Shown here: positions 1 through 64,000 of the stretch, in pieces | Numbering within the stretch: position 1 is the first letter of the stretch | Layout of the letters: every line of letters starts with the position of its first letter | Assembly: GCA_949751835.1 (NCBI GenBank) | Contig: CATKHK010000038.1 | Span: 186,001 to 250,000 of the forward strand | DNA from: Blepharisma japonicum | Lineage: Eukaryota > Ciliophora > Heterotrichea > Heterotrichida > Blepharismidae | Direction of reading: 5' to 3' | DNA length: 64,000 bases | Position numbers and translations under genes: made by a program | Notes under the pieces: generated by a model | Databases searched by the model: none | The model's input: the letters and a program-made list of their open reading frames with translations, nothing else | What the model was told of the DNA's origin: nothing

Positions 1-539
1 ATGCAAGCCCTACAAAATCAGAATTCTTATTACCTGGGACTCCAAGAAAACGGTTTTCCTCATTTGAAGATCCTGAATCATTACCACCACCAATCAAGCT
101 TGTCCCAATCAAAAATAAAGAAAAGTCAAATAGAAGGATTGTTGAGCATAACAGAATAAAATCTTTAGAAGCACTGGTGGACACTTGTAATATTTTTGAA
201 CCTATAATAAAGCCGAAAATAAAAGAAGTAATTCTTGAGGAAAAAGAAAGAGATGCAGAAATCAGCGAGTTTTTACACTATGTTAATGATTTGTCTAATA
301 TTTTGAGAGTTGCTCCAGACGAAGGAGCATTTTCAAGCTTTATGTCGACGAGAAGGTATAATCAAAAATTGGATCAAGGATTGAGAAGTGATTTAAGCAA
401 TACAAAAGAAGAGCTGTTTTCAATGACGAAAAAGCTAATTGGAATGGGAGGAAGCAAAATTTGAAGACATAGGCAGGCAAGTTTTATGGCTAGTACAGAT
501 AAAGAGATAAACTCTTTCCCTGCTATAAAGTATCGATAG
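1..539 (+). CDS. 3' part of an unidentified protein
   Basis: The 5' end lies outside the window; the reading frame starts at base 3 and stays open for 178 codons to TAG at 537-539. One in-frame TGA (462-464) is read as Trp, which adds 25 residues after the apparent end (ending in SFPAIKYR). The visible part is hydrophilic and basic to acidic: a proline- and serine-rich segment (PGTPRKRFSSFEDPESLPPP) followed by a charged, probably helical stretch. No domain, membrane segment or signal is recognised. A second open frame starting at base 1 runs only to about base 160 and looks like a shadow. The next feature downstream is a decayed gene on the opposite strand. Confidence 0.7.
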
Positions 540-605
540 CTGTTTTATCGATCACATAATGTTGAATTTTAACATAGAATTTTCTTAATATTATAATGAT
601 AAGCT

Positions 606-905
606 TTAAGGCATGATGTTAATTATAGAATTTATTTTTTGCAAATATTTTTTTCTTCGTTGAAGAATATATAATTAAATCCGATATAAATTATAAGTGA
701 GCTAGCAACAAAAACAGCCAATGCTGCTACTATATTATTCATTTGGCTATTAATTGCATTTTTTTATGAGCAATCAGCATCACTAAGTAGATCATCATAA
801 TAAGTATTTAATTCTGATAGGATTTGCATTAAATTTAACCATACATCAATACCTACAAATACTTGAGAATTTTGATAAGCTTCAAACTTTAGTACTTATC
901 CCGTG
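606..905 (-). pseudogene. Decayed C-terminal fragment of the PAS/multi-membrane gene family
   Basis: The reverse strand encodes a recognisable tail of the family that fills 5629-25643: a YYDDLLSDA segment, then NSQMNNIVAALAVFVASS plus LIIYIGFN matching the last membrane span, then KKYLQKINSIINIMP and a stop at 606-608. The final part is one base out of frame with the membrane span, and an in-frame TAA (about 780) precedes that span. Nothing of the other roughly 1,270 residues is visible. It has the same orientation as the intact minus-strand array and probably marks a lost copy at its edge. Confidence 0.75.
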
Positions 906-1381
906 AACAAAAAAATTTTGTCACTTGTGGAGGGGGTTAATTTTTATTTGGCAACAACAATTTTAAATAAAAAGACGATTGGAAATATGTATAATACTCT
1001 TGCAGAATTTTAACACCTGCACAATCTCTTCAATTGAAATAAGTTTTTAAAAAATCAACAACAAATTTTTTTAATCCAACTTATTTATAACTTTCTCAGT
1101 TTTTGGCAATTGGGCTTTGATGAATTATGAGCTGTATGCTACTTACTTTTTACCATGTCACACGCATGCTCAGGGATAATTTACCCCAATATTCTGATAG
1201 CCAGACATTTAGTTAACTTTAGATCAAATGAAAAATTCCAAAAAAATTTAAAGACAGCCTGACTATTAACAATCGCAAATCAAAAATCACGCACCAAAAT
1301 TATATCAATATTTTGAATAATAATTAAACAATAAAAATAAATAAAATTTTTTTTATCATTACTCATAATCATTATTTATTA
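906..1381. other. Intergenic spacer
   Basis: AT-rich sequence between the decayed fragment and the convergent end of the coiled-coil gene. A plus-strand frame from about 1046 to 1332 is open if TGA is Trp, but it lacks a convincing start and resembles nothing I recognise, so no gene is called. A run of T and A near 1345-1380 precedes the end of the next gene. Confidence 0.5.
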
Positions 1382-4300
1382 TTAATCGCTGATTATCTTA
1401 TATTTAAGCCTTCCCAATTGTTTTTTAAATTTGATTAATCCTTGTATCCCATCAACCCAAATTCTATAGGTAGAGTAGCTATCAGCAATTAATTCAACTC
1501 TTCCTCCTTTATCTAAGGTGACAAAAAAAGGAAAACAATCGCATGACTCACTCAATACTTTTATGCAAGGATCAAAATAATTTATGTGGCCTGCTTCTTT
1601 CATTTCCAAATATTTTTTCATAGCAGCTTCTGAGTCCGGCAGTTCATCATTACTTGTCAATAATTTTTTCTTGGCTTTTAAGATTTCTACTGTGTGCTTT
1701 GGAAGAACAACATCTAAAATTTGATCTATTAAAATGTTGCTTTCTATGCCTGGCTTATTTGGCCTTCTTATTTCAATTTTATTTAAATGCTTTAGGAGGC
1801 TAAAGTTTCTGATTTGATAACCACATTTATCTGGAGGTGGGTTTTCTGGGTTTAAAGCATCAAATTCAGGGAATTGTAAAGAATTTCTTTGGCTAAGTCG
1901 CTTATAAAGTGCACTACCCTCTAGCAAGGGTTTGATAGTTTCTAAGAAAGCTATTTCCGCCTTCGTTAAATCTTTATAATTAAATTTAAATTTGGATTCT
2001 GATAATTCGCTTGCATTTTCATTGATTGGGTTTATTTCTGTTTCATTTATTGAGTTCATAACCTCAACTGGAGAAATTTCGTTTTGGTTTTCTGGCACAT
2101 TTCTGCTTTCCTCTTCGTTTTTCGTTTCTTCTTCCTCCTCTGCTTCAAACATTTCTTCTCTGCTCTTATCTAAGCTTTCTGCTCTTATTCTTGGCAAACT
2201 TTGAGACCTTGTCATTGCTTTTCTTTCTTCTTGTGGTTTCGGCTTCAGCATAGCCGATCTTTCCATAAATAACTCTACATCCTCTTCCTGGATCCCTAAA
2301 TGCTCCATTTCTTTTTGTGAAATTTTCAATTTTTTCATCAAAACATTAGCTTTTTGCTTATCCTGCTGCAAATTTATTAACTCTTCTTGGATTTGGTTTA
2401 CTCTTGCTTTGATTTTTGCTTCTTCAATTTCAACAACAGTGATTTTATCAGAAAAATCTTTATTAATAATTTCAATTTCATGCTCAAGCTGGTCTATTGC
2501 TTCTTCTTTTTTTTCTTTATTTTTTTTGAGTTTATCCAATTTAGCTAAATCAACTTCGCCTCCATGGTGCAGTACTATTTTTTGCAGATTTCTAGTAATA
2601 TCAATTCTTTTAGACTCCATCAAAGATTCTAATTTTGCTTCTACATCAAGTTCAGCCTCAGCTAAAATTTGATCTTGCTCTTTAATAGAATTTATTTGCT
2701 TTTTTAGAGTAGAAATTTCTTCTTCTATTGATAAAACTTCTGGAGTCATACGGTCTTCAATGCTTTTTTCAAGCCTTTCTATTTCATTATCCCAGTGCTG
2801 CATTTCTAACTGTACCTCTTCAAGTCTTTTTCTAACCTCTTTGTTGCATTTTTTTTGATTTTCGTTCAAAGATTTTAGCTCTTGGTCACGAAGCTTTTTT
2901 AAAGCTTTATCTCCATACGTTTTTTGTATTTGCGCTATTTCTTGATTGCTTTTGGTGAAATTTTGGCTTACAGCATCATCTATTTTTTTTCTTCTTTGGA
3001 CTTCGACTTCTGCTTTGGCATTTTCAAATTTTTTGATTGCTGCTTTTTCTAATAGTAAAATTTTGAGAAATTCTTTTTGGAGAGTGTCTTTCTCAGTTTG
3101 AAGGGCTAAACGTCTACCTTTAAGAGCAGCCAGCTTTTCTTTTTGTTCAGCAATTCTTGATTCTTTTTCACTTATATCTTCACTATCTCTTCCCATTAGG
3201 TCTTCTCTTTGGCAGACTTTATTGATATAGTTTGTAAAAATGCTTTCGATTGCGGTAATTTCGCCTTGACTTTTGGCTGATTGCTGGATTTGCTTTTTGA
3301 ATGCTTTGCTAATTTCAGAGTCACTAGGAAGAGCTGATGGAGAGTCTGATAATAAGACGCTTCGATTTTGATTTTTCCATTGCCCTAATACTGCCATTTT
3401 GCATCGATAACGACGCTTAGCTTTTTCAGCCTCTTCTCTCATTTGGGCTAAAGCATTCTGCATGTCTCTTAGCATATTTTCTAATGCTGGATCACTTTGA
3501 TCTGCAGAAATCATGCATAGAATTTCACCTTCCTGCTCATCAGCTAGTTTTTTCATTTCTTGTATTTTTGATTCCATTTGCTCTTCTTCCAGCTTTCATT
3601 CTTCCATCATATCAAACTCTTTAGCCTCCACAATCTTAAACTGCTCCTTCAAGATATTCTGAGAAACATTAAAATTGCTTCCCTCACACACTTGAGCTAT
3701 CACTTCTTTTAAATTTCTCACACCCAGATCTTTGCATTTCAATGCTAAGAGTTTTTCAACTTCTAGCAATTCCCTTTCACTTCTAGAAGTATGTGGATTT
3801 TTTTTATTATCATTTTCCATCGAAACTAGTTCATTATTTGCCCTTTCGATTTCTGCATCAAGAACTGCAATTGTTTGATCAGCTTCTTTTATAGTTGAGG
3901 TCTGTTTAGTTTTTTTATCTTTAATTGTCGTTAAAATCTCTTTTGTTTCGATTTCTTGGAAAAAAATCTTATAATCATTATGATGCTTTTTTTTGATTTC
4001 TTCCATAGCTTTTTTAACTTTTTCCTTATTTGCAATGCTTTCTTGTTTTTTCTTTTTCAATTCTAATATTTCATCGCTTTTCAAGGAAAAATTTCCATCA
4101 AGGCCTTGAAGTCTTTCCATTAAATTTTGACGTTGTGATTCAAGGTTTTTTCGCTCTTCTTGTATGGTAACTTGAGTGTCTTCAAGAGGTTTTAAGGCAG
4201 ATTTAAAAGCTTCGAGCCTCACATTCTGTTCATCCTTCATCAAATTAGTAACTTTTTCAGCTTTTTCTTCATGGCTTTGTATTTGTTTGTCAATTTTTAC

Positions 4301-4639
4301 TACTGAATCTTTATAAGTCTCAATCTGTGCTTGTATTCTTTCTGATTGACGACGCAGATTTGCTCTTTCACGTCGCTTTTGAGTGAGGATAACGTCAAGC
4401 TGAACTTCCAGCTCTTGCAGCTGAGTCCTTTGAATTTCTTCTTGTTTTAAAGTAGATGTGGTAAGCTCAGTATAGGTTCGTTTTAATTCAGAATGTTCTT
4501 TGCATTTTCTCTCGACGTCTTTTTGAATTAAGGAACGCTTGCGAGCAAGAGAATCATTTGGAGCAATTGAACGCGTTTGGAGATTTTCAAATGAGAGAGT
4601 TTCTAGCTGGGATTTCAAGGTGTCGAAACGAGAGCTCAT
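1382..4639 (-). CDS. Large coiled-coil protein with C-terminal PH-like domain
   Basis: This is one 1,085-residue gene. A TGA at 3596-3598 splits it into two frames under the standard code; read as Trp, the frame continues straight through (EEWKLEEEQMESK). The start at 4639 (MSSRFDTLKSQ) is the first ATG; the frame extends further upstream only with a TTG. Residues 1 to about 800 are almost continuous heptad-like coiled coil rich in E, K, Q and L. An acidic, disordered hinge covers about 830-885, followed by a globular end of about 200 residues. The last 35 residues (VELIADSYSTYRIWVDGIQ, then a basic helix) resemble the last strand and helix of a PH domain, which suggests membrane or lipid contact. 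A structural or cytoskeletal role is inferred. The gene stops with TAA and has no visible intron. Confidence 0.8.
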
Positions 4640-5033
4640 ATTTAAAGATAATATTAAACTGAAATAATTAGGCAATTGGTATTTGAAATTGTGCTAAATT
4701 TCCTAAACATTAGGGTTATAAATACAATTTTATTATGATTTTAAAAAAGTTTATTAAATTTAATTGTAATATAAAATATTTACAATGAAAATTTTAATAT
4801 TTAATTTCCAAAATATTTTGCACTTAACTTATTTGAAGCCCTGTCTTATTTTAGTAAAAGAAACTCATTACTTGTAATGAAAAGTGATATCCAAAAATAG
4901 ATATCGTCATCTTTAGCAACAATGGTGAATTAATTTCTAAAATTAAATTTATTTGAAATCATCATGTACCTACTTTTTCCTAAATTATTGTCTTATTCAA
5001 TTGATATTAATTTCTATCCATATAATCTTTATT
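4640..5033. promoter_or_regulatory. Divergent intergenic region
   Basis: About 390 bases of AT-rich DNA between two divergently transcribed genes, so it should hold both promoters. No motif can be named. A 27-residue hydrophobic extension of the next frame begins only at a TTG (4953) and is not taken as coding. Confidence 0.4.
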
Positions 5034-5330
5034 ATGGATGACCCAAATCATGCAGAGCTTGTTGAATCCTCTAATACCAGTGAGCATATAACCATCGTAG
5101 ATGCTTATATGCCAAATGAGTCAGTAAAATCTGAGTACCAACAAGCAATAGATGGAAATAACCTAACTCCTAGAAATAGCACAAAGCCTCCTAGAAAATC
5201 TGATTTGGTGTCTCTTTGAATTTCGAAAGATTCCTATAATCAATTTTGCGCAAAAAGAAATACAATTAAGCAAGAAAAAGGCAATACCATCACAGAGAAG
5301 AATGATAAATGCTCTTGTGTAACATTTTAA
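5034..5330 (+). CDS. Small hydrophilic protein with CaaX-like C-terminus
   Basis: A 98-residue frame from ATG 5034 (MDDPNHAELVESSN) to TAA 5328-5330. It passes through one TGA (5217-5219) read as Trp; under the standard code it would stop after 61 residues. The protein is polar, with a PRNSTKPPRKS patch in the middle, and ends in KCSCVTF. The last four residues CVTF fit a CaaX-like prenylation signal with a second cysteine just upstream, so lipid anchoring is possible but unproven. No family is recognised. The composition and the end motif favour a real gene over chance, with moderate confidence. Confidence 0.5.
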
Positions 5331-5628
5331 TTAAATTCCTACAAATTTTTTTAAATCTATTTGACTTTTGTTAAGTAAACCAAAATTAGATTGAATATTT
5401 ATTGATTGATGAAGCTTTAGAAATTTTGATAATCAGCAGTAAGTTTTAAAAAATTTAATTTGATCTTGTCAGATATCTTCGGTTCAGCTTTTTTTAAATA
5501 AAATTTAGTAGTAATTAGAAAAATGAATATTAACACTAGTTGGCAAAAAAGCAGTTTATGGAATGAGAGAGGTGACTTTATAATTTTTATTAATTTATAA
5601 TTTTTGCTAATAAAATGCGGCCTGCTTA

Positions 5629-8600
5629 TTATGTAGGCACAAATTTCATCATTGATCTGATTTTCTGCAGATATAATTTTTCCTTCTTAAAGAACACAAA
5701 ATACAATGCAAAATATATGAAAATCGAGCTGACAGCAAAAACTATGAATGTTCCTATTATAATTGCTATTTGATTTTCAATTATAGTTTGGGAGTATAGA
5801 TCAATCTCGCCAATAAGTTGATCATAGTTATCGCTTAGAATTACAATATAAAATACTCAGTTCAGCAACAATAAAGGGTCTTGATCTGTGTATGCAAGCA
5901 AATAGCTGTCAATTTTTACCATTTCTTGACCTGAATATGCGCCAAACTTACAATAATCGATAGGCGAATCATCTATACGCTCATAAAATATTTCCCTAAA
6001 CTTAGTAGATAATATTGGTAAATACTTCGAATTTCTTAATACTAATTTAGAATGGCCAAGTTTTGGCATAAATTCTTCAAACTCAGCTAAACTGTTCATA
6101 AATGGGTACCCATTAATGAATTTATATACTAATGGGACTCCTCAAATTTCAAACTGAGAATTCATCGTTCATATTACTAAAGAATTCTGTAAAATTTGCT
6201 CATATATTAACTCTTTCATTACTTCAGGCCTATAAGTCAAATAGTCTGTACATTTTTCATAAAGATGCGTAATGCTAATTACAGAAAACATAGTAGCGAT
6301 CATTGCATAAACTGATATTCTTCAAATATATTTTCAGTAGTTTCTGAAGTAAAATGGGTTCTTTGTAGATTTTTTATTGCTGAGCAAAACTTCAGGCTGT
6401 AAGTGAGTATTTTTAATTCTTTCTAAAAGGGATTCCTTGAGCTCAGAATAGTTATCATATACTTTTTTCCTTAAATTATTTCAAAGTTTACTTTCATATT
6501 TGACAGCAGAATAGCCAAATGGAATAATTGTGCAGGCACATAAAGCAAGAACACAAATTCCTAATAGCAGCAGAAATTGCATTTCAACCTTAAAAGCAGA
6601 CATTATTGAGCTTTGGCATTCAATAACTTCATGCAAAGAGCTGTTGCAGTGCCTAAATGCTTCTCCATAACCATTAATTATTAAGAACGATGCTTCAATC
6701 GAAATATCTTCAGATTTATTAAACTTTGCTGCTAATTCATTCCCCTAACTATTTTTTACCATCTGAATAAACCCTAAAATCATATTAAATAAATTATTTT
6801 TTTCATTGCTACCTGAATTTCAGGAATTTATACTTCTTTCATAAAATATCTGCTGTCCCGAGCAATAATTTCAATTGTCTATATTAGAAGTAACGTTCAT
6901 ATATAAGCTATTTAGATGATCAACAAACGTTAATAATAAGGTTTTGGCTTGATATAAAATAATCTGAGAGGAAGGCGCTGTATCACCTCCAAATAATCAA
7001 AGTATTTCTGCAGAGCAACCAATATTTTGCATTGCTTTTTCTATTTTACCAATAACTATAGGAAGATCCATATTTCGGATGAAATTAATGTTAGAAAATG
7101 CAAAAAATAAGACAGAAATATTTGTGCTTAAAACAGCAATGATCTATATAAATGTTACAGATATAATAAAAGAAGCATGCAAAACATTGATTGATTGGGT
7201 TGACATTAAGGCTTGCTGAAAAAAATTGTTATATCGCGGATTTTCTGATATTAGATATTTGTCTTCTTCTTCTTTTATGTTTAATAAATTGTAATTATCA
7301 TCTGTAGTATCATTAATAATTTCTGGACTTAAACTCAGATCAGGACGAGTAAAGTCCTTTTCTAATTTGCATAATTTTTTCAAACTATTCCTCTTATTTT
7401 CTTCAAACTTATATTGCTTTAGTGATAGTTTTCGATTTAAAGCAAATTCTTCTTGAAGAGCAGTGTTTTTATTTTTTCAATTTTGAATTTCTTCATAATC
7501 ATCCATTAATAAAACATAAAATACTTTCAATTTATAAAAATGAGCTCAGGAAAAAATTAATAGAGTTTCATTTTCACAATTTTGCAAGTAGTAAGGTACA
7601 GACCATTGCAAATTAAACTCTTTTTCTTCTGAAAATAACTTTTTTATATTAAATCCTGCTAAAATTTCAGAGCTTATTCTGACTGCTTTAGGAAAGTTTT
7701 TGGAATGTGCACAAATTTCTCCATTTTCAGAAATCAATGCTATTTCATTTTTTGTCTCTTTTTGTTTAAAAATCAGCATAAAAATAAAAACATGATCGAT
7801 TGAAGTTATAAATATTTTTCCAATGCATTCTATTATAAAATTTGAACGAAAATTTAAAAATAACCCTTCACTTAAGTCAACTTCTCCACTTGGGCTGAAA
7901 TGTAAAACATTATTAAGCTCTTCTCTCGTTTTTTCACGATAAAAGGAGGGAATAAAGTCCAATATATTGCTTTCTTCAGTTGCTATTAATTTTGCTATTC
8001 TTTTGGCTGTTGTGTTGGAAAAAAGGATTTGACCAAAGTTCTCTTCTTCAGCTAATATTATGAAGACACCATTAGTATCATTAAATCAGTTGAAGTTTTT
8101 TGAATATGAGCTTATAATATTGAGGTCAGATGATTTTAGTTTATTTTCAAGAAAATTAGATTTTTCTTGGTCAAAAAGAACATCTTTTGAAAACGAAGCG
8201 TATAAGCTTAAAAATTCTTTGGAATAAAAGAATTTTGCTGTTAGATCTGTATATTGATTATCGAGGAATAAGATTTTTTTATCTAATCAGTCCAGATTTT
8301 TAGTCAATCTGCTAAGAGTAGGTTTATGTGATATTATTTCGTCTCAAAACTTTAATAATTTTACGCATAACTTAAAATCTTGCTTTTTTATCATCATTAA
8401 TTGCTGAAAATAGTCTATAAACTCTGAGCTTTCACTAGGAGATGTGCATTTTATATTATTATAGCATAAATATTCTTGAAAGTTGTTTTCCAAGTTTCAT
8501 TCTAAAATTTTTTTAGATTTACATAACTTAAACTTTGCTAGAGATTCATCTCTTAAAGTAAAAAGACAGTAATTTGAGATCCATATGCCTTGAAGCTTAT

Positions 8601-9792
8601 CTCGAATCAAGATATTTTCTATAAAAAATGTTTCAAAAAGGTAAATTATTTGGCTTTTATGCTCAATATCATTTTTACACAATGACTGTCTAAAAGATTT
8701 TTCTAGCTGGTATTTAGATTTTATTCCGATCAAATCGATTGGAAAATTTGAATTTAATTTTTTTTGAAATATTCAAGTTACTTGTATAACGAAGAGAGTA
8801 GATATAGGCCACAAAAATATTGTTACTAAAATAATAAAAAGCGAGTTATCTATTCAGTTGCCTAAAATGAACCCAAAAGAAATAAAAGAAACAGTAAAAA
8901 ACTGAAGAGTTAGTATTAGATTGTAATAGTAAGAAAAATATGGTAAAAATACAATAATTTCTATAATAATAAATATTGAAATAATCATTTCAATCATTTG
9001 AAAATAAATAATGCTATTTTCATCAAATAGTACGTAAATTATTGCCGAAAAATAAGTAAAAACTATTCTATGTACATCAACTTTGGAATGAGCTTTTGCT
9101 TTTATAATCTTTTTACTCACGGAATGCCTTATTTCTCCTGAAAATTCAGTATAAAGTAAAATCATCAAAAAATTAACAACCATTGCCAAAACTATCATAA
9201 TTTGTCATACTTCATTAAGCTCAAAACTCTTGGAATGATTATTATTTTTGTATTCAGATATAAATTTTTGATTTAAAAAATTATATTTCAAAAATATGGA
9301 AGATATTACCATGGATGGAATAAATAGCATAATTACCCAAAAATTGAAAACTCACTTCAATATATCAAAGACTAATCTTGGTAAATTAAAGGAACAATAA
9401 ATAATAAAAACTAAAGCGACATAACATAAAAAGAGAGTAAAAGTAATAGCAATTGATAAGTAAAAATACTCAAGCAAAAGATCCAAATCTGAAAAAATGT
9501 TATCAAGCCTTAAGTAGCCAATAAATTCTCAAATTTTCTTAGTTTGATTTCAATTTGCAACTGAAAGACTTGGAATTCATAGTAAGCTAGCAATTTGACA
9601 GCATCAAATTATACTTTCAATTGATTTTATAACCTTTTGGTTGAATAGGGATTTTTCTTCAATTGACTTGCTATGATAAAGCTGACAATAAAGCTCGAAA
9701 ATTGAATTTATTATCGTTTTTTCTTTTTTGACCTTGCATACATCTTTGTTGCAAACAGACAATTTGCTAATTTCGTCTTCTTTAGAAAACAT
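5629..9792 (-). CDS. PAS-domain multi-membrane protein, copy 1 (TmcB/TmcC-like)
   Basis: The gene runs from ATG 9792 (MFSKEDEISKL) to TAA 5629-5631. It has 15-nt introns at 7144-7158 (GTAACATTTATATAG) and 6745-6759 (GTAAAAAATAGTTAG), giving 1,377 residues; many in-frame TGA codons are read as Trp. Domain order: a short N-terminal charged helix; about eight membrane spans up to residue ~380, containing the family signature GEIRHSVSKKIIKAKAHSK; a cytoplasmic stretch with a PAS-like domain (about 555-620, GVFIILAEEENFGQILFSN) and a second PAS-like unit (ALISENGEICAHSKNF); a span right after the first intron; an extracytoplasmic loop with a conserved NMDLPI motif; and three more spans, the last at the C-terminus. 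I translated the stretch between 6099 and 6480 by hand and found no stop. Its closest relative in the window is copy 3. Confidence 0.8.
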
Positions 9793-10447
9793 GATATGAT
9801 TAGCAATTATTAGTATTATTTCAGAATTTAAAGCTATGGTGTATTTAATTTTCCTTAATCTCATATAATAAATTATTATTATTATTATAGCAATGGGGAT
9901 TATTATATTCTGTTGCTTATATTACTTTTTGGCCCTGAAATGACAAAAAGAGATTCCATAAGGAACTTAGTATCTTCATCATGTAGAGGAATTTACGAAT
10001 TGTGCTGGTGTGATGAATGAGAAAATCAGAAAGTTTATAGATGAGATTGTAGTTTTAAGAAGAAAATTGACCCCTTAAGGGGTTATAGACGTTAAAAATA
10101 TATTTATTTATTTATCTTCATCATGAAATTCCGTTTTGCTCTTTAGAGCTAAAAAGTAAAATAACCAAGGAGTATATTTATTTAGCCTACATTTTAATAA
10201 TTATAAGATGGAAGGAAACTATAAAATTTTTAAAAAAATCTTAATAAATAAATAGTTTTATAATGCTAAAAAGAAAAAAATTATTTCAATATGAGATTCA
10301 GGCTAACTTTTAAAAACAAAGCTTATTATTTTTATTAAATTATCAATCGTATATTTCCTTAATGTTAATCACTCTTAATTTTAACTAAAAATAATTGATT
10401 TTGTATATTAAATAAACAATTTGACTTTAATAATTTTTAAACTTAGT
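9793..10447. other. Spacer between copies 1 and 2 with a palindrome and short direct repeats
   Basis: It contains the promoter side of copy 1 and the 3' flank of copy 2. A perfect 14-bp palindrome, ACCCCTTAAGGGGT, lies at 10070-10083. The 13-mer TATCTTCATCATG occurs at 9971-9983 and again at 10113-10125, on either side of it. A frame from about 9970 to 10074 reads like protein (VMNEKIRKFIDEIVVLRRKL) and may be a gene scrap. No complete gene is seen. Confidence 0.5.
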
Positions 10448-13400
10448 TTATTTTGGCATAAGTTTCATTATTGAGCTGATTTTTTTCAAACATTCTTTCT
10501 CATTTTTGAAAAATGCGAAATATAGCGCAAAATATATTGTAATCGAGCTTACAGCAAAAAACACAAAAGTTGCTACTATAGCATTAACTTGAGCCTCAAT
10601 CACGCTTTGCGAATATTGGTCAATTTCATTCGCAAGATCTACGTAACGCACATTTAAAGTTGAAGTATCAATTAACCAATCTAGCCATAAATCAGGGTGC
10701 GAATTTGAATAAGCGTAATAATAGCTTTCTATCACTAATAATTCTTCACCGGAGCTTAAACCATAGTCAAAATAATTATGATAATAATTATCTTTTTCAT
10801 AAAACATTTTTTTGAATGAATTCGATAGAATAGGCAAATATTTTGGATTTCTCAAATGAAGTTCTGACTGTTCCAACAATGATACTATTTTTTGATATTC
10901 TCTACTGCTATTCATATAAGGATATATATTTATAAATTGATCTACTAGCGGAATTCCTAAGGTTTCGAATTGAGATAAAGTTGTTCATGCCATTAATGAA
11001 TTTTGTAAAATATGTCTATTTATCATTTCTTTCATTATATCAGGCCTATATGATAAATAATCTGTGCATTTTTGGTAAAGAAAAAATATATTAGCTGTAG
11101 AAAAAGCTGTCACAGCAATAAAATAAACAGAAATTCTCCAGGCATATTTGTAATAACTTTTGAAGTTAATATTTCTATTTGAAGGCTTTCTGTTATTGAG
11201 CAGTATTTCAGGTTGGCAGTGGATATATTTAATTCTTTCTAATAAATTTTGTTTTAGCTCAGAATAATTTTCATAAGCCTTTTTCCTTAAATTATTTCAA
11301 AGCTCATTTTCATAATTAATTGTAGAATAGCAAAATGGGATCATAGCGCAAACACATAAAGCAAGAACACCAACCCCTAAAATGAGAAGTACAAATACTT
11401 CAGTTTTAAAATCAAGCATTATTGATTTTTGACAATCTATAACTTGATATAAAGAATCATTGCAGTATTTGGTTACTTCTCCAAAGTTATTTAATGCTAA
11501 AAACATAATTTCAGTTTGATAGTTTTCATTGTTATTGTATTTTTGATAAAAGTCACTACCCTATATAATTAGTTACAGATTGAATCGTTTTGGACATTAA
11601 ATCTACCAAATTTATTTTGCTTTCATCATTTGAGCTTCATAATTTTATATTATTATCAATAAAAATACTTCGACCTGAGCAGTAATTTCAATCTACTAAG
11701 CTTGAAGTAAGATTGACATAAAGCTCTTTTAATATATTCAAATGATATGGAAAATATAATCACGCAATACCTAAAGCTAATGCAGTATCATTGCCCCCAT
11801 AATGCGAAAGTGATCACATCATTCGTGCAGTTATTGATAAATGCTGCAATTTTGAATCGACATTTCCTAGAGCTATTGGAAGATCCATATTTCGTATAAA
11901 TTCAATGTTATAGAATGCATAAAATAAAACTGCAATATTTGTGCCCAATACTGATAAAATCTATATAAAATTTACTGATAAAATAAAAGCAAAGTGCAAA
12001 ATGTTTATTTTTTTAGAAGATGATGCTACCAATTTTGTAAATTTGTTATTTCGTCAATTTTCAGATTTTTCTTCTTCAAAATTTTCTATATAATTCATTT
12101 CAAATTTTCCTGGCATCTTATTAAAGTTTAGAGAATTTAGATTCATATCAGAATTAAAGGATAATTCACTTTGAAGTTCTTTTTTAAATTCCTTATCATA
12201 TCATTCTAATAAGTTCAAAGATGAATTAGTTTTCATATCTTTGCTTACTTTTATATCAAGCGTATTCTTGATTTCTTCATTTTTTGCTCTTTGAGTCTCA
12301 AGGTGATCGCTTATAAACAAAGCATAATTTATCCTTAAGTTGCGAAAATGAACAATCGAATAATACAGGCAACTTTCTGATGAAGCAATGTCCTTATTTA
12401 TGGAATACTCTTCTATGTCAGAAAATAAATTTTTTATGTTCCAGCCTACTAAATTATCAGGTTTTTTGCCAGCACTCTCTGCAAAATTTTTAGTGTGACA
12501 CAATATTTCTCCATTTTCAGATAGTAGAGCTATTTGGTGTTTTTTATGACTTTCTTTAAAAACCAATGCAAAAACAAGAATATCACCAATTGTTGTTATT
12601 GTTGCTTTTCCAGTACACTCTATTAAAGGTTCTGAAGGAAATTCCAAAAAAAAGCCTTCTTTTAAAGAAATTTCTGAATGAGAGCAAAAATGTGAGTACC
12701 AAATAGCGCACTCTTTAAGCCCTTTTCAATAATAAGAAGGAATAAAATTCATTATATTTCCTCCATTAAAGTTTAATGAATTAAGTTTCATAATATCTTT
12801 AGCTTGAGTATTTGAGAATAAAATTTGTCCAAAATTTTCTTTTTCAGCAGAAATTATTAGAATAGAATTTGTATCATTAAAATAGCTAAAAGGATTTAAG
12901 CCAGAATTCCCAATACTTATATTAAGAAATCTTAATTTATTTTCAAGAAATCTCGATTTTTCATTGTCAAAAATAATATTTCTCATAAATGAAGCATAGA
13001 GCGATAAAGATTCTCTACAATTAGAAAATTTTGCTGAAAGCTGGTGATATTTATCTGCGATAAATGCCATATTTTTATTAATTCAGATCAATCTTTTTTT
13101 TAATCTCTTATGATCGGGTCTTGATGAAGTTAATTCTTCCCAGAATTTCAATAAATTGACACATAATTTCAGATCCTTATTTTTTATGAGATGCAACCGC
13201 TGTAAATAAATAATAAATTGTTCACTTTCACTCATTAAAGAATCTTGAATAATTTTATTTGTGCAATATTCTTGAAAATCAGCTTCCAAATTCAACTTCG
13301 AAATATATTTAGTCTTACTTAACTTAATTTTCGTTAATGATTCATCTTTTAATGTATATAAACAATAATTTGCTACTCAGACTAGCTGAATTTTATCTCT

Positions 13401-14585
13401 GTCAAAGCTTCTTTCATTAAAATAAGTTTCAAAAAGATGTATTATCTGATCTTTATGCTCAAAATCGTTGGAGCATAAGGAATGCCTCAATAACTTCTCT
13501 AAGTCATATTTGGAATTTATCTGGGACAAATTTTCTGGAATATTCACATTAAATTTACTTTGCAATTTTAACATAAATTGTATAACAAATAAAGCTGACA
13601 AGGGCCCTAAAATGACCGCTATAAAAATAATAACTAGGGAATTATCCATAAAATGCCCTATAGCAAATGCAAAAGAGATTAAAGTAATAGTAAAGACCTG
13701 TAGAATTTTGAGTAAGCTATAATAATAAGAAAAATATGGTGAAAAATTCACAATTTCTAATGTCAAAATAAAAGAAGTAATCATCGTGGCTAATTGATGG
13801 TAAACCATAAAGCCTTTGCCAGTTAATACATAAAGTATTGGAAAAAAATAAGTAAAAATCATAATATGAGCATCAATTTTAGAATGAGCTTTTGCTTTCA
13901 ATACTTTGCTGCTTATTGAATGCCTAATAAAGCCAGAAAACTCTTCATTATATATAATCAAAGGAAATATAGCAATCATAATAAAAATTAAGGCTAATTG
14001 CCAGAAGGTTTTTAATTCGAAATCGTCTTGATCATTGCTGTTTTTATATATAAATATATCATGAGATAGTAAATTATTTTTCAGAAAAACAGAAAATAAA
14101 GTAAGTGAAGGTACTAAAAAGGCAATTGCCCATATATCAAAAACTAATTTAAAAAGAGTAAGGACTGATTTTGGGATACTTCGCGAATAATAATTCAGAA
14201 AAATCATAGCAGTAATACATAGAAAAATTAAAAATATAATAACAATAGTCCAACAAAGGTATTCCCTAATAATTTGAATTTCTGAGCAAATATTGTCAAA
14301 TCTTAAGTACCCTATAATTTCTCACAATGTCTTATTTTTATTCCAATTGGATATTGGCAGATTTGGTATTCACAATAAACTCATTATTTGAAAGCATCAG
14401 ATAATTGCTCTAAATGTTTCTTTCACTTTTTGGCTTAAAATTGATAGCTCATCAATATTTTTTGTATGATAAAGTTGATAGAAAAACTCGAAAATTGACT
14501 TTTTTAGTCTTGCTTCTGCATTATTCATTCATAGCCTTTTGCTTAGTTCTGTACATTCACCAATTTCAGCTTCAGGGACTCACAT
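10448..14585 (-). CDS. PAS-domain multi-membrane protein, copy 2
   Basis: The gene runs from ATG 14585 (MWVPEAEIGECTELSKRLW) to TAA 10448-10450. It has a 15-nt intron at 11961-11975 and a 16-nt intron at 11561-11576 (GTAACTAATTATATAG), giving 1,368 residues. The N-terminal part holds the usual spans with SGFIRHSISSKVLKAKAHSK between them. The PAS-like core is at about 12720-12900 on the DNA (SILIISAEKENFGQILFSN), and the second unit reads ALLSENGEILCHTKNFAE. The protein ends in MKLMPK. The N-terminus, the ANEIDQYSQSVIEAQVNAI segment before the last span and the 16-nt second intron all group it with copy 4 and the deleted copy, not with its neighbour copy 1. The frame is open throughout once TGA is Trp and both introns are removed. 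Confidence 0.8.
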
Positions 14586-15273
14586 AGTAATATAAAAAAA
14601 ATTAATATTAATGTATACTGATTAACAACGTAATGCAATCACTTTATAGCATGCTCTTGATATAGGTCGCTAAAATATATGTGATCGAAATATATGTTTA
14701 AGTAGGGTTTTTTATCTTTCTTATTTTATTTAATTATGTATTGTTTAGTATCTGTTACCTTTCTGGACTTCATCTAATTTGAACTCAAAGGAGTAATTAA
14801 GAAATTATATAACTGAAGCAAATCTTTAACAGACTTATATTAATCATCTCAAATATATAAAAAGAGTCGTTAAAAATTATTGAGCATGAAATAAGATAAA
14901 TTTTTTGTCTGGAGTAGCTTGAAAAACTTATTTATTTTTGGATTAGCAGCATTATAATAAAAACTATTATTTGTTTTTGATTATAAGATTTAAAGTTAGA
15001 AGTAAATTAATTAAATCTGACCAAAAAAAGAACACTAGACAAGGGTTAGAGATTGTATAGAATAAATAAACTATTTTGAATAAGAGTTTATTAATAAACT
15101 CTCTTTTTACTCTTTTAAAAATAATATCCTCAATAATTAATTTCAAATTGGCCTTAAGATCATATTTTTGTGCCAAAACACAAATTTATATTTAATTATT
15201 TTACAAAATAGATGTTTTATTACGTTTATAATTTTATTTTATACACATTTACCAATAAAATGCAGTATTTTCA
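14586..15273. other. Spacer between copies 2 and 3
   Basis: About 690 AT-rich bases with no supported gene. A reverse-strand frame (14967-15176) is open for about 68 residues but begins only with TTG and matches nothing; it is treated as chance. The region near 14586 should hold the promoter of copy 2. Confidence 0.5.
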
Positions 15274-18200
15274 TTATGGCGGTAGAATTTTAATCATTGA
15301 TTTTATTCTCTGCAGATACAACTTTTCCTTCTTAAAGAACACAAAATACAATGAAAAATAAATAAGAATAGAGCATAAAGTAAAAACTATAAATGTTCCT
15401 ACTATAATTCCCAATTGATTTTCGATGACACTTTGAGAATATTGATCAATCTCATCAATAAGTTCATCATAGCTATTGCTTAGCATTACAATATATCATA
15501 TTCAAGTCAATAGTTCCAAAGCTTTCTCATCTGAATGCGCGAATAAATAGCTATCAAGTTTTACTATTTCTTGAGTTGAGTAAGCACCATACTTGAAGTA
15601 ATCATCAGTAGAATTTGTATGCTCATAAAATATTGTCTGAAAGTTAGTAGATAATATTGGTAAATATTTTGAGTTTCTTAAAACTAATTTAGAGTGGCCA
15701 AGTTTTGGCAATATTTCTTGATATGCAGTTATACTAGTTTTAAAAGGGTATTCGTTCTGAAATCTGTATGCTAATGTAATTCATCAAATTCCTCAAAGTT
15801 CGAACTGAGAATTCATTGTTCATATTACTAAAGAATTCTGTAAAATTTGTTCGTATATTAGCTCTTTCATTATTTCAGGTCTATAAGTTAAATATTCGGT
15901 ACATTTTTCATAAAGATAAGTAATGCTAATTACAGAAAAAAGTATAGCGATCAATGCATACACAGAAATTCTTCAAATGAATTTTCAGTAGTTCTTGAAA
16001 TAAAATGGTCTTCTTGTAGGATTTTTGTCGTTGAGTAGAATTTCAGGCTGCAAGTGGGTATTTTTAATTCTTTCTAAAAGTGATTGCTTAAGATCGGAAT
16101 ACCTATCATATACTTTTTTTCTTAAATTATTTCAAAGATTGCTTTCATATTTGACAGCAGAATAGCCAAATGGAATCATTGCGCATGCATATAAAGCAAA
16201 AACGCAAATTCCTAATAATAGCAGAAGCTGCATTTCAGCTTTAAACTCAGACATAATCAAGCTTTGACATTCAATAACTTCATGCAGAGACTCATTGCAA
16301 TGCCTAAATGCTTCTCCATAACCATTTATTACTAGAAACGAAGCTTCATTTCTAATATCTACTGAATTATTAAATTTTAGCAATAAATCATTTCCCTAAA
16401 TATTTTTTACAAGCTGATTGAATGCTAAAATCATATCAAATAAGTTGACCATTTTATTAAAATTTGAGTTCCATTGATATATACTTTCGTCATAAAAAAT
16501 CTGTTGCCCTGAGCAATAATCCCACTTTTCTATATTAGAAGTAACGTCTGAGTAAACGATTTTTAGACGAGCTAGAAAAACCTGCATAAAACTTGTGGCT
16601 TGATATAAAAACATTTTAGATAAGTCATCAGTATTGCTTCCGAATATTCAGAGTATTTGTGCTGAAGCAGCAATATTTTGCATTCCTTTTTCTATTTTTC
16701 CAATAACTATAGGAAGATCCATATTTCGTATAAAATTAATGTTGGAAATTGCAAAAAATAAGACTGAAGCATTTGTGCCTAAAACAGCAATAATCTATAT
16801 GAAAATTACTGATATAATAAATGCAGCATGCAAAATATTGATTGATTTAGATGACATTAAGGCTTGCTGAAATATATTTTTTAATCGTGGTTTTTCCGAT
16901 ATTTGATATTTGTCTTCATCTTTATTTTCTAGTAAGTTGCAATCCACATCTGTGGTGTTATTAATAATAGTTGGACTTAAATTTGTCTCAGAATTAACAC
17001 AATCTTCTTCTAAATCGTAAAATTTTTTCCTTATAAATATATTATTTTCTTCTATCTTAGGAAGCTTTAACGATAACTGCTTAATTAGAGCAAAATTTTC
17101 TTTTTGAATAGAAGAGCTATTAATTTTTCATTTTTGAATTTCTTCATAGTTATTGATTAATAAAACATAAAATATTTTCAATTTATAAAAATGAGCATAG
17201 GAAAAAATTAATATTGTTTCAGTTTCACAATTTTCTAAATAGTAAGGGACAGACCATTGCAGATTAAACTCTTTTTCTTCTGAAAATAACTTTTTTATAT
17301 TAAATCCTGCTAAATTCTCAGAGTTTATTCTAACAGCTCTTGGAAAATTTTGGGAATGCCCGCAAATTTCTCCATTTTCAGAAATTAATGCTACTTCATT
17401 TTTTGTCTCTTTTTGTTTAAAAATCAGCATAAAAATAAAAAAATTATCAATTGAAGTTATAAATCCTTTCCCAACGCAATCTATTATAAAATTTGTAGGA
17501 AGATTTAAAAATAATCCTTCGCTTAAGTCAACTTCTCCACTTGAGCTGAAATGCAAAATATTATAAAGCTCTTCTTTTATAACTTCACAGTAGTAAGAGG
17601 GAATAAAATCCAAAATATTACACCCTTCAATAGTTATTAGAGATTTTGTAATGTTTTTGGCTACAGAGTTTGAGAATAGAACTCTACCAAAGCTATCCTC
17701 TTCAGCGGATATTATAAAGATACCATTAGTGTCATTGAAACAGCTGAAATTTTTTGCATAAGAGCCTAAAATATTGAGGTCAATTGATTTTAATTTATTT
17801 TCAAGGAAATTAGACTTTTCTGAGTCAAAAAGGATGTCTTTTGAAAATGAAGCATAAAGGTCTAAAAATTCTTTGGAATAAAAAGATTTTGTTGTCAATT
17901 CAGTATAATGATTATCAAGAAAAGTTATTCTTTTATCTACTCAGTCAAGGCTTTTGGCAAGCCTTTTCAGATCAGGCTTGTATGATGTTATTTCTTCTCA
18001 GAATCTCAATAATTTTACGCATAGCTTAAAGTCTTTCTTTTTAATCATAATTAATTGCTGAAAATAGTCTATATATTGCGAGCTTTCACTAAGAGAAAAA
18101 TTTTTGATATTTTTATTGCATAAGTATTCCTGAAAATTGGTTTCTAGGTTCAATTCTGAAATCTTTTTAGATTTACATAACTTCAATTTGGCCAGATTTT

Positions 18201-19446
18201 CATCTTTTAAAGTAAATAGGCAATAGTTTGCAACCCAAATGGACTGAAGCTTATCTCTAATTAAGATATTTTCTATAAAAAACTTTTCGAACAGGTAAAT
18301 TATTTGAGCTTTATGCTCATTTTCATTTATACACATTGATTGTCTCAAAGATTTTTCTAATTGATATTTAGATTTTATTCCTATCAAACCTGCAGGAATT
18401 TTTCAATTTAAATTTTTTTGATATTTTCAAGAAATCTGTATAGCATATATAATTGATGGAGGTAACACGAAAATTGTAAATAAAATAATAAAAAGCGAAT
18501 TATCTATTCAGTGTCCTAAAACAAATCCAAAAGAAATAAAACCAATAGTAAAAAATTGAAGTATTAGCATTAAATTGCAATAATAAGAAAAATATGGTAA
18601 AAATATAATAATTTCTATAGTAATAAATATCGCAATAATCATTTCGATCAATTGAAAATAAATCATATTATTTTCATTGAATAATACATAAATTATTGCT
18701 AAAAAGTACATAAAAATTGCTTTATGCATTTCAATCTTAGAGTGGGCTCTTGCTTTTATATTTTTTTGACTTACAGAGTGCCTAATTTCTCCTGAAAATT
18801 CAGTATAAAATAAGATCATGAAAAAATTAATAATCATTGAGAAAATTATCAAAATTTGCCAAGTTAAGCTTATCTCAAATTTGGCTGAATCATTATTATT
18901 CTTGTACTCAGATATAAATTTTTGATCCAAAAAATTATATTTCAAAAATATGGAATATATTACAATAGATGGGATAAATATAATAATTACCCATAAATCG
19001 AAAGCTCATTTAAATATATCAAAAGTCAATCTTGGTAAATTTAAGCCGCGATAAGTAATAAAAACTAAAACGATAATACCTAAAAATAGTGTTAAAGTAA
19101 TTGAAATTGACAAGTAAAGGAAATCAACTGAGAGGTCCATTTCTGAGCAAATATTGTCGAGCCTTGAATAACCAATAATTTCTCAAATTTTTATATTCTC
19201 ATCTCAATTTGTGATTGGAAGATTAGGAATTCATAGTAAGCTTGCAATTTGGCAGCACCAAATCCCGCTTTTAATTAATTCTACAACCTTTTGGCTAAGA
19301 AAGGATTTATCTTCATTTAGCTTTGCATGATAAAGCTGATAATAAAACTCGAAAATTGAATTTAATATTGATTTTTCTTTTTTAACCTTGCTCAAGTCTT
19401 TGCTGAAAATTGAATACTCTCTAATTTCATCTTCTTTAGAAAGCAT
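15274..19446 (-). CDS. PAS-domain multi-membrane protein, copy 3
   Basis: The gene runs from ATG 19446 (MLSKEDEIREYSIFSKDL) to TAA 15274-15276, with 15-nt introns at 16795-16809 (GTAATTTTCATATAG) and 16396-16410 (GTAAAAAATATTTAG). It codes for 1,380 residues, the longest copy here. It shares long near-identical stretches with copy 1: the PAS flank (GEVDLSEGLFLNL), the second PAS-like unit (ALISENGEICGHSQNFPRAV) and EEKEFNLQWSVPYYL after it. The PAS-like core covers about 17590-17760 on the DNA (GIFIISAEEDSFGRVLFSN). The first membrane block is complete, with GEIRHSVSQKNIKARAHSK. No LOV-type flavin cysteine motif is present. The promoter side faces the deleted copy at 20310-20936. Confidence 0.8.
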
Positions 19447-20309
19447 GATTTGATTCACGATTATTTTATTATTTGCAGCGCCTAAAACTTAATGCATCTT
19501 TTAAGTTTGCTATATCTCATACACCTTAAGAGAATTACTGCTTCTCAAGATTAATATTTATATGTTATAGCAATTTGGCTTTAAAAAAAATTAATTCCCT
19601 TTGTCATAAAAAGCATTTGATAGGTGACATCATTATAAAGCTAAGACTATAATGATTGAAAGTTGTATTATTTTATTTTAATAAGAAAATTAATAGCACT
19701 TAATCATTAGTGATTTTTTTAATTCTAATAAACCGTATACATTCACTTATAGCTGCGAGCATCTAAACTTTTGAATTTTTTTAAAACGCCTTATGCTCTA
19801 GTCATTTGCATTTTACAAAAGTTATTACCAAGAGCTAATTCAAGCAGACTTTTATCCCTAAGAATAATCCTTTTATTGCACATAACTTTTTAACTAACTT
19901 AAATCCAATATTTAAGTTTTCAGATAAAAGCCTAATTTATTCTGCTTTTAATCACTAGATTTCTTATAAAAAATCAATCAGAACATTTAATTTGATCTTT
20001 TATACCAATTTATCATATACTTAGCTTTTGTTCTTATAGAATTATTAAAATAGGGCATGCTTTTATATCCATTTTATACAAATATCATTTTTAAATACTT
20101 TCACAATCGAGATAAGACTAAATTTTCAGTTTTTTAAATCAATATTATTAATCTCTAATTGCTACGAATACTTTAAACTATTGTGAAAATTTTTAAAATA
20201 TCATTAGTAGTTTTTTATAAAATTTGATTATCATTTTGAATTATACTAAATGCTTAATATTTAAATAAAAATTGATATAATTAAAGTTAATTAAAGCTTT
20301 TAATGTGAA
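19447..20309. other. Spacer upstream of copy 3
   Basis: About 860 very AT-rich bases between the start of copy 3 and the tail of the deleted copy. I see no gene, RNA or repeat in it that can be supported. Confidence 0.5.
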
Positions 20310-20936
20310 TTATTTCGGCTTTATCTTTAACATTGAATTAATTTTTTGCAATCACTTTTTACCTCTACTGAAAAAGACAAAGTATAAAGCAAAATATATT
20401 GCAATTGACCTTATAGCAAAAAACAACGAAAGCTGATGCTATAGCATTTAACTGAACTTCAATCACACTTTGTGAATACTTATCAATTTCATTACCAAGA
20501 TCACTATAATGCAAATTTATATATAAAATGTTAACTATTGAATGATAATCTAACAAAACCATAGCTTCAATAAATAAAAATATTATAAAAGTAATAGATA
20601 TCGACAAATAAGGCATATATCTATAATTCCGAATTCTGAGCAAGCATTATCAAGTCTTGAGTAACCAATAATTTCTCATATACTTTATTTTCACCTCAAT
20701 TGGAGATTGAGAGGTTTGGAACTTATAATAAACTCATTGTTTGGAGGCATCAAATTGTTACTATGAAAATTACCTTGGCTTTTTGGCTCAGTATTGATTT
20801 TTCATTATTTGTTTTTGTGATAAAGTTGAGAGTAAAACTCGAAAATTGACTTTTTTAACTTTTTTTCTAATTTAATCTTCCACAATCCTTTATTGAACTC
20901 TGAAAAACTACCAATTTCAAGTTCTGGAATATCCAT
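20310..20936 (-). pseudogene. PAS/multi-membrane gene copy with a large internal deletion
   Basis: The fragment keeps both ends of the family and lacks the middle. From ATG 20936 it reads MDIPELEIGSFSEFNKGLWK and KSIFEFYSQLYHKNK, matching the N-termini of copies 2 and 4, then hits TAA at 20805-20807. Remains of the first spans follow in other frames. The sequence then jumps to the tail: SDLGNEIDKYSQSVIEVQLNAI, a disrupted last span, and KINSMLKIKPK with TAA at 20310-20312. It is 627 bp against about 4,140 bp, so roughly 3.5 kb, including every PAS-coding base, is gone. It sits between copies 3 and 4 in the same orientation. Confidence 0.85.
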
Positions 20937-21502
20937 AAATAGTAATATAAAATAGTTTAATATTAATTTTAATATAATTGAAAACAAATTTCCTATTTCT
21001 GATAAATAAAAGCCTATTTTAATTATTTATTTGATAATTAAAATGACAGAAATTATTTAATAATTTTTATTAAAATCTTTCAGCTCACGCTAGCTTAAAT
21101 TAAATAGCTTAGATTTCGTTTGCTAAAGCTTTTTATTCTAGTGCATGAAATATTTAGTGTAGAAAAATTCAAATTATAGCTTTTTAAATATGAGGTATAT
21201 ACAATTCTATTTTTTTTTTATTCCATACTCTTCTTATGGTTAAGATTTAGTAATAGAACGCTTCTAGAGCAATTTAAAATTATAGAGTCTTAAGCTAGTA
21301 GCCAGATCTACCAAAATATATGGTATCGTGAGCTTCGATAAGATTTGGAAATAAATTGAAGATAGTGAAGATAGTGTATATCTAAAAATTAGGATGGATT
21401 AAAATTATTAGACCTTAAATGCATAAAAGCTATACTCCCAATAATATGATGCTGCACCTTAGGAAATGAATAAATAAATTTCAGCAATTCTTATAAATCC
21501 TT
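20937..21502. other. Spacer between the deleted copy and copy 4
   Basis: About 565 AT-rich bases. A short GATAGTGAAGATAGTG doublet occurs near 21360-21380. No gene is seen. Confidence 0.5.
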
Positions 21503-24500
21503 CTATTTTGGCATAAGTTTCATTATTGAACTTATTTTTTCCAGACACTGTTTTTCTCTCTTAAAAAACACAAAATACAATGCAAAATATATTCCAATCG
21601 AACTTATAGCAAAAATAACAAAGGCTGAGACTATAAGATTTACTTGAGTCTCAATCACATGCTGTGAATGGTCATCAATTTCATTAGTAATACTAGCATA
21701 ATGCTCATTCAAAATTGAAGTATTAAGTACTCAATACACCCACATAGCAGGAACTGGATTCGAATATGCATAAAAATAGCTATCCTTCAACAATATTTCT
21801 TCAGCGGGGCTCGTGCCATAAGTAAAATATACTGACAAGTAATGATCATTTTCATAAAAAGTGGTTTTGAAAGAACTCGATAGTATAGGCGAGTATTTAG
21901 GGTTTCTTAATTTTACTTTTGATTGCTCAAGCAAAGATACTGTCTCTCGAAATTCAGTGCTACTATTCATATATGGGTATATATTAAAATATTGGTTTAT
22001 TGATGGAATACCCCAAGTCTCAAATTGAGATAGTGTTGCTCATATAGCTAAGGAATTTTGTAAAATTTGTCTATTTATCATTTCTTTCATTACATCAGGC
22101 CGATATGATAAATAATCTGTACATTTTTCGTAGAGCAAAGCTATATTAGTGAATGAAAAAGCAGCAACAACAAGAAAATAAATAAAAATCCTCCAAATAT
22201 ATTTTCAATATTTTTTGAAATTAATATTTTTATTTGAAGGATTTTTTTCATGAAATAGAAATTCAGATTGGCAGTGGACATATTTAATTCTATCCAATAG
22301 ATTATGCTTTAGCTCAGAATGGTTTTCATAAGCCCTTTTTCTTAAATTATTCCACAGATCATTTTCAAAATTAATTGCAGAAATGCAAAATGGGATCATA
22401 GCACAAACACATAAAGCAAGAACTCCAATCCCCAATAGGAGAAGAATATACACTTCCATCTTAAAATCAAGCATTATTGATTTTTGGCAATCAATAACTT
22501 GATATAATGAATCATTGCAGTATTTAGACACTTCTCCAAAACTATTTAATGTCAAAAATGTTATTTCATCTGTATAATCTTCGGTGTCCTTAAACTTCCT
22601 AATAAATTCATTCCCCTATATAAATCTTTACAGATTGTATAGACTTTGCAAGTAAATCTAGCAAGTTTACTTTGTTTGTCTCACTTGAGCTTCATATTTT
22701 TACGTTTTCAGCTGTAAAAATGCTTTGTCCTGAACAATAGTTTCAATCAGCTAAATTTGATGTAATATTAAGATACAGGTCTTTTAAGCTATTTAAAAAA
22801 CCTGGGAATAGCATTGAAGCTAAATATACAGCTGGTGCTGCTTCAGGGCCCCCAAATTGAGAAAGGGACCAAATTATTCGAGAAGTAAGGGCAACATGCT
22901 GCAACCTTGAGTCGACGTCTCCTACGGCTATAGGGAGATCCATATTTCGTATAAAATTAATATTTGAAAATGCGTAAAATAAGACTGCAATATTTGTACC
23001 CAATACAGATAAAATCTAAATTAATTTTACTGATAAAATGAAAGCAACATGCAGAATATTTATTTTTCTAGAAGATGATGCCACTAAATTTGTAAACTTT
23101 TTATTTTGCCAGCTTTCTGATTTTTCTGATGAATAATTTTCTGAAAAATGTTTTTCAATGATTTCATGAATCTTATTCTGGCCTGAGTGATTTAGATTCA
23201 TTTCAGAATTAAATGATATTTCACCTTCATATTCCTTTTTAATTCCTTTATTGGGCCGTTCAGGTCCTGATAAAGATTGATGGCTGATCTTCTCATATTT
23301 TCTCTTTTTATTAGGCAGGCTTCCAGCATCTTTATTTCTCCATCTTTGAATCTCTTCAGAATCACTTGCAAGTACAGCATAAAAAATCTTTAATTTAATA
23401 ACCTGTATACTAGAGTAGATTAAACAGCTCTCTGATGAAGCTCCTTTATTATTTAAATATTTTTCACTTTCATGAAAAATATTTTTGATATTGTAGCCGA
23501 CCAAATTATTACTGCCTTTTCCTGCCATCTCAGCAAAATTTTTGGAATGGCACAATATTTCACCATTTTCAGATAATAAGGCAATTTGATTATTTTTTTT
23601 GGTTTGCTTGAATATCAATATAAAGACAAGACAATTCCCAATGGTGGTTATCGATGCATTTCCTGTGCACTCTATTAGAGATTCTGAAGGAACATCCAAA
23701 AAAAAGCCTCCACTTAAATCAATTTCTGAATCAGAGCAAAAATGAGAGTAAGAAATCGCGCATTCTTTTAGTTTTTCACTATAATAAGAAGGAATAAAGC
23801 TCATTATATTGCCCCCATCAATGTTCAGTGAATTAAATTTCAAAATATCTTTGGCTATTTTATTGGAGAATAAAATTCGTCCAAAGCCATCCTCTTCAGC
23901 AGAAATTATTAAAATCGCATTTAAATCATCAAAGTAGCTCAAATGGTTTGAGTCAGGATTCATTACATTTATATTGAATTGTTTTAATTTATTTTCAAAA
24001 AAAATAGCTTTATCTTTGTCAAAAATAATATCTTTCATATATGATGCACAGAGAGATAGAGACTCGCTATTAATAAATTTTGTTGTCAACTGACTGTATT
24101 CATTTGCAAGAAGCAGCGTTTTTTTATTAATTCAGGCCAATCTTTTTATTAGTCTATTAAGATCAGGCTTGCATGAAGTTAGTTCTTCCCAGAATTTTAG
24201 CAAATTAATGCATAGTTTTATGTCGTTTGTCTTGATAAGATGCAATTGCTGCAAATAGCTGATAAATTGTGAATTTTCACTTGATAAAGAATTTTGGATA
24301 TTATTATTTATAAAATATTCTTGAAAATCAGCTTCTAAATTCCACTCTAGTATATTTTTAATCCTACTTAGCTTAACTTTTGCTAATGATTCATCTTTTA
24401 ATGTAAATAAACAATAATTTGCTTCTCAGATAAGTTGAAGTTTATTTCGAGATAAACCTGTTTCAGTAAAGAAAGTCTCAAAGAGATTAATTATCTGATC

Positions 24501-25643
24501 TTTATGTTCAAGATCATTAAAGCATAATGAACTTCTCAATGATTTTTCTAGTTGATATGCAGATTCTATTCCAGACAAAGTTTCTGGGATATTTAAGCTT
24601 AAATTTTGGTACAGTTTTAAAATAAATTGTATAACAAATAAAGCTGACAACGGCCCCAAAATTATTGCTATCAATATAATGACTTGTGAATTATCCATTA
24701 AAAATCCTAAAATAAATCCAAAAGAGACCAAAGAAATAGCAAAAAGACCTAGAATTTTCATCATGCAGAAGTATGGTGAAAAATATGGCAAAAAAATTAT
24801 AATTTCTGCTATCAAAATTAACGAAATAATCATCATATATAATTGAAAATATATCATAAAATCTTCATCAGCCAATGCATATAATATTGGAGAAAAATAA
24901 GTAAAAATTGTAATGTGGACATCAACTTTTGAATGGGCTTTTGCTTTTAATACCTTACTGCTTACTGAATGTCTTAATTCTCCAAAAAATTCTTCATAAG
25001 ATATTATCAGCGGAAATATAAGAATTATAGTCAAAATTATGACAATAAGTCAAACAGCATTTAATTCAAAATCTGCTGAATTATTGTCTTTATATACAGT
25101 TACATATCCTCTAGATAGAAAATTATATTTCAGAAAAACTGAATATAAAGTCAGTGAAGGTATCAAAAAGGCCCAATTCCATAAATCAAAAATTGATTTA
25201 AAAATGCTCAGAATTGAGTTTGGAATATTTTTCGAAAGATAATCTATCAGAATCATGGCTATGACACATAAAAAAATAATAAAAATCATGATAATTGATA
25301 TATAAAAGTATTCAAAAATCATTCCTAATTCTGAACAAATATTATCGAGTCTTAAGTACCCAATAATTTCTCACATTGTCCAATTTTCAGCTCAGTTTTT
25401 AATTGCAAATCGTGGGATTCATAATAAGCTCATTGTTTGAAAACATCACGTCATAATTATAAATATTTCTTTAACTTTTTGGCTGAGAAGTGATTTTTCG
25501 CCGACATAAATTGCTTTATTTTGCGCATGATAAAGCTTAGAGTAAAATTCAAAAATCGAGCACTTTAATGTTTTCCCCCCTTTAGCCTTCCATAGTCTTG
25601 TACTGAGTGCTGAATATTCACCAATTTCAACTGTGCGAACCAT
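21503..25643 (-). CDS. PAS-domain multi-membrane protein, copy 4
   Basis: The gene runs from ATG 25643 (MVRTVEIGEYSALSTRLWK) to TAG 21503-21505, with introns at 23016-23030 (15 nt, GTAAAATTAATTTAG) and 22616-22631 (16 nt, GTAAAGATTTATATAG); 1,369 residues. Approximate map: eight spans between residues 60 and 375 (for example 112-136, 153-170, 198-216, 243-258); GELRHSVSSKVLKAKAHSK near 217-236; PAS-like core at about 565-620 (AILIISAEEDGFGRILFSN); second PAS-like unit at about 684-725 (ALLSENGEILCHSKNFAEM); a polar, charged linker; a span near 860-885; a loop of about 115 residues; a span near 1015-1040 (YILLLLGIGVLALCVCAMI); a basic helix; and two further spans, the last before MKLMPK. The order resembles the TmcB/TmcC-like PAS proteins of protists. 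A sensory role is inferred from the PAS units. Confidence 0.8.
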
Positions 25644-25869
25644 AATGAGAAATATAAAAAATTAATAATAATTGTGTATTTAATTATGATAATGAAAGTT
25701 TTCTTATGCGCTGAGTTTAATTTGATTACATTTTAAGAAATTATTAATTTATCAATATTGATATATATCATACCCTTATAATACAAATTATTTTCTTATT
25801 CACAATATAAATTGCTTAATTATAATTCAATAAAAAATTAAAAAAATTGTCAATAAAATTAAGATATAT

Positions 25870-27972
25870 TTATAAATTCACATCTTTCCCTTGCTTCGCT
25901 AAAACTGACCTAGCTGATAATATAAGATCATTTGGCCCACCCATTGCTTTTTTTAAAGTTTTATTATAAATGCTGTCTAATTGTTTTACAGAGTCGCTTT
26001 GAGTAAAAGTCTTGTGCCAAAATAAAACAACCCCAGCATAAAAAAAGAAAACAACTTCGAGCGTCTTATTGTTTGATTTTATGAATTTATTTAGTCTGTT
26101 CTCATTCAAAACTTTTATTACTATACTTCCAAGCTTCAATAAAGTCGCAGTAAAAGGAAATTTTTGTTCCGGAATATTTGATTCTTGCAGTATATCTTTG
26201 ATTGGGTTTATAAAATAATTAGTCATAAAAAGTATAAATAATAAAAATTCTGGGACTCCTCTTCCTTTAATTTCTTTTTCAAAGCTGGTGATCCCTATTT
26301 TTTTTCACGAATTAGTCCCAGATGGTCAATTTTTTTCATTAGCTAAGCTGCCATATACGCTTAATAATAAGCTTTTATGGAATCCAACTGACATATCAAA
26401 GTCTATATCAGAAAACCCAAGTAATTTTTCGCAGTCATCGGTCTGCTCTTGTGTGAGTTTTGCAGAATTTGCTCCACAACACCCACACAATTTAAAAAAA
26501 AAACCTGAATTTTTCATGGATTTTGGAGGGATTTTTATTTTTTTGAAAATAAGTAAGGCTTCTTCGAATGAGTAGTATTTTAGTTCATCAATTTCGATAT
26601 TAATACTATCTAAAGAAGACCGTGGTATATTCAATCCAATTTCTTCATGATTTTGCTCAGCATGAAGGCCATCTTTTATCTCTTCATTTTGAAGTTCATT
26701 CGGATTATATTTAAATTTTTCTCCTACTTTTGCAGCTGGCTTTAGTTCAGGAATTTTATGAACAGTTTTGACTTCAGCTTCAGGTATATTTTTCACTGAT
26801 TGCACTTTTCAGTCTTCTTTTGACTTATCAGCGTTTAATTTTAATGGGGGAATGTTATATTTAGGCTTAGGAGATTCCTTTATTTCTTCAGGCTCTTTAA
26901 CAGGCGTTTCTACTTCCTCTTTATATGAGTCGTCTGAAGATGAATAACTAGAATCACTTAAATTGTATTTGCTTGATAAATTGATTTGTTTTACCTTTTT
27001 ATCTGGATTTTCTGGAGGTTTAGCTTGATTAGAAGCTTCTGAGTCTTTTAATGTATCTTTTGGAAAATCAAAATTAAATTTCTCTTTTCCAGGTCTTTCA
27101 GATGGTCTACTATCAATTGATGACACTGAATCAATGGAATTTTTTTTCTGTATGTTTGGCTGAGATTTTAAAGGATTTTTGACTTCTGGCGAGTTTAAAA
27201 AATCAACATTTTTGTCAATTATTTCGCTTTCTTCTGAGGATATAGAAGAAAAAGATGTATTTTTTGCAACAGGGGCTATTAAATCAATCTTTTTTATTTG
27301 AAGATTTTCTGATTCAGCTTTAATATTTTTTTTATCTGTATTTGATTTAGGAATTTTATTTTCTTCAGTTTTAATTCCGTTGACTTTAATTTCTGTCGTC
27401 GTTTTGATTTTTGGTGCAAAAATTCTATTTGTATCTGCTTGGCTTTTAGATTGCACTTCATTGACTGCTTCTTTGATTTGTTTACTTGTTCATTCATTTT
27501 GGTTGTTTATTTGTATTGTTTTCTCTAAGCTATTTTTATCATATTCAACTTTAATTTGTAGTCCTTCGTTGCTCATTTCGTTAGGCTTTTTTTGAGGTTG
27601 GCTTTCTGCTTTCTTATTAGGTATGGATTTAGCATTAAAATCGAGCTTGGCAGGGTTGAATGATGGAGGTTGAAGGCTTGAAATTGTTTCATTAGATTTT
27701 TGAATCTTGTCAATATTATTCTGAGATCCAAAATTATGATTTATTCTTAAGGCTTCTTTGTTTTTATTGCTTGAACTTTGATTGCTTTCATGATATGAGT
27801 CAGAATCACTAGAAGAATCTGATGAAGAGTAGCTAAGAATTGGCTTTGGGACACCAATTATTTGATTTTGTGGCTTTTGATTCTCAGGTTTTGGCCGAAC
27901 CAATTTATTGGGATCAATGTCTTCATCACTATCAGTATCTCCAAAAGAGGAATTAGAACTAGATGAATCCAT
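25870..27972 (-). CDS. ELMO-domain protein with long disordered Ser-rich N-terminus
   Basis: This is one 700-residue frame from ATG 27972 to TAA 25870-25872, running through TGA-Trp codons at 27490-27492, 26809-26811, 26326-26328 and near 26308. Residues 1 to about 450 are low complexity, rich in Ser, Asp, Lys, Pro and Asn (SYSSSDSSSDSDSYHES). The last ~190 residues match the ELMO/CED-12 fold: a helical lead-in, then SWKKIGITSFEKEIKGRG and a helix (FLLFILFMTNYF) in place of the usual W..IGFQG..P..DFRG.G motif. The arginine equivalent to the one important for ELMOD GAP activity seems kept (KGRG), while FQG and DF are changed. ELMO proteins act on Arf/Arl or Rac GTPases; whether this divergent one has GAP activity is unknown. 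Confidence 0.75.
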
Positions 27973-28123
27973 TTAAATTGCTAAATAATAGAATGAATAA
28001 ATAGTATACATAATAAATATTAACTAAAAATTCTATTTATAATGACTCTCAATTCGTGATTTTTGATAATATTTGTGTTATTACGCTATTTTTATTATTT
28101 TTCTTTATTATTTAAATTATGAT

Positions 28124-28540
28124 TTATCTTAGTATTTGACTAACTAAATCAATTACTTGAATTTTAAATTCTTTAAATGAATTGCACAACTTTGAATATT
28201 GATCAAAAAGAGAAAATACCTTATTATCATAGCAAACATTAGATAAATGTCATTTAAATCTGATTATCTTTCCTTGAAAATTTCATATTTTTCAGGTTTT
28301 TTCTTTTGAAGACAAACAAAGGTGATTAATTTTATCTCTAGGCATTGATTTTTTAACTCAAACAATTATTTTAAAGCGATTTATATAAATTTGTTGATAT
28401 AGCGCAAACAGATGAGTAATATCATTATTGAATTAAATCTTGATTTGCATCCTTGAGCTATTTGAAAAGATACAATACTTTCTACCATAATTAATTTTAC
28501 ACAATGTGTGACAGCTTCCACTGATTATTTTTGTTAAATA
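28124..28540 (-). pseudogene. Orphan open frame, possible decayed gene
   Basis: The reverse strand is open from 28432 to TAA 28124-28126 (102 codons) if TGA is Trp, with four Trp in sequences such as IIVWVKKSMPRDK and KTWKIWNF. The same frame continues upstream past one TAA (28433-28435) with protein-like sequence (NYGRKYCIFSNSSRM). No GT..AG mini-intron covers that stop. The only in-frame ATGs are at MPRDK and at MQIKI just before the stop. The aromatic pattern vaguely suggests beta-propeller (kelch-like) repeats, but this is weak. It overlaps the presumed promoter of the next gene. It is either a gene fossil or chance. Confidence 0.3.
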
Positions 28541-28595
28541 TATAATAAAATTTACCCTTTTTCCATACTAAAAATACCGTGCTATTTCATAAATA

Positions 28596-30077
28596 ATGCT
28601 GCCTATAAAAAGGACTCTTAACTCTTTAATAAGCAAGGCTGCACAAATTGCATACCCAGTTAGTGACCAAGCTACAATAATAGAAGGACAGCATTTATGT
28701 GACTTCAGCTCTAATATAGCTTCACACATTTACCACACATACAAAAAAGGAGAAGTGTCATTTGGGTTATTTAATCCAAGAGAAATCGCTGATGGAATTT
28801 TTGTCAATGTCAACAAGCACGAACTTATTGATAAAGTTACAATAGGAGGCCAAGGCGAAATTGAGGTAACTTTAAGCAATCATTATTTATTAAATGCATT
28901 AAACTCAGTCCTCAGCAATGAAAAAGTCTCAATTTCTTCAGAAATCCCACAAAAAAACCAATCATTTTTATTGACTGGGCCAACTATGGATGAAGGCCTT
29001 GAATTATTTCACGTAAGAGAGCTTCTTTTAAGTGAAGCAATGAAAAAATGCAACAAATTGCTAGGAATCCCTACATCTTCACAATTTCTATTCCATAACA
29101 CAATAAAATCCAGATCTTTTCAAGACTCAAAAGAACTGAATGAGCTATCAGCTGCTTCGCAGTCCTTTATAAACAGTAATTTGACTGATTTTATGAAAAA
29201 TAGATTAAACTTAGATTTTGAGTTCGTAACATCTATTTAGCTTTGCAAACGCTTAGAAGCCAATATAACCTCAATTTATGCATCTGATCTTTTACAAGAT
29301 AAGTGGCTTAAGTCAAACGAAAACTCTGATTTAATTATGAATTATTTTGAAAATAAATGGGTTGTAGATTTTATTAATATTGCGAAATCTTTTGCAGAAG
29401 GGAATAAAAATATCATATATGTGGTAAGGCAATATGAAGAAATCTATGAAATAATGAAGATTATAAAAGAAATAAATAATAAACTTGCAGAAAATTTGGT
29501 GTCAAAAAGGCTTGGAGATGTAATTTCAGTTGACAGAAGATTAAATGACAAGCCTATACACATAGTTTTAGATTTTTTGATAGGGGCATCTTTGAATCAT
29601 ATCCCGAAATGTTATAATTCTGATGAATTCATAATCTCAGCAATAAAATATTCAATTTTAAAGAAACCATTCGAAGAAACTGTACTTTTGAATCTCGATA
29701 CAGCTCTTAAAAAAACGAATAAATCATTTTTTGGGCCAATTGCAGTATACAACCACTTAGAACAAAAACTAGAAGCAGAAAATTTTTCACAGAAAAGCAG
29801 AGAAATTCCTCTTAAAGATATTGAAAATAGCATTGAGTTGAGAAAATTGGCTATTGATTTGTGTCTATTCTCTGACGCTGTTTTTGAATCTTCCACAAAT
29901 TTTTCTGCACAATATTTATGTGAATGACTTGAAACGACTAGTGAAAAATACATGCTTGTGGATACTTATTTCGACAAAGATATGAATCATGCCATGCAAA
30001 AAATTGTTCACACATTTTTCACCAAAGCTTTTGAAATAATTGGAATTGATGCTAAATCTGTTTTAAGGAAAAATTAG
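28596..30077 (+). CDS. Catalytically degenerate arginyl-tRNA synthetase-like protein (DALRD3-like)
   Basis: ATG 28596 to TAG 30075-30077 with a 15-nt intron at 29226-29240 and one TGA-Trp (29925-29927); 488 residues. The plan follows ArgRS. An N-terminal region contains FNPREIADGIFVNVNKHELI and DKVTIGGQGEIEVTLS, like the add-1 and start of the class I core. LFHVRELLLSEA (about residue 137) stands where HIGH-type HVGHLRS belongs. IIYVVRQYEEIYEIM and KRLGDVISVDRRLNDKP stand at the region of the KMSTRKG loop. A C-terminal DALR anticodon-binding helical domain follows (ELRKLAIDLCLFSDAV onward). Both signature motifs are lost and the protein is shorter than usual ArgRS (about 580-660), so aminoacylation is unlikely. 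Animal DALRD3 shares this design and helps METTL2 form m3C in tRNA-Arg; a similar role is an inference. Confidence 0.7.
29226..29240 (+). other. 15-nt intron in the ArgRS-like gene
   Basis: GTAACATCTATTTAG carries the only in-frame stop (TAG) of the gene. Removing it joins LNLDFEF to LCKRLEANITS in frame. Confidence 0.85.
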
Positions 30078-30188
30078 ATTTTATGCTTAAGCAATTAATC
30101 AGCAAATTATTTTAATTTTTATTTTCATTCCTCAAATAGAATTTTTCAAGAGAATTAAAAATAAAAGGTTAATTTAATCCTAGGATCT

Positions 30189-30842
30189 CTAGCAACATCC
30201 TTTTTTCTTTGGTTGTGTAGGTTTAATAATCACACTTGCAGCTAAAGGCTTAGTATTAACTTTGCTAGCTTCCTTTGCCATCCTTTCTCCATGTTTCTGA
30301 TACAATATTTCAGAAAACTTTGTAAAGACCCTATTTAGAATACTTACATCTTTCACATTTTCTGAGGTTTTTGCAGAGGCTTCAATAAATCCACTCAATT
30401 TATTTTCTTGAGCAAATGCCCTTCCAGAATCTGCATAAACCTCTCGTTCTTCATCAGCTAAATCAAGCACATTTGCAACCAAAAATATGTTTACATCATT
30501 TCCAGCATTCTGCCTAGCCTCTTTAAGCCAATCAGGTAAATGATCAAAAGTTTCAGTCCTTGTAAGATCGTACATTAAAATAATTCCATGAGCATTTCTA
30601 TAGAAACTTCTGGTGATTGAGCGATAATCCTCTTGTCCTGCTGTATCCCAAATTTGTAATTTTACACGTTTGTCATTCACTGTGAGCATCTTTGAACCGT
30701 ATTCAACTCCAATGGTAACTGCATGGTCGTCCTTGAAGCGGCCTTCAGTAAATTGAAGAAGAAAACAAGATTTACCGATCCCAGAGTCTCCGATGATAAG
30801 AAGCTTGAAAATAGCATCAGCTACGTCTTCGGATTCGGACAT
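30189..30842 (-). CDS. Rab-family small GTPase (Rab2/4/14 group) with altered G4 box
   Basis: 217 residues, ATG 30842 to TAG 30189-30191, no intron. G1 is GDSGIGKS (18-25), the switch I Thr is T43 in VTIGVEYG, G3 is WDTAGQE (65-71), and G5 is EASAKT. The stretch RSITRSFYRNAHGIILMYD and the ETFDHLPDWLKEARQ segment place it near Rab2/Rab4/Rab14. The C-terminus KKKGCC carries two cysteines for double geranylgeranylation and hence membrane anchoring. G4 reads NVLD (124-127) instead of NKxD: the Asp that contacts guanine is kept but the Lys is Val. The helix after G5 is longer than usual (VKDVSILNRVF). Vesicle-traffic function is expected from the family, but nucleotide affinity may be altered. 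Confidence 0.9.
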   Translation of the reverse strand: MSESEDVADAIFKLLIIGDSGIGKSCFLLQFTEGRFKDDHAVTIGVEYGSKMLTVNDKRVKLQIWDTAGQEDYRSITRSFYRNAHGIILMYDLTRTETFDHLPDWLKEARQNAGNDVNIFLVANVLDLADEEREVYADSGRAFAQENKLSGFIEASAKTSENVKDVSILNRVFTKFSEILYQKHGERMAKEASKVNTKPLAASVIIKPTQPKKKGCC

Positions 30843-31121
30843 TAAATTAATTATTCGACCATATTAATAAAGAAATTAAAATATTAAAGAATTATAAGAG
30901 AAGCATTGACGGGAAATGCCCAAAATTTACAGTTTTAAACCAATGTGTACGTTATTTATTAAAAATCCTAACTTTCTAAAAAACTTTAAGAGTTAAAAAA
31001 TATGATAATAAACACTTCCTGGCATTATTTCTCAATTATTCCTTGATTTTTATCACATTTTTACTACATAAACAAATATTTTTCTTTCTTATTAATTTTT
31101 CCATTTTAAATAATTATTTCA

Positions 31122-34100
31122 TTACATGCTACTTAAAATATATTCAGTTTCCTCTATCAGCCGGTCGAAAATAAACTGTTCCAGCTCAATCTTCACCTTC
31201 GTTTCTGAATCTTCATAGTCAACCCAATCCTCAGCTTCATCTGCAATCACCGAATTTAAAAGTTTTACAGAATTATCTTTATCCTCCAAAGAACCTTTTT
31301 TCTTTTCTTCCGTTTCATTTAAAACCGGCTGTTCTCCAGTTTGTTTGGACCCATACTTAATTTCAGCCCAAGAGTTGACTAATCCTTCGACCTGATTTTT
31401 CAAGTCTCCAACTGCAACTGTTTTATTAATTCTTGCCACATTGCTCCATGGTAATGGAGACCCTTTTCTTCCATGTGGTCTGAGCCTGTTTAGCGCTTCA
31501 TTGACAGCGTCAAAAATCATTTTATTATGAATTTGCTGGGCGAGGATCTTTGCATTGTCGCCTTCATCTTGTTTTTCTTCTCCTAACTGCATGTATAAGT
31601 CAATTGGTAAAAGATACTCAGGGTTCATTAGGGCGTGGTCTATGTAGTCGCTTTCTCGGAGCATGGCTAAAGTTTCTATAGAGTCTTTGGTTAAAGGATT
31701 TAAAGTGAAATTGCTAGCAGAACCAAGGATTATTGAAGTATAACCGAGGACTGAATTGGTGTCTGTGTTCACTGCTGGGGTAGCGTGGGGAGATGAGGTA
31801 GGGACGGAGCTTTCTGAGATAGGCAGGTTCTCTAGAGCTTCAGATAAAACTCTTTGGAAAAGACTGTCAACAAGCTCGTCTACATTAAAGCCTGAAAGAT
31901 TTTCTAAGACTTCTTCAAAAATGCTCGCAAAAATTTCATTGGTGATTTCATCTGCTTGATTTTCTAAATCTTCACTTTCTTTGCTACTCTTTTCTTCTTC
32001 TTCCTCTTCTTCCTCTTCTTTCTCTTTCTGCTCTTCTTCTTCTTCCTCTTCTTTACTTTTATCTTCTTCAAATTTATTACTATATTCATAGCTTTGTATG
32101 TCTTCTGATAGCTCCTCAATGCTTTCCTCAATAATTGATTTTTTATTTTCATTGCTTTCCTCAAGTATTTTATCTTCAGCAGAGCTGCTTTTCTTACTCT
32201 CAGAGCTTTCTTCAGGTGCCACACTTGAGCTTTTTGCTCCAGAGCTGCCTGATTCGATTTTATCTCTTGACGATTTCAGCACTGAGGACGAATCGGACTC
32301 GAAATCATCTTCATAATTATCAATGGACTCCTCAATGCTTTCTTCTTTTGATTTTTCTGACTCTGATTCGTCTTTTAATTTATCAATATCTGATTCTTCT
32401 TTGGATCTATCAGTTTCTGAATGTCCTGGCGATTCTTCTTTAATGCTTTGTGTTAAGACTCTTGAAGACATAGTTGGGTGGATGCTTTGGCTTGCACTTT
32501 CAAAATCTGAGCTATATTCATTCAATGTATTCTTTGACTTCGATAAAGAGTCAAAATCATCAGAATACTGTGGCAAACTCTCATCAATACTTTCTTCCTT
32601 TTTACTTATCTCAGTTCCAATTGATTTTGATACTGCACTCACCTCATGTGAAGACGCATAGTTTTTTAAAGCTGCAGATTCTTCAATGTAATCTGATGAC
32701 TTATAGCTTGCCATAACGTCAATATCTTCTGGGATTGAAGAAGAACTGGCTCTAAAATCATCAGAATTTTTAAGCTTGTCTCTTGGGGTTATTTTTATTT
32801 GTGGAGAAAGTGATCTATTTAAGGATGAACTTGAGCTAAATCGGCTTCTGTCTGCTTCTTCTTTTATTTGCTGCTCGATGTACTTTTTGCTGTAGTCAGG
32901 GGATTGAATTCTTCCTGAACTTTTCAGACCATATTGTTTAGAACTGTCTGAATAGCTTTCGAAATCTTCGCTGTACTCAGTTCTTACATAATCGTCAGGT
33001 CTTAATGGAGATTTTCTTTCTTCTACGTAGTCAATTTCTGAGATATCACTTTTCTTGCTTGGGGTACGAGGTCTTGGGACATTTATAAGGGCTTGTCTAA
33101 TGACTGCAGCTAAGTCAGAAAAGGACTCTTTTTGTTGGTTTGCTATAAATTGGGCTAGCTGCTGAAATTTATCATGGTCTTCTTGTTTGCTTTTCTTTAG
33201 CTCTTCTATATAAAGTTCTTGAGCCTTCATAATCATCATCATTTCTTCTTTCTTTTTCTCTTCCATCCATTGTCTATGTGCTTTAACCATCATTTCTGCT
33301 TCAAGTTCTCTGTTTTTTGCCCTATCAAAAGCATCAATCTGAGAAATCAGCTGATCTTGCAGCTGTTTCGCAGATAATTTCCCAGGGGCTGGAATTTCTT
33401 CAATTTTTTTCTGGAAATCATTTTTTAATGAGCTTGCTAGGTCAGTTTTTGAAGCAGACTCAAAGTCATCTTCATAGGTTTCTTGGATGTTTTGAGGAGA
33501 CTCAAATCGTTTTATTAAAGTTTCATGAGAAGAAGAGACACTTTCAAAATCTTCTGAGTAATGGTCTGAGGACTGAGACTGCTTAAATTTGCTACTCTTG
33601 GCAGGGGTTGGGCTGGAGTCAGAAATTTCTTCTGAAATATAGCTATTTAAGGTTTTTTTGGACTCGTAAATTTCCTCTGGGATATCGCTTGCTAATGATT
33701 TTTTTGACTCTATGATATCTTCTGATATACTACTCTGAAACCTTCTGCTGGATTCTCCTAAACTATCGACTCGTCTACTAGAAATTCCTTTACTTTCTGT
33801 AATATCTTCAGGAATACTGCTACTTGTGTACTTTTTTCCTGAGTCTTCAAATCTTCTGCTAGAAACTCCTTTACTCTCATATATGCTTTCAGATATTTCT
33901 GATTTAGACCCTTTAAATGAAGAAATGAGCCCTTTTTTTGAAGCTTTAGACTCATAAATACTTTCAGGGATATCTGAGTTTTCTTCTTCATAAATGCTTT
34001 CAGTTATCCCATACTTGCTAGAAGATAGCCTGTAGTCATCTGAAAATTTGATTCTTGAGCTTCTTGCTGGCTCTTCTTCAGATATTTTGCTTTTGATTTC

Positions 34101-36545
34101 TTCTTCAGATTCAAATTCACTTGAATATTGTTCTTCTGAAGTATGAATGCTTGCTCCTGGCTCTTCTTCTATATCTACCTCTTTTTCTTCAATTTTTTCT
34201 TCTAAATAGAGCTCTTTAGCCAAAATATTTACTAAATTGTACTCATCATTGTCAGTGAAATCATTTTTTAGTAAATTTTGCAGTTTTAGCTGCGGCTTTT
34301 CATCAGATTCTTCGACAACTTTGATAGGTTCTGGCTCTGGCTTAAGGGAAATTGACCTTAGATTTGATGATAAGGTTGGATTTATTGATGTTGCAGGATA
34401 GCTCATACTTTCGGGCATATAGCTAGAAATTATAGTGTCTTCAGGAATATAAGCTTCTGGGTAATATTTATTCAGTATTGAATGAATATCAGAATTTATT
34501 TCTTTTTGAGATTTAATCCCTAATTTCTTTTTCTGGAAATCTTTTCTTGTGAGGTAGCCACGGATTAAAGCTTGAATTTTTCTGGCAGCTTTAAATTGAA
34601 TAAACTCATCAAATTCTTGGGCTTCTGCATAGCAGTTTTGGGTGTTTAAAATTCCCGGAAATTCTGGGAATTTTACATCTAAATCGTCTTCGATTTTGGT
34701 TTCATCTTTGACTGGGGTTTGATTTTTTTGTTTGACTATTTTTTCTAGCCTAGTTTGAAGGTTTGCTAATTGATTTCTAAGGCTTTCTTTTCTTTTACTA
34801 AAGTCTTGTTCGTCCTGGGGATTTCTCTTATTGGAAACAGCTTGTGATATAGAAATTTGTTCACTTTTGAAAAAATCAAGTTCTTTTTTCATATATTTTA
34901 GCTCTTCTTCTTGCTGATTTCCTGACTTTAAATCGTCAATTGCTTTTGGGTTTATTACATATTCTTGATAAGACGGCCTAATTTCCTGATAATTTCCAGG
35001 CAAATTACCTCTTTCAATTTTTAAATCTTGAGAAAAATTAATCTCTGAATTTTCATCTTTTACTGGCACATTTTCTTCTACAGAAAATTTTTCCTCACTT
35101 GTATATTCATCCTCATATCTCTCATTTTCCTCGCTATCTTTTTCTGGTACATTTTCATCAATGCTTTCTCTATCTCTGTCAGGTTCACTGTATTTATCCA
35201 CATCATTTTTTTTCTTTTCCCAAAAATTTTCTGATTTATAAATATCTTGATCGGTGAATTTTTGTTGCATAATTTCTGATGGCTCTTCTGAGGTTTTTTC
35301 AAATTTTTCTTCTTCATAGGAAAAGTCAGCGCTTCCCCCATTTCTCATCCTGTGGGCAGCACTTTTGGCTTTCCTTATAATTCTCATTCTCCTTTCTAAA
35401 TCTGGGTTGGAGTCTGATCTTTTTGAAAGATTTGCGCGGTTTCTTGATAGCTCGTCTAATTCTTTTAATTTTGCGATTCTTAGGCGATTTTCTTCTTCTT
35501 TTTTTCTTTTTTCTTCTTCTAGCTTTATTTTCCGCAGTTTTTTTTGTTCTTCCATATATGCTTGGATTTCTTTATTTGGCTGCTTTGGTGGCATTTTTGC
35601 AGCTTTTTCATCGTTTCCTCTGCTTTTATTCCGAATTTCTATTTATAAATTACTTTCTTCAAGATCTGGCTTAGCATCAAATAGTTCTTTAAGCCCAATT
35701 CTAGCTCTTCCTTCTTGCCTTACCTTTTCTCTAGCTTCCCTTTTCTTTTCATTTTCTTTTTTTGCCTCTTCCCTGAATTTTTCGTCTTGTTCTTGAAATT
35801 TTCTTTGGTCAGCTCCCCACGCAATTTTTGGCTTAAAAGGCACTTTTTTTGCTTTTTCCAGCTTTTCTTTGGCTTCTTCGCTGAAATCTCTAATTTCTTT
35901 TTGTTTTTGCTTCATTTTTTCTTCTTCAATGATTTCAAGCTCTTGCTCTTTTATTTTTTGTTCTTTGTGCTTGGAGATGGATTCTTTTAGTATAAGTTTT
36001 ATTTTTTCTGGGTTAGCTTTTGGTTTCTCTTCTTTTTTGAGCTGGAGTGGTTCTTTGGATTTTTCTGGTTTTACCGTCTTTTGATTTTCATTGAGATTTT
36101 TTGGCTTATTTGGAAGGGGTTTTGTTGAAGGAATTCTATTAGTTTTTTCTTTGTTTGGAACTTCTTTAGGCTTGAGAAGTGGTCTTGGGACAGATTTTGA
36201 AGGGGATTTGTCTAGTCTTGGCTTTAGATTTGAATATTTAGGCTTTGGAGACGAAGAAAGATTGACACGCTCAGGAGATTTCTTTTGGGGAGGGGATTGA
36301 TTTGGCTTTTTATAGTATTTTACTGATATTTGGCTTATGGAGGAACCTGGGTGGACACTTGCTTCTGGGATTAGTTTTTTGCATTCAATTGGTGCAGAAA
36401 GCGGCCGAGAATTGAAAGAGACAAGAATTCTTTGAGTTTCTTCCAATTCACGCAATGGCTTTGTAAAATGGGCCTTTTCATGAGGAATCTCTGAAATAAT
36501 CTGCCCTAAAGGTTCACCTAGAGGAGTGTGAATTACTTGTATCAT
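31122..36545 (-). CDS. Large IQ-motif coiled-coil protein with DUF4378-like C-terminus
   Basis: ATG 36545 (MIQVIHTPLGEP) to TAA 31122-31124. A 15-nt intron at 35639-35653 joins what would otherwise be two adjacent genes; 1,802 residues result. Residues 1-150 are Pro/Lys-rich and disordered. A highly charged helical region covers about 150-360 (including ARIGLKELFDAKPDLEE and the intron junction). One IQ motif (RKIQALIRGYLTRK, about 645-660) should bind calmodulin. The middle is Ser/Glu-rich and contains many copies of a short motif of the type SIPEDI-ESK. A nearly pure Glu/Lys stretch lies near 1490-1515. The last ~150 residues (PLPWSNVARINKT, then DEAEDWVDYEDSETKVKIE and a final helix) look like the DUF4378/TRM module seen in plant TRM and some centrosomal proteins. 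A microtubule or basal-body role is inferred. Confidence 0.75.
35639..35653 (-). other. 15-nt intron fusing two apparent genes
   Basis: GTAATTTATAAATAG on the minus strand contains the only stop between the 300-codon upstream frame and the 1,490-codon downstream frame. Splicing reads LEEKIRNKSRGNDEKAAKMPP without a break. Confidence 0.85.
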
Positions 36546-36915
36546 TTAAATTATGCAAATTTTAATATGAAGTGCTAATCTTAAATTTATCGCTTTATAA
36601 TAAACTTGTAATATTTTTTATTCAGTTTTTCTTTAAATTATTCTGCATTTGTAATAGAAATTGTATAAAAACTCTGAATAAACAGTTATGCTTTAAATTT
36701 GATTAAAAACTTATTATCTAAATAACTGAATTTCTTTTATACAATCTCAAAATAGTGACTATTTTTTAATAATAAATTTTGAGCCAATTTAAGCATCGCA
36801 AAAATATTTTTATTTTATTTTCCAATTAACTATTATATAAATCTCTAATATAACTCATATGGCATATCATTTAAATACTAAAATCACTTCCTAATTAGAA
36901 ACCTAGCAATCATAA
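36546..36915. promoter_or_regulatory. Divergent promoter region of two large genes
   Basis: 370 AT-rich bases between two divergent starts, both encoding proteins that look ciliary or centrosomal, so shared regulation is possible. No specific motif is recognised. Confidence 0.4.
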
Positions 36916-39900
36916 ATGGAAGTCTTTCCAAACATAACCGCCAGCATCCCAGAAGCTCTAGACTTTGGTTTTTGCCCAATTAATGAGGTTACCTCAAAAA
37001 CAGTCACTATCCACAACCCCTTTCCCAAAACCCCAACTCGGATTTCAATAGTGAATAACTCCCCTTTCATTATCTCCCCTCTCTCAGGCACAATCCAAGG
37101 CCGTGGAAAACTAGACATCACAGTTTCTTATACCCCAACAGACGCTAACGTTTTGGTTGCAAGTGTGATATTTCAAGTCCAAAACGAAGAAGACAAACTA
37201 ATGAAAATCAGCGCGATTGGGAAATTCTCATATATCACCCTCAATAAAAATGTTTTCCACTTCGGGGAACTTTTAATAGGCCAAAATGACACAAAAAACT
37301 TGATAGTGAAAAATCAATCAGTCGTGCCTACCACTTTTGTGATTGAGGAAGATACAGAAGTCCAAGCATCGTTTGGAGTGCAGTCGCCAGACAATTCTTT
37401 TGCATTTGACTCAATGACAGGAATAGTCCCAGCTGGACAATCATTTTTAATAAAAATCAAATACAGCCCTACTGTCGTTTACATGCTTTCGGCTAAAAAT
37501 TTCATTATTAGGACTATGGGTGGGAATTCTCAAAGGTTTACTTGTATAGGAAGCGGAATTGGGTTGCAAGTGTCATTAAGCTCAAGAATTTGCAATTTTG
37601 GAGAAGTTAGATCAGGGAATTCAACGTCAAGAATTGTTACTTTGGAAAATCAATCAGCGCTCCCTTGCTCGTTTACTTTTTATGTAGACAAAAGAAATAT
37701 TTTTAACTTCAAAACGATTGAAGGAAATATTGCAGCAAAATCTACAGCAAGAATTGTGGTTTATTTCACACCTAAAGAAACAGTTTCTTACTACTGCCGT
37801 GCCTTCTGCCTCATAAAAAACCACATGGTTTTATATCTCGACCTCGTCGGCACCTGCTACGACATTTTACAGCGCCCAATCCCTCTCAGTCAAAAAGACA
37901 TTGAAGTATTTCGCACCCACGTCCTAATGGGCACCATTAATAGACTAATAGAAAGCGCCCCCAGTCTTATGGGCTCAAGTGAAGAAGTTTATGCAGTTTC
38001 TGCTGAAATTCCAATGGACGAGCCCAACCAAATCGCTCTGCACAAAGAAATGATGCAGAATTTAAGCGAAAAAATGATTAGCATTAGTGAAGAATTTATT
38101 GACTTCGGGTTCTGCTTAAAAGACAGGACAAGTGAAGGCAGAAGCATTACAGTAAAAAATAAACTCCCTTTCTTTGTATATGTAATGTGGCTTATTCCAG
38201 GAGAAACACAAAATCCATTAGAAAACCCACAAGCTTTTTCAGTCACCCCTACTTCTGCATCAATTAATCCAAATAGCTCAGCCAATTTTCAAGCCTTTTT
38301 TAGACCTTTTGAGCCTGGAAATTATTTTTTTCAAGGAATTACGTGCCAAGTGTGGATAAAAAGGCCGAAGCAGCCACAAATCGATGAGTTAGGAAGAATG
38401 AGCACGTCACAGACTATGGGGGCGATAGGAGCAGGATCAAATGTTCATTTGTCGAGGTTTGGGGTTATGGCGATTCCTCCATTGAATATCACCTTGCCTA
38501 TGGTTGGGCATTCATTTCCGAGTAATATTCAGCCTTTTATACCTGACATCAAAGTTAATCCAAGGAAACATATAAAATTCCCACCATGCTCTCCAGGGGA
38601 TTCTATGTATCAAAGCTTTGAAATAGTCAATAATGCAGATACACCTTGCTATTTTAGACTTCTGAGTGAAAATACAGGAGTTTTTAAAGTGTTCCCACAG
38701 GTAGGATTTATTCAAGCTAAACGATTTACACTTTTGACGATAGAGTATCATCCTAATTCTCCGCAAAATTATAGCTCAGCAATAAAATTTGTGCTTAACC
38801 ATTCATCATCACAGGTTATTAACATAAAAGTGTCTGGGGTTTGTTGTGATCCGACAATTTTTATTGATAATGAAGCCAAAATCTTTTATCCGCCTTTGTA
38901 TACTGGAGTTTCAAGTAAACAAAAAATTGGGATACTAAATTCTTCCCATATCCCTATTGACTATAACATAGAAATCCCTGACAAATATAGAGACGAACTC
39001 ACAGTTGAGCCTGTAACTGGTACAATGTACCCCCATGAAAAAATATTTGTAGAGTTTACCTTTAACGCTTTGAAGCAGCAAGAATATCGATTCAATGTCC
39101 CAATCCGCATAAAAAGAGTTATCGACCTGGCCCAAGACGCAAACTATATAGGCTATTTCAGCCCAGGCTCAGGCGAGCACATGCATAACCTTCGCCAAGA
39201 CCCTCTAGAAAAGCTTTATCACATCACAATCCACGGCTCTGGCGGCACAGGTATGGTTGATATGAACCCTAAAAACATTGATTTCGACACAGTCTCTGTC
39301 GGTTTTTCAGCCGTCAGAACCTTCACCTTAAGCAATATCTCAAACTGTGCCATCTTTGCAAAACTAGTAATAATCCCAAAAGACCGCAATTTACTACAAG
39401 ACGAAGACAGTAAGCAAGTGATAAATTCTTCTTTTGTCTTTGACTTTAAAGAAGGCGTTTTAGCTGCAAATTCTAACCAAAAAGTAAATTTAAGATTTGT
39501 CCCAAATTGTAGGTCACAAAGCGAGTATTATATTCAATGCTTTGCTAAGCAGAGTTTTCCTAATCATGATATCAGAGAAACACCGCTAAATGAAGACTCA
39601 AAGATTGAGCTTACTGCACATGGTGATTTCCCTGTAATTACACTAATTGATTTAAGAGCAAAAAATATCAGCCCTTCACATCTCTGGAGACGATTTAACT
39701 TGACTAATACAATAAATGCGATTTTAAGTCCACTGACAGCACTGGAAATCAAGTATAATAATGCAGAGATTTCGCAAACTTTGGCACAAGAAAAACTTAA
39801 CCATTTTGAATGGGATTTTGGAAAGCTTAATTTTGTAAGGTCAGCTGAGGCTAGAAAGCTGAGATTGACCATGCAAAATATTGGAGGGGTCACTGCGTCA

Positions 39901-41400
39901 TTTAGATTTGTGTTCCCTGACGATAATAAGCTAGAAACTGAACCTTGGGTTGACACAGGCGAAACTCCTCCAGAGGTTGCTTTTGAGGACCATATTTTGG
40001 AAAATAAAATTTTTGAGGTAAATCCTAGAGGCGGAGAATTACAGTGTAACCAGAAATTTGATGTAGAATTAAGCTACAATCCTGTAGAAATAGGAAAACA
40101 CAGCTTAAATGTAATTTTCCAGATTATCCATGGAAAGCCAATTGTCCTTACATTGAAAGGTGAAACTTTGCCTCCAAAACGTGGATATTTAACCCTAAGG
40201 GCACCTGAATTTGAATTTGAGCCTTTACCGATTGGCTTAGGTGTAGGAGTTACCCAACCTATAAAAATCCAAAATATTGGGGATAATAAAATTACCTATG
40301 AGGTCGACAATTCTGCATTGGAAGATTTTATATCAGAAAACTATAAATTCCCGATTTTTGAAATCCAGAATAAGGAAGGGACCATTGACCCAGGAGAGGT
40401 AACATATTTATTCTGCATGTTTAAGCCATTAGAAAGCAAAGAATACTCAGTTGTTTTACCAATAAATGTAAAAGAGCGCCAAAATGTAATACAAACCTTA
40501 TATTTGCGGTTAAAAGGAAAAGGATACCATCCAAAAAGGGAAAATCCTCCTCCAAGCCCTACCATTTTTGACCAGCTGCCTATTTGCCGCTCTTCATTTC
40601 TCCCTGATTCCTCAAATGTAGGATTTTCAGTGGAAAATATAGATTTTGGCAAAGCTATATTTGGAGAACAAATTCATAGGATGGTAGTAATTTATAATAA
40701 AAGCCAATCATTGGAACTGAAATATAATTTTAAAGCAACTGAACTTATATGTGGCGATGAATTAGTATTAGACCCCATTAGCGGAACTTTAGGACCTAAT
40801 AGTCAAGTGCCTGTAAAATTGACTTTAAATCCTAATAGAATCCCAACAATTTATGAAGGTGAGCTTGAATGTGTAATTGAATGGGAAAACTCATTAAAAC
40901 TCTCCGGAAGAGTCGGCTCTCGGAAATCTATTGACAATAAAGAACTGTCCTCAGGAAGTTCCTCATTTGAAAGCATTTTCTTAAGAATCAAAAAATCTAC
41001 AGTCTTTGAGTCATACTATGCTATCAATGTAGACAGTACAGACTTAGAGCTTGTGAAAACAATATTTAAACAGACCATCCAAAATATCGTGAGTGAGCCT
41101 GACACTTATAATTTGTTAGAAGAGCTTTACCATGAGCCAAGCCCAATTATGGAGCAGCTTGACAACTCAGAGCCTCCCAATCTCTATCACCTTTACTCCT
41201 TAGAAGACGTTTTTGAAGAGGAAGAAGAAGAACTAGAGCCTGACTACACCTTAGAAAGACTATACTTAAAAGAAGAATTCACAGACTTATCAAGATTTAT
41301 ATTGGAAAGCACAGTGTTTAACGCTATCAGTGAAGCAATTTATCAGGAAGCAGACTTAATGAACTCAGGAAAGAACTATATTAATATGAAGCCTACTTAA
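36916..41400 (+). CDS. ASH/MSP-repeat ciliary protein, CFAP65-like
   Basis: A single 1,494-residue frame from ATG 36916 to TAA, without intron and with Trp always written TGG. It is a string of about ten beta-sandwich domains of the ASH (ASPM-SPD2-Hydin)/MSP type, each recognisable by a start like LDFGFCPINEVTSKTVTI or CNFGEVRSGNSTSRIVTL and an end like GSGIGLQV or GTCYD. A helical linker (RPIPLSQKDIEVFRTHV) follows the third domain. The last ~150 residues are acidic and helical (DVFEEEEEELEPDY). Such proteins sit on the axonemal central pair or in basal bodies. Size and order fit CFAP65 better than the far longer Hydin or CFAP47, but DLEC1-type proteins cannot be excluded. The large gene upstream is divergent; the next gene follows 34 bases after the stop. 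Confidence 0.7.
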   Translation: MEVFPNITASIPEALDFGFCPINEVTSKTVTIHNPFPKTPTRISIVNNSPFIISPLSGTIQGRGKLDITVSYTPTDANVLVASVIFQVQNEEDKLMKISAIGKFSYITLNKNVFHFGELLIGQNDTKNLIVKNQSVVPTTFVIEEDTEVQASFGVQSPDNSFAFDSMTGIVPAGQSFLIKIKYSPTVVYMLSAKNFIIRTMGGNSQRFTCIGSGIGLQVSLSSRICNFGEVRSGNSTSRIVTLENQSALPCSFTFYVDKRNIFNFKTIEGNIAAKSTARIVVYFTPKETVSYYCRAFCLIKNHMVLYLDLVGTCYDILQRPIPLSQKDIEVFRTHVLMGTINRLIESAPSLMGSSEEVYAVSAEIPMDEPNQIALHKEMMQNLSEKMISISEEFIDFGFCLKDRTSEGRSITVKNKLPFFVYVMWLIPGETQNPLENPQAFSVTPTSASINPNSSANFQAFFRPFEPGNYFFQGITCQVWIKRPKQPQIDELGRMSTSQTMGAIGAGSNVHLSRFGVMAIPPLNITLPMVGHSFPSNIQPFIPDIKVNPRKHIKFPPCSPGDSMYQSFEIVNNADTPCYFRLLSENTGVFKVFPQVGFIQAKRFTLLTIEYHPNSPQNYSSAIKFVLNHSSSQVINIKVSGVCCDPTIFIDNEAKIFYPPLYTGVSSKQKIGILNSSHIPIDYNIEIPDKYRDELTVEPVTGTMYPHEKIFVEFTFNALKQQEYRFNVPIRIKRVIDLAQDANYIGYFSPGSGEHMHNLRQDPLEKLYHITIHGSGGTGMVDMNPKNIDFDTVSVGFSAVRTFTLSNISNCAIFAKLVIIPKDRNLLQDEDSKQVINSSFVFDFKEGVLAANSNQKVNLRFVPNCRSQSEYYIQCFAKQSFPNHDIRETPLNEDSKIELTAHGDFPVITLIDLRAKNISPSHLWRRFNLTNTINAILSPLTALEIKYNNAEISQTLAQEKLNHFEWDFGKLNFVRSAEARKLRLTMQNIGGVTASFRFVFPDDNKLETEPWVDTGETPPEVAFEDHILENKIFEVNPRGGELQCNQKFDVELSYNPVEIGKHSLNVIFQIIHGKPIVLTLKGETLPPKRGYLTLRAPEFEFEPLPIGLGVGVTQPIKIQNIGDNKITYEVDNSALEDFISENYKFPIFEIQNKEGTIDPGEVTYLFCMFKPLESKEYSVVLPINVKERQNVIQTLYLRLKGKGYHPKRENPPPSPTIFDQLPICRSSFLPDSSNVGFSVENIDFGKAIFGEQIHRMVVIYNKSQSLELKYNFKATELICGDELVLDPISGTLGPNSQVPVKLTLNPNRIPTIYEGELECVIEWENSLKLSGRVGSRKSIDNKELSSGSSSFESIFLRIKKSTVFESYYAINVDSTDLELVKTIFKQTIQNIVSEPDTYNLLEELYHEPSPIMEQLDNSEPPNLYHLYSLEDVFEEEEEELEPDYTLERLYLKEEFTDLSRFILESTVFNAISEAIYQEADLMNSGKNYINMKPT

Positions 41401-41434
41401 AATCTTAAAAAAATTATTTTATAAGCTCTTATAA

Positions 41435-42098
41435 ATGGAAAGCAACGTTTTACATACACAAGCAACCACAAGATGGTTGCTGACAAGGCACCGCAGAACG
41501 AGTTCGTCTAGCTATTTGATGACTTCAAATGAGCTGGACTCAGAAGATGACATAAAATATGTATTTTATAAATATTCAGTAGGAAATTTCCTGACTTTGA
41601 TGGGACTGGAACAGATTCTAGCTTCAGTTAGCATTCATGTTACTAAGCCCTTAATTAGTGCTCTTTTACAAACTGTTGTTACAGAAAGACCAAGTACTTT
41701 TTATCTAGGCATTTTGTCCTTAAATGAGTTCACCTCACTTGTTCTGAATGACGATGCAAATAAGAGTAAAATTAAAAATAGTCTTGAAAAATAATGCACT
41801 AAGAAGCAGAAGAATTAACAAAAGTACAATAATCCCGCTTAGTTTTGCAAAACTACTCAATATCATTGCAGTAGAGCAAAGAGAAAAACAAATAAAAAAT
41901 GACATTTCTACTGTGAGGGATATTTAGAATAAAAATGCAGCACAAAATATTGGCAGCTTTAAAGAGCTGATTAATCTAAACTATTCAAAGCCCAAGTTTC
42001 CAGTTGCAAGCAGAAGCCAAAAGCTCTTAAATGTTCACGCAAAAGATGTGAGAAATAAAATGAGAAATTCCTTGGGCTTTGATATCAGCCTAGACTAA
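41435..42098 (+). CDS. Unidentified 210-residue protein with two mini-introns
   Basis: ATG 41435 (MESNVLHTQATTRWLL) begins 34 bases after the CFAP65-like stop. The unspliced frame ends at 41794. With the 16-nt intron (41766-41781) and the 15-nt intron (41913-41927) removed, the frame runs to TAA 42096-42098 and the spliced length is exactly 211 codons. The protein is basic, with a Ser-rich start, a central helical, moderately hydrophobic part (FLTLMGLEQILASVSI) and a C-terminal basic segment (KLLNVHAKDVRNKMRNSL). No family is recognised. Its closeness to the upstream gene suggests a very short promoter or co-regulation with a ciliary gene. Confidence 0.7.
41766..41781 (+). other. 16-nt intron 1 of the 210-residue gene
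   Basis: GTAAAATTAAAAATAG. Its length is not a multiple of three, so removal shifts the frame and joins DDANK to the downstream frame LKNNALRSRRINK. Confidence 0.75.
41913..41927 (+). other. 15-nt intron 2 of the 210-residue gene
   Basis: GTGAGGGATATTTAG removes an in-frame TAG. It is the one intron here that begins GTGAG, not GTAA. Confidence 0.7.
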
Positions 42099-42678
42099 AC
42101 ATTCCTATGATTTAGCTGATATTATAGGTGTTATTTATTGTGCTTGTTTTATAGGAAAATATTAATGTTAAAATCATCATAAAAAAATCTAAAGAAATAT
42201 AGAATACATTTTCGTTAATATTATGGTTTATTATTTTATTAAAATTATAAAAAATAAATATAGAGCATTGCTTAGCATAACTTCTAAGCAATTATTTCGC
42301 ATGTTCGCACCAATAATTAGACATATTGCTGATTTAATTTTTCAAATTTTGTATCATTAATCACTATTCCCTTTTTAAATCTTATATTTTGCATAATTAT
42401 TAATTTTAAGTCAATTATAATTTTTTTTACCACCTAACTTTTTATATTCGCTCTTTCTCCTTTCAATTTTGCTTAAATAAATTTTTAGTATAATTTTCAA
42501 AAAATACTGAATTTTTTAAACGACAACTATGACATATTTTTATACCAATTAAAAAATGAAGACAGTGAACTAACATAAATTTTATATAAATTCATTTTGA
42601 TTATAACTATTCAAAATCATTCTTTTATAGCCTTTGTTTAAACTTGTGAGCATTAAATTAATTTCCACCATATAATTA
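42099..42678. promoter_or_regulatory. Upstream region of transporter 1
   Basis: 580 AT-rich bases. The last ~450 resemble the region before transporter 2 (about 45245-45676): both contain a block with ACATATTTTTA and GAACTAAC or GCTAACTAAC, and both end in TTTCCACCATATAA just before the start. This shared block probably includes the promoter. Confidence 0.5.
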
Positions 42679-44079
42679 ATGTCTTTTGAGAAAGTTGAAG
42701 CAGACCAAGAAAAGTTTGATAGCAAGGCTGTCTGGAAGATCGGCTTGACAGTCGCTATTGGACCTTTTATCGCAGGCATGAGCCTCGGAGTTTACAATTC
42801 AGCTCCAGATAACGTTGCAGCCACCTTGCATTGAGGTGACAATAAAGACATCCTTGTCCCAACTATGAACGCTATGATGCATTTTGGTGCTATTTTTGGG
42901 TCCCTTGGTGCAGGTCCACTTGCAACTAAAAAAGGCCGCCGTCAAGCAATATTGATTTTAGATATAATTACAATAATTGCTTCGGTTTTATTCCTGATCC
43001 CCTTTACCCCAACGTTTGCCATTGGCAGATTTTTGTCTGGGTTTGTTGCAGGAGGGTTCTGTGTAACCTCCCCTTTATATATTTTCGAATATGCCCCTAT
43101 TGCTATTAGTGGGAAAATTGGGTCTTTGATCCAGTTTAACATTACGCTTGGCATTGTCTTTATGTACGCATTAGCTTTGCCATTGCCAACAGGCGATTAT
43201 AATAACGATAACATGAATTATTGGTGAATGTTTATGTTCGCTTTATCATCAGTATTTGCGATATTACAGCTCATTTTAATTTTAACGAAATTTAAGCATG
43301 ACACTCCTGTGTGGCTGCTAGAGAAAAATAGAAGAAAAGATGCAGAAGCAAGCTTAACCCAATACTATGATGATGAAACTGCATCATTTGTTCTTTCAAG
43401 ATTGGAACAAAATATAGCAAAAGCTAAGCAAGAAACAGGAGAAAGCAGCTATGCAGATTTACTGTGCTGCAGAAAAGGGCATTCTAAGATTATTAGAATT
43501 GGAATCATGCTAAATTTGATACAACAATGGAGCGGAATTAACGCTATTATAGGCTACTCTACTACTATTTTTAGCGAATTCGGAAACAAGTTCATTGCAA
43601 GAGTTTTTACTGTTGTAGTCGGGCTTGTTAATATGGCTGCTACATTGATATTGTTCCCAGCTGTTAATAAATTCGGTAGAAAGCCGATGCTTTGGATTGG
43701 ATGCTTAGGAATGGCTGGGTGTTTGATATTGGTTGGAATTTTTTCAGGTCCTGTTGATGGTTCTTCAGGACCTCCCCTCGTTTTTATACTGCTTTACATC
43801 GTTTTCTTCGAAATTTCTGCAGGACCACTAATTTGGATTGTTTGTGGAGAAATTTGTTCGCCTAAGGCTATGAGCATTTGTATTGGAACGAATTGGGCTT
43901 CAGCTACAGCTGTAGTCTTCTTGTTCCCAATTATGGCTAATGCATTCACGATGACTTATACGTTTTTCTTTTATGCAGGAATTTGCTTAGTAAGCATTCC
44001 GTATTTGTGGCTTGACTTGATTGAAACTAAAGGGAAAACTAAGGCTGACTTGAAAATGATGTTGTCTAAGCTCAGATAA
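42679..44079 (+). CDS. Sugar transporter, major facilitator superfamily, copy 1
   Basis: 466 residues from ATG 42679 (MSFEKVEADQEKF) to TAA. Two TGA codons (at LHWGDNKD and NYWWMFMF) are Trp; the same sites are TGG in the two paralogues. Twelve membrane spans are expected. Family marks of the SLC2/hexose-transporter group: GPLATKKGRRQAI after span 2 (the G-x3-D/K-x-GRR loop), GRFLSGFVAGG, NLIQQWSGINAIIGYS in span 7, NKFGRKPML after span 8, and ETKGK at the end of span 12 (PETKG-like). The substrate is probably a hexose, by family, taken up at the plasma membrane or a vesicle membrane. It is first in a tandem triplet; the start context is nearly identical to that of copy 2. Confidence 0.88.
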
Positions 44080-45676
44080 GTAATAATCCTAAAATTTGAT
44101 TAAGAATTACTTTTTTTAATTATCCAATACACCACAGAATAATTTTGGAAATTTGATTTTTCTAGGTAAGGACATCAATTTTCAGCCAAATTTTAAATTC
44201 AAGGGTCAAAGGCTTCGTTTTCTGGTTCAATATTAAGAGTTATATGTCATATTTTTGCCCTTCAACAAATATTCCATTTATCTCGCCAACTAAAGAGGAT
44301 GAAAGAACAAATTTCTTTTATTTTTTAAGCAAATAAAATTATTAAACGATTTTAAAATTTAGGTCTAGAGTGTGAAGAAATATTCTTATAATTTTATTTT
44401 ATAATCAATAAAGGCTTCAATTTATAAATTTTATTTATATTCTAAATTGATTTGTTGGTTTTTGCTTAACCATTCTGTTGATAGGTGAATATTCGCTACT
44501 TACAATGATGATTGCTTTAATACACAATATTTTGAATTAGCCTTAATACCAGCGATAAGTGTAAGGAAGTTAAAAATGCATTAATGCCTTTTTATTAGAC
44601 TTCTTAATATTATTGGGATAGAACATTAAAATAGACAAAAGAAATTGCAGCATTACTTAAAATATTGGAATCTAAAGGATTGCATTAATTTATGCTACTT
44701 AAAATCAAAATATTCACTTAAAAAAAGGAAGCTGAAAATTCTTAATTTTAATATAAAAAGTCCTGGAAGTTTAATAAAAATTTTATATTTTACCTAAATT
44801 AAAGATAATTATTTGTATTTTAATCAAGCACGATGAATGAGAATAGTTTTTTATGTGATGAGTCTATGTAAACTTTAATTAGAGCTGTTACACTTTATGG
44901 CATAAATGAAAATATGGAATTGAGAGGAAAATAAATTTAATGTGATTATTTTACTATTTAGCAAACACTAATTTAGCCCAGAGCTTCGAAAATGCAAATT
45001 TAAATATATAAATAAAGAACCTTTGCCCTAATCTGTCTTTATAAAAATAAAAAATTATTTAGAATTAAAACTGTTTAATAAACTCGCCTAATGTGAATAA
45101 TAGAATATTTGTAAATATTTAAATTGATTTCTTGAATTATAGTCCGTGTCGACTTATTGCTAACCCTAGGATCAACTCGCAGCTCACAACAAGCCATAAA
45201 CTTTGCAGTCTATAATGTAGGTGGTATAAATAAAGCTTGCCAACATTAATATTATGGCTTATTATTTTAGCGAATTTATAAAAATTTGTATAGGATGCAG
45301 ATTATTATAGCAATTAAGCATCTTAATATTTTGTTGCGATGATAACATATAGTGTTTCTCCAGTATTAAAATTTTTTATTATCCCCTTTAGAAATAGACA
45401 GTTTTGCCTATTTATTGGGTTTAATATGTTTAATGCTTTCCATTGGTGTTCAAACCTTAAAAATTAGCTTTCTTGAGTTCCCTTTATTTATACATAAATT
45501 AATCAAAATTTGTTTAAAAAATACTGGTGCTTTTACACGACATGCTTTTGACATATTTTTAGCCAAATAAAATATGAATTCAGCTAACTAACAAAAATTC
45601 CTAAAATTACATTTTTGCATCATCTATTCACAGCATTCATTTTTTGGCTTAATTAATTTCCACCATATAAAAATTA
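44080..45676. other. Spacer between transporters 1 and 2, homologous to the next spacer
   Basis: 1.6 kb without a supported gene. Several blocks recur in the same order in 47078-48511: CTCGCCAACTAAA versus GTCGCCAACATAA about 200 bases after the stop, GTCCTGGAAGTTTAATAAA versus GTGCTGGAAGTATAATAAA, and ATCAAGCACGATGAATG versus ATCAAGAGCGTTGCAATG. The repeat unit was therefore gene plus spacer, about 3 kb. The end of this spacer resembles the region before transporter 1. Confidence 0.6.
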
Positions 45677-47077
45677 ATGTCTTTTGAACAAGTTGGAGTT
45701 GACCAAGAAAAGTATGACAGAAATGCTGTGTGAAAGATTGGCTTGACCATCGCAATCGGTAATTTTATTGGAGGCATGAACCTTGGCGTATACAATTCAG
45801 CAGCCGAGAGCATTGCCGCGACCTTGCATTGGGGTGACGAAAAGGAGATCCTGATCCCAACGATGAATGCTATGATGCATCTTGGGGCAACTTTTGGATC
45901 TCTTTGTGCTGGTCCATTAGCGAATAAAAAAGGCCGTCGTCAAGCATTATTGATATTAGATATAATTACAATAATTGCTTCAGCCTTTTTCTTTATTCCA
46001 TTTACTCCGACATTTGCCATTGGCAGATTTTTCTCAGGGTTTGTAACTGGAGGCTTTGGTGTGCTGTCTCCTTTGTATATGTTTGAATTTGCCCCTATTT
46101 CAATTAGTGGGAAAATTGGCTCTTTGATACAATTAAAAGTAACGCTCGGTATTTTACTTATGTATATTTTGGCATTGCCATTGCCAACCGAAAATTATAA
46201 TAGCCATAGCATTAACTATTGGTGGATGTTTATGTTTTCCTTCCAATCGGTTTTTGCACTATTTCAATTTGTTTTATTAGTATGGAAATTTAAGCATGAC
46301 TCACCTGTGTGGCTTCTTGAAAAAGATAGAAGAAAAGAGGCGAAAGAAAGCCTTGCTCAGTTCTATGATGACGAAAGTGCAGGATATGTACTTGAAAGAT
46401 TAGAAAAAAATATAGAAAAAGCTAAAGAAGAAGCTGGAGAAAGCAGCTTTGCAGATTTGCTTTGCTGCAGAAAAGGGCACTCTAAGAGCGTTAGAATTGG
46501 AATTGCCCTGAATTTAATACGCCAATGGTGCGGAATTAACGCCATTATTGGCTACTCTACAGCTATTTTTAGCACTTTCGGAGACAAGTTCATTGCAAGA
46601 GTTTTTACTGTTGTGGTTGGGGTTGTTAATATGGTTGCTACGATCATATTGTTTCCAGCCATTAATAGATTTGGGAGAAAATCTATGCTTTTAGTGGGGA
46701 GCTTAGGAATGGCTGTTTGTTTAATTATTGTTGGAATTTTTTCAGGTCCTGTAGATGCTTCTGCAGGTCCTCCACTTGCTTTTATTTTAATCTTCATCCT
46801 TTTCTTTGGAGGTTCTACTGGATCGCTTGTTTACATTGTGTGTGGAGAAATTTTAAGCCATAAAGCTATGAGTATCTGCATTGGAACTAACTGGGGCTCA
46901 GCTACAGCTGTTGTCTTTTTATTCCCGATTATGGTTAATGCATTTTCTATGACGTATACGTTTTTCTTCTACGCAGGAATTTGCATATTAAGTCTACCTT
47001 ATTTGATGTTCGACTTGATCGAGACGAAAGGAAAAACTAAAGCTGACTTGAAGATGATGCTTTCGAAGCTCAGATAA
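45677..47077 (+). CDS. Sugar transporter, major facilitator superfamily, copy 2
   Basis: 466 residues, ATG 45677 (MSFEQVGVDQEKYDRNAV) to TAA. One TGA (in NAVWKIGLT) is Trp; copy 1 has TGG there. It keeps the GRR loop (GPLANKKGRRQAL), NLIRQWCGINAIIGYS in span 7, NRFGRKSML and ETKGK, but differs most from the other two in the second half: span 10 reads GGSTGSLVYIVCGEILSHK where the others have SAGPLxWIVCGE, and span 7 has RQW in place of QQW. Gln and Gly-Pro residues in these spans help form the sugar site in characterised relatives, so its substrate or rate may differ. Spacer and promoter sequences show it arose by tandem duplication. Confidence 0.87.
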
Positions 47078-48511
47078 AGTCTTAATTCTTTAACTCGATT
47101 AAAAATTTAAGTTTTTAAGCCTGATATTCACCTAAGTCACTATTACTATATTCTTAAGAATCAAAATGTAAATTTGATTTTCTCGGAAAGGGTGTAAATT
47201 CTAAGCAAAACCAAAATTTTTGAAATAAGAGGCTCATTGTTCCCTAGGCATTCGTTTTTATATTTTTGTCATTCATCAATTACTCCATTTATGTCGCCAA
47301 CATAAGTGAATAAATTTACAAATTTCTTGAATTTGTATAGAATTATAAAATGATTGATATATAAGTCTTAAAAGAAGAATAAATATTCTTGTAAATTTAT
47401 TCATCATCAAAAAGCCTTACACATAAATTATAATAGTGTTTTTAATTAAATCGGCATTGCTGACTAAATTTTTCAATTAAATAATAAAATATATAAATTA
47501 AGCAGTGCCCACTGCTATAAACAAAATTTAGGATAAAATGAAAATTTTCTACAACTCTTAAAAATTTATAAAAATAAAAGGATATTTAAGCATTCTATTG
47601 CAAATTGGATACTCTTTACTTGCGCAAATGACTATTTAAATAAAAAACCCAAAATCATTCTTTAAGAAAGTTTCACAATAAGCTTAAGAAATAAAAAAGC
47701 ATAAATCCCTTTTAGTTTTTCAAGGAAACTTTTTATTGTTTGTAAATCCAAAAAAAATACATATAGTCATATAAGAATCTAAAGGAACCTAAAGGAGTAT
47801 GCGACTGCACAAACTCAAGATATAGCCTTTTAACTCAAGCAGAACCAAAAAGTTAAATATTCATATAAAGGTGCTGGAAGTATAATAAAGAGTTTTTGTA
47901 TTTTGATATATTAAGGTAATTATTGAAATTTAGATCAAGAGCGTTGCAATGAAATCTAACTTATTAAAAGCCTAATTTAGACCATGCTTGCATTATCATG
48001 CTAGCTTATAAAATAATTGAAAAAATGGAATTTTATAAAGCATATAATGAAAATTCAATATAAATATTTAGCTTAATTCCAGAATTTTATTAATTCTCAT
48101 ATTTTTATATTTTAGGGGATATTCTTGAGAAAATAAAATGAAATTAAGGCTTATAGCATTAGACTTTAGTATTTCTTATTCTGTCTGAGATAATAATAAA
48201 ATATAGGATAACTTTAATTATAAAGTAAAATCTTCCATTACTGAGCCTGTGTGTTTTTTGAAATTATTACTAATTTTTAATATTTATATGCTTCAAATTC
48301 TATTATATTTTTATTTATCATCCACAATTTTTTCTTAACTCTTTTTACTTAAGCTTAGATATATGATCTCCCATAGTGTCTTTATAAAGTCATTAACCTC
48401 AATGTGATAAATTTCCTACAAATTATCTTTGATTTTCTAAATCCACAACTTTTCGTTAGTCACCCTTTTGCTCACACTTCAGAGGATAAATTTGTTCACC
48501 TGTTATAATTA
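47078..48511. other. Spacer between transporters 2 and 3
   Basis: 1.4 kb of AT-rich sequence with diverged blocks shared with 44080-45676. No gene is supported. The last 100 bases before transporter 3 keep only a short resemblance to the promoter blocks of copies 1 and 2 (ATAATTAATGTCTT around the start). Confidence 0.5.
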
Positions 48512-49912
48512 ATGTCTTCTCCTTTGTTAGAAGCAGATCAAGAAAAATTTGACAATAAGACTGTCTGAAAAATCGGAATAACCGTCGCTATGGGCTCTTT
48601 CATTTCAGGTATGAACCTCGGAGTCTATAATTCAGCACCAGATAACATTTCTGCTACCTTGGATTGGGGTAGCAACAAAGATTACTTTATTCCAACGATG
48701 AATGCTATGATGCATTTCGGCGCTACGTTTGGAGCTCTCAGTGCAGGCCCATTGGCAACTAAAAAAGGTCGTCGTCAAGCTATATTGATTTTGGATATAA
48801 TTACAATAATTGCTTCAGCCTTCTTTTTGATTCCATTCACCCCAACTTTTGCTATAGGCAGATTTCTCTCTGGCTTTATTGCAGGAGGCTTCTGTGTGCT
48901 ATCTCCTTTATTTATCTTTGAATTCGCCCCAGTCTCCATTAGTGGAAGAATTGGTTCTCTGATACAGCTTAACATTACGCTCGGGATTGTCTTTATGTAC
49001 GCATTAGCATTGCCATTACCAACAGGAGGCTATAAAAGTAATGACTTGAATTACTGGTGGATGTTTATGTTTGCTTTACAATCAGTCTTTGCCTTATTCC
49101 AGCTCTTTTTAATGCTGATGAAGTTTAAGTATGACACTCCTGTGTGGCTTTTAGAACAAAATAGAAGAGAAGAGGCAGAAAGAAGCCTAAGACAATACTA
49201 CGACGACCAAAGCGCAGCATCTGCACTGGTAAGATTAGAAAAAAGCATACAAAAATCAAAAGAAGAAGCAGGCGAAAGCAGCTATGCTGATTTATTATGC
49301 TGCAGAAAAGGGCATTCTAAAAGCTTTAGAATTGGGATAATGCTGAATTTTATACAGCAATGGTGTGGAATTAATGCAATTTTAGGGTATTCGACAAGCA
49401 TTTTTAGTGAATTTGGAAGCGAGTTTGTCGCTAGAGTTTTTACTGTGCTGATTGGGCTTGTAAATATGGGTGCTACGCTGATTTTGTTCCCAGCTGTTAA
49501 TAAATACGGAAGAAAACCTATGCTTTGGATTGGAAGCTTAGGAATGGCTGCATGCTTAATTTTTGATGGGATTTTTTCAGGACCAGTTGATGCCACAGTA
49601 GGTCCTCCACTGGCTTTTATTTTAATTTATATCGTTTTCTTTGAAACTTCTGCTGGGCCGCTGTGCTGGATTGTGTGTGGAGAAATTTTAGCACCTAAAG
49701 CTATGAGTATTTGCCTTGGAATGAACTGGGCTTCAGCTACAGCTGTGGTCTTCTTATTCCCGATTATGGTTAATGCATTTTCAATGACTTATACGTTTTT
49801 CTTTTATGCAGGAATTTGCTTAATAAGTGTTCCTTATTTGTGGTTTGACTTGATTGAGACTAAAGGAAGAGATAAGCAGGATTTGAAAACAGAGTTTTCT
49901 AAGCTTAGATAA
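48512..49912 (+). CDS. Sugar transporter, major facilitator superfamily, copy 3
   Basis: 466 residues, ATG 48512 (MSSPLLEADQEKFDNKTV) to TAA. One TGA (TVWKIGITV) is Trp. All family marks are present: GPLATKKGRRQAI, GRFLSGFIAGG, NFIQQWCGINAILGYS, NKYGRKPML, SAGPLCWIVCGEI and ETKGRDKQ at the end. It is closer to copy 1 than to copy 2 in spans 7 and 10. The N-terminal cytoplasmic dozen residues differ most among the three, which is where regulation or sorting signals could differ. It is last of the triplet; the PAS/membrane array starts 930 bases downstream on the same strand. Confidence 0.88.
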
Positions 49913-50844
49913 GTATTTAATACTAAATTCGATTAAGAATTTTTTGATAGTATAATTTATAATAAAAATATAAGCAAACTTAAAATAAGATATAATAAGA
50001 AAAAAGTTTATGCAAAAGTTAATTTTCGTATCCCTTTACTTCTAAGTGCTAATTAAATTAAATAAATAAGCTCATTGAGGCTCATTCTTCTACTATTCTG
50101 CTTTAGACTAATAATAAAAAGCACTAATATTAATATCAAAATTTGATAAACGACTTTTGGAAAGACTCAGTCAAACTCAAGTTAGCTAGATAGCAAAATA
50201 ATAATTTATAAAATATTTTTGTTTGCAATTTGTATAAAATGTTTATATTTTTAGAAGTATGAATAGGCTTCGTTTCAAAAATAGAAAAACCTGATTTCAT
50301 CCGAGATAAAGCCCTTTTATCTATAATTAAGGTTAAAATCATTATTAGAGTACTCTCCATTTCATAAAATATTATTTTATTGAAGAATTTTTGGGTGCTC
50401 CATTTCATAATATTTCCATACCTATCTTAGCTTTGCAATCTAAAAGTTATTTGCAAGCCTTTGAATTTATAATACATAAACAAATAAAATAAGCAAATAA
50501 GCAAATATGCAAGACTATGACTAGTTATATTTATATAATAGTTTACTTATACAATTGCAATGCTGAAAGCACTTTTAGATGAGCTAATTTTTGGTATTTA
50601 GGACATTGCTTTGAAAAGATCTTAAATACAAAATATGCAAAGTTAATTGAACTTAAATTAGAATAATCCATTTATATTTTTTGTATTTAATAAATATTTT
50701 CATTTGTGAGGCTATTATAATTCATTTACCTCAAATCCAGATTTCCAACTACTTTTATTTGAGAAGCAAATAAAAGATTCTAAAAAATGTTTGTTTATTT
50801 ATTAAATTAGATTTATAAAAAGAACTTTATTTTTTTTAGCTATA
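49913..50844. other. Spacer between the transporter triplet and the plus-strand PAS array
   Basis: 930 AT-rich bases. A reverse-strand frame (50130-50408, 92 residues) is open but noise-like in composition. The block TTTTTTGTATTTAATAA near 50680 recurs before copy 6 (near 56025) and may belong to the family's promoter region. Confidence 0.45.
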
Positions 50845-53800
50845 ATGTTAGCAACTGGCATCCATGAGCCCTTTTCGTCAAGAAATTACAGAAAAAGGAA
50901 TGCTCTGAAAAATTCAATATTCGAGATATACCGTAAATTATACCATCAGAAAGCCTTAGAAGAAAAATCAATTTTCAAGCTAAAAGCTACACAAACGATA
51001 TTAGGCATACTTTGGAGTTTTCAAATAATTAGTTGCTTATCAATTCCAAATCTCTCAATCAAACATTGAGAAGAGCATGCAATAATGTGAAAAATCATTG
51101 GGTATTTTAGACTTGATAATATATGCTCAGAATTTGGGGCAATTAATGAATGCTTGTATATATCACTTTCAATTACTTTTTTACTTGGTGCAAGCATTAT
51201 CTGTCTTGCAATCAGCATTTATTTTTCTATAAGTAATTCAAGATTATATAGCATATATCGATGAGCTTTCAATTTTTGAATATACATTGTTTTAATACCT
51301 TCTGTGGCTCTATATACCATTTTTTTGAAATATAGCATTTGGCCTCAAAAATATATATCAGAATATAAAAATAATAATCACATAGAAGATTTTAAAATAA
51401 ATGCTGGATTGCAATTTGCAATAATTTTAGCATTAGTTATAGATTTTCCTCTGCTTTATTTTTATACGCAATTTTCAAGTGAAATCAGACATTCTAAAAG
51501 CAGTAAAACAATAAAAGCAAAGGCTCATTCAAAAATTGACAGTCATATAGCGATTTTTACTTATTTTTCGCCAATGTTTTATGCTCTGCTTTGTGAAAAT
51601 TATATTATTTATTTGCAATTATTTTTTATGATTTTTTCAATAATTTTAGTGATAGAAGCTGAGATATATTTACCATATTTTTCTCTTTATGGCAATTTAA
51701 TACAAATTTTTCAGCTTTTCACAGTTGCCTTAACTTCATTTGGATTTGTTTTAGGATATTTAATGGATAATTGGCTAGTTATTATTTTTATCGTAATTTT
51801 TTTGGGACCATTATCAGCCCTTTTTGTGTTGCAATTTACTATAAAACTTCAAATAAGCATAAATGCAGAGTTTTCTAAAAATACAAAAGAAATAAGTTCT
51901 AAGTACGATCTCGAGAAAAGACTAAGATATCAATTGTGCTTAAATGATACCGATCATAAAAAAGAGATAATCCGTATTTTTGAGAAATTTTTTATAAAAA
52001 ATAGTTCTCAAAGAGATAAGCTTCAAATAATTTGAGTCGCAAACTACTGCTTATTTACTCTCAAAGATGAGCACTTAGCAAAAGTTAAATTAAGCAAAAC
52101 CAAAGCAATAAAAAGTTGAAACTTAGAAGCTGAATTTCAAGAATACTTATGCAATAAAAATATCAATGAATCTCCATCCAATGAAAGCTTAAAATTTTTA
52201 AATTATTTTCAACAATTAAATAGGATAAAAAAGAAAGATTCAAAGTTATGCGTGTATTTATTGAAGTTTTGAGAAGATTTAACTTCATCTAAGCCTAATC
52301 TTAAAAGATTGATAAATAGACTGGAATGAATCGACAAAAACATTTCATTCCTTGGCGATCAATATAAGCAGCTAACTTTGGAATTTTTAGATTCTCGAGA
52401 GTGCTTGGCACTTTATGCTTCATATACAAGAGATATTATTTATGATTATGAAAAATCAAATTTACTAGAAATTAAATTAAAAGGATTGAATAGCCAATAC
52501 CTTACAAACACTAATTTAAAAAGCATCAGCTTTTTGAATGATTTTCGTGGTATTTTAATAATATCTGCTGAGTCCAAAAGCTTTGGTTCTATTTTATTTT
52601 CAAATCCAAAAGCTGCTGAAATTATGAAAACTTCTATTGGTAACTTAGAAGAGAGCAATATTATGAATTTTATTCATCATTATTACTGACATAGTATAAA
52701 AGAAGAGATTCAAAGGATTATTCATTATGGCTCGAATTCGGAAATTGATTTGAGTAAAGGATTCTTTTTGAATACTCCTCAAAAATATTTAATAGAGTGT
52801 ACAGGAAAAGCAATAATCACTTCGATTGATAATAATCTTGCTTTAATATTAAACTTTGAACTAAAAAAAGCCAATTATGAAACAGCACTTTTAACAGAAG
52901 CAGGAGAAATTGCGTGCTGCTCAGAAAATTTTGACAAATTTTCTGGAAAATATAATGAAAATTTGGTTGGCTACAACATTAAGGATTTATTTTCTGAAGC
53001 AGAAATTTATAAATCGGCTTTGATTTTCTATTTAGAGAGCAAAGAAACAATTTTGGTGATGTCTTATATATATATTTCCAAATTAAAGGTTTTTTATGCT
53101 ATGCTCATAAGTCACCATGAGGAAATTCAAAAATGGAAAAATAAAAATTATGAATATAATAACGAAGAAAGAGAAATAAATGATAAATATTTATTAAGCC
53201 CAGATTGCTACAATAAAGGATTCTATAAAACCTGAAATTTATTAAATAAAAAATACATTAATTCAGAAAATGAATTAATTCCACAAAATCCTTCAGAACC
53301 TTCAGAAACCTTTGAGAAAAATTCTTTAAGCAAGTCATCAGATGCAAAATCTCAAATTCCAAGCCAAAAAAAGTTTTTCGCAATGCTAGCAACTTCTTCT
53401 AGGTCAATCAATATTTTGCATTTTGCCTTTATTTTATCAGTAATTCCTATACAGGTTATAGCTGTTTTAACCACAAATATTATTGTTCTCTTTTATGCTT
53501 TTTCATATATCGATTTTATAAAAAATATGGATTTTCCTATGGCTCTAGCTAAAGCAGAATCTAGGTTACAAATTGCTTCTTATAATGCACAGCTACTATG
53601 AGAAATCACTTCTTTTGAAGCTCCAGCTTGGTATCAGGATTTAATAATTGCATGAGATGAACTACCAGGATGTATAGATGCTTTAAGAGATATCTATATG
53701 TATATTGCTAGTAATTTACCAAAATGAAACTATTGTTCAAGTAAAACAATTTTGACTGATAAGCACATAAGTGTATGAGACTCAGGCAATATAAAAAAAG

Positions 53801-54963
53801 CAAGTTTATTGGATTTGCTCTCACAATCTACTCAGCTTGTAATTATCATGTAGGGATATAGCATTATCAGTAAATATAATATCTCTGATTACACTTATGA
53901 GGTTAGGTTTTTGAAGATGAATGGCTATGGGTATGGATTTCAATATATTAATCGCTCATTATACGAAGTAATGGATTGTCAAAGGCTACTAATGCATGAT
54001 TTTAAGTCAGAAGTGTTTATTCTACTTATATTGGGGATAGGAGTTCTTGGTTTATGTTTTTGTGCGATGATTCCATTTTGTTATTCTGTTATTAAAATTG
54101 AAAATGATTTTTGGTATAATTTGAGAAAAAAAGCATTTCAGAATTATTCAGAAATGAAACAGACACTTTTAGAAAGGCTCAAAAGCGTTCATGATAATTC
54201 TGAGATTCATTCCAGCAATCGAAACCCGTCCAAGAAAATATTCAACTTCAAGAATTATTGAAAATATATATGAAGAATTTGTATATATTTTATTGTTGTT
54301 GCAGCATTTTCTTTAATTAATATCACATATCTCTATGAAAATTGCATAAATTATTTAGCCTATAGACCAGAGGTACTTCGAGAAATCATTCGTACAAAGA
54401 TTTTTTTAAATACTCTTGCAATCTCAGGATCAGATATACAAGATAATATTGCAGGCGTCCCTTTGAATTATTTAGTTGATCTGCATACTTATGCAAATAG
54501 CTCAAAGATTTTCCAAGACTCCATGATAGCGCTTAGAGATTCGAGATTAATATTAAGAAATCCCAAATATTCGCCAATTTTATCAAGTAATTTCAAAAAA
54601 TTGTATTATGAAAATGATAGCCAGCTACATACGCATTATTTAGACTATGGCGCATATGCGGATGAGACAGAATTAATAAATGGTGGCTACGTTATTGCAA
54701 ATTTAAATATAACTAATGATGACTGAAGAAAATGATACTACAACTTGACACTTTTTAGAAATAATTATGATAAATATGCTGATGATGTAGATAATTATTC
54801 TCAAAGCGTTATTGATGACCAAGTAAAGATTATTGTTGAAGCATTTTCTGTTTTTGTGCTAGCCTCTATTATGATATATTTTATACTTTTTTTCATATTT
54901 TTCAAGAAAGAAAAGAAATATTTGCAAAAAATCAATGCGATGATGAATATTATGCCAGTGTAG
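50845..54963 (+). CDS. PAS-domain multi-membrane protein, copy 5
   Basis: ATG 50845 (MLATGIHEPFSSRNYRKRN) to TAG 54961-54963, with 15-nt introns at 53440-53454 (GTAATTCCTATACAG) and 53839-53853 (GTAATTATCATGTAG); 1,362 residues. Intron 1 has no stop and keeps phase, so it would read through if unspliced; its position identifies it. The first membrane block contains SEIRHSKSSKTIKAKAHSK and a long FTYFSPMFYAL span. The PAS-like core reads GILIISAESKSFGSILFSN and the second unit ALLTEAGEIACCSENFDKF. The tail has RNPKYSPILSSNFKKLYYE, shared with copies 6 and 7, where the minus-array copies have a related but distinct form. It is first of the plus-strand array. Confidence 0.8.
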
Positions 54964-55444
54964 GATTATAAATTTGCGAAAGATGTGAATAATAATTTAT
55001 TCTAAATAGCTTTCTATTTTTAACCTAATTAGAATAAGTCAATATAAGGAATTTTTTTTGAAAAATGGATATTTGTTAAATTCAAAAATATAATTAATTG
55101 ATCTAATTAAGCGTTTTCTTAATTTAAATTGATTTGGTAGTTAAGCTCTTCAAAATCAAGTCTTAACACTTAGAAAGAGTTTTGTATATTTGCATATAAA
55201 GCCTTATTGGCAGCTCTCAACACGTAAATAGCTCTTATATTTTTAAACTTGCTAATTTTTGATAAATTATCATTTATTTCTCTTTTAGGCATCAAAATGG
55301 CTAACTGCTCACAACTAAATGCCTATTCTTCAGTCTTCTGGCTGGGAAATAGCGAACTGGTTGTGACCAGTCCTTAAGTTTACTGAATCCAAAAAGCTCA
55401 ACAAGCTTTTAGAAATATAATAAAACTAATTATAGGTTTCATTG

Positions 55445-55535
55445 TAATAAGTATGCTTAAATTATTATATCATTTATAAATTATTTCAAGGTGAAGAAAT
55501 ATTTGGAGCAATGATGAAAATTATGCCAATAAAAT
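55445..55535 (+). pseudogene. Relic of a PAS/membrane gene tail
   Basis: Bases resemble the last 90 bases of copies 5 and 6: ATTTCAAGGTGAAGAAATATTTG corresponds to the FFKKEKKYL codons, and a block ATGATGAAAATTATGCCA corresponds to MMNIMP, with a short deletion between them that breaks the frame. The sequence before it is hydrophobic when translated but carries stops. Nothing else of the gene is recognisable. Confidence 0.5.
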
Positions 55536-55916
55536 AAATTAAAATTAAATGCGCAATTAATAATAATTTACTTTTCAATAAAAATTCTTATATTTCCTGA
55601 GAAAGACAGAAGAAAGATAGAATTTCGCATTTCGAAAATTATTTATACTATTTTAGATCGCATTTATTTGTTATAAAAAAATAGATTATAAAAGAATTAT
55701 TTTGATAAAGTAGAGCAGCACTTGTCCTATCAATAATTCTTTAACCTTTCTCCATATTATTTAGTCAAATAAGTCGTTGAGCCCAGAAAGCCTACTCGCA
55801 ATGCTTAAATCTTCTATATTGATAATTATGTCAAAGGCAAAAAATATGAATTATATATATTTTTTAGGTTATTTTGAGTATATTCACATTAAGAAATTTA
55901 ATAAATCAAAGGTAAA

Positions 55917-55945
55917 AATCCCTTTCTGAGCAGCAAAAAGGGATT
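55917..55945. repeat. 9-bp hairpin 220 bases before copy 6
   Basis: AATCCCTTT at 55917-55925 and AAAGGGATT at 55937-55945 are perfect complements around an 11-base loop CTGAGCAGCAA. Confidence 0.5.
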
Positions 55946-56166
55946 ATGAGAGCTTTAATTTTGGGGTGATCTTTAGCCTTAATCACTTATAAATAAGCAA
56001 TTTATAATTAGATTAATTCATTATGTTTTTTGTATTTAATAAGTTTACTTCATTAAACTAATATGCTGATTTTATTTTATATAAAAAAGGAATAAAGATC
56101 CAAATACATAATTTTGCTTTAAAGTTATAATTAAAAAAAAATTTACTGTTATTTATTTCTTCCAAA

Positions 56167-59100
56167 ATGTTTGCTCTTAAGGTTGATATGCATGAGCCCT
56201 TTTATTCTAGACGAATAATTGAAAGGAATGCACTGAAAAATTTGATATTCGAAGTATACTGCCAATTATATCATAAAAAGAAATTAGAAGGAAAATCAAG
56301 TTTTAGATTAAAAATAACAGAAGCGGCATCAAGTATAGTTTGATGTCTTCAAGTGCTGAGTTTTTTATGGACTCCAAATCTCTCAATCGCAAATTGAAAA
56401 GAAAATATGACTATATGAAATGCGATTGGGTATTTTAGACTTGATAATGCATGCTATGAATTCGGGATTATCAATGAATGCCTCTATTTATCAATTACTA
56501 TTACTTATATGCTTTTTATAGGTTTTATTTGCTTAGCTATCAGTATTTATTTTTCTTTAACTATACCAACACTATTTGGTGCATTTAAATCAATTTTCAA
56601 CTTTTGGCAAATTGTTTTTTTAATACCCTCTATAACTTTATGCTCGATTTTTTTAAAATATAGCATTTTGCCTCAAAACTATATTTCAGAGTATAAAAAT
56701 AGCAATCATTTAGAAGGCTTTAAAATTAGTGCTTCATCAGAAGTTGCAATAATTTTAGCGTTGGCAATAGATTTTATTTTGTTTTATTTTTATACTCAAT
56801 TTTCAAGTGAAATAAGGCATTCTCAAAGTCGTAAAGCTATAAAAGCAAAAGCCCACTCAAAAGTCGATAGTCACATAGTAATTTTTACTTATTTTTTGCC
56901 AGTACTTTATGCATTTTGTAATGAAAATTATATGATTTATTTCCAATCTTTTATGATGATTATTTCAGTCATTATACTGAGAGAATGCGAGATGTTCTTG
57001 CCTTTTTTTTCTCTTTATTGTAATTTGGAACAAACTCTAAAAGTTTTCACTATTTTTTTGGCTTCTTTTGGGTTTGCTTTAGGATACGCAGTAGATAATT
57101 CTTTGATAATTATTTTTATCATGGCTGTTTTATGACCTATTTGTGCTATTTTTGTCATACAATTTATTATAAAGCTCTATATAAATAATAATAATGATGC
57201 TCCTAGGGATTTAAAAGAAATAAAAAACAAATATCAATTAGAGAAAAAACTAAGATATTGATTGTGCTGGAAGGACACTGATCACAAAAATGAGATAATT
57301 CGTGCCTTTGAAAAATTTTACATCAAAAACAGTCCTCAGAGGGATAAACTCCAAATTATTTGAGTCGCAAATTACTGCTTATTTACTCTTAAGGATGGAC
57401 CCTTAGCAAAAGTCAAACTCACAAAAATAAAAACTATTTCGAGCTGAAATTTAGAAGCTGATTTCCAAGAATATTTATGCAATAAAAATATCAATGAATC
57501 TTCATCAAATGAAAGCTTATTATTTTTAAATTATTTCCAGCAATTAAATAGGATTAAAAAGAAAGATTCAAAATTATGCATCCATTTATTAAAATTTTGA
57601 GAAGAGTTAATTTCATGTAAGCCTGATCTTAAAAGATTAACTAATAGGTTGAAATGAATTGACAAAAATATTTTATTTCTTAATAATCACTACAAAAAAT
57701 TATCAGAGGAATTTTTGGATTCTCAAGAGTGCTTAACGCTTTTTACTTCATATACAAGAGATATTATTTATGATTATGAAAAATCGAATTTATTAGAAAT
57801 TAAATTAAAAGGATTGAACAATATTAATTTTGTGAATCCGGAATTTACAAAATGCAGCTTTTTCAATAATTCTCGTGGTATTTTGATTATATCTGGCGAA
57901 CCTGATAATTTTGGTAGAATTTTATTTTCAAATCAGAGAGCTGCTGAAATTATAAAAACTTCTGTTGATAACTTAGAAGAGAGTAATATAATGGATTTTA
58001 TTCATCATTATTACTGTGAAAGTCTAAAAAAGCAAGCTATGTGGCTTATTTATTATGGATCGAGCTCTGAAATCGATTTAAGCAAAGGATTCTTTGTGAA
58101 TATCCCAGGAAAATATTTAATAGAGTGCACAGGAAAAGCAATAATAACTTCTATTGATAATTATCTTGCTTTTATATTAAATTTTGAGTCAAAGAATACC
58201 ACGTGCCAGACAGCACTTTTAACAGAAACCGGAGAGATTTTATGCTATTCAGAACATTTTTCTGAATTCGCTAGAAAATATAATGGAAATTTGATAGGCT
58301 ACAATATTAAGGATTTATTTTCTGAAGCAAAAATTAATGAAAAGAAATGAATTTTACACTTACAGAATAAAGAAGCAATTTTAACTATGTGCTGCAAAGA
58401 AATTTATAAATTAAAGATATTTTATGCTACACTTGCAAATGATTATGAAAATATTCAAAAAGGAAAAAATAGCCAATGTGACGCAGACAAAGGAGAACTA
58501 ATATATAAAGATCTTTTAAGCCCAGATGGATACATAGAGAAATCCTACAGAAGTTATCAGATGTCTGATGAAAAATATATAAATTCAGAAATTGAACTAA
58601 TTCATTCATTTTCAGATGAACCTTCAGAAATTATCGAAAAAAATTCTCTAAGCAACTCATCAGATGCAAAGTCTCAAATTCCAAACCAAAAAAAATTTTT
58701 CAGAATGCTGGAAATTTCTTCTAGGTCAATAAACATACTGCACCTTGCCTTCATTTTATCAGTAAATCTTACATAGATGCTAGCTGTTTTAAGCACAAAT
58801 ATTGTTGTTCTTTTTCATGCTTTTTCATATATTGACTTTATAAAAAATATGGATCTTCCAATGGCCATAGCTAAAGCAGAGTCAAGATTGCAAATTGCTG
58901 CTTATAATTCGCAATTACTCTTAGAATTGGCATATATAAATGATCCTAATTGGTATCAAGATTTATTATTTGCATGAGAGGGGTTGCCAGGTTACATAAA
59001 TGACGTTAGAGATATTTATATCAATATTGTTACTAATTTATCAAAATGAAACTATTGTTCAAGTAAATCAATTTTGACTGATAAGCGCATTAATGTATGA

Positions 59101-60288
59101 GAAAATGGCAATATAAAAACAATGAGCTTATTGGACACACTTTCCCAATCTACTCGATTTGTAATGTTAATATAGGGATATGACATAATAAGAAAGTATA
59201 AGAGCTCTGAAGATTATACAAATGAAGTTAAATTTTTGAAAATGGTTGGATATGGGTATGGATATCAATATTGTAATAATTCGCTATATGAAATAATTGA
59301 TTGCCAAAAATCATTAATGCTTGATTTTAAATCAGAAATGTTTATTCTCCTGATATTAGGAATAGGAGTTCTTTTTTTGTGCTTTTTGGCAATGATCCCA
59401 TTTTGCTATTCTGTAATTAAAATTGAAAACAATCTTTGAAAAAATCTGAGGAAAAAAGCATCTCAAAATTTCTCAGAAATGAAACAGTCACTTTTAGAAA
59501 GGCTGGCAAATGTCCATTTTCAGCCTGAAATTCTTTCTTACAATAAAAATCCGTCTAATGCAATATTCTCCTTCAAAAATTATTGAAAATATTTATGAAG
59601 AATTTTCACATACTTTATAGTCGTTATAGCATTTTCTTTAATTAATATCACTTACCTCTATGAAAATTGCATTAATTATTTAGCCTATAGACCTGAGGTG
59701 CTTCGAGAGATTATTCGTACTAAAATTTATATAAATACTCTCGCTGTTTCTGCATCAGATATGCAAGATAATATTGCAGGAATTCCATTGAATTATTTTT
59801 TCGACATACATAATTATGCAAATAGTCAAACGATTTTCGAAAAATCTATTTCAGCGCTCAGAGATTCAAGATTAGTATTAAGAAATCCGAAATACTCACC
59901 AATTTTATCAAGTGATTTTAAAAAATTGTATTATGAAGGTGATAGTCAGCCATATACACATTATTTAGATTATGGTGCATATGTAGCTGAAGAAGAGCAA
60001 ATAGATTATGGTTACATTATTGCAAATTTAAACGTCACTAATGATGCATGAAGGTGATGATATTATAATATGACATTTTTTAGAGCAAATTATGATAAAT
60101 ATGTTGAAGAAATCGATAGTTATTCTCAGAGGGTGATTGAGGATCAAGTAAGTATTATTGTTGTAGCATTTTCTATTTTTGTTGCAATTTCGATTATGAT
60201 ATATTTTATGCTTTATTTTGTATTTTTCAAGAACGAGAAGAAATATCTGCAGAAAATCAATTCGATGACGAGCATTATGCCAGTATAG
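56167..60288 (+). CDS. PAS-domain multi-membrane protein, copy 6
   Basis: ATG 56167 (MFALKVDMHEPFYSRR) to TAG 60286-60288, with 15-nt introns at 58762-58776 (GTAAATCTTACATAG) and 59161-59175 (GTAATGTTAATATAG); 1,363 residues. The first membrane block has SEIRHSQSRKAIKAKAHSK. The PAS-like core is at about 57850-58020 on the DNA (GILIISGEPDNFGRILFSN) and the second unit reads ALLTETGEILCYSEHFSEF. Between the PAS part and intron 1 lies a polar, probably flexible linker. In-frame TGA-Trp codons are frequent. Copy 7 shares the N-terminal start and the second PAS-like unit almost exactly, so copies 6 and 7 look like the younger pair of this array. Confidence 0.8.
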
Positions 60289-61140
60289 GCAAATTTTGCA
60301 AGTCATAAAATAGTTTTATAAATAAATATCCTTATTAATCTTGAAGAAAAATATGAAAAGTTAAAATTTTTCCTAGGTGATTAGATAGATAAATTTTTTT
60401 TATTTTAACCTAAATTTTTAATTATTAATATAAGAAAGAAATATTTTAAGATCTTACCTTTTAATCATTCATTAATCCTTCTATCCTATTATTTAAGCCT
60501 AAAAATTAGAAAGGGGTGCCAGGTCTAATGATTACTGAAGACATTTGTTTAAAATTTTAAATTAGTATATCATTTGTGTCAAAGTCTCACACTACCAAAA
60601 CAATTTCGAATAAATTTTCAATATGAATTGTTCCAATGTCAATGGTGCACGATTATTTATTATGGAGCCAACAAAATCTTCTGATTTATCCATAATCGAA
60701 GAGTCATTAAGAAAACTTTCGAGAAGACAAACACAATATACATAATTAATCTGAAATACTCAAATCTATTTTATTAACATCAATTCTATTATGATAAATC
60801 TTATAGCTTTCCAAAAAATAAAATATAAAAAACACAAATTTAAAAAAATATTTATTATATTTAATTAATTTTTAATAATTTGTTTTTTAAGATTTTTTAA
60901 AGTTTCAAAGGTGAACCGTTTTTGAGCAACTAAGAAGTAGCGGTTCGGCATATCATTTAAAATTAATTAATATTTAAGCAGATCTATCCATTATTTTCTT
61001 TTGCAATTAATAAAGAGTACCATTTATAAGGTATATAATAATTGAATTATACCAAAAGTAATTAAAGTTATTTTGATTTATATAAAAGGTGATTATTTTA
61101 GATTAATAAAAATAAATTTTTGCTGCTACTTATTTCCATA
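60289..61140. other. Spacer between copies 6 and 7
   Basis: 850 AT-rich bases. A 40-residue frame (60623-60745, ATG to TAA) has plausible composition (EESLRKLSRRQTQY) but no support as a gene. A 6-bp hairpin, GAACCG (60913-60918) with CGGTTC (60941-60946), lies about 195 bases before the copy 7 start. The GC-richer patch around it stands out from its surroundings. Confidence 0.45.
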
Positions 61141-64000
61141 ATGTTTGAACTTAAAGTCGACATATATGAAACCTTTTCTTCGAGACGGATAATTGAAGGA
61201 AATACGCTAAAAAATTCAATATTCGAGATTTACCGTCAATTATACCATCGAAAAAAATTAGAAGAAAAAGCATTTTTCAAGTCTAAGGTTACAGAAGCAA
61301 TATGCGGAATATTTTTGTGCTTCCAAACGTTGAGTCTACTATGAACTCCAAATCTCTCAATAACTAACTGAGGAGAAAATATGATAATATGAGAAATTAT
61401 TGGGTATTTTAGGCTTGATAATTTATGTTCTGAATTTGGAATTATTAATTGATGTTTGTATTCATCAATTGCGATTACTTTTATGTTTAGTGTTGGTTTT
61501 GTATTTTTAGCAATAATTATTTACTTCTCATTAGGTTTTTCAAAATTATTTGATATATTTAGGTCAGTTTTCAATTTTTGGCTCATTATTATTTTAATCC
61601 CTTCTATGACCTTATGCTCAGTTATTTTGAAATATAGTATTTGGCCTCAAAAATATGCTTTAGAATATAAACATGGCAATAATTTAGAAGACTTTGAAAT
61701 AAATGTTTTATTACAGCTTTTTATAATTTTAGCAATAGTAATAAACTTTCCTTTGCTATATTTTTATGCACAATTTTCAAATGAAATTAGACATTCTGAA
61801 AGCTCAAAAACTATAAGTGCCAAAGCTCATTCAAAAATTGGCAGCCATATAGCATTATTTACTTATTTTTTACCAATACTTTATGCTCTTCTTAATGAAA
61901 ATTATATGATCTATTTTCAATTGCTTGAGATGGCTACTTCAGCATATATAGTGATAGAGTCTGAAACACTTTTACCTTACTTTTCTCATTTTTGCAACTT
62001 AATACAAATTCTCAAATTTTTTACAGTTGTTTTAACTTCATTTGGATTTATTTTGGGGCATTTAATGGACAATTCATTGCTTATTAATTTTTTGGTTATT
62101 ATTTTGTGACCAATATCAGCTTATTTTGTGATGCAAATTACTATAAAGCAATACACTCAAATAGATTCAATAGCTTCAAAAGATATGAAAGATATAAAAT
62201 CTAAATATGAGCTAGAAAAAAGACTAAGGCACTGCATGTGCTTAAATAGTGTCGAGCATAAAAATGAGATAATCCATGCTTTTGAAAAATTTTTTAAAAA
62301 AAACAGTTCCCAAAGAGATAAGCTTCAAATTATTTGAATAGCAAATTACTGCTTATTCAAACTCAAAGACGAGTCTTTAGCTAAAGTCAAATTAAGCAAA
62401 ACTAAAAAAGTATCAAATTGAAACTTAGAAGCTAATTTTCAAGAATATCTATGTAATAAAAATGTCAACGAAGTATCATCAAATGAAAGTTTGCAATTTA
62501 TCAATTATTTCCAACAATTAAGTCTGATAAAAAAGAAAGATTCAAAATTATGTGCTTCCTTATTAGAATTTTGAGAAGAAATAATCTCATCTAGACCAGA
62601 TCTTAAAAGATTGATAAATAGGCTTGAATATATTGATAAAACCATTTCATATCTTAATAGTCAATATAGACAGCTAGTTGCTAATTTTTCTGATTCTCAA
62701 GAAGGTTTAATTCTCTATAATTCATATGCGAAGGATGTTATATATGATTATGTCAAATCAAATTTTTTAGAAATTAAGTTAAAGGGACTGGAAGATTTAA
62801 ATACCCCAAATATTGATTTAAAAAAATTTAGCTATATGAATGATTCTCATGGCATTTTGATAATATCAGCTGAGCAAGATAATTATGGACGAATATTATT
62901 TTCAAATCCAAGAGCAGCGGAAATTATGAAGACTTCTATAAGCAACTTAGAAGAGAGCAATATAATGGAATTTATTCATTACTATTACTGCGAAAGCATT
63001 AAAAAAGAAGTTCAATGACTTATAAATTATGGCTCGAATTCTGAAATTGATTTAGGAAAGAATTTCTTTTTGGGTATTCCTGGAAAAGATTTGATAGAGT
63101 ATGCAGGAAAAGCGATAATTACTTCGATTGACAATAATCTTGTTGTTATATTAAACTTCGAATTGAAACAATTAAAGCATCAAATAGCGCTTTTGACAGA
63201 AACTGGAGAGATTTTGTGCTATTCAGAACATTTTTCTGAATTTGCTGGGAAGTACAATGAAAATTTGATAGGCTGCAATATTAAGGATTTATTTTCTGGA
63301 GTAGAGGTGCATGATTCAACATTAACTTTTCGCTTAGAAAATAAAGAAACAATTTTAGTCATGTCTTATACACAAGTTTGTAAATTAAAGGTCTTTTATG
63401 TTATGCTCATAAATGATAATGAAGAAATTCAAAGAAGAAAAAATAAAAATAGCAAAAATGATGATGAAGAAGGCGAAACAATAAATAATCATCGCCTAAA
63501 TCAAAGCGAATACAATGAGAAATCTTATCAGATCTGAGAAACTTTAGATGAAAATATTATAAATTCAGAAGTAGAACTAGTCAATCGAAATTCAAATTCA
63601 TATGAACCTTCTTCAGAAACCCTTGAAAAAACATCTTCAAGCAAATCTTCAAGTTCAAAATCTATAATTCCTAGCCAAAAAAAGGTTTTTAGAGTTCTGG
63701 CCACTTCCTCTCGGTCAATAAATATTTTGCATCTTTTCTTCATTTTATCAGTAAACCCTATATAGATTTTAGCTGTTTTAAGCACAAATGTTGTTGTTCT
63801 CATTTATGCTTTTTCATATATCAATTTTATAAAAAATATGGATTTTCCTATGGCTATGGCTCAAGCAGAATCTAGATTGCAGATTGCTGCTTATAACTCA
63901 CAATTACTCTGAGAATTGGTATTTTTAAACGACTCCAATTGGTATCAAGATTTAGTATATGCCTGAAAGGGAATGCCAGAATATATAGATGATGTAAGAG
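61141..64000 (+). CDS. PAS-domain multi-membrane protein, copy 7 (cut by window end)
   Basis: ATG 61141 (MFELKVDIYETFSSRR); the 3' end lies beyond the window. A 15-nt intron (GTAAACCCTATATAG) at 63751-63765 is in the conserved first position; the second intron would come just past the edge. The visible ~950 residues hold the first membrane block (NEIRHSESSKTISAKAHSK), the PAS-like core (GILIISAEQDNYGRILFSN), the second unit (ALLTETGEILCYSEHFSEF), a serine-rich linker (LEKTSSSKSSSSKSI) longer in Ser than in copies 5 and 6, and the first span of the second block with NMDFPMAMAQAESRLQ. No stop interrupts it apart from the intron. Confidence 0.8.

Follow-up and report, generated by a model that had tools for sequence, protein, structure and literature searches.

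The window analysed here, a stretch of 64,000 nucleotides, carries seven paralogous genes in two clusters, four on the minus strand (5629-25643) and three on the plus strand (50845 to beyond 64000). Reading frames, DNA repeats and splicing all support the opposed tandem arrays proposed in the initial annotation, with four minus-strand and at least three plus-strand copies, and transcription of the two arrays points outward, away from one another. DNA repeats place the minus-strand copies 4.8-6.2 kb apart and the plus-strand copies 5.0-5.3 kb apart, among the 20 of 36 repeat families listed. Gene matches likewise confirmed that the arrays flank ~25 kb of unrelated genes, namely an ArgRS-like gene, a Ras/Rab-type GTPase, an IQ+DUF4378 protein, a CFAP65-like gene and three sugar transporters; some of the frames in this interval gave no match.

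On the minus strand, the copies are M1 (type A, 21503..25643; spliced length 1369 aa; a 15-nt intron at 23030-23016 and a 16-nt one at 22631-22616), M2 (type B, 15274..19446; 1380 aa; introns 16809-16795 and 16410-16396), M3 (type A, 10448..14585; 1368 aa; introns 11975-11961 and 11576-11561, the latter 16 nt) and M4 (type B, 5629..9792; 1377 aa; introns 7158-7144 and 6759-6745). The M4 start was taken as the ATG that aligns with M2, and a second in-frame ATG lies at 9864. The plus-strand copies are P1 (50845..54963; 1362 aa; introns 53440-53454, which is open in frame and ends in CAG, and 53839-53853), P2 (56167..60288; 1363 aa; introns 58762-58776 and 59161-59175) and P3 (61141..64000; intron 63751-63765), which is cut by the window end after 948 aa. 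The six complete copies thus span 1362-1380 aa after splicing.

Reading TGA as tryptophan (translation table 4) opens long frames at these positions, whereas under the standard code and ciliate code 6 the frames of the copies fall apart. Of 661 aligned pairings that involve a TGA codon, 465 set it against another TGA or a TGG. The 13 introns, each 15 or 16 nt, occupy two fixed positions across the copies, and their removal leaves a stop-free reading in all seven. Blepharisma stoltei combines UGA as tryptophan with 15- and 16-nt introns (PMC9942806), and the same features here point to a Blepharisma-like heterotrich ciliate, B. stoltei being the one heterotrich used for comparison.

Amino acid identity is highest for M2-M4 (71%), P1-P2 (68%), P3 with P1 or P2 (64%) and M1-M3 (63%), and falls to 44-49% in the remaining pairs, so kinship alternates along the minus-strand array, M1 with M3 and M2 with M4. 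Upstream DNA conservation was clear only among P1-P3; a shared promoter was not called from it, as common descent can explain the likeness. Like the alternating kinship, two decayed copies on the minus strand went unmentioned in the initial annotation; both were located by tblastn and three-frame reading. One, at 20313..20936, retains pieces matching ~aa 1-134 and 1289-1368 of M3, with its middle gone and its frame broken, and its highest scores are against M1 and M3 (type A). The other, a C-terminal remnant at 635..880, covers ~80 aa of M3 (tblastn E 3.9e-8 with M3) and was picked up by four of the seven query copies. These remnants indicate birth-and-death of copies, and the preserved reading frames claimed for the family hold for the seven open copies, which are under purifying selection, and fail for the two whose frames are lost.

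All seven copies matched TPR_TmcB (Pfam PF25474) above its cut-off of 27 bits, at 31 (M1), 37.8 (M2), 34.8 (M3), 33.4 (M4), 42.8 (P1), 38.9 (P2) and 44.2 (P3) bits; in P1 the match covers aa 437-541 (52153..52467, plus strand; E 6e-11). The relation to TmcB/TmcC-type proteins suggested at the outset was thereby upheld by profile search, a comparison that covers the 125 positions of the PF25474 model. The TmcB name comes from the Dictyostelium 'tiny macrocysts' genes. Judged by profile match, the copies appear to belong to this known, little-studied family as new members. By title, the literature matches listed included no functional study of the TPR_TmcB family, and those to TmcB as a whole word held nothing on Dictyostelium or ciliates.

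TPR_TmcB was the sole Pfam model past its cut-off across the exons of the seven copies, and no enzymatic output domain was found there. Sub-threshold matches to Orf78, NCBP3, Kazal_CFAI, ABC_membrane and DUF2148, which are unrelated models, were taken as chance. Searches for relatives elsewhere were negative: 114 pattern stretches in viral contigs and 79 in prokaryote genome contigs yielded no confirmed relative, and the first exon of M1 matched nothing among plasmids and no PDB sequence at E <= 1. Against PDB sequences, the PAS and N-membrane profiles gave no match at E <= 10, and the TPR profile and C part gave one chance-level match each (E 0.066 and E 0.29), neither reaching E <= 0.05.

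C-terminal to the TPR region, two PAS-like domains were delimited in P1, PAS-A (aa ~565-675) and PAS-B (aa ~676-760), together at 52537..53124 on the plus strand, using Pfam searches of sequence slices, a structure model and Foldseek. A PAS-fold Pfam model matched the slices at E <= 0.1 in all seven copies (best 1.4e-5), with every PAS match under its Pfam cut-off, the best being PAS_9 at 25.7 bits against 27. With whole exons PAS_9 reached at most 21.1 bits against 27, and M2 and M4 had no PAS match at E <= 1. In NCBIfam, the first part of P1 gave a sub-threshold PAS match (E 0.059) and its last exon gave none.

The model of the N-terminal part contains two PAS-like strand/helix runs at aa 570-755. 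Of its 740 PDB matches in Foldseek, eight fell at E <= 1e-3, all of them HIF-2a/HIF-1a/NPAS1-ARNT entries, which hold two PAS domains each. The top match was a HIF-2a/ARNT chain (E 8.5e-5, probability 1.00, on a low-confidence model), and CLOCK-BMAL1, DosP, PpsR and FixL came next within the best 50 of 740. The model is weak (mean pLDDT 42, pTM 0.26) and the Foldseek output came without the matched region. Superposition on whole tandem-PAS structures was poor (TM-score by target 0.22-0.29, rmsd 18-24) and single PAS chains superposed better (TM-score up to 0.61, rmsd from 3.8). The PAS fold, on which the initial annotation had staked its reading beforehand, was therefore recovered by Foldseek, on a low-confidence model. 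PAS-A and PAS-B showed no relation to one another by hhalign, which is weak evidence with profiles of at most seven sequences.

The likeness to tandem-PAS sensors such as HIF/ARNT, CLOCK-BMAL1, DosP and FixL lies in two adjacent PAS-like domains recognised by their fold. Unlike in those proteins, the pair here has a membrane part on either side, none of the models for DNA-binding, kinase and phosphodiesterase domains exceeded its cut-off in the copies, and the invariant PAS columns of the seven copies include no histidine or cysteine. There is thus no sign of a conserved heme histidine or LOV-type cysteine. Since PAS is the sole recognised sensor fold, the proteins could instead be internal sensors whose PAS pair reads cytosolic state (redox, oxygen or a metabolite), with the membrane parts serving mainly as anchors and the large loops being structural or lumenal, perhaps at the contractile vacuole, pigment granule or alveolar membrane. 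We regard this as possible, though doubtful; the missing invariant histidine and cysteine speak against it, a weak point given that one PAS-A cysteine is retained in six of the seven copies.

The overall plan of ~12 spans, arranged as 8 + 4 with TPR_TmcB and the tandem PAS-like pair between the membrane parts, is well supported. In order, the copies contain ~8 spans, TPR_TmcB, two PAS-like domains, a variable linker and four spans with two ~165-aa outer loops, so the receptor-like architecture first described was borne out, including its second membrane part with large outer loops. Kyte-Doolittle hydropathy gave eight N-terminal hydrophobic segments in four of the seven copies (M2, M3, M4 and P2), in agreement with the ~8 spans first claimed, seven in P1 and P3 and five in M1, and four C-terminal segments in all six complete copies. 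The N-terminal membrane part of P1 lies at 50995..51834 on the plus strand (seven hydropathy segments in P1 itself, helices in the low-confidence model). Hydropathy and loop composition place its outer loop 1 (aa ~881-1046, containing intron 2) at 53500..54012 and outer loop 2 (aa ~1156-1317) at 54340..54825, both on the plus strand.

A PAS/TPR-gated channel or transporter, with conduction through the 8-span part under the control of the second membrane part, would suit the ~12 spans and the invariant polar residues in or beside the predicted N-terminal spans (e.g. Q258 and E271 of P1), and the last exon of P2 has a sub-threshold ABC_membrane match (14.4 bits against 28). We nevertheless judge this quite improbable, as no transporter or channel model rose above cut-off in the exon searches of the seven copies and the N-membrane profile had no match in PDB sequences at E <= 10.

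Across the six complete copies, the outer loops carry 10-17 K+R against 15-22 D+E per ~165 aa and the inner loop 10-13 K+R against 4-7 D+E per 64 aa, a charge bias that suits an organelle lumen, as an internal sensor could have, equally with the cell surface. Loop 1 has a sequon in six of six complete copies and cysteines in six, six and five of six. Sequons and cysteines leave sidedness unsettled, because a sequon occurs in the inner loop too, in five of six copies, and the cytosolic TPR part holds three cysteines in all seven. The C-part model is almost wholly helical, with helices of 55-83 residues that cover the predicted membrane segments and extend past them; it is weak (mean pLDDT 60.8, pTM 0.58) and includes 10 surplus residues, five within span 9, that stem from two introns left in and read through. 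No solved fold matched the outer domains in Foldseek (of 177 matches to the C-part model at E <= 10, not one reached E <= 1e-3; best E 0.027, probability 0.16), and hhalign found no mutual relation between the two outer-loop units, again weak evidence with at most seven sequences per profile.

The dN/dS values along the copies, a check suggested with the initial annotation, were 0.21-0.34 in all 21 copy pairs against simulated neutral means of 0.65-1.03, and the copies are therefore maintained by purifying selection. In the three closest full pairs, every domain had dN/dS <0.6. In these pairs the outer loops gave 0.20-0.23, the whole protein 0.26-0.28 and the cytosolic linker, the least constrained part, 0.42-0.54. 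Loop 1 gave 0.48 and 0.14 in pairs with P3, over 63 residues only. Distances between copies (dS 0.64-1.66) limit the power of the loop test. Two values were excluded, 3.12 for TM9-12 of P1-P3 (short stretch left in P3, dS 0.06) and 0.05 for PAS-B of M1-M3 (saturated dS of 5.06). Positive selection in 50-codon windows was rejected, with pS > pN throughout the seven pairs listed apart from one tie. Neither the proposed selection for diversity nor the idea of the outer loops as fast-evolving ligand faces was sustained, as the loops fall below the whole-protein value and the linker, not the loops, is least constrained.

Such unelevated loop values fit an internal sensor as well, but two large and clearly constrained outer domains suggest more than anchoring. 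A dN/dS <0.6 in every domain of the three closest full pairs, together with two decayed among nine copies, would also fit passive birth-and-death of tandem duplicates, retained for dosage or redundancy with no new specificity. This seems fairly unlikely, because the copies are old (identity 44-71%, dS 0.64-1.66) and all seven are still open under constraint, and pure redundancy would hardly hold copies for so long. The clusters look like an ordinary family expansion of a putative receptor, with copies kept by selection.

As best explanation, to which we give an even chance, the locus encodes, in two tandem clusters, membrane sensors of the TmcB family whose outer loops and/or PAS pockets perceive a cue and relay it to partners of the TPR region. 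The N-terminus, TPR and PAS regions would lie in the cytosol, and the last four spans would form two units of span, ~165-aa helical outer domain and span. The effect of a cue perceived at the outer loops and/or PAS pocket could reach the PAS pair through the long helices of the spans and the flexible linker, and the pair would then change binding at the TPR surface; tandem duplication, divergence and some copy loss may have produced a small set of related sensors. Bacterial MCP, TorS and NIT-type helical sensors resemble this in having span, helical outer domain and span with long helices continuing inward, a works-like comparison only; the fold matches are insignificant (TorS E 1.2, NasR E 4.6), no known signalling domain was found and the copies are not members of that group. 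It is a long shot that the copies encode receptors at the cell surface for a cell-cell cue of ciliates or a prey cue, e.g. the Blepharisma gamones, built from twin helical outer domains and a PAS/TPR relay, a receptor plan of which we know no example in other eukaryotes.

An expanded membrane-protein family in a ciliate is no surprise by itself. The cluster bears on TPR_TmcB, a little-studied domain family, and its readable domains and clear constraint provide concrete ciliate genes for asking how heterotrichs sense their surroundings.

Seven copies of a TmcB-like gene family of putative membrane sensors each have an open frame that extends from ATG to a stop codon or the window end, and the complete proteins are 1362-1380 aa long. 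Four open frames lie on the minus strand, M1 (25643-21503), M2 (19446-15274), M3 (14585-10448) and M4 (9792-5629), and three on the plus strand, P1 (50845-54963), P2 (56167-60288) and P3 (61141 to the window end). Reading TGA as tryptophan opens these frames and leaves no in-frame TAA or TAG in the copies, and in 465 of 661 residue pairings a TGA codon of one copy stood opposite TGA (358) or TGG (107) in another. Intron position 1 is common to 7/7 copies and position 2 to 6/6 complete copies, both in phase 0; eleven of the 13 introns are 15 nt and two, one each in M1 and M3, are 16 nt. This code and intron pattern is that described for Blepharisma stoltei, for which the available part of PMC9942806 gives UGA as Trp, introns chiefly of 15 and 16 bp and an AT content of 66%, and the source is thus Blepharisma-like. 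P1 intron 1 (53440-53454) lacks a stop and ends in CAG, so that retention or splicing could both leave the frame intact; the remaining 12 introns end in TAG. GC content is 27-29% in array coding sequence versus 33% in 27490-50000.

In an unrooted tree, minus copies split from plus copies and M1 with M3 (type A) and M2 with M4 (type B) paired off, each with support of 1.00, and branching order among plus copies was not settled (support 0.54). Types A and B and the plus group are roughly equidistant (44-49% identity), and therefore seem to be three old lineages that each expanded. Type order along the minus array is A-B-A-B. Searches with tblastn located two decayed minus-strand copies: one (20313-20936) with both ends retained, the middle missing and the frame broken, sitting between M1 and M2 where copy spacing widens to 6.2 kb, and a C-terminal remnant past M4 (635-880). 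Between that remnant and M4 is a different, coiled-coil-like gene (1382-4693) with no Pfam matches.

Each plus copy is preceded, at a distance of ~90-210 nt, by a block that remains similar among P1 (50639-50728), P2 (56006-56042) and P3 (60959-61049), with identity from 70% for P1-P3 (91 nt) to 89% for P1-P2 (38 nt), and is perhaps a shared promoter; there is a weak AT-rich match upstream of M1 as well. Between the arrays, three tandem plus-strand sugar-transporter genes (42676-49912, Sugar_tr in 3/3) form a second local expansion, accompanied by genes for a CFAP65-like cilia protein (36916-41400) and an arginyl-tRNA synthetase-like protein (28593-30077, N-terminal domain match), whose frame is broken by a stop at 29238-29240, possibly a tiny intron.

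The TmcB-like relation was borne out by TPR_TmcB (PF25474), which lies between the two membrane parts and scored above the Pfam cut-off in 7/7 copies; no other model did so over the exons, and GPCR models did not match any array copy. Two PAS-like units follow. PAS models on whole exons matched 5/7 copies at E <= 1, always below cut-off, with no match at that threshold for M2 and M4, and PAS-only slices matched a PAS-fold model in 7/7 copies at E <= 0.1 (best 1.4e-5; best score 25.7 bits versus a cut-off of 27). For the PAS-like sensor units named in the initial annotation, Foldseek recovered a PAS fold from a poor AlphaFold model of P1 residues 1-775 (mean pLDDT 42): all eight matches at E <= 1e-3 were bHLH-PAS chains, superposing poorly overall (TM-score by target 0.22-0.29), and among the best 50 of 740 matches single PAS chains reached 0.61. 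Heme-PAS and LOV domains depend on particular His or Cys residues; neither residue occurs among the invariant PAS columns of the seven copies, and one Cys is retained in 6/7.

Hydropathy predicted eight N-terminal segments in 4/7 copies, seven in P1 and P3 and five in M1 at one threshold, and four C-terminal segments in 6/6 complete copies; stretches additionally flagged in the PAS region of 6/7 copies were discounted as spans. A model of the C-terminal part (pLDDT 60.8, pTM 0.58), which holds 10 surplus residues from read-through introns, five inside span 9, was almost entirely helical, with helices extending past the predicted spans, and matched no solved fold at E <= 1e-3. An even number of spans and the charge bias are the grounds for assigning the two ~165-aa loops of this part to the predicted outer side. 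Outer loop 1 carries a sequon in 6/6 complete copies and Cys residues at its positions 79 and 155 (6/6) and 145 (5/6), but these are weak signs of sidedness, since a sequon also occurs in the inner loop of 5/6 copies and three Cys in the TPR part of 7/7. One rival reading gives the loops a structural role and makes the protein an internal PAS sensor; another is a channel gated by PAS/TPR.

Nei-Gojobori dN/dS was 0.21-0.34 over all 21 pairs. In neutral simulations started from M2, with two base compositions and three transition biases at six replicates each, the means were 0.65-1.03 and the lowest single value 0.59, at a simulated dS (0.26-0.35) below that observed (0.64 or more). Purifying selection is clear despite this unmatched depth; plain redundancy of the copies is a further rival explanation. 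By domain, the values for the three least divergent pairs of complete copies (M2-M4, M1-M3, P1-P2) were 0.14-0.25 for TPR, 0.27-0.31 for PAS-A, the first PAS-like unit, 0.21-0.23 for outer loop 1, 0.20 for outer loop 2, 0.19-0.40 for the inner loop, 0.27-0.38 for spans 1-8, 0.22-0.43 for the N-terminal 50 aa and 0.42-0.54 for the linker between the PAS pair and C-terminal spans. The outer loops, proposed initially as candidate ligand-facing regions of a family under selection for diversity, thus show no faster diversification than other parts of the protein. Loop 1 in P3 pairs, where P3 contributes only 63 loop-1 residues, gave 0.48 (bootstrap 0.21-1.12) and 0.14, and dS of 1.3-1.7 between the three lineages leaves site-level tests with low power.

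Putative gamone 1 receptors in Blepharisma are discussed in the available part of PMC10892320, where antibody work on one such receptor is cited; we found no link between the array genes and gamones. A ciliate survey counted 123 GPCRs in Stentor coeruleus (PMC9960496, in part), and the portion of PMC13096750 consulted mentions neither TmcB nor macrocyst.

The best-supported reading of the array proteins is a membrane-bound sensor. Topology, domains and constraint are demonstrated or fairly supported, and we infer the sensing and relay steps: a cue would be received by the outer domains and/or PAS pockets, and the PAS pair and TPR surface would hand the signal on to partner proteins. TmcB-type proteins are numerous in ciliates, and the array copies are thus additions to an already known family.
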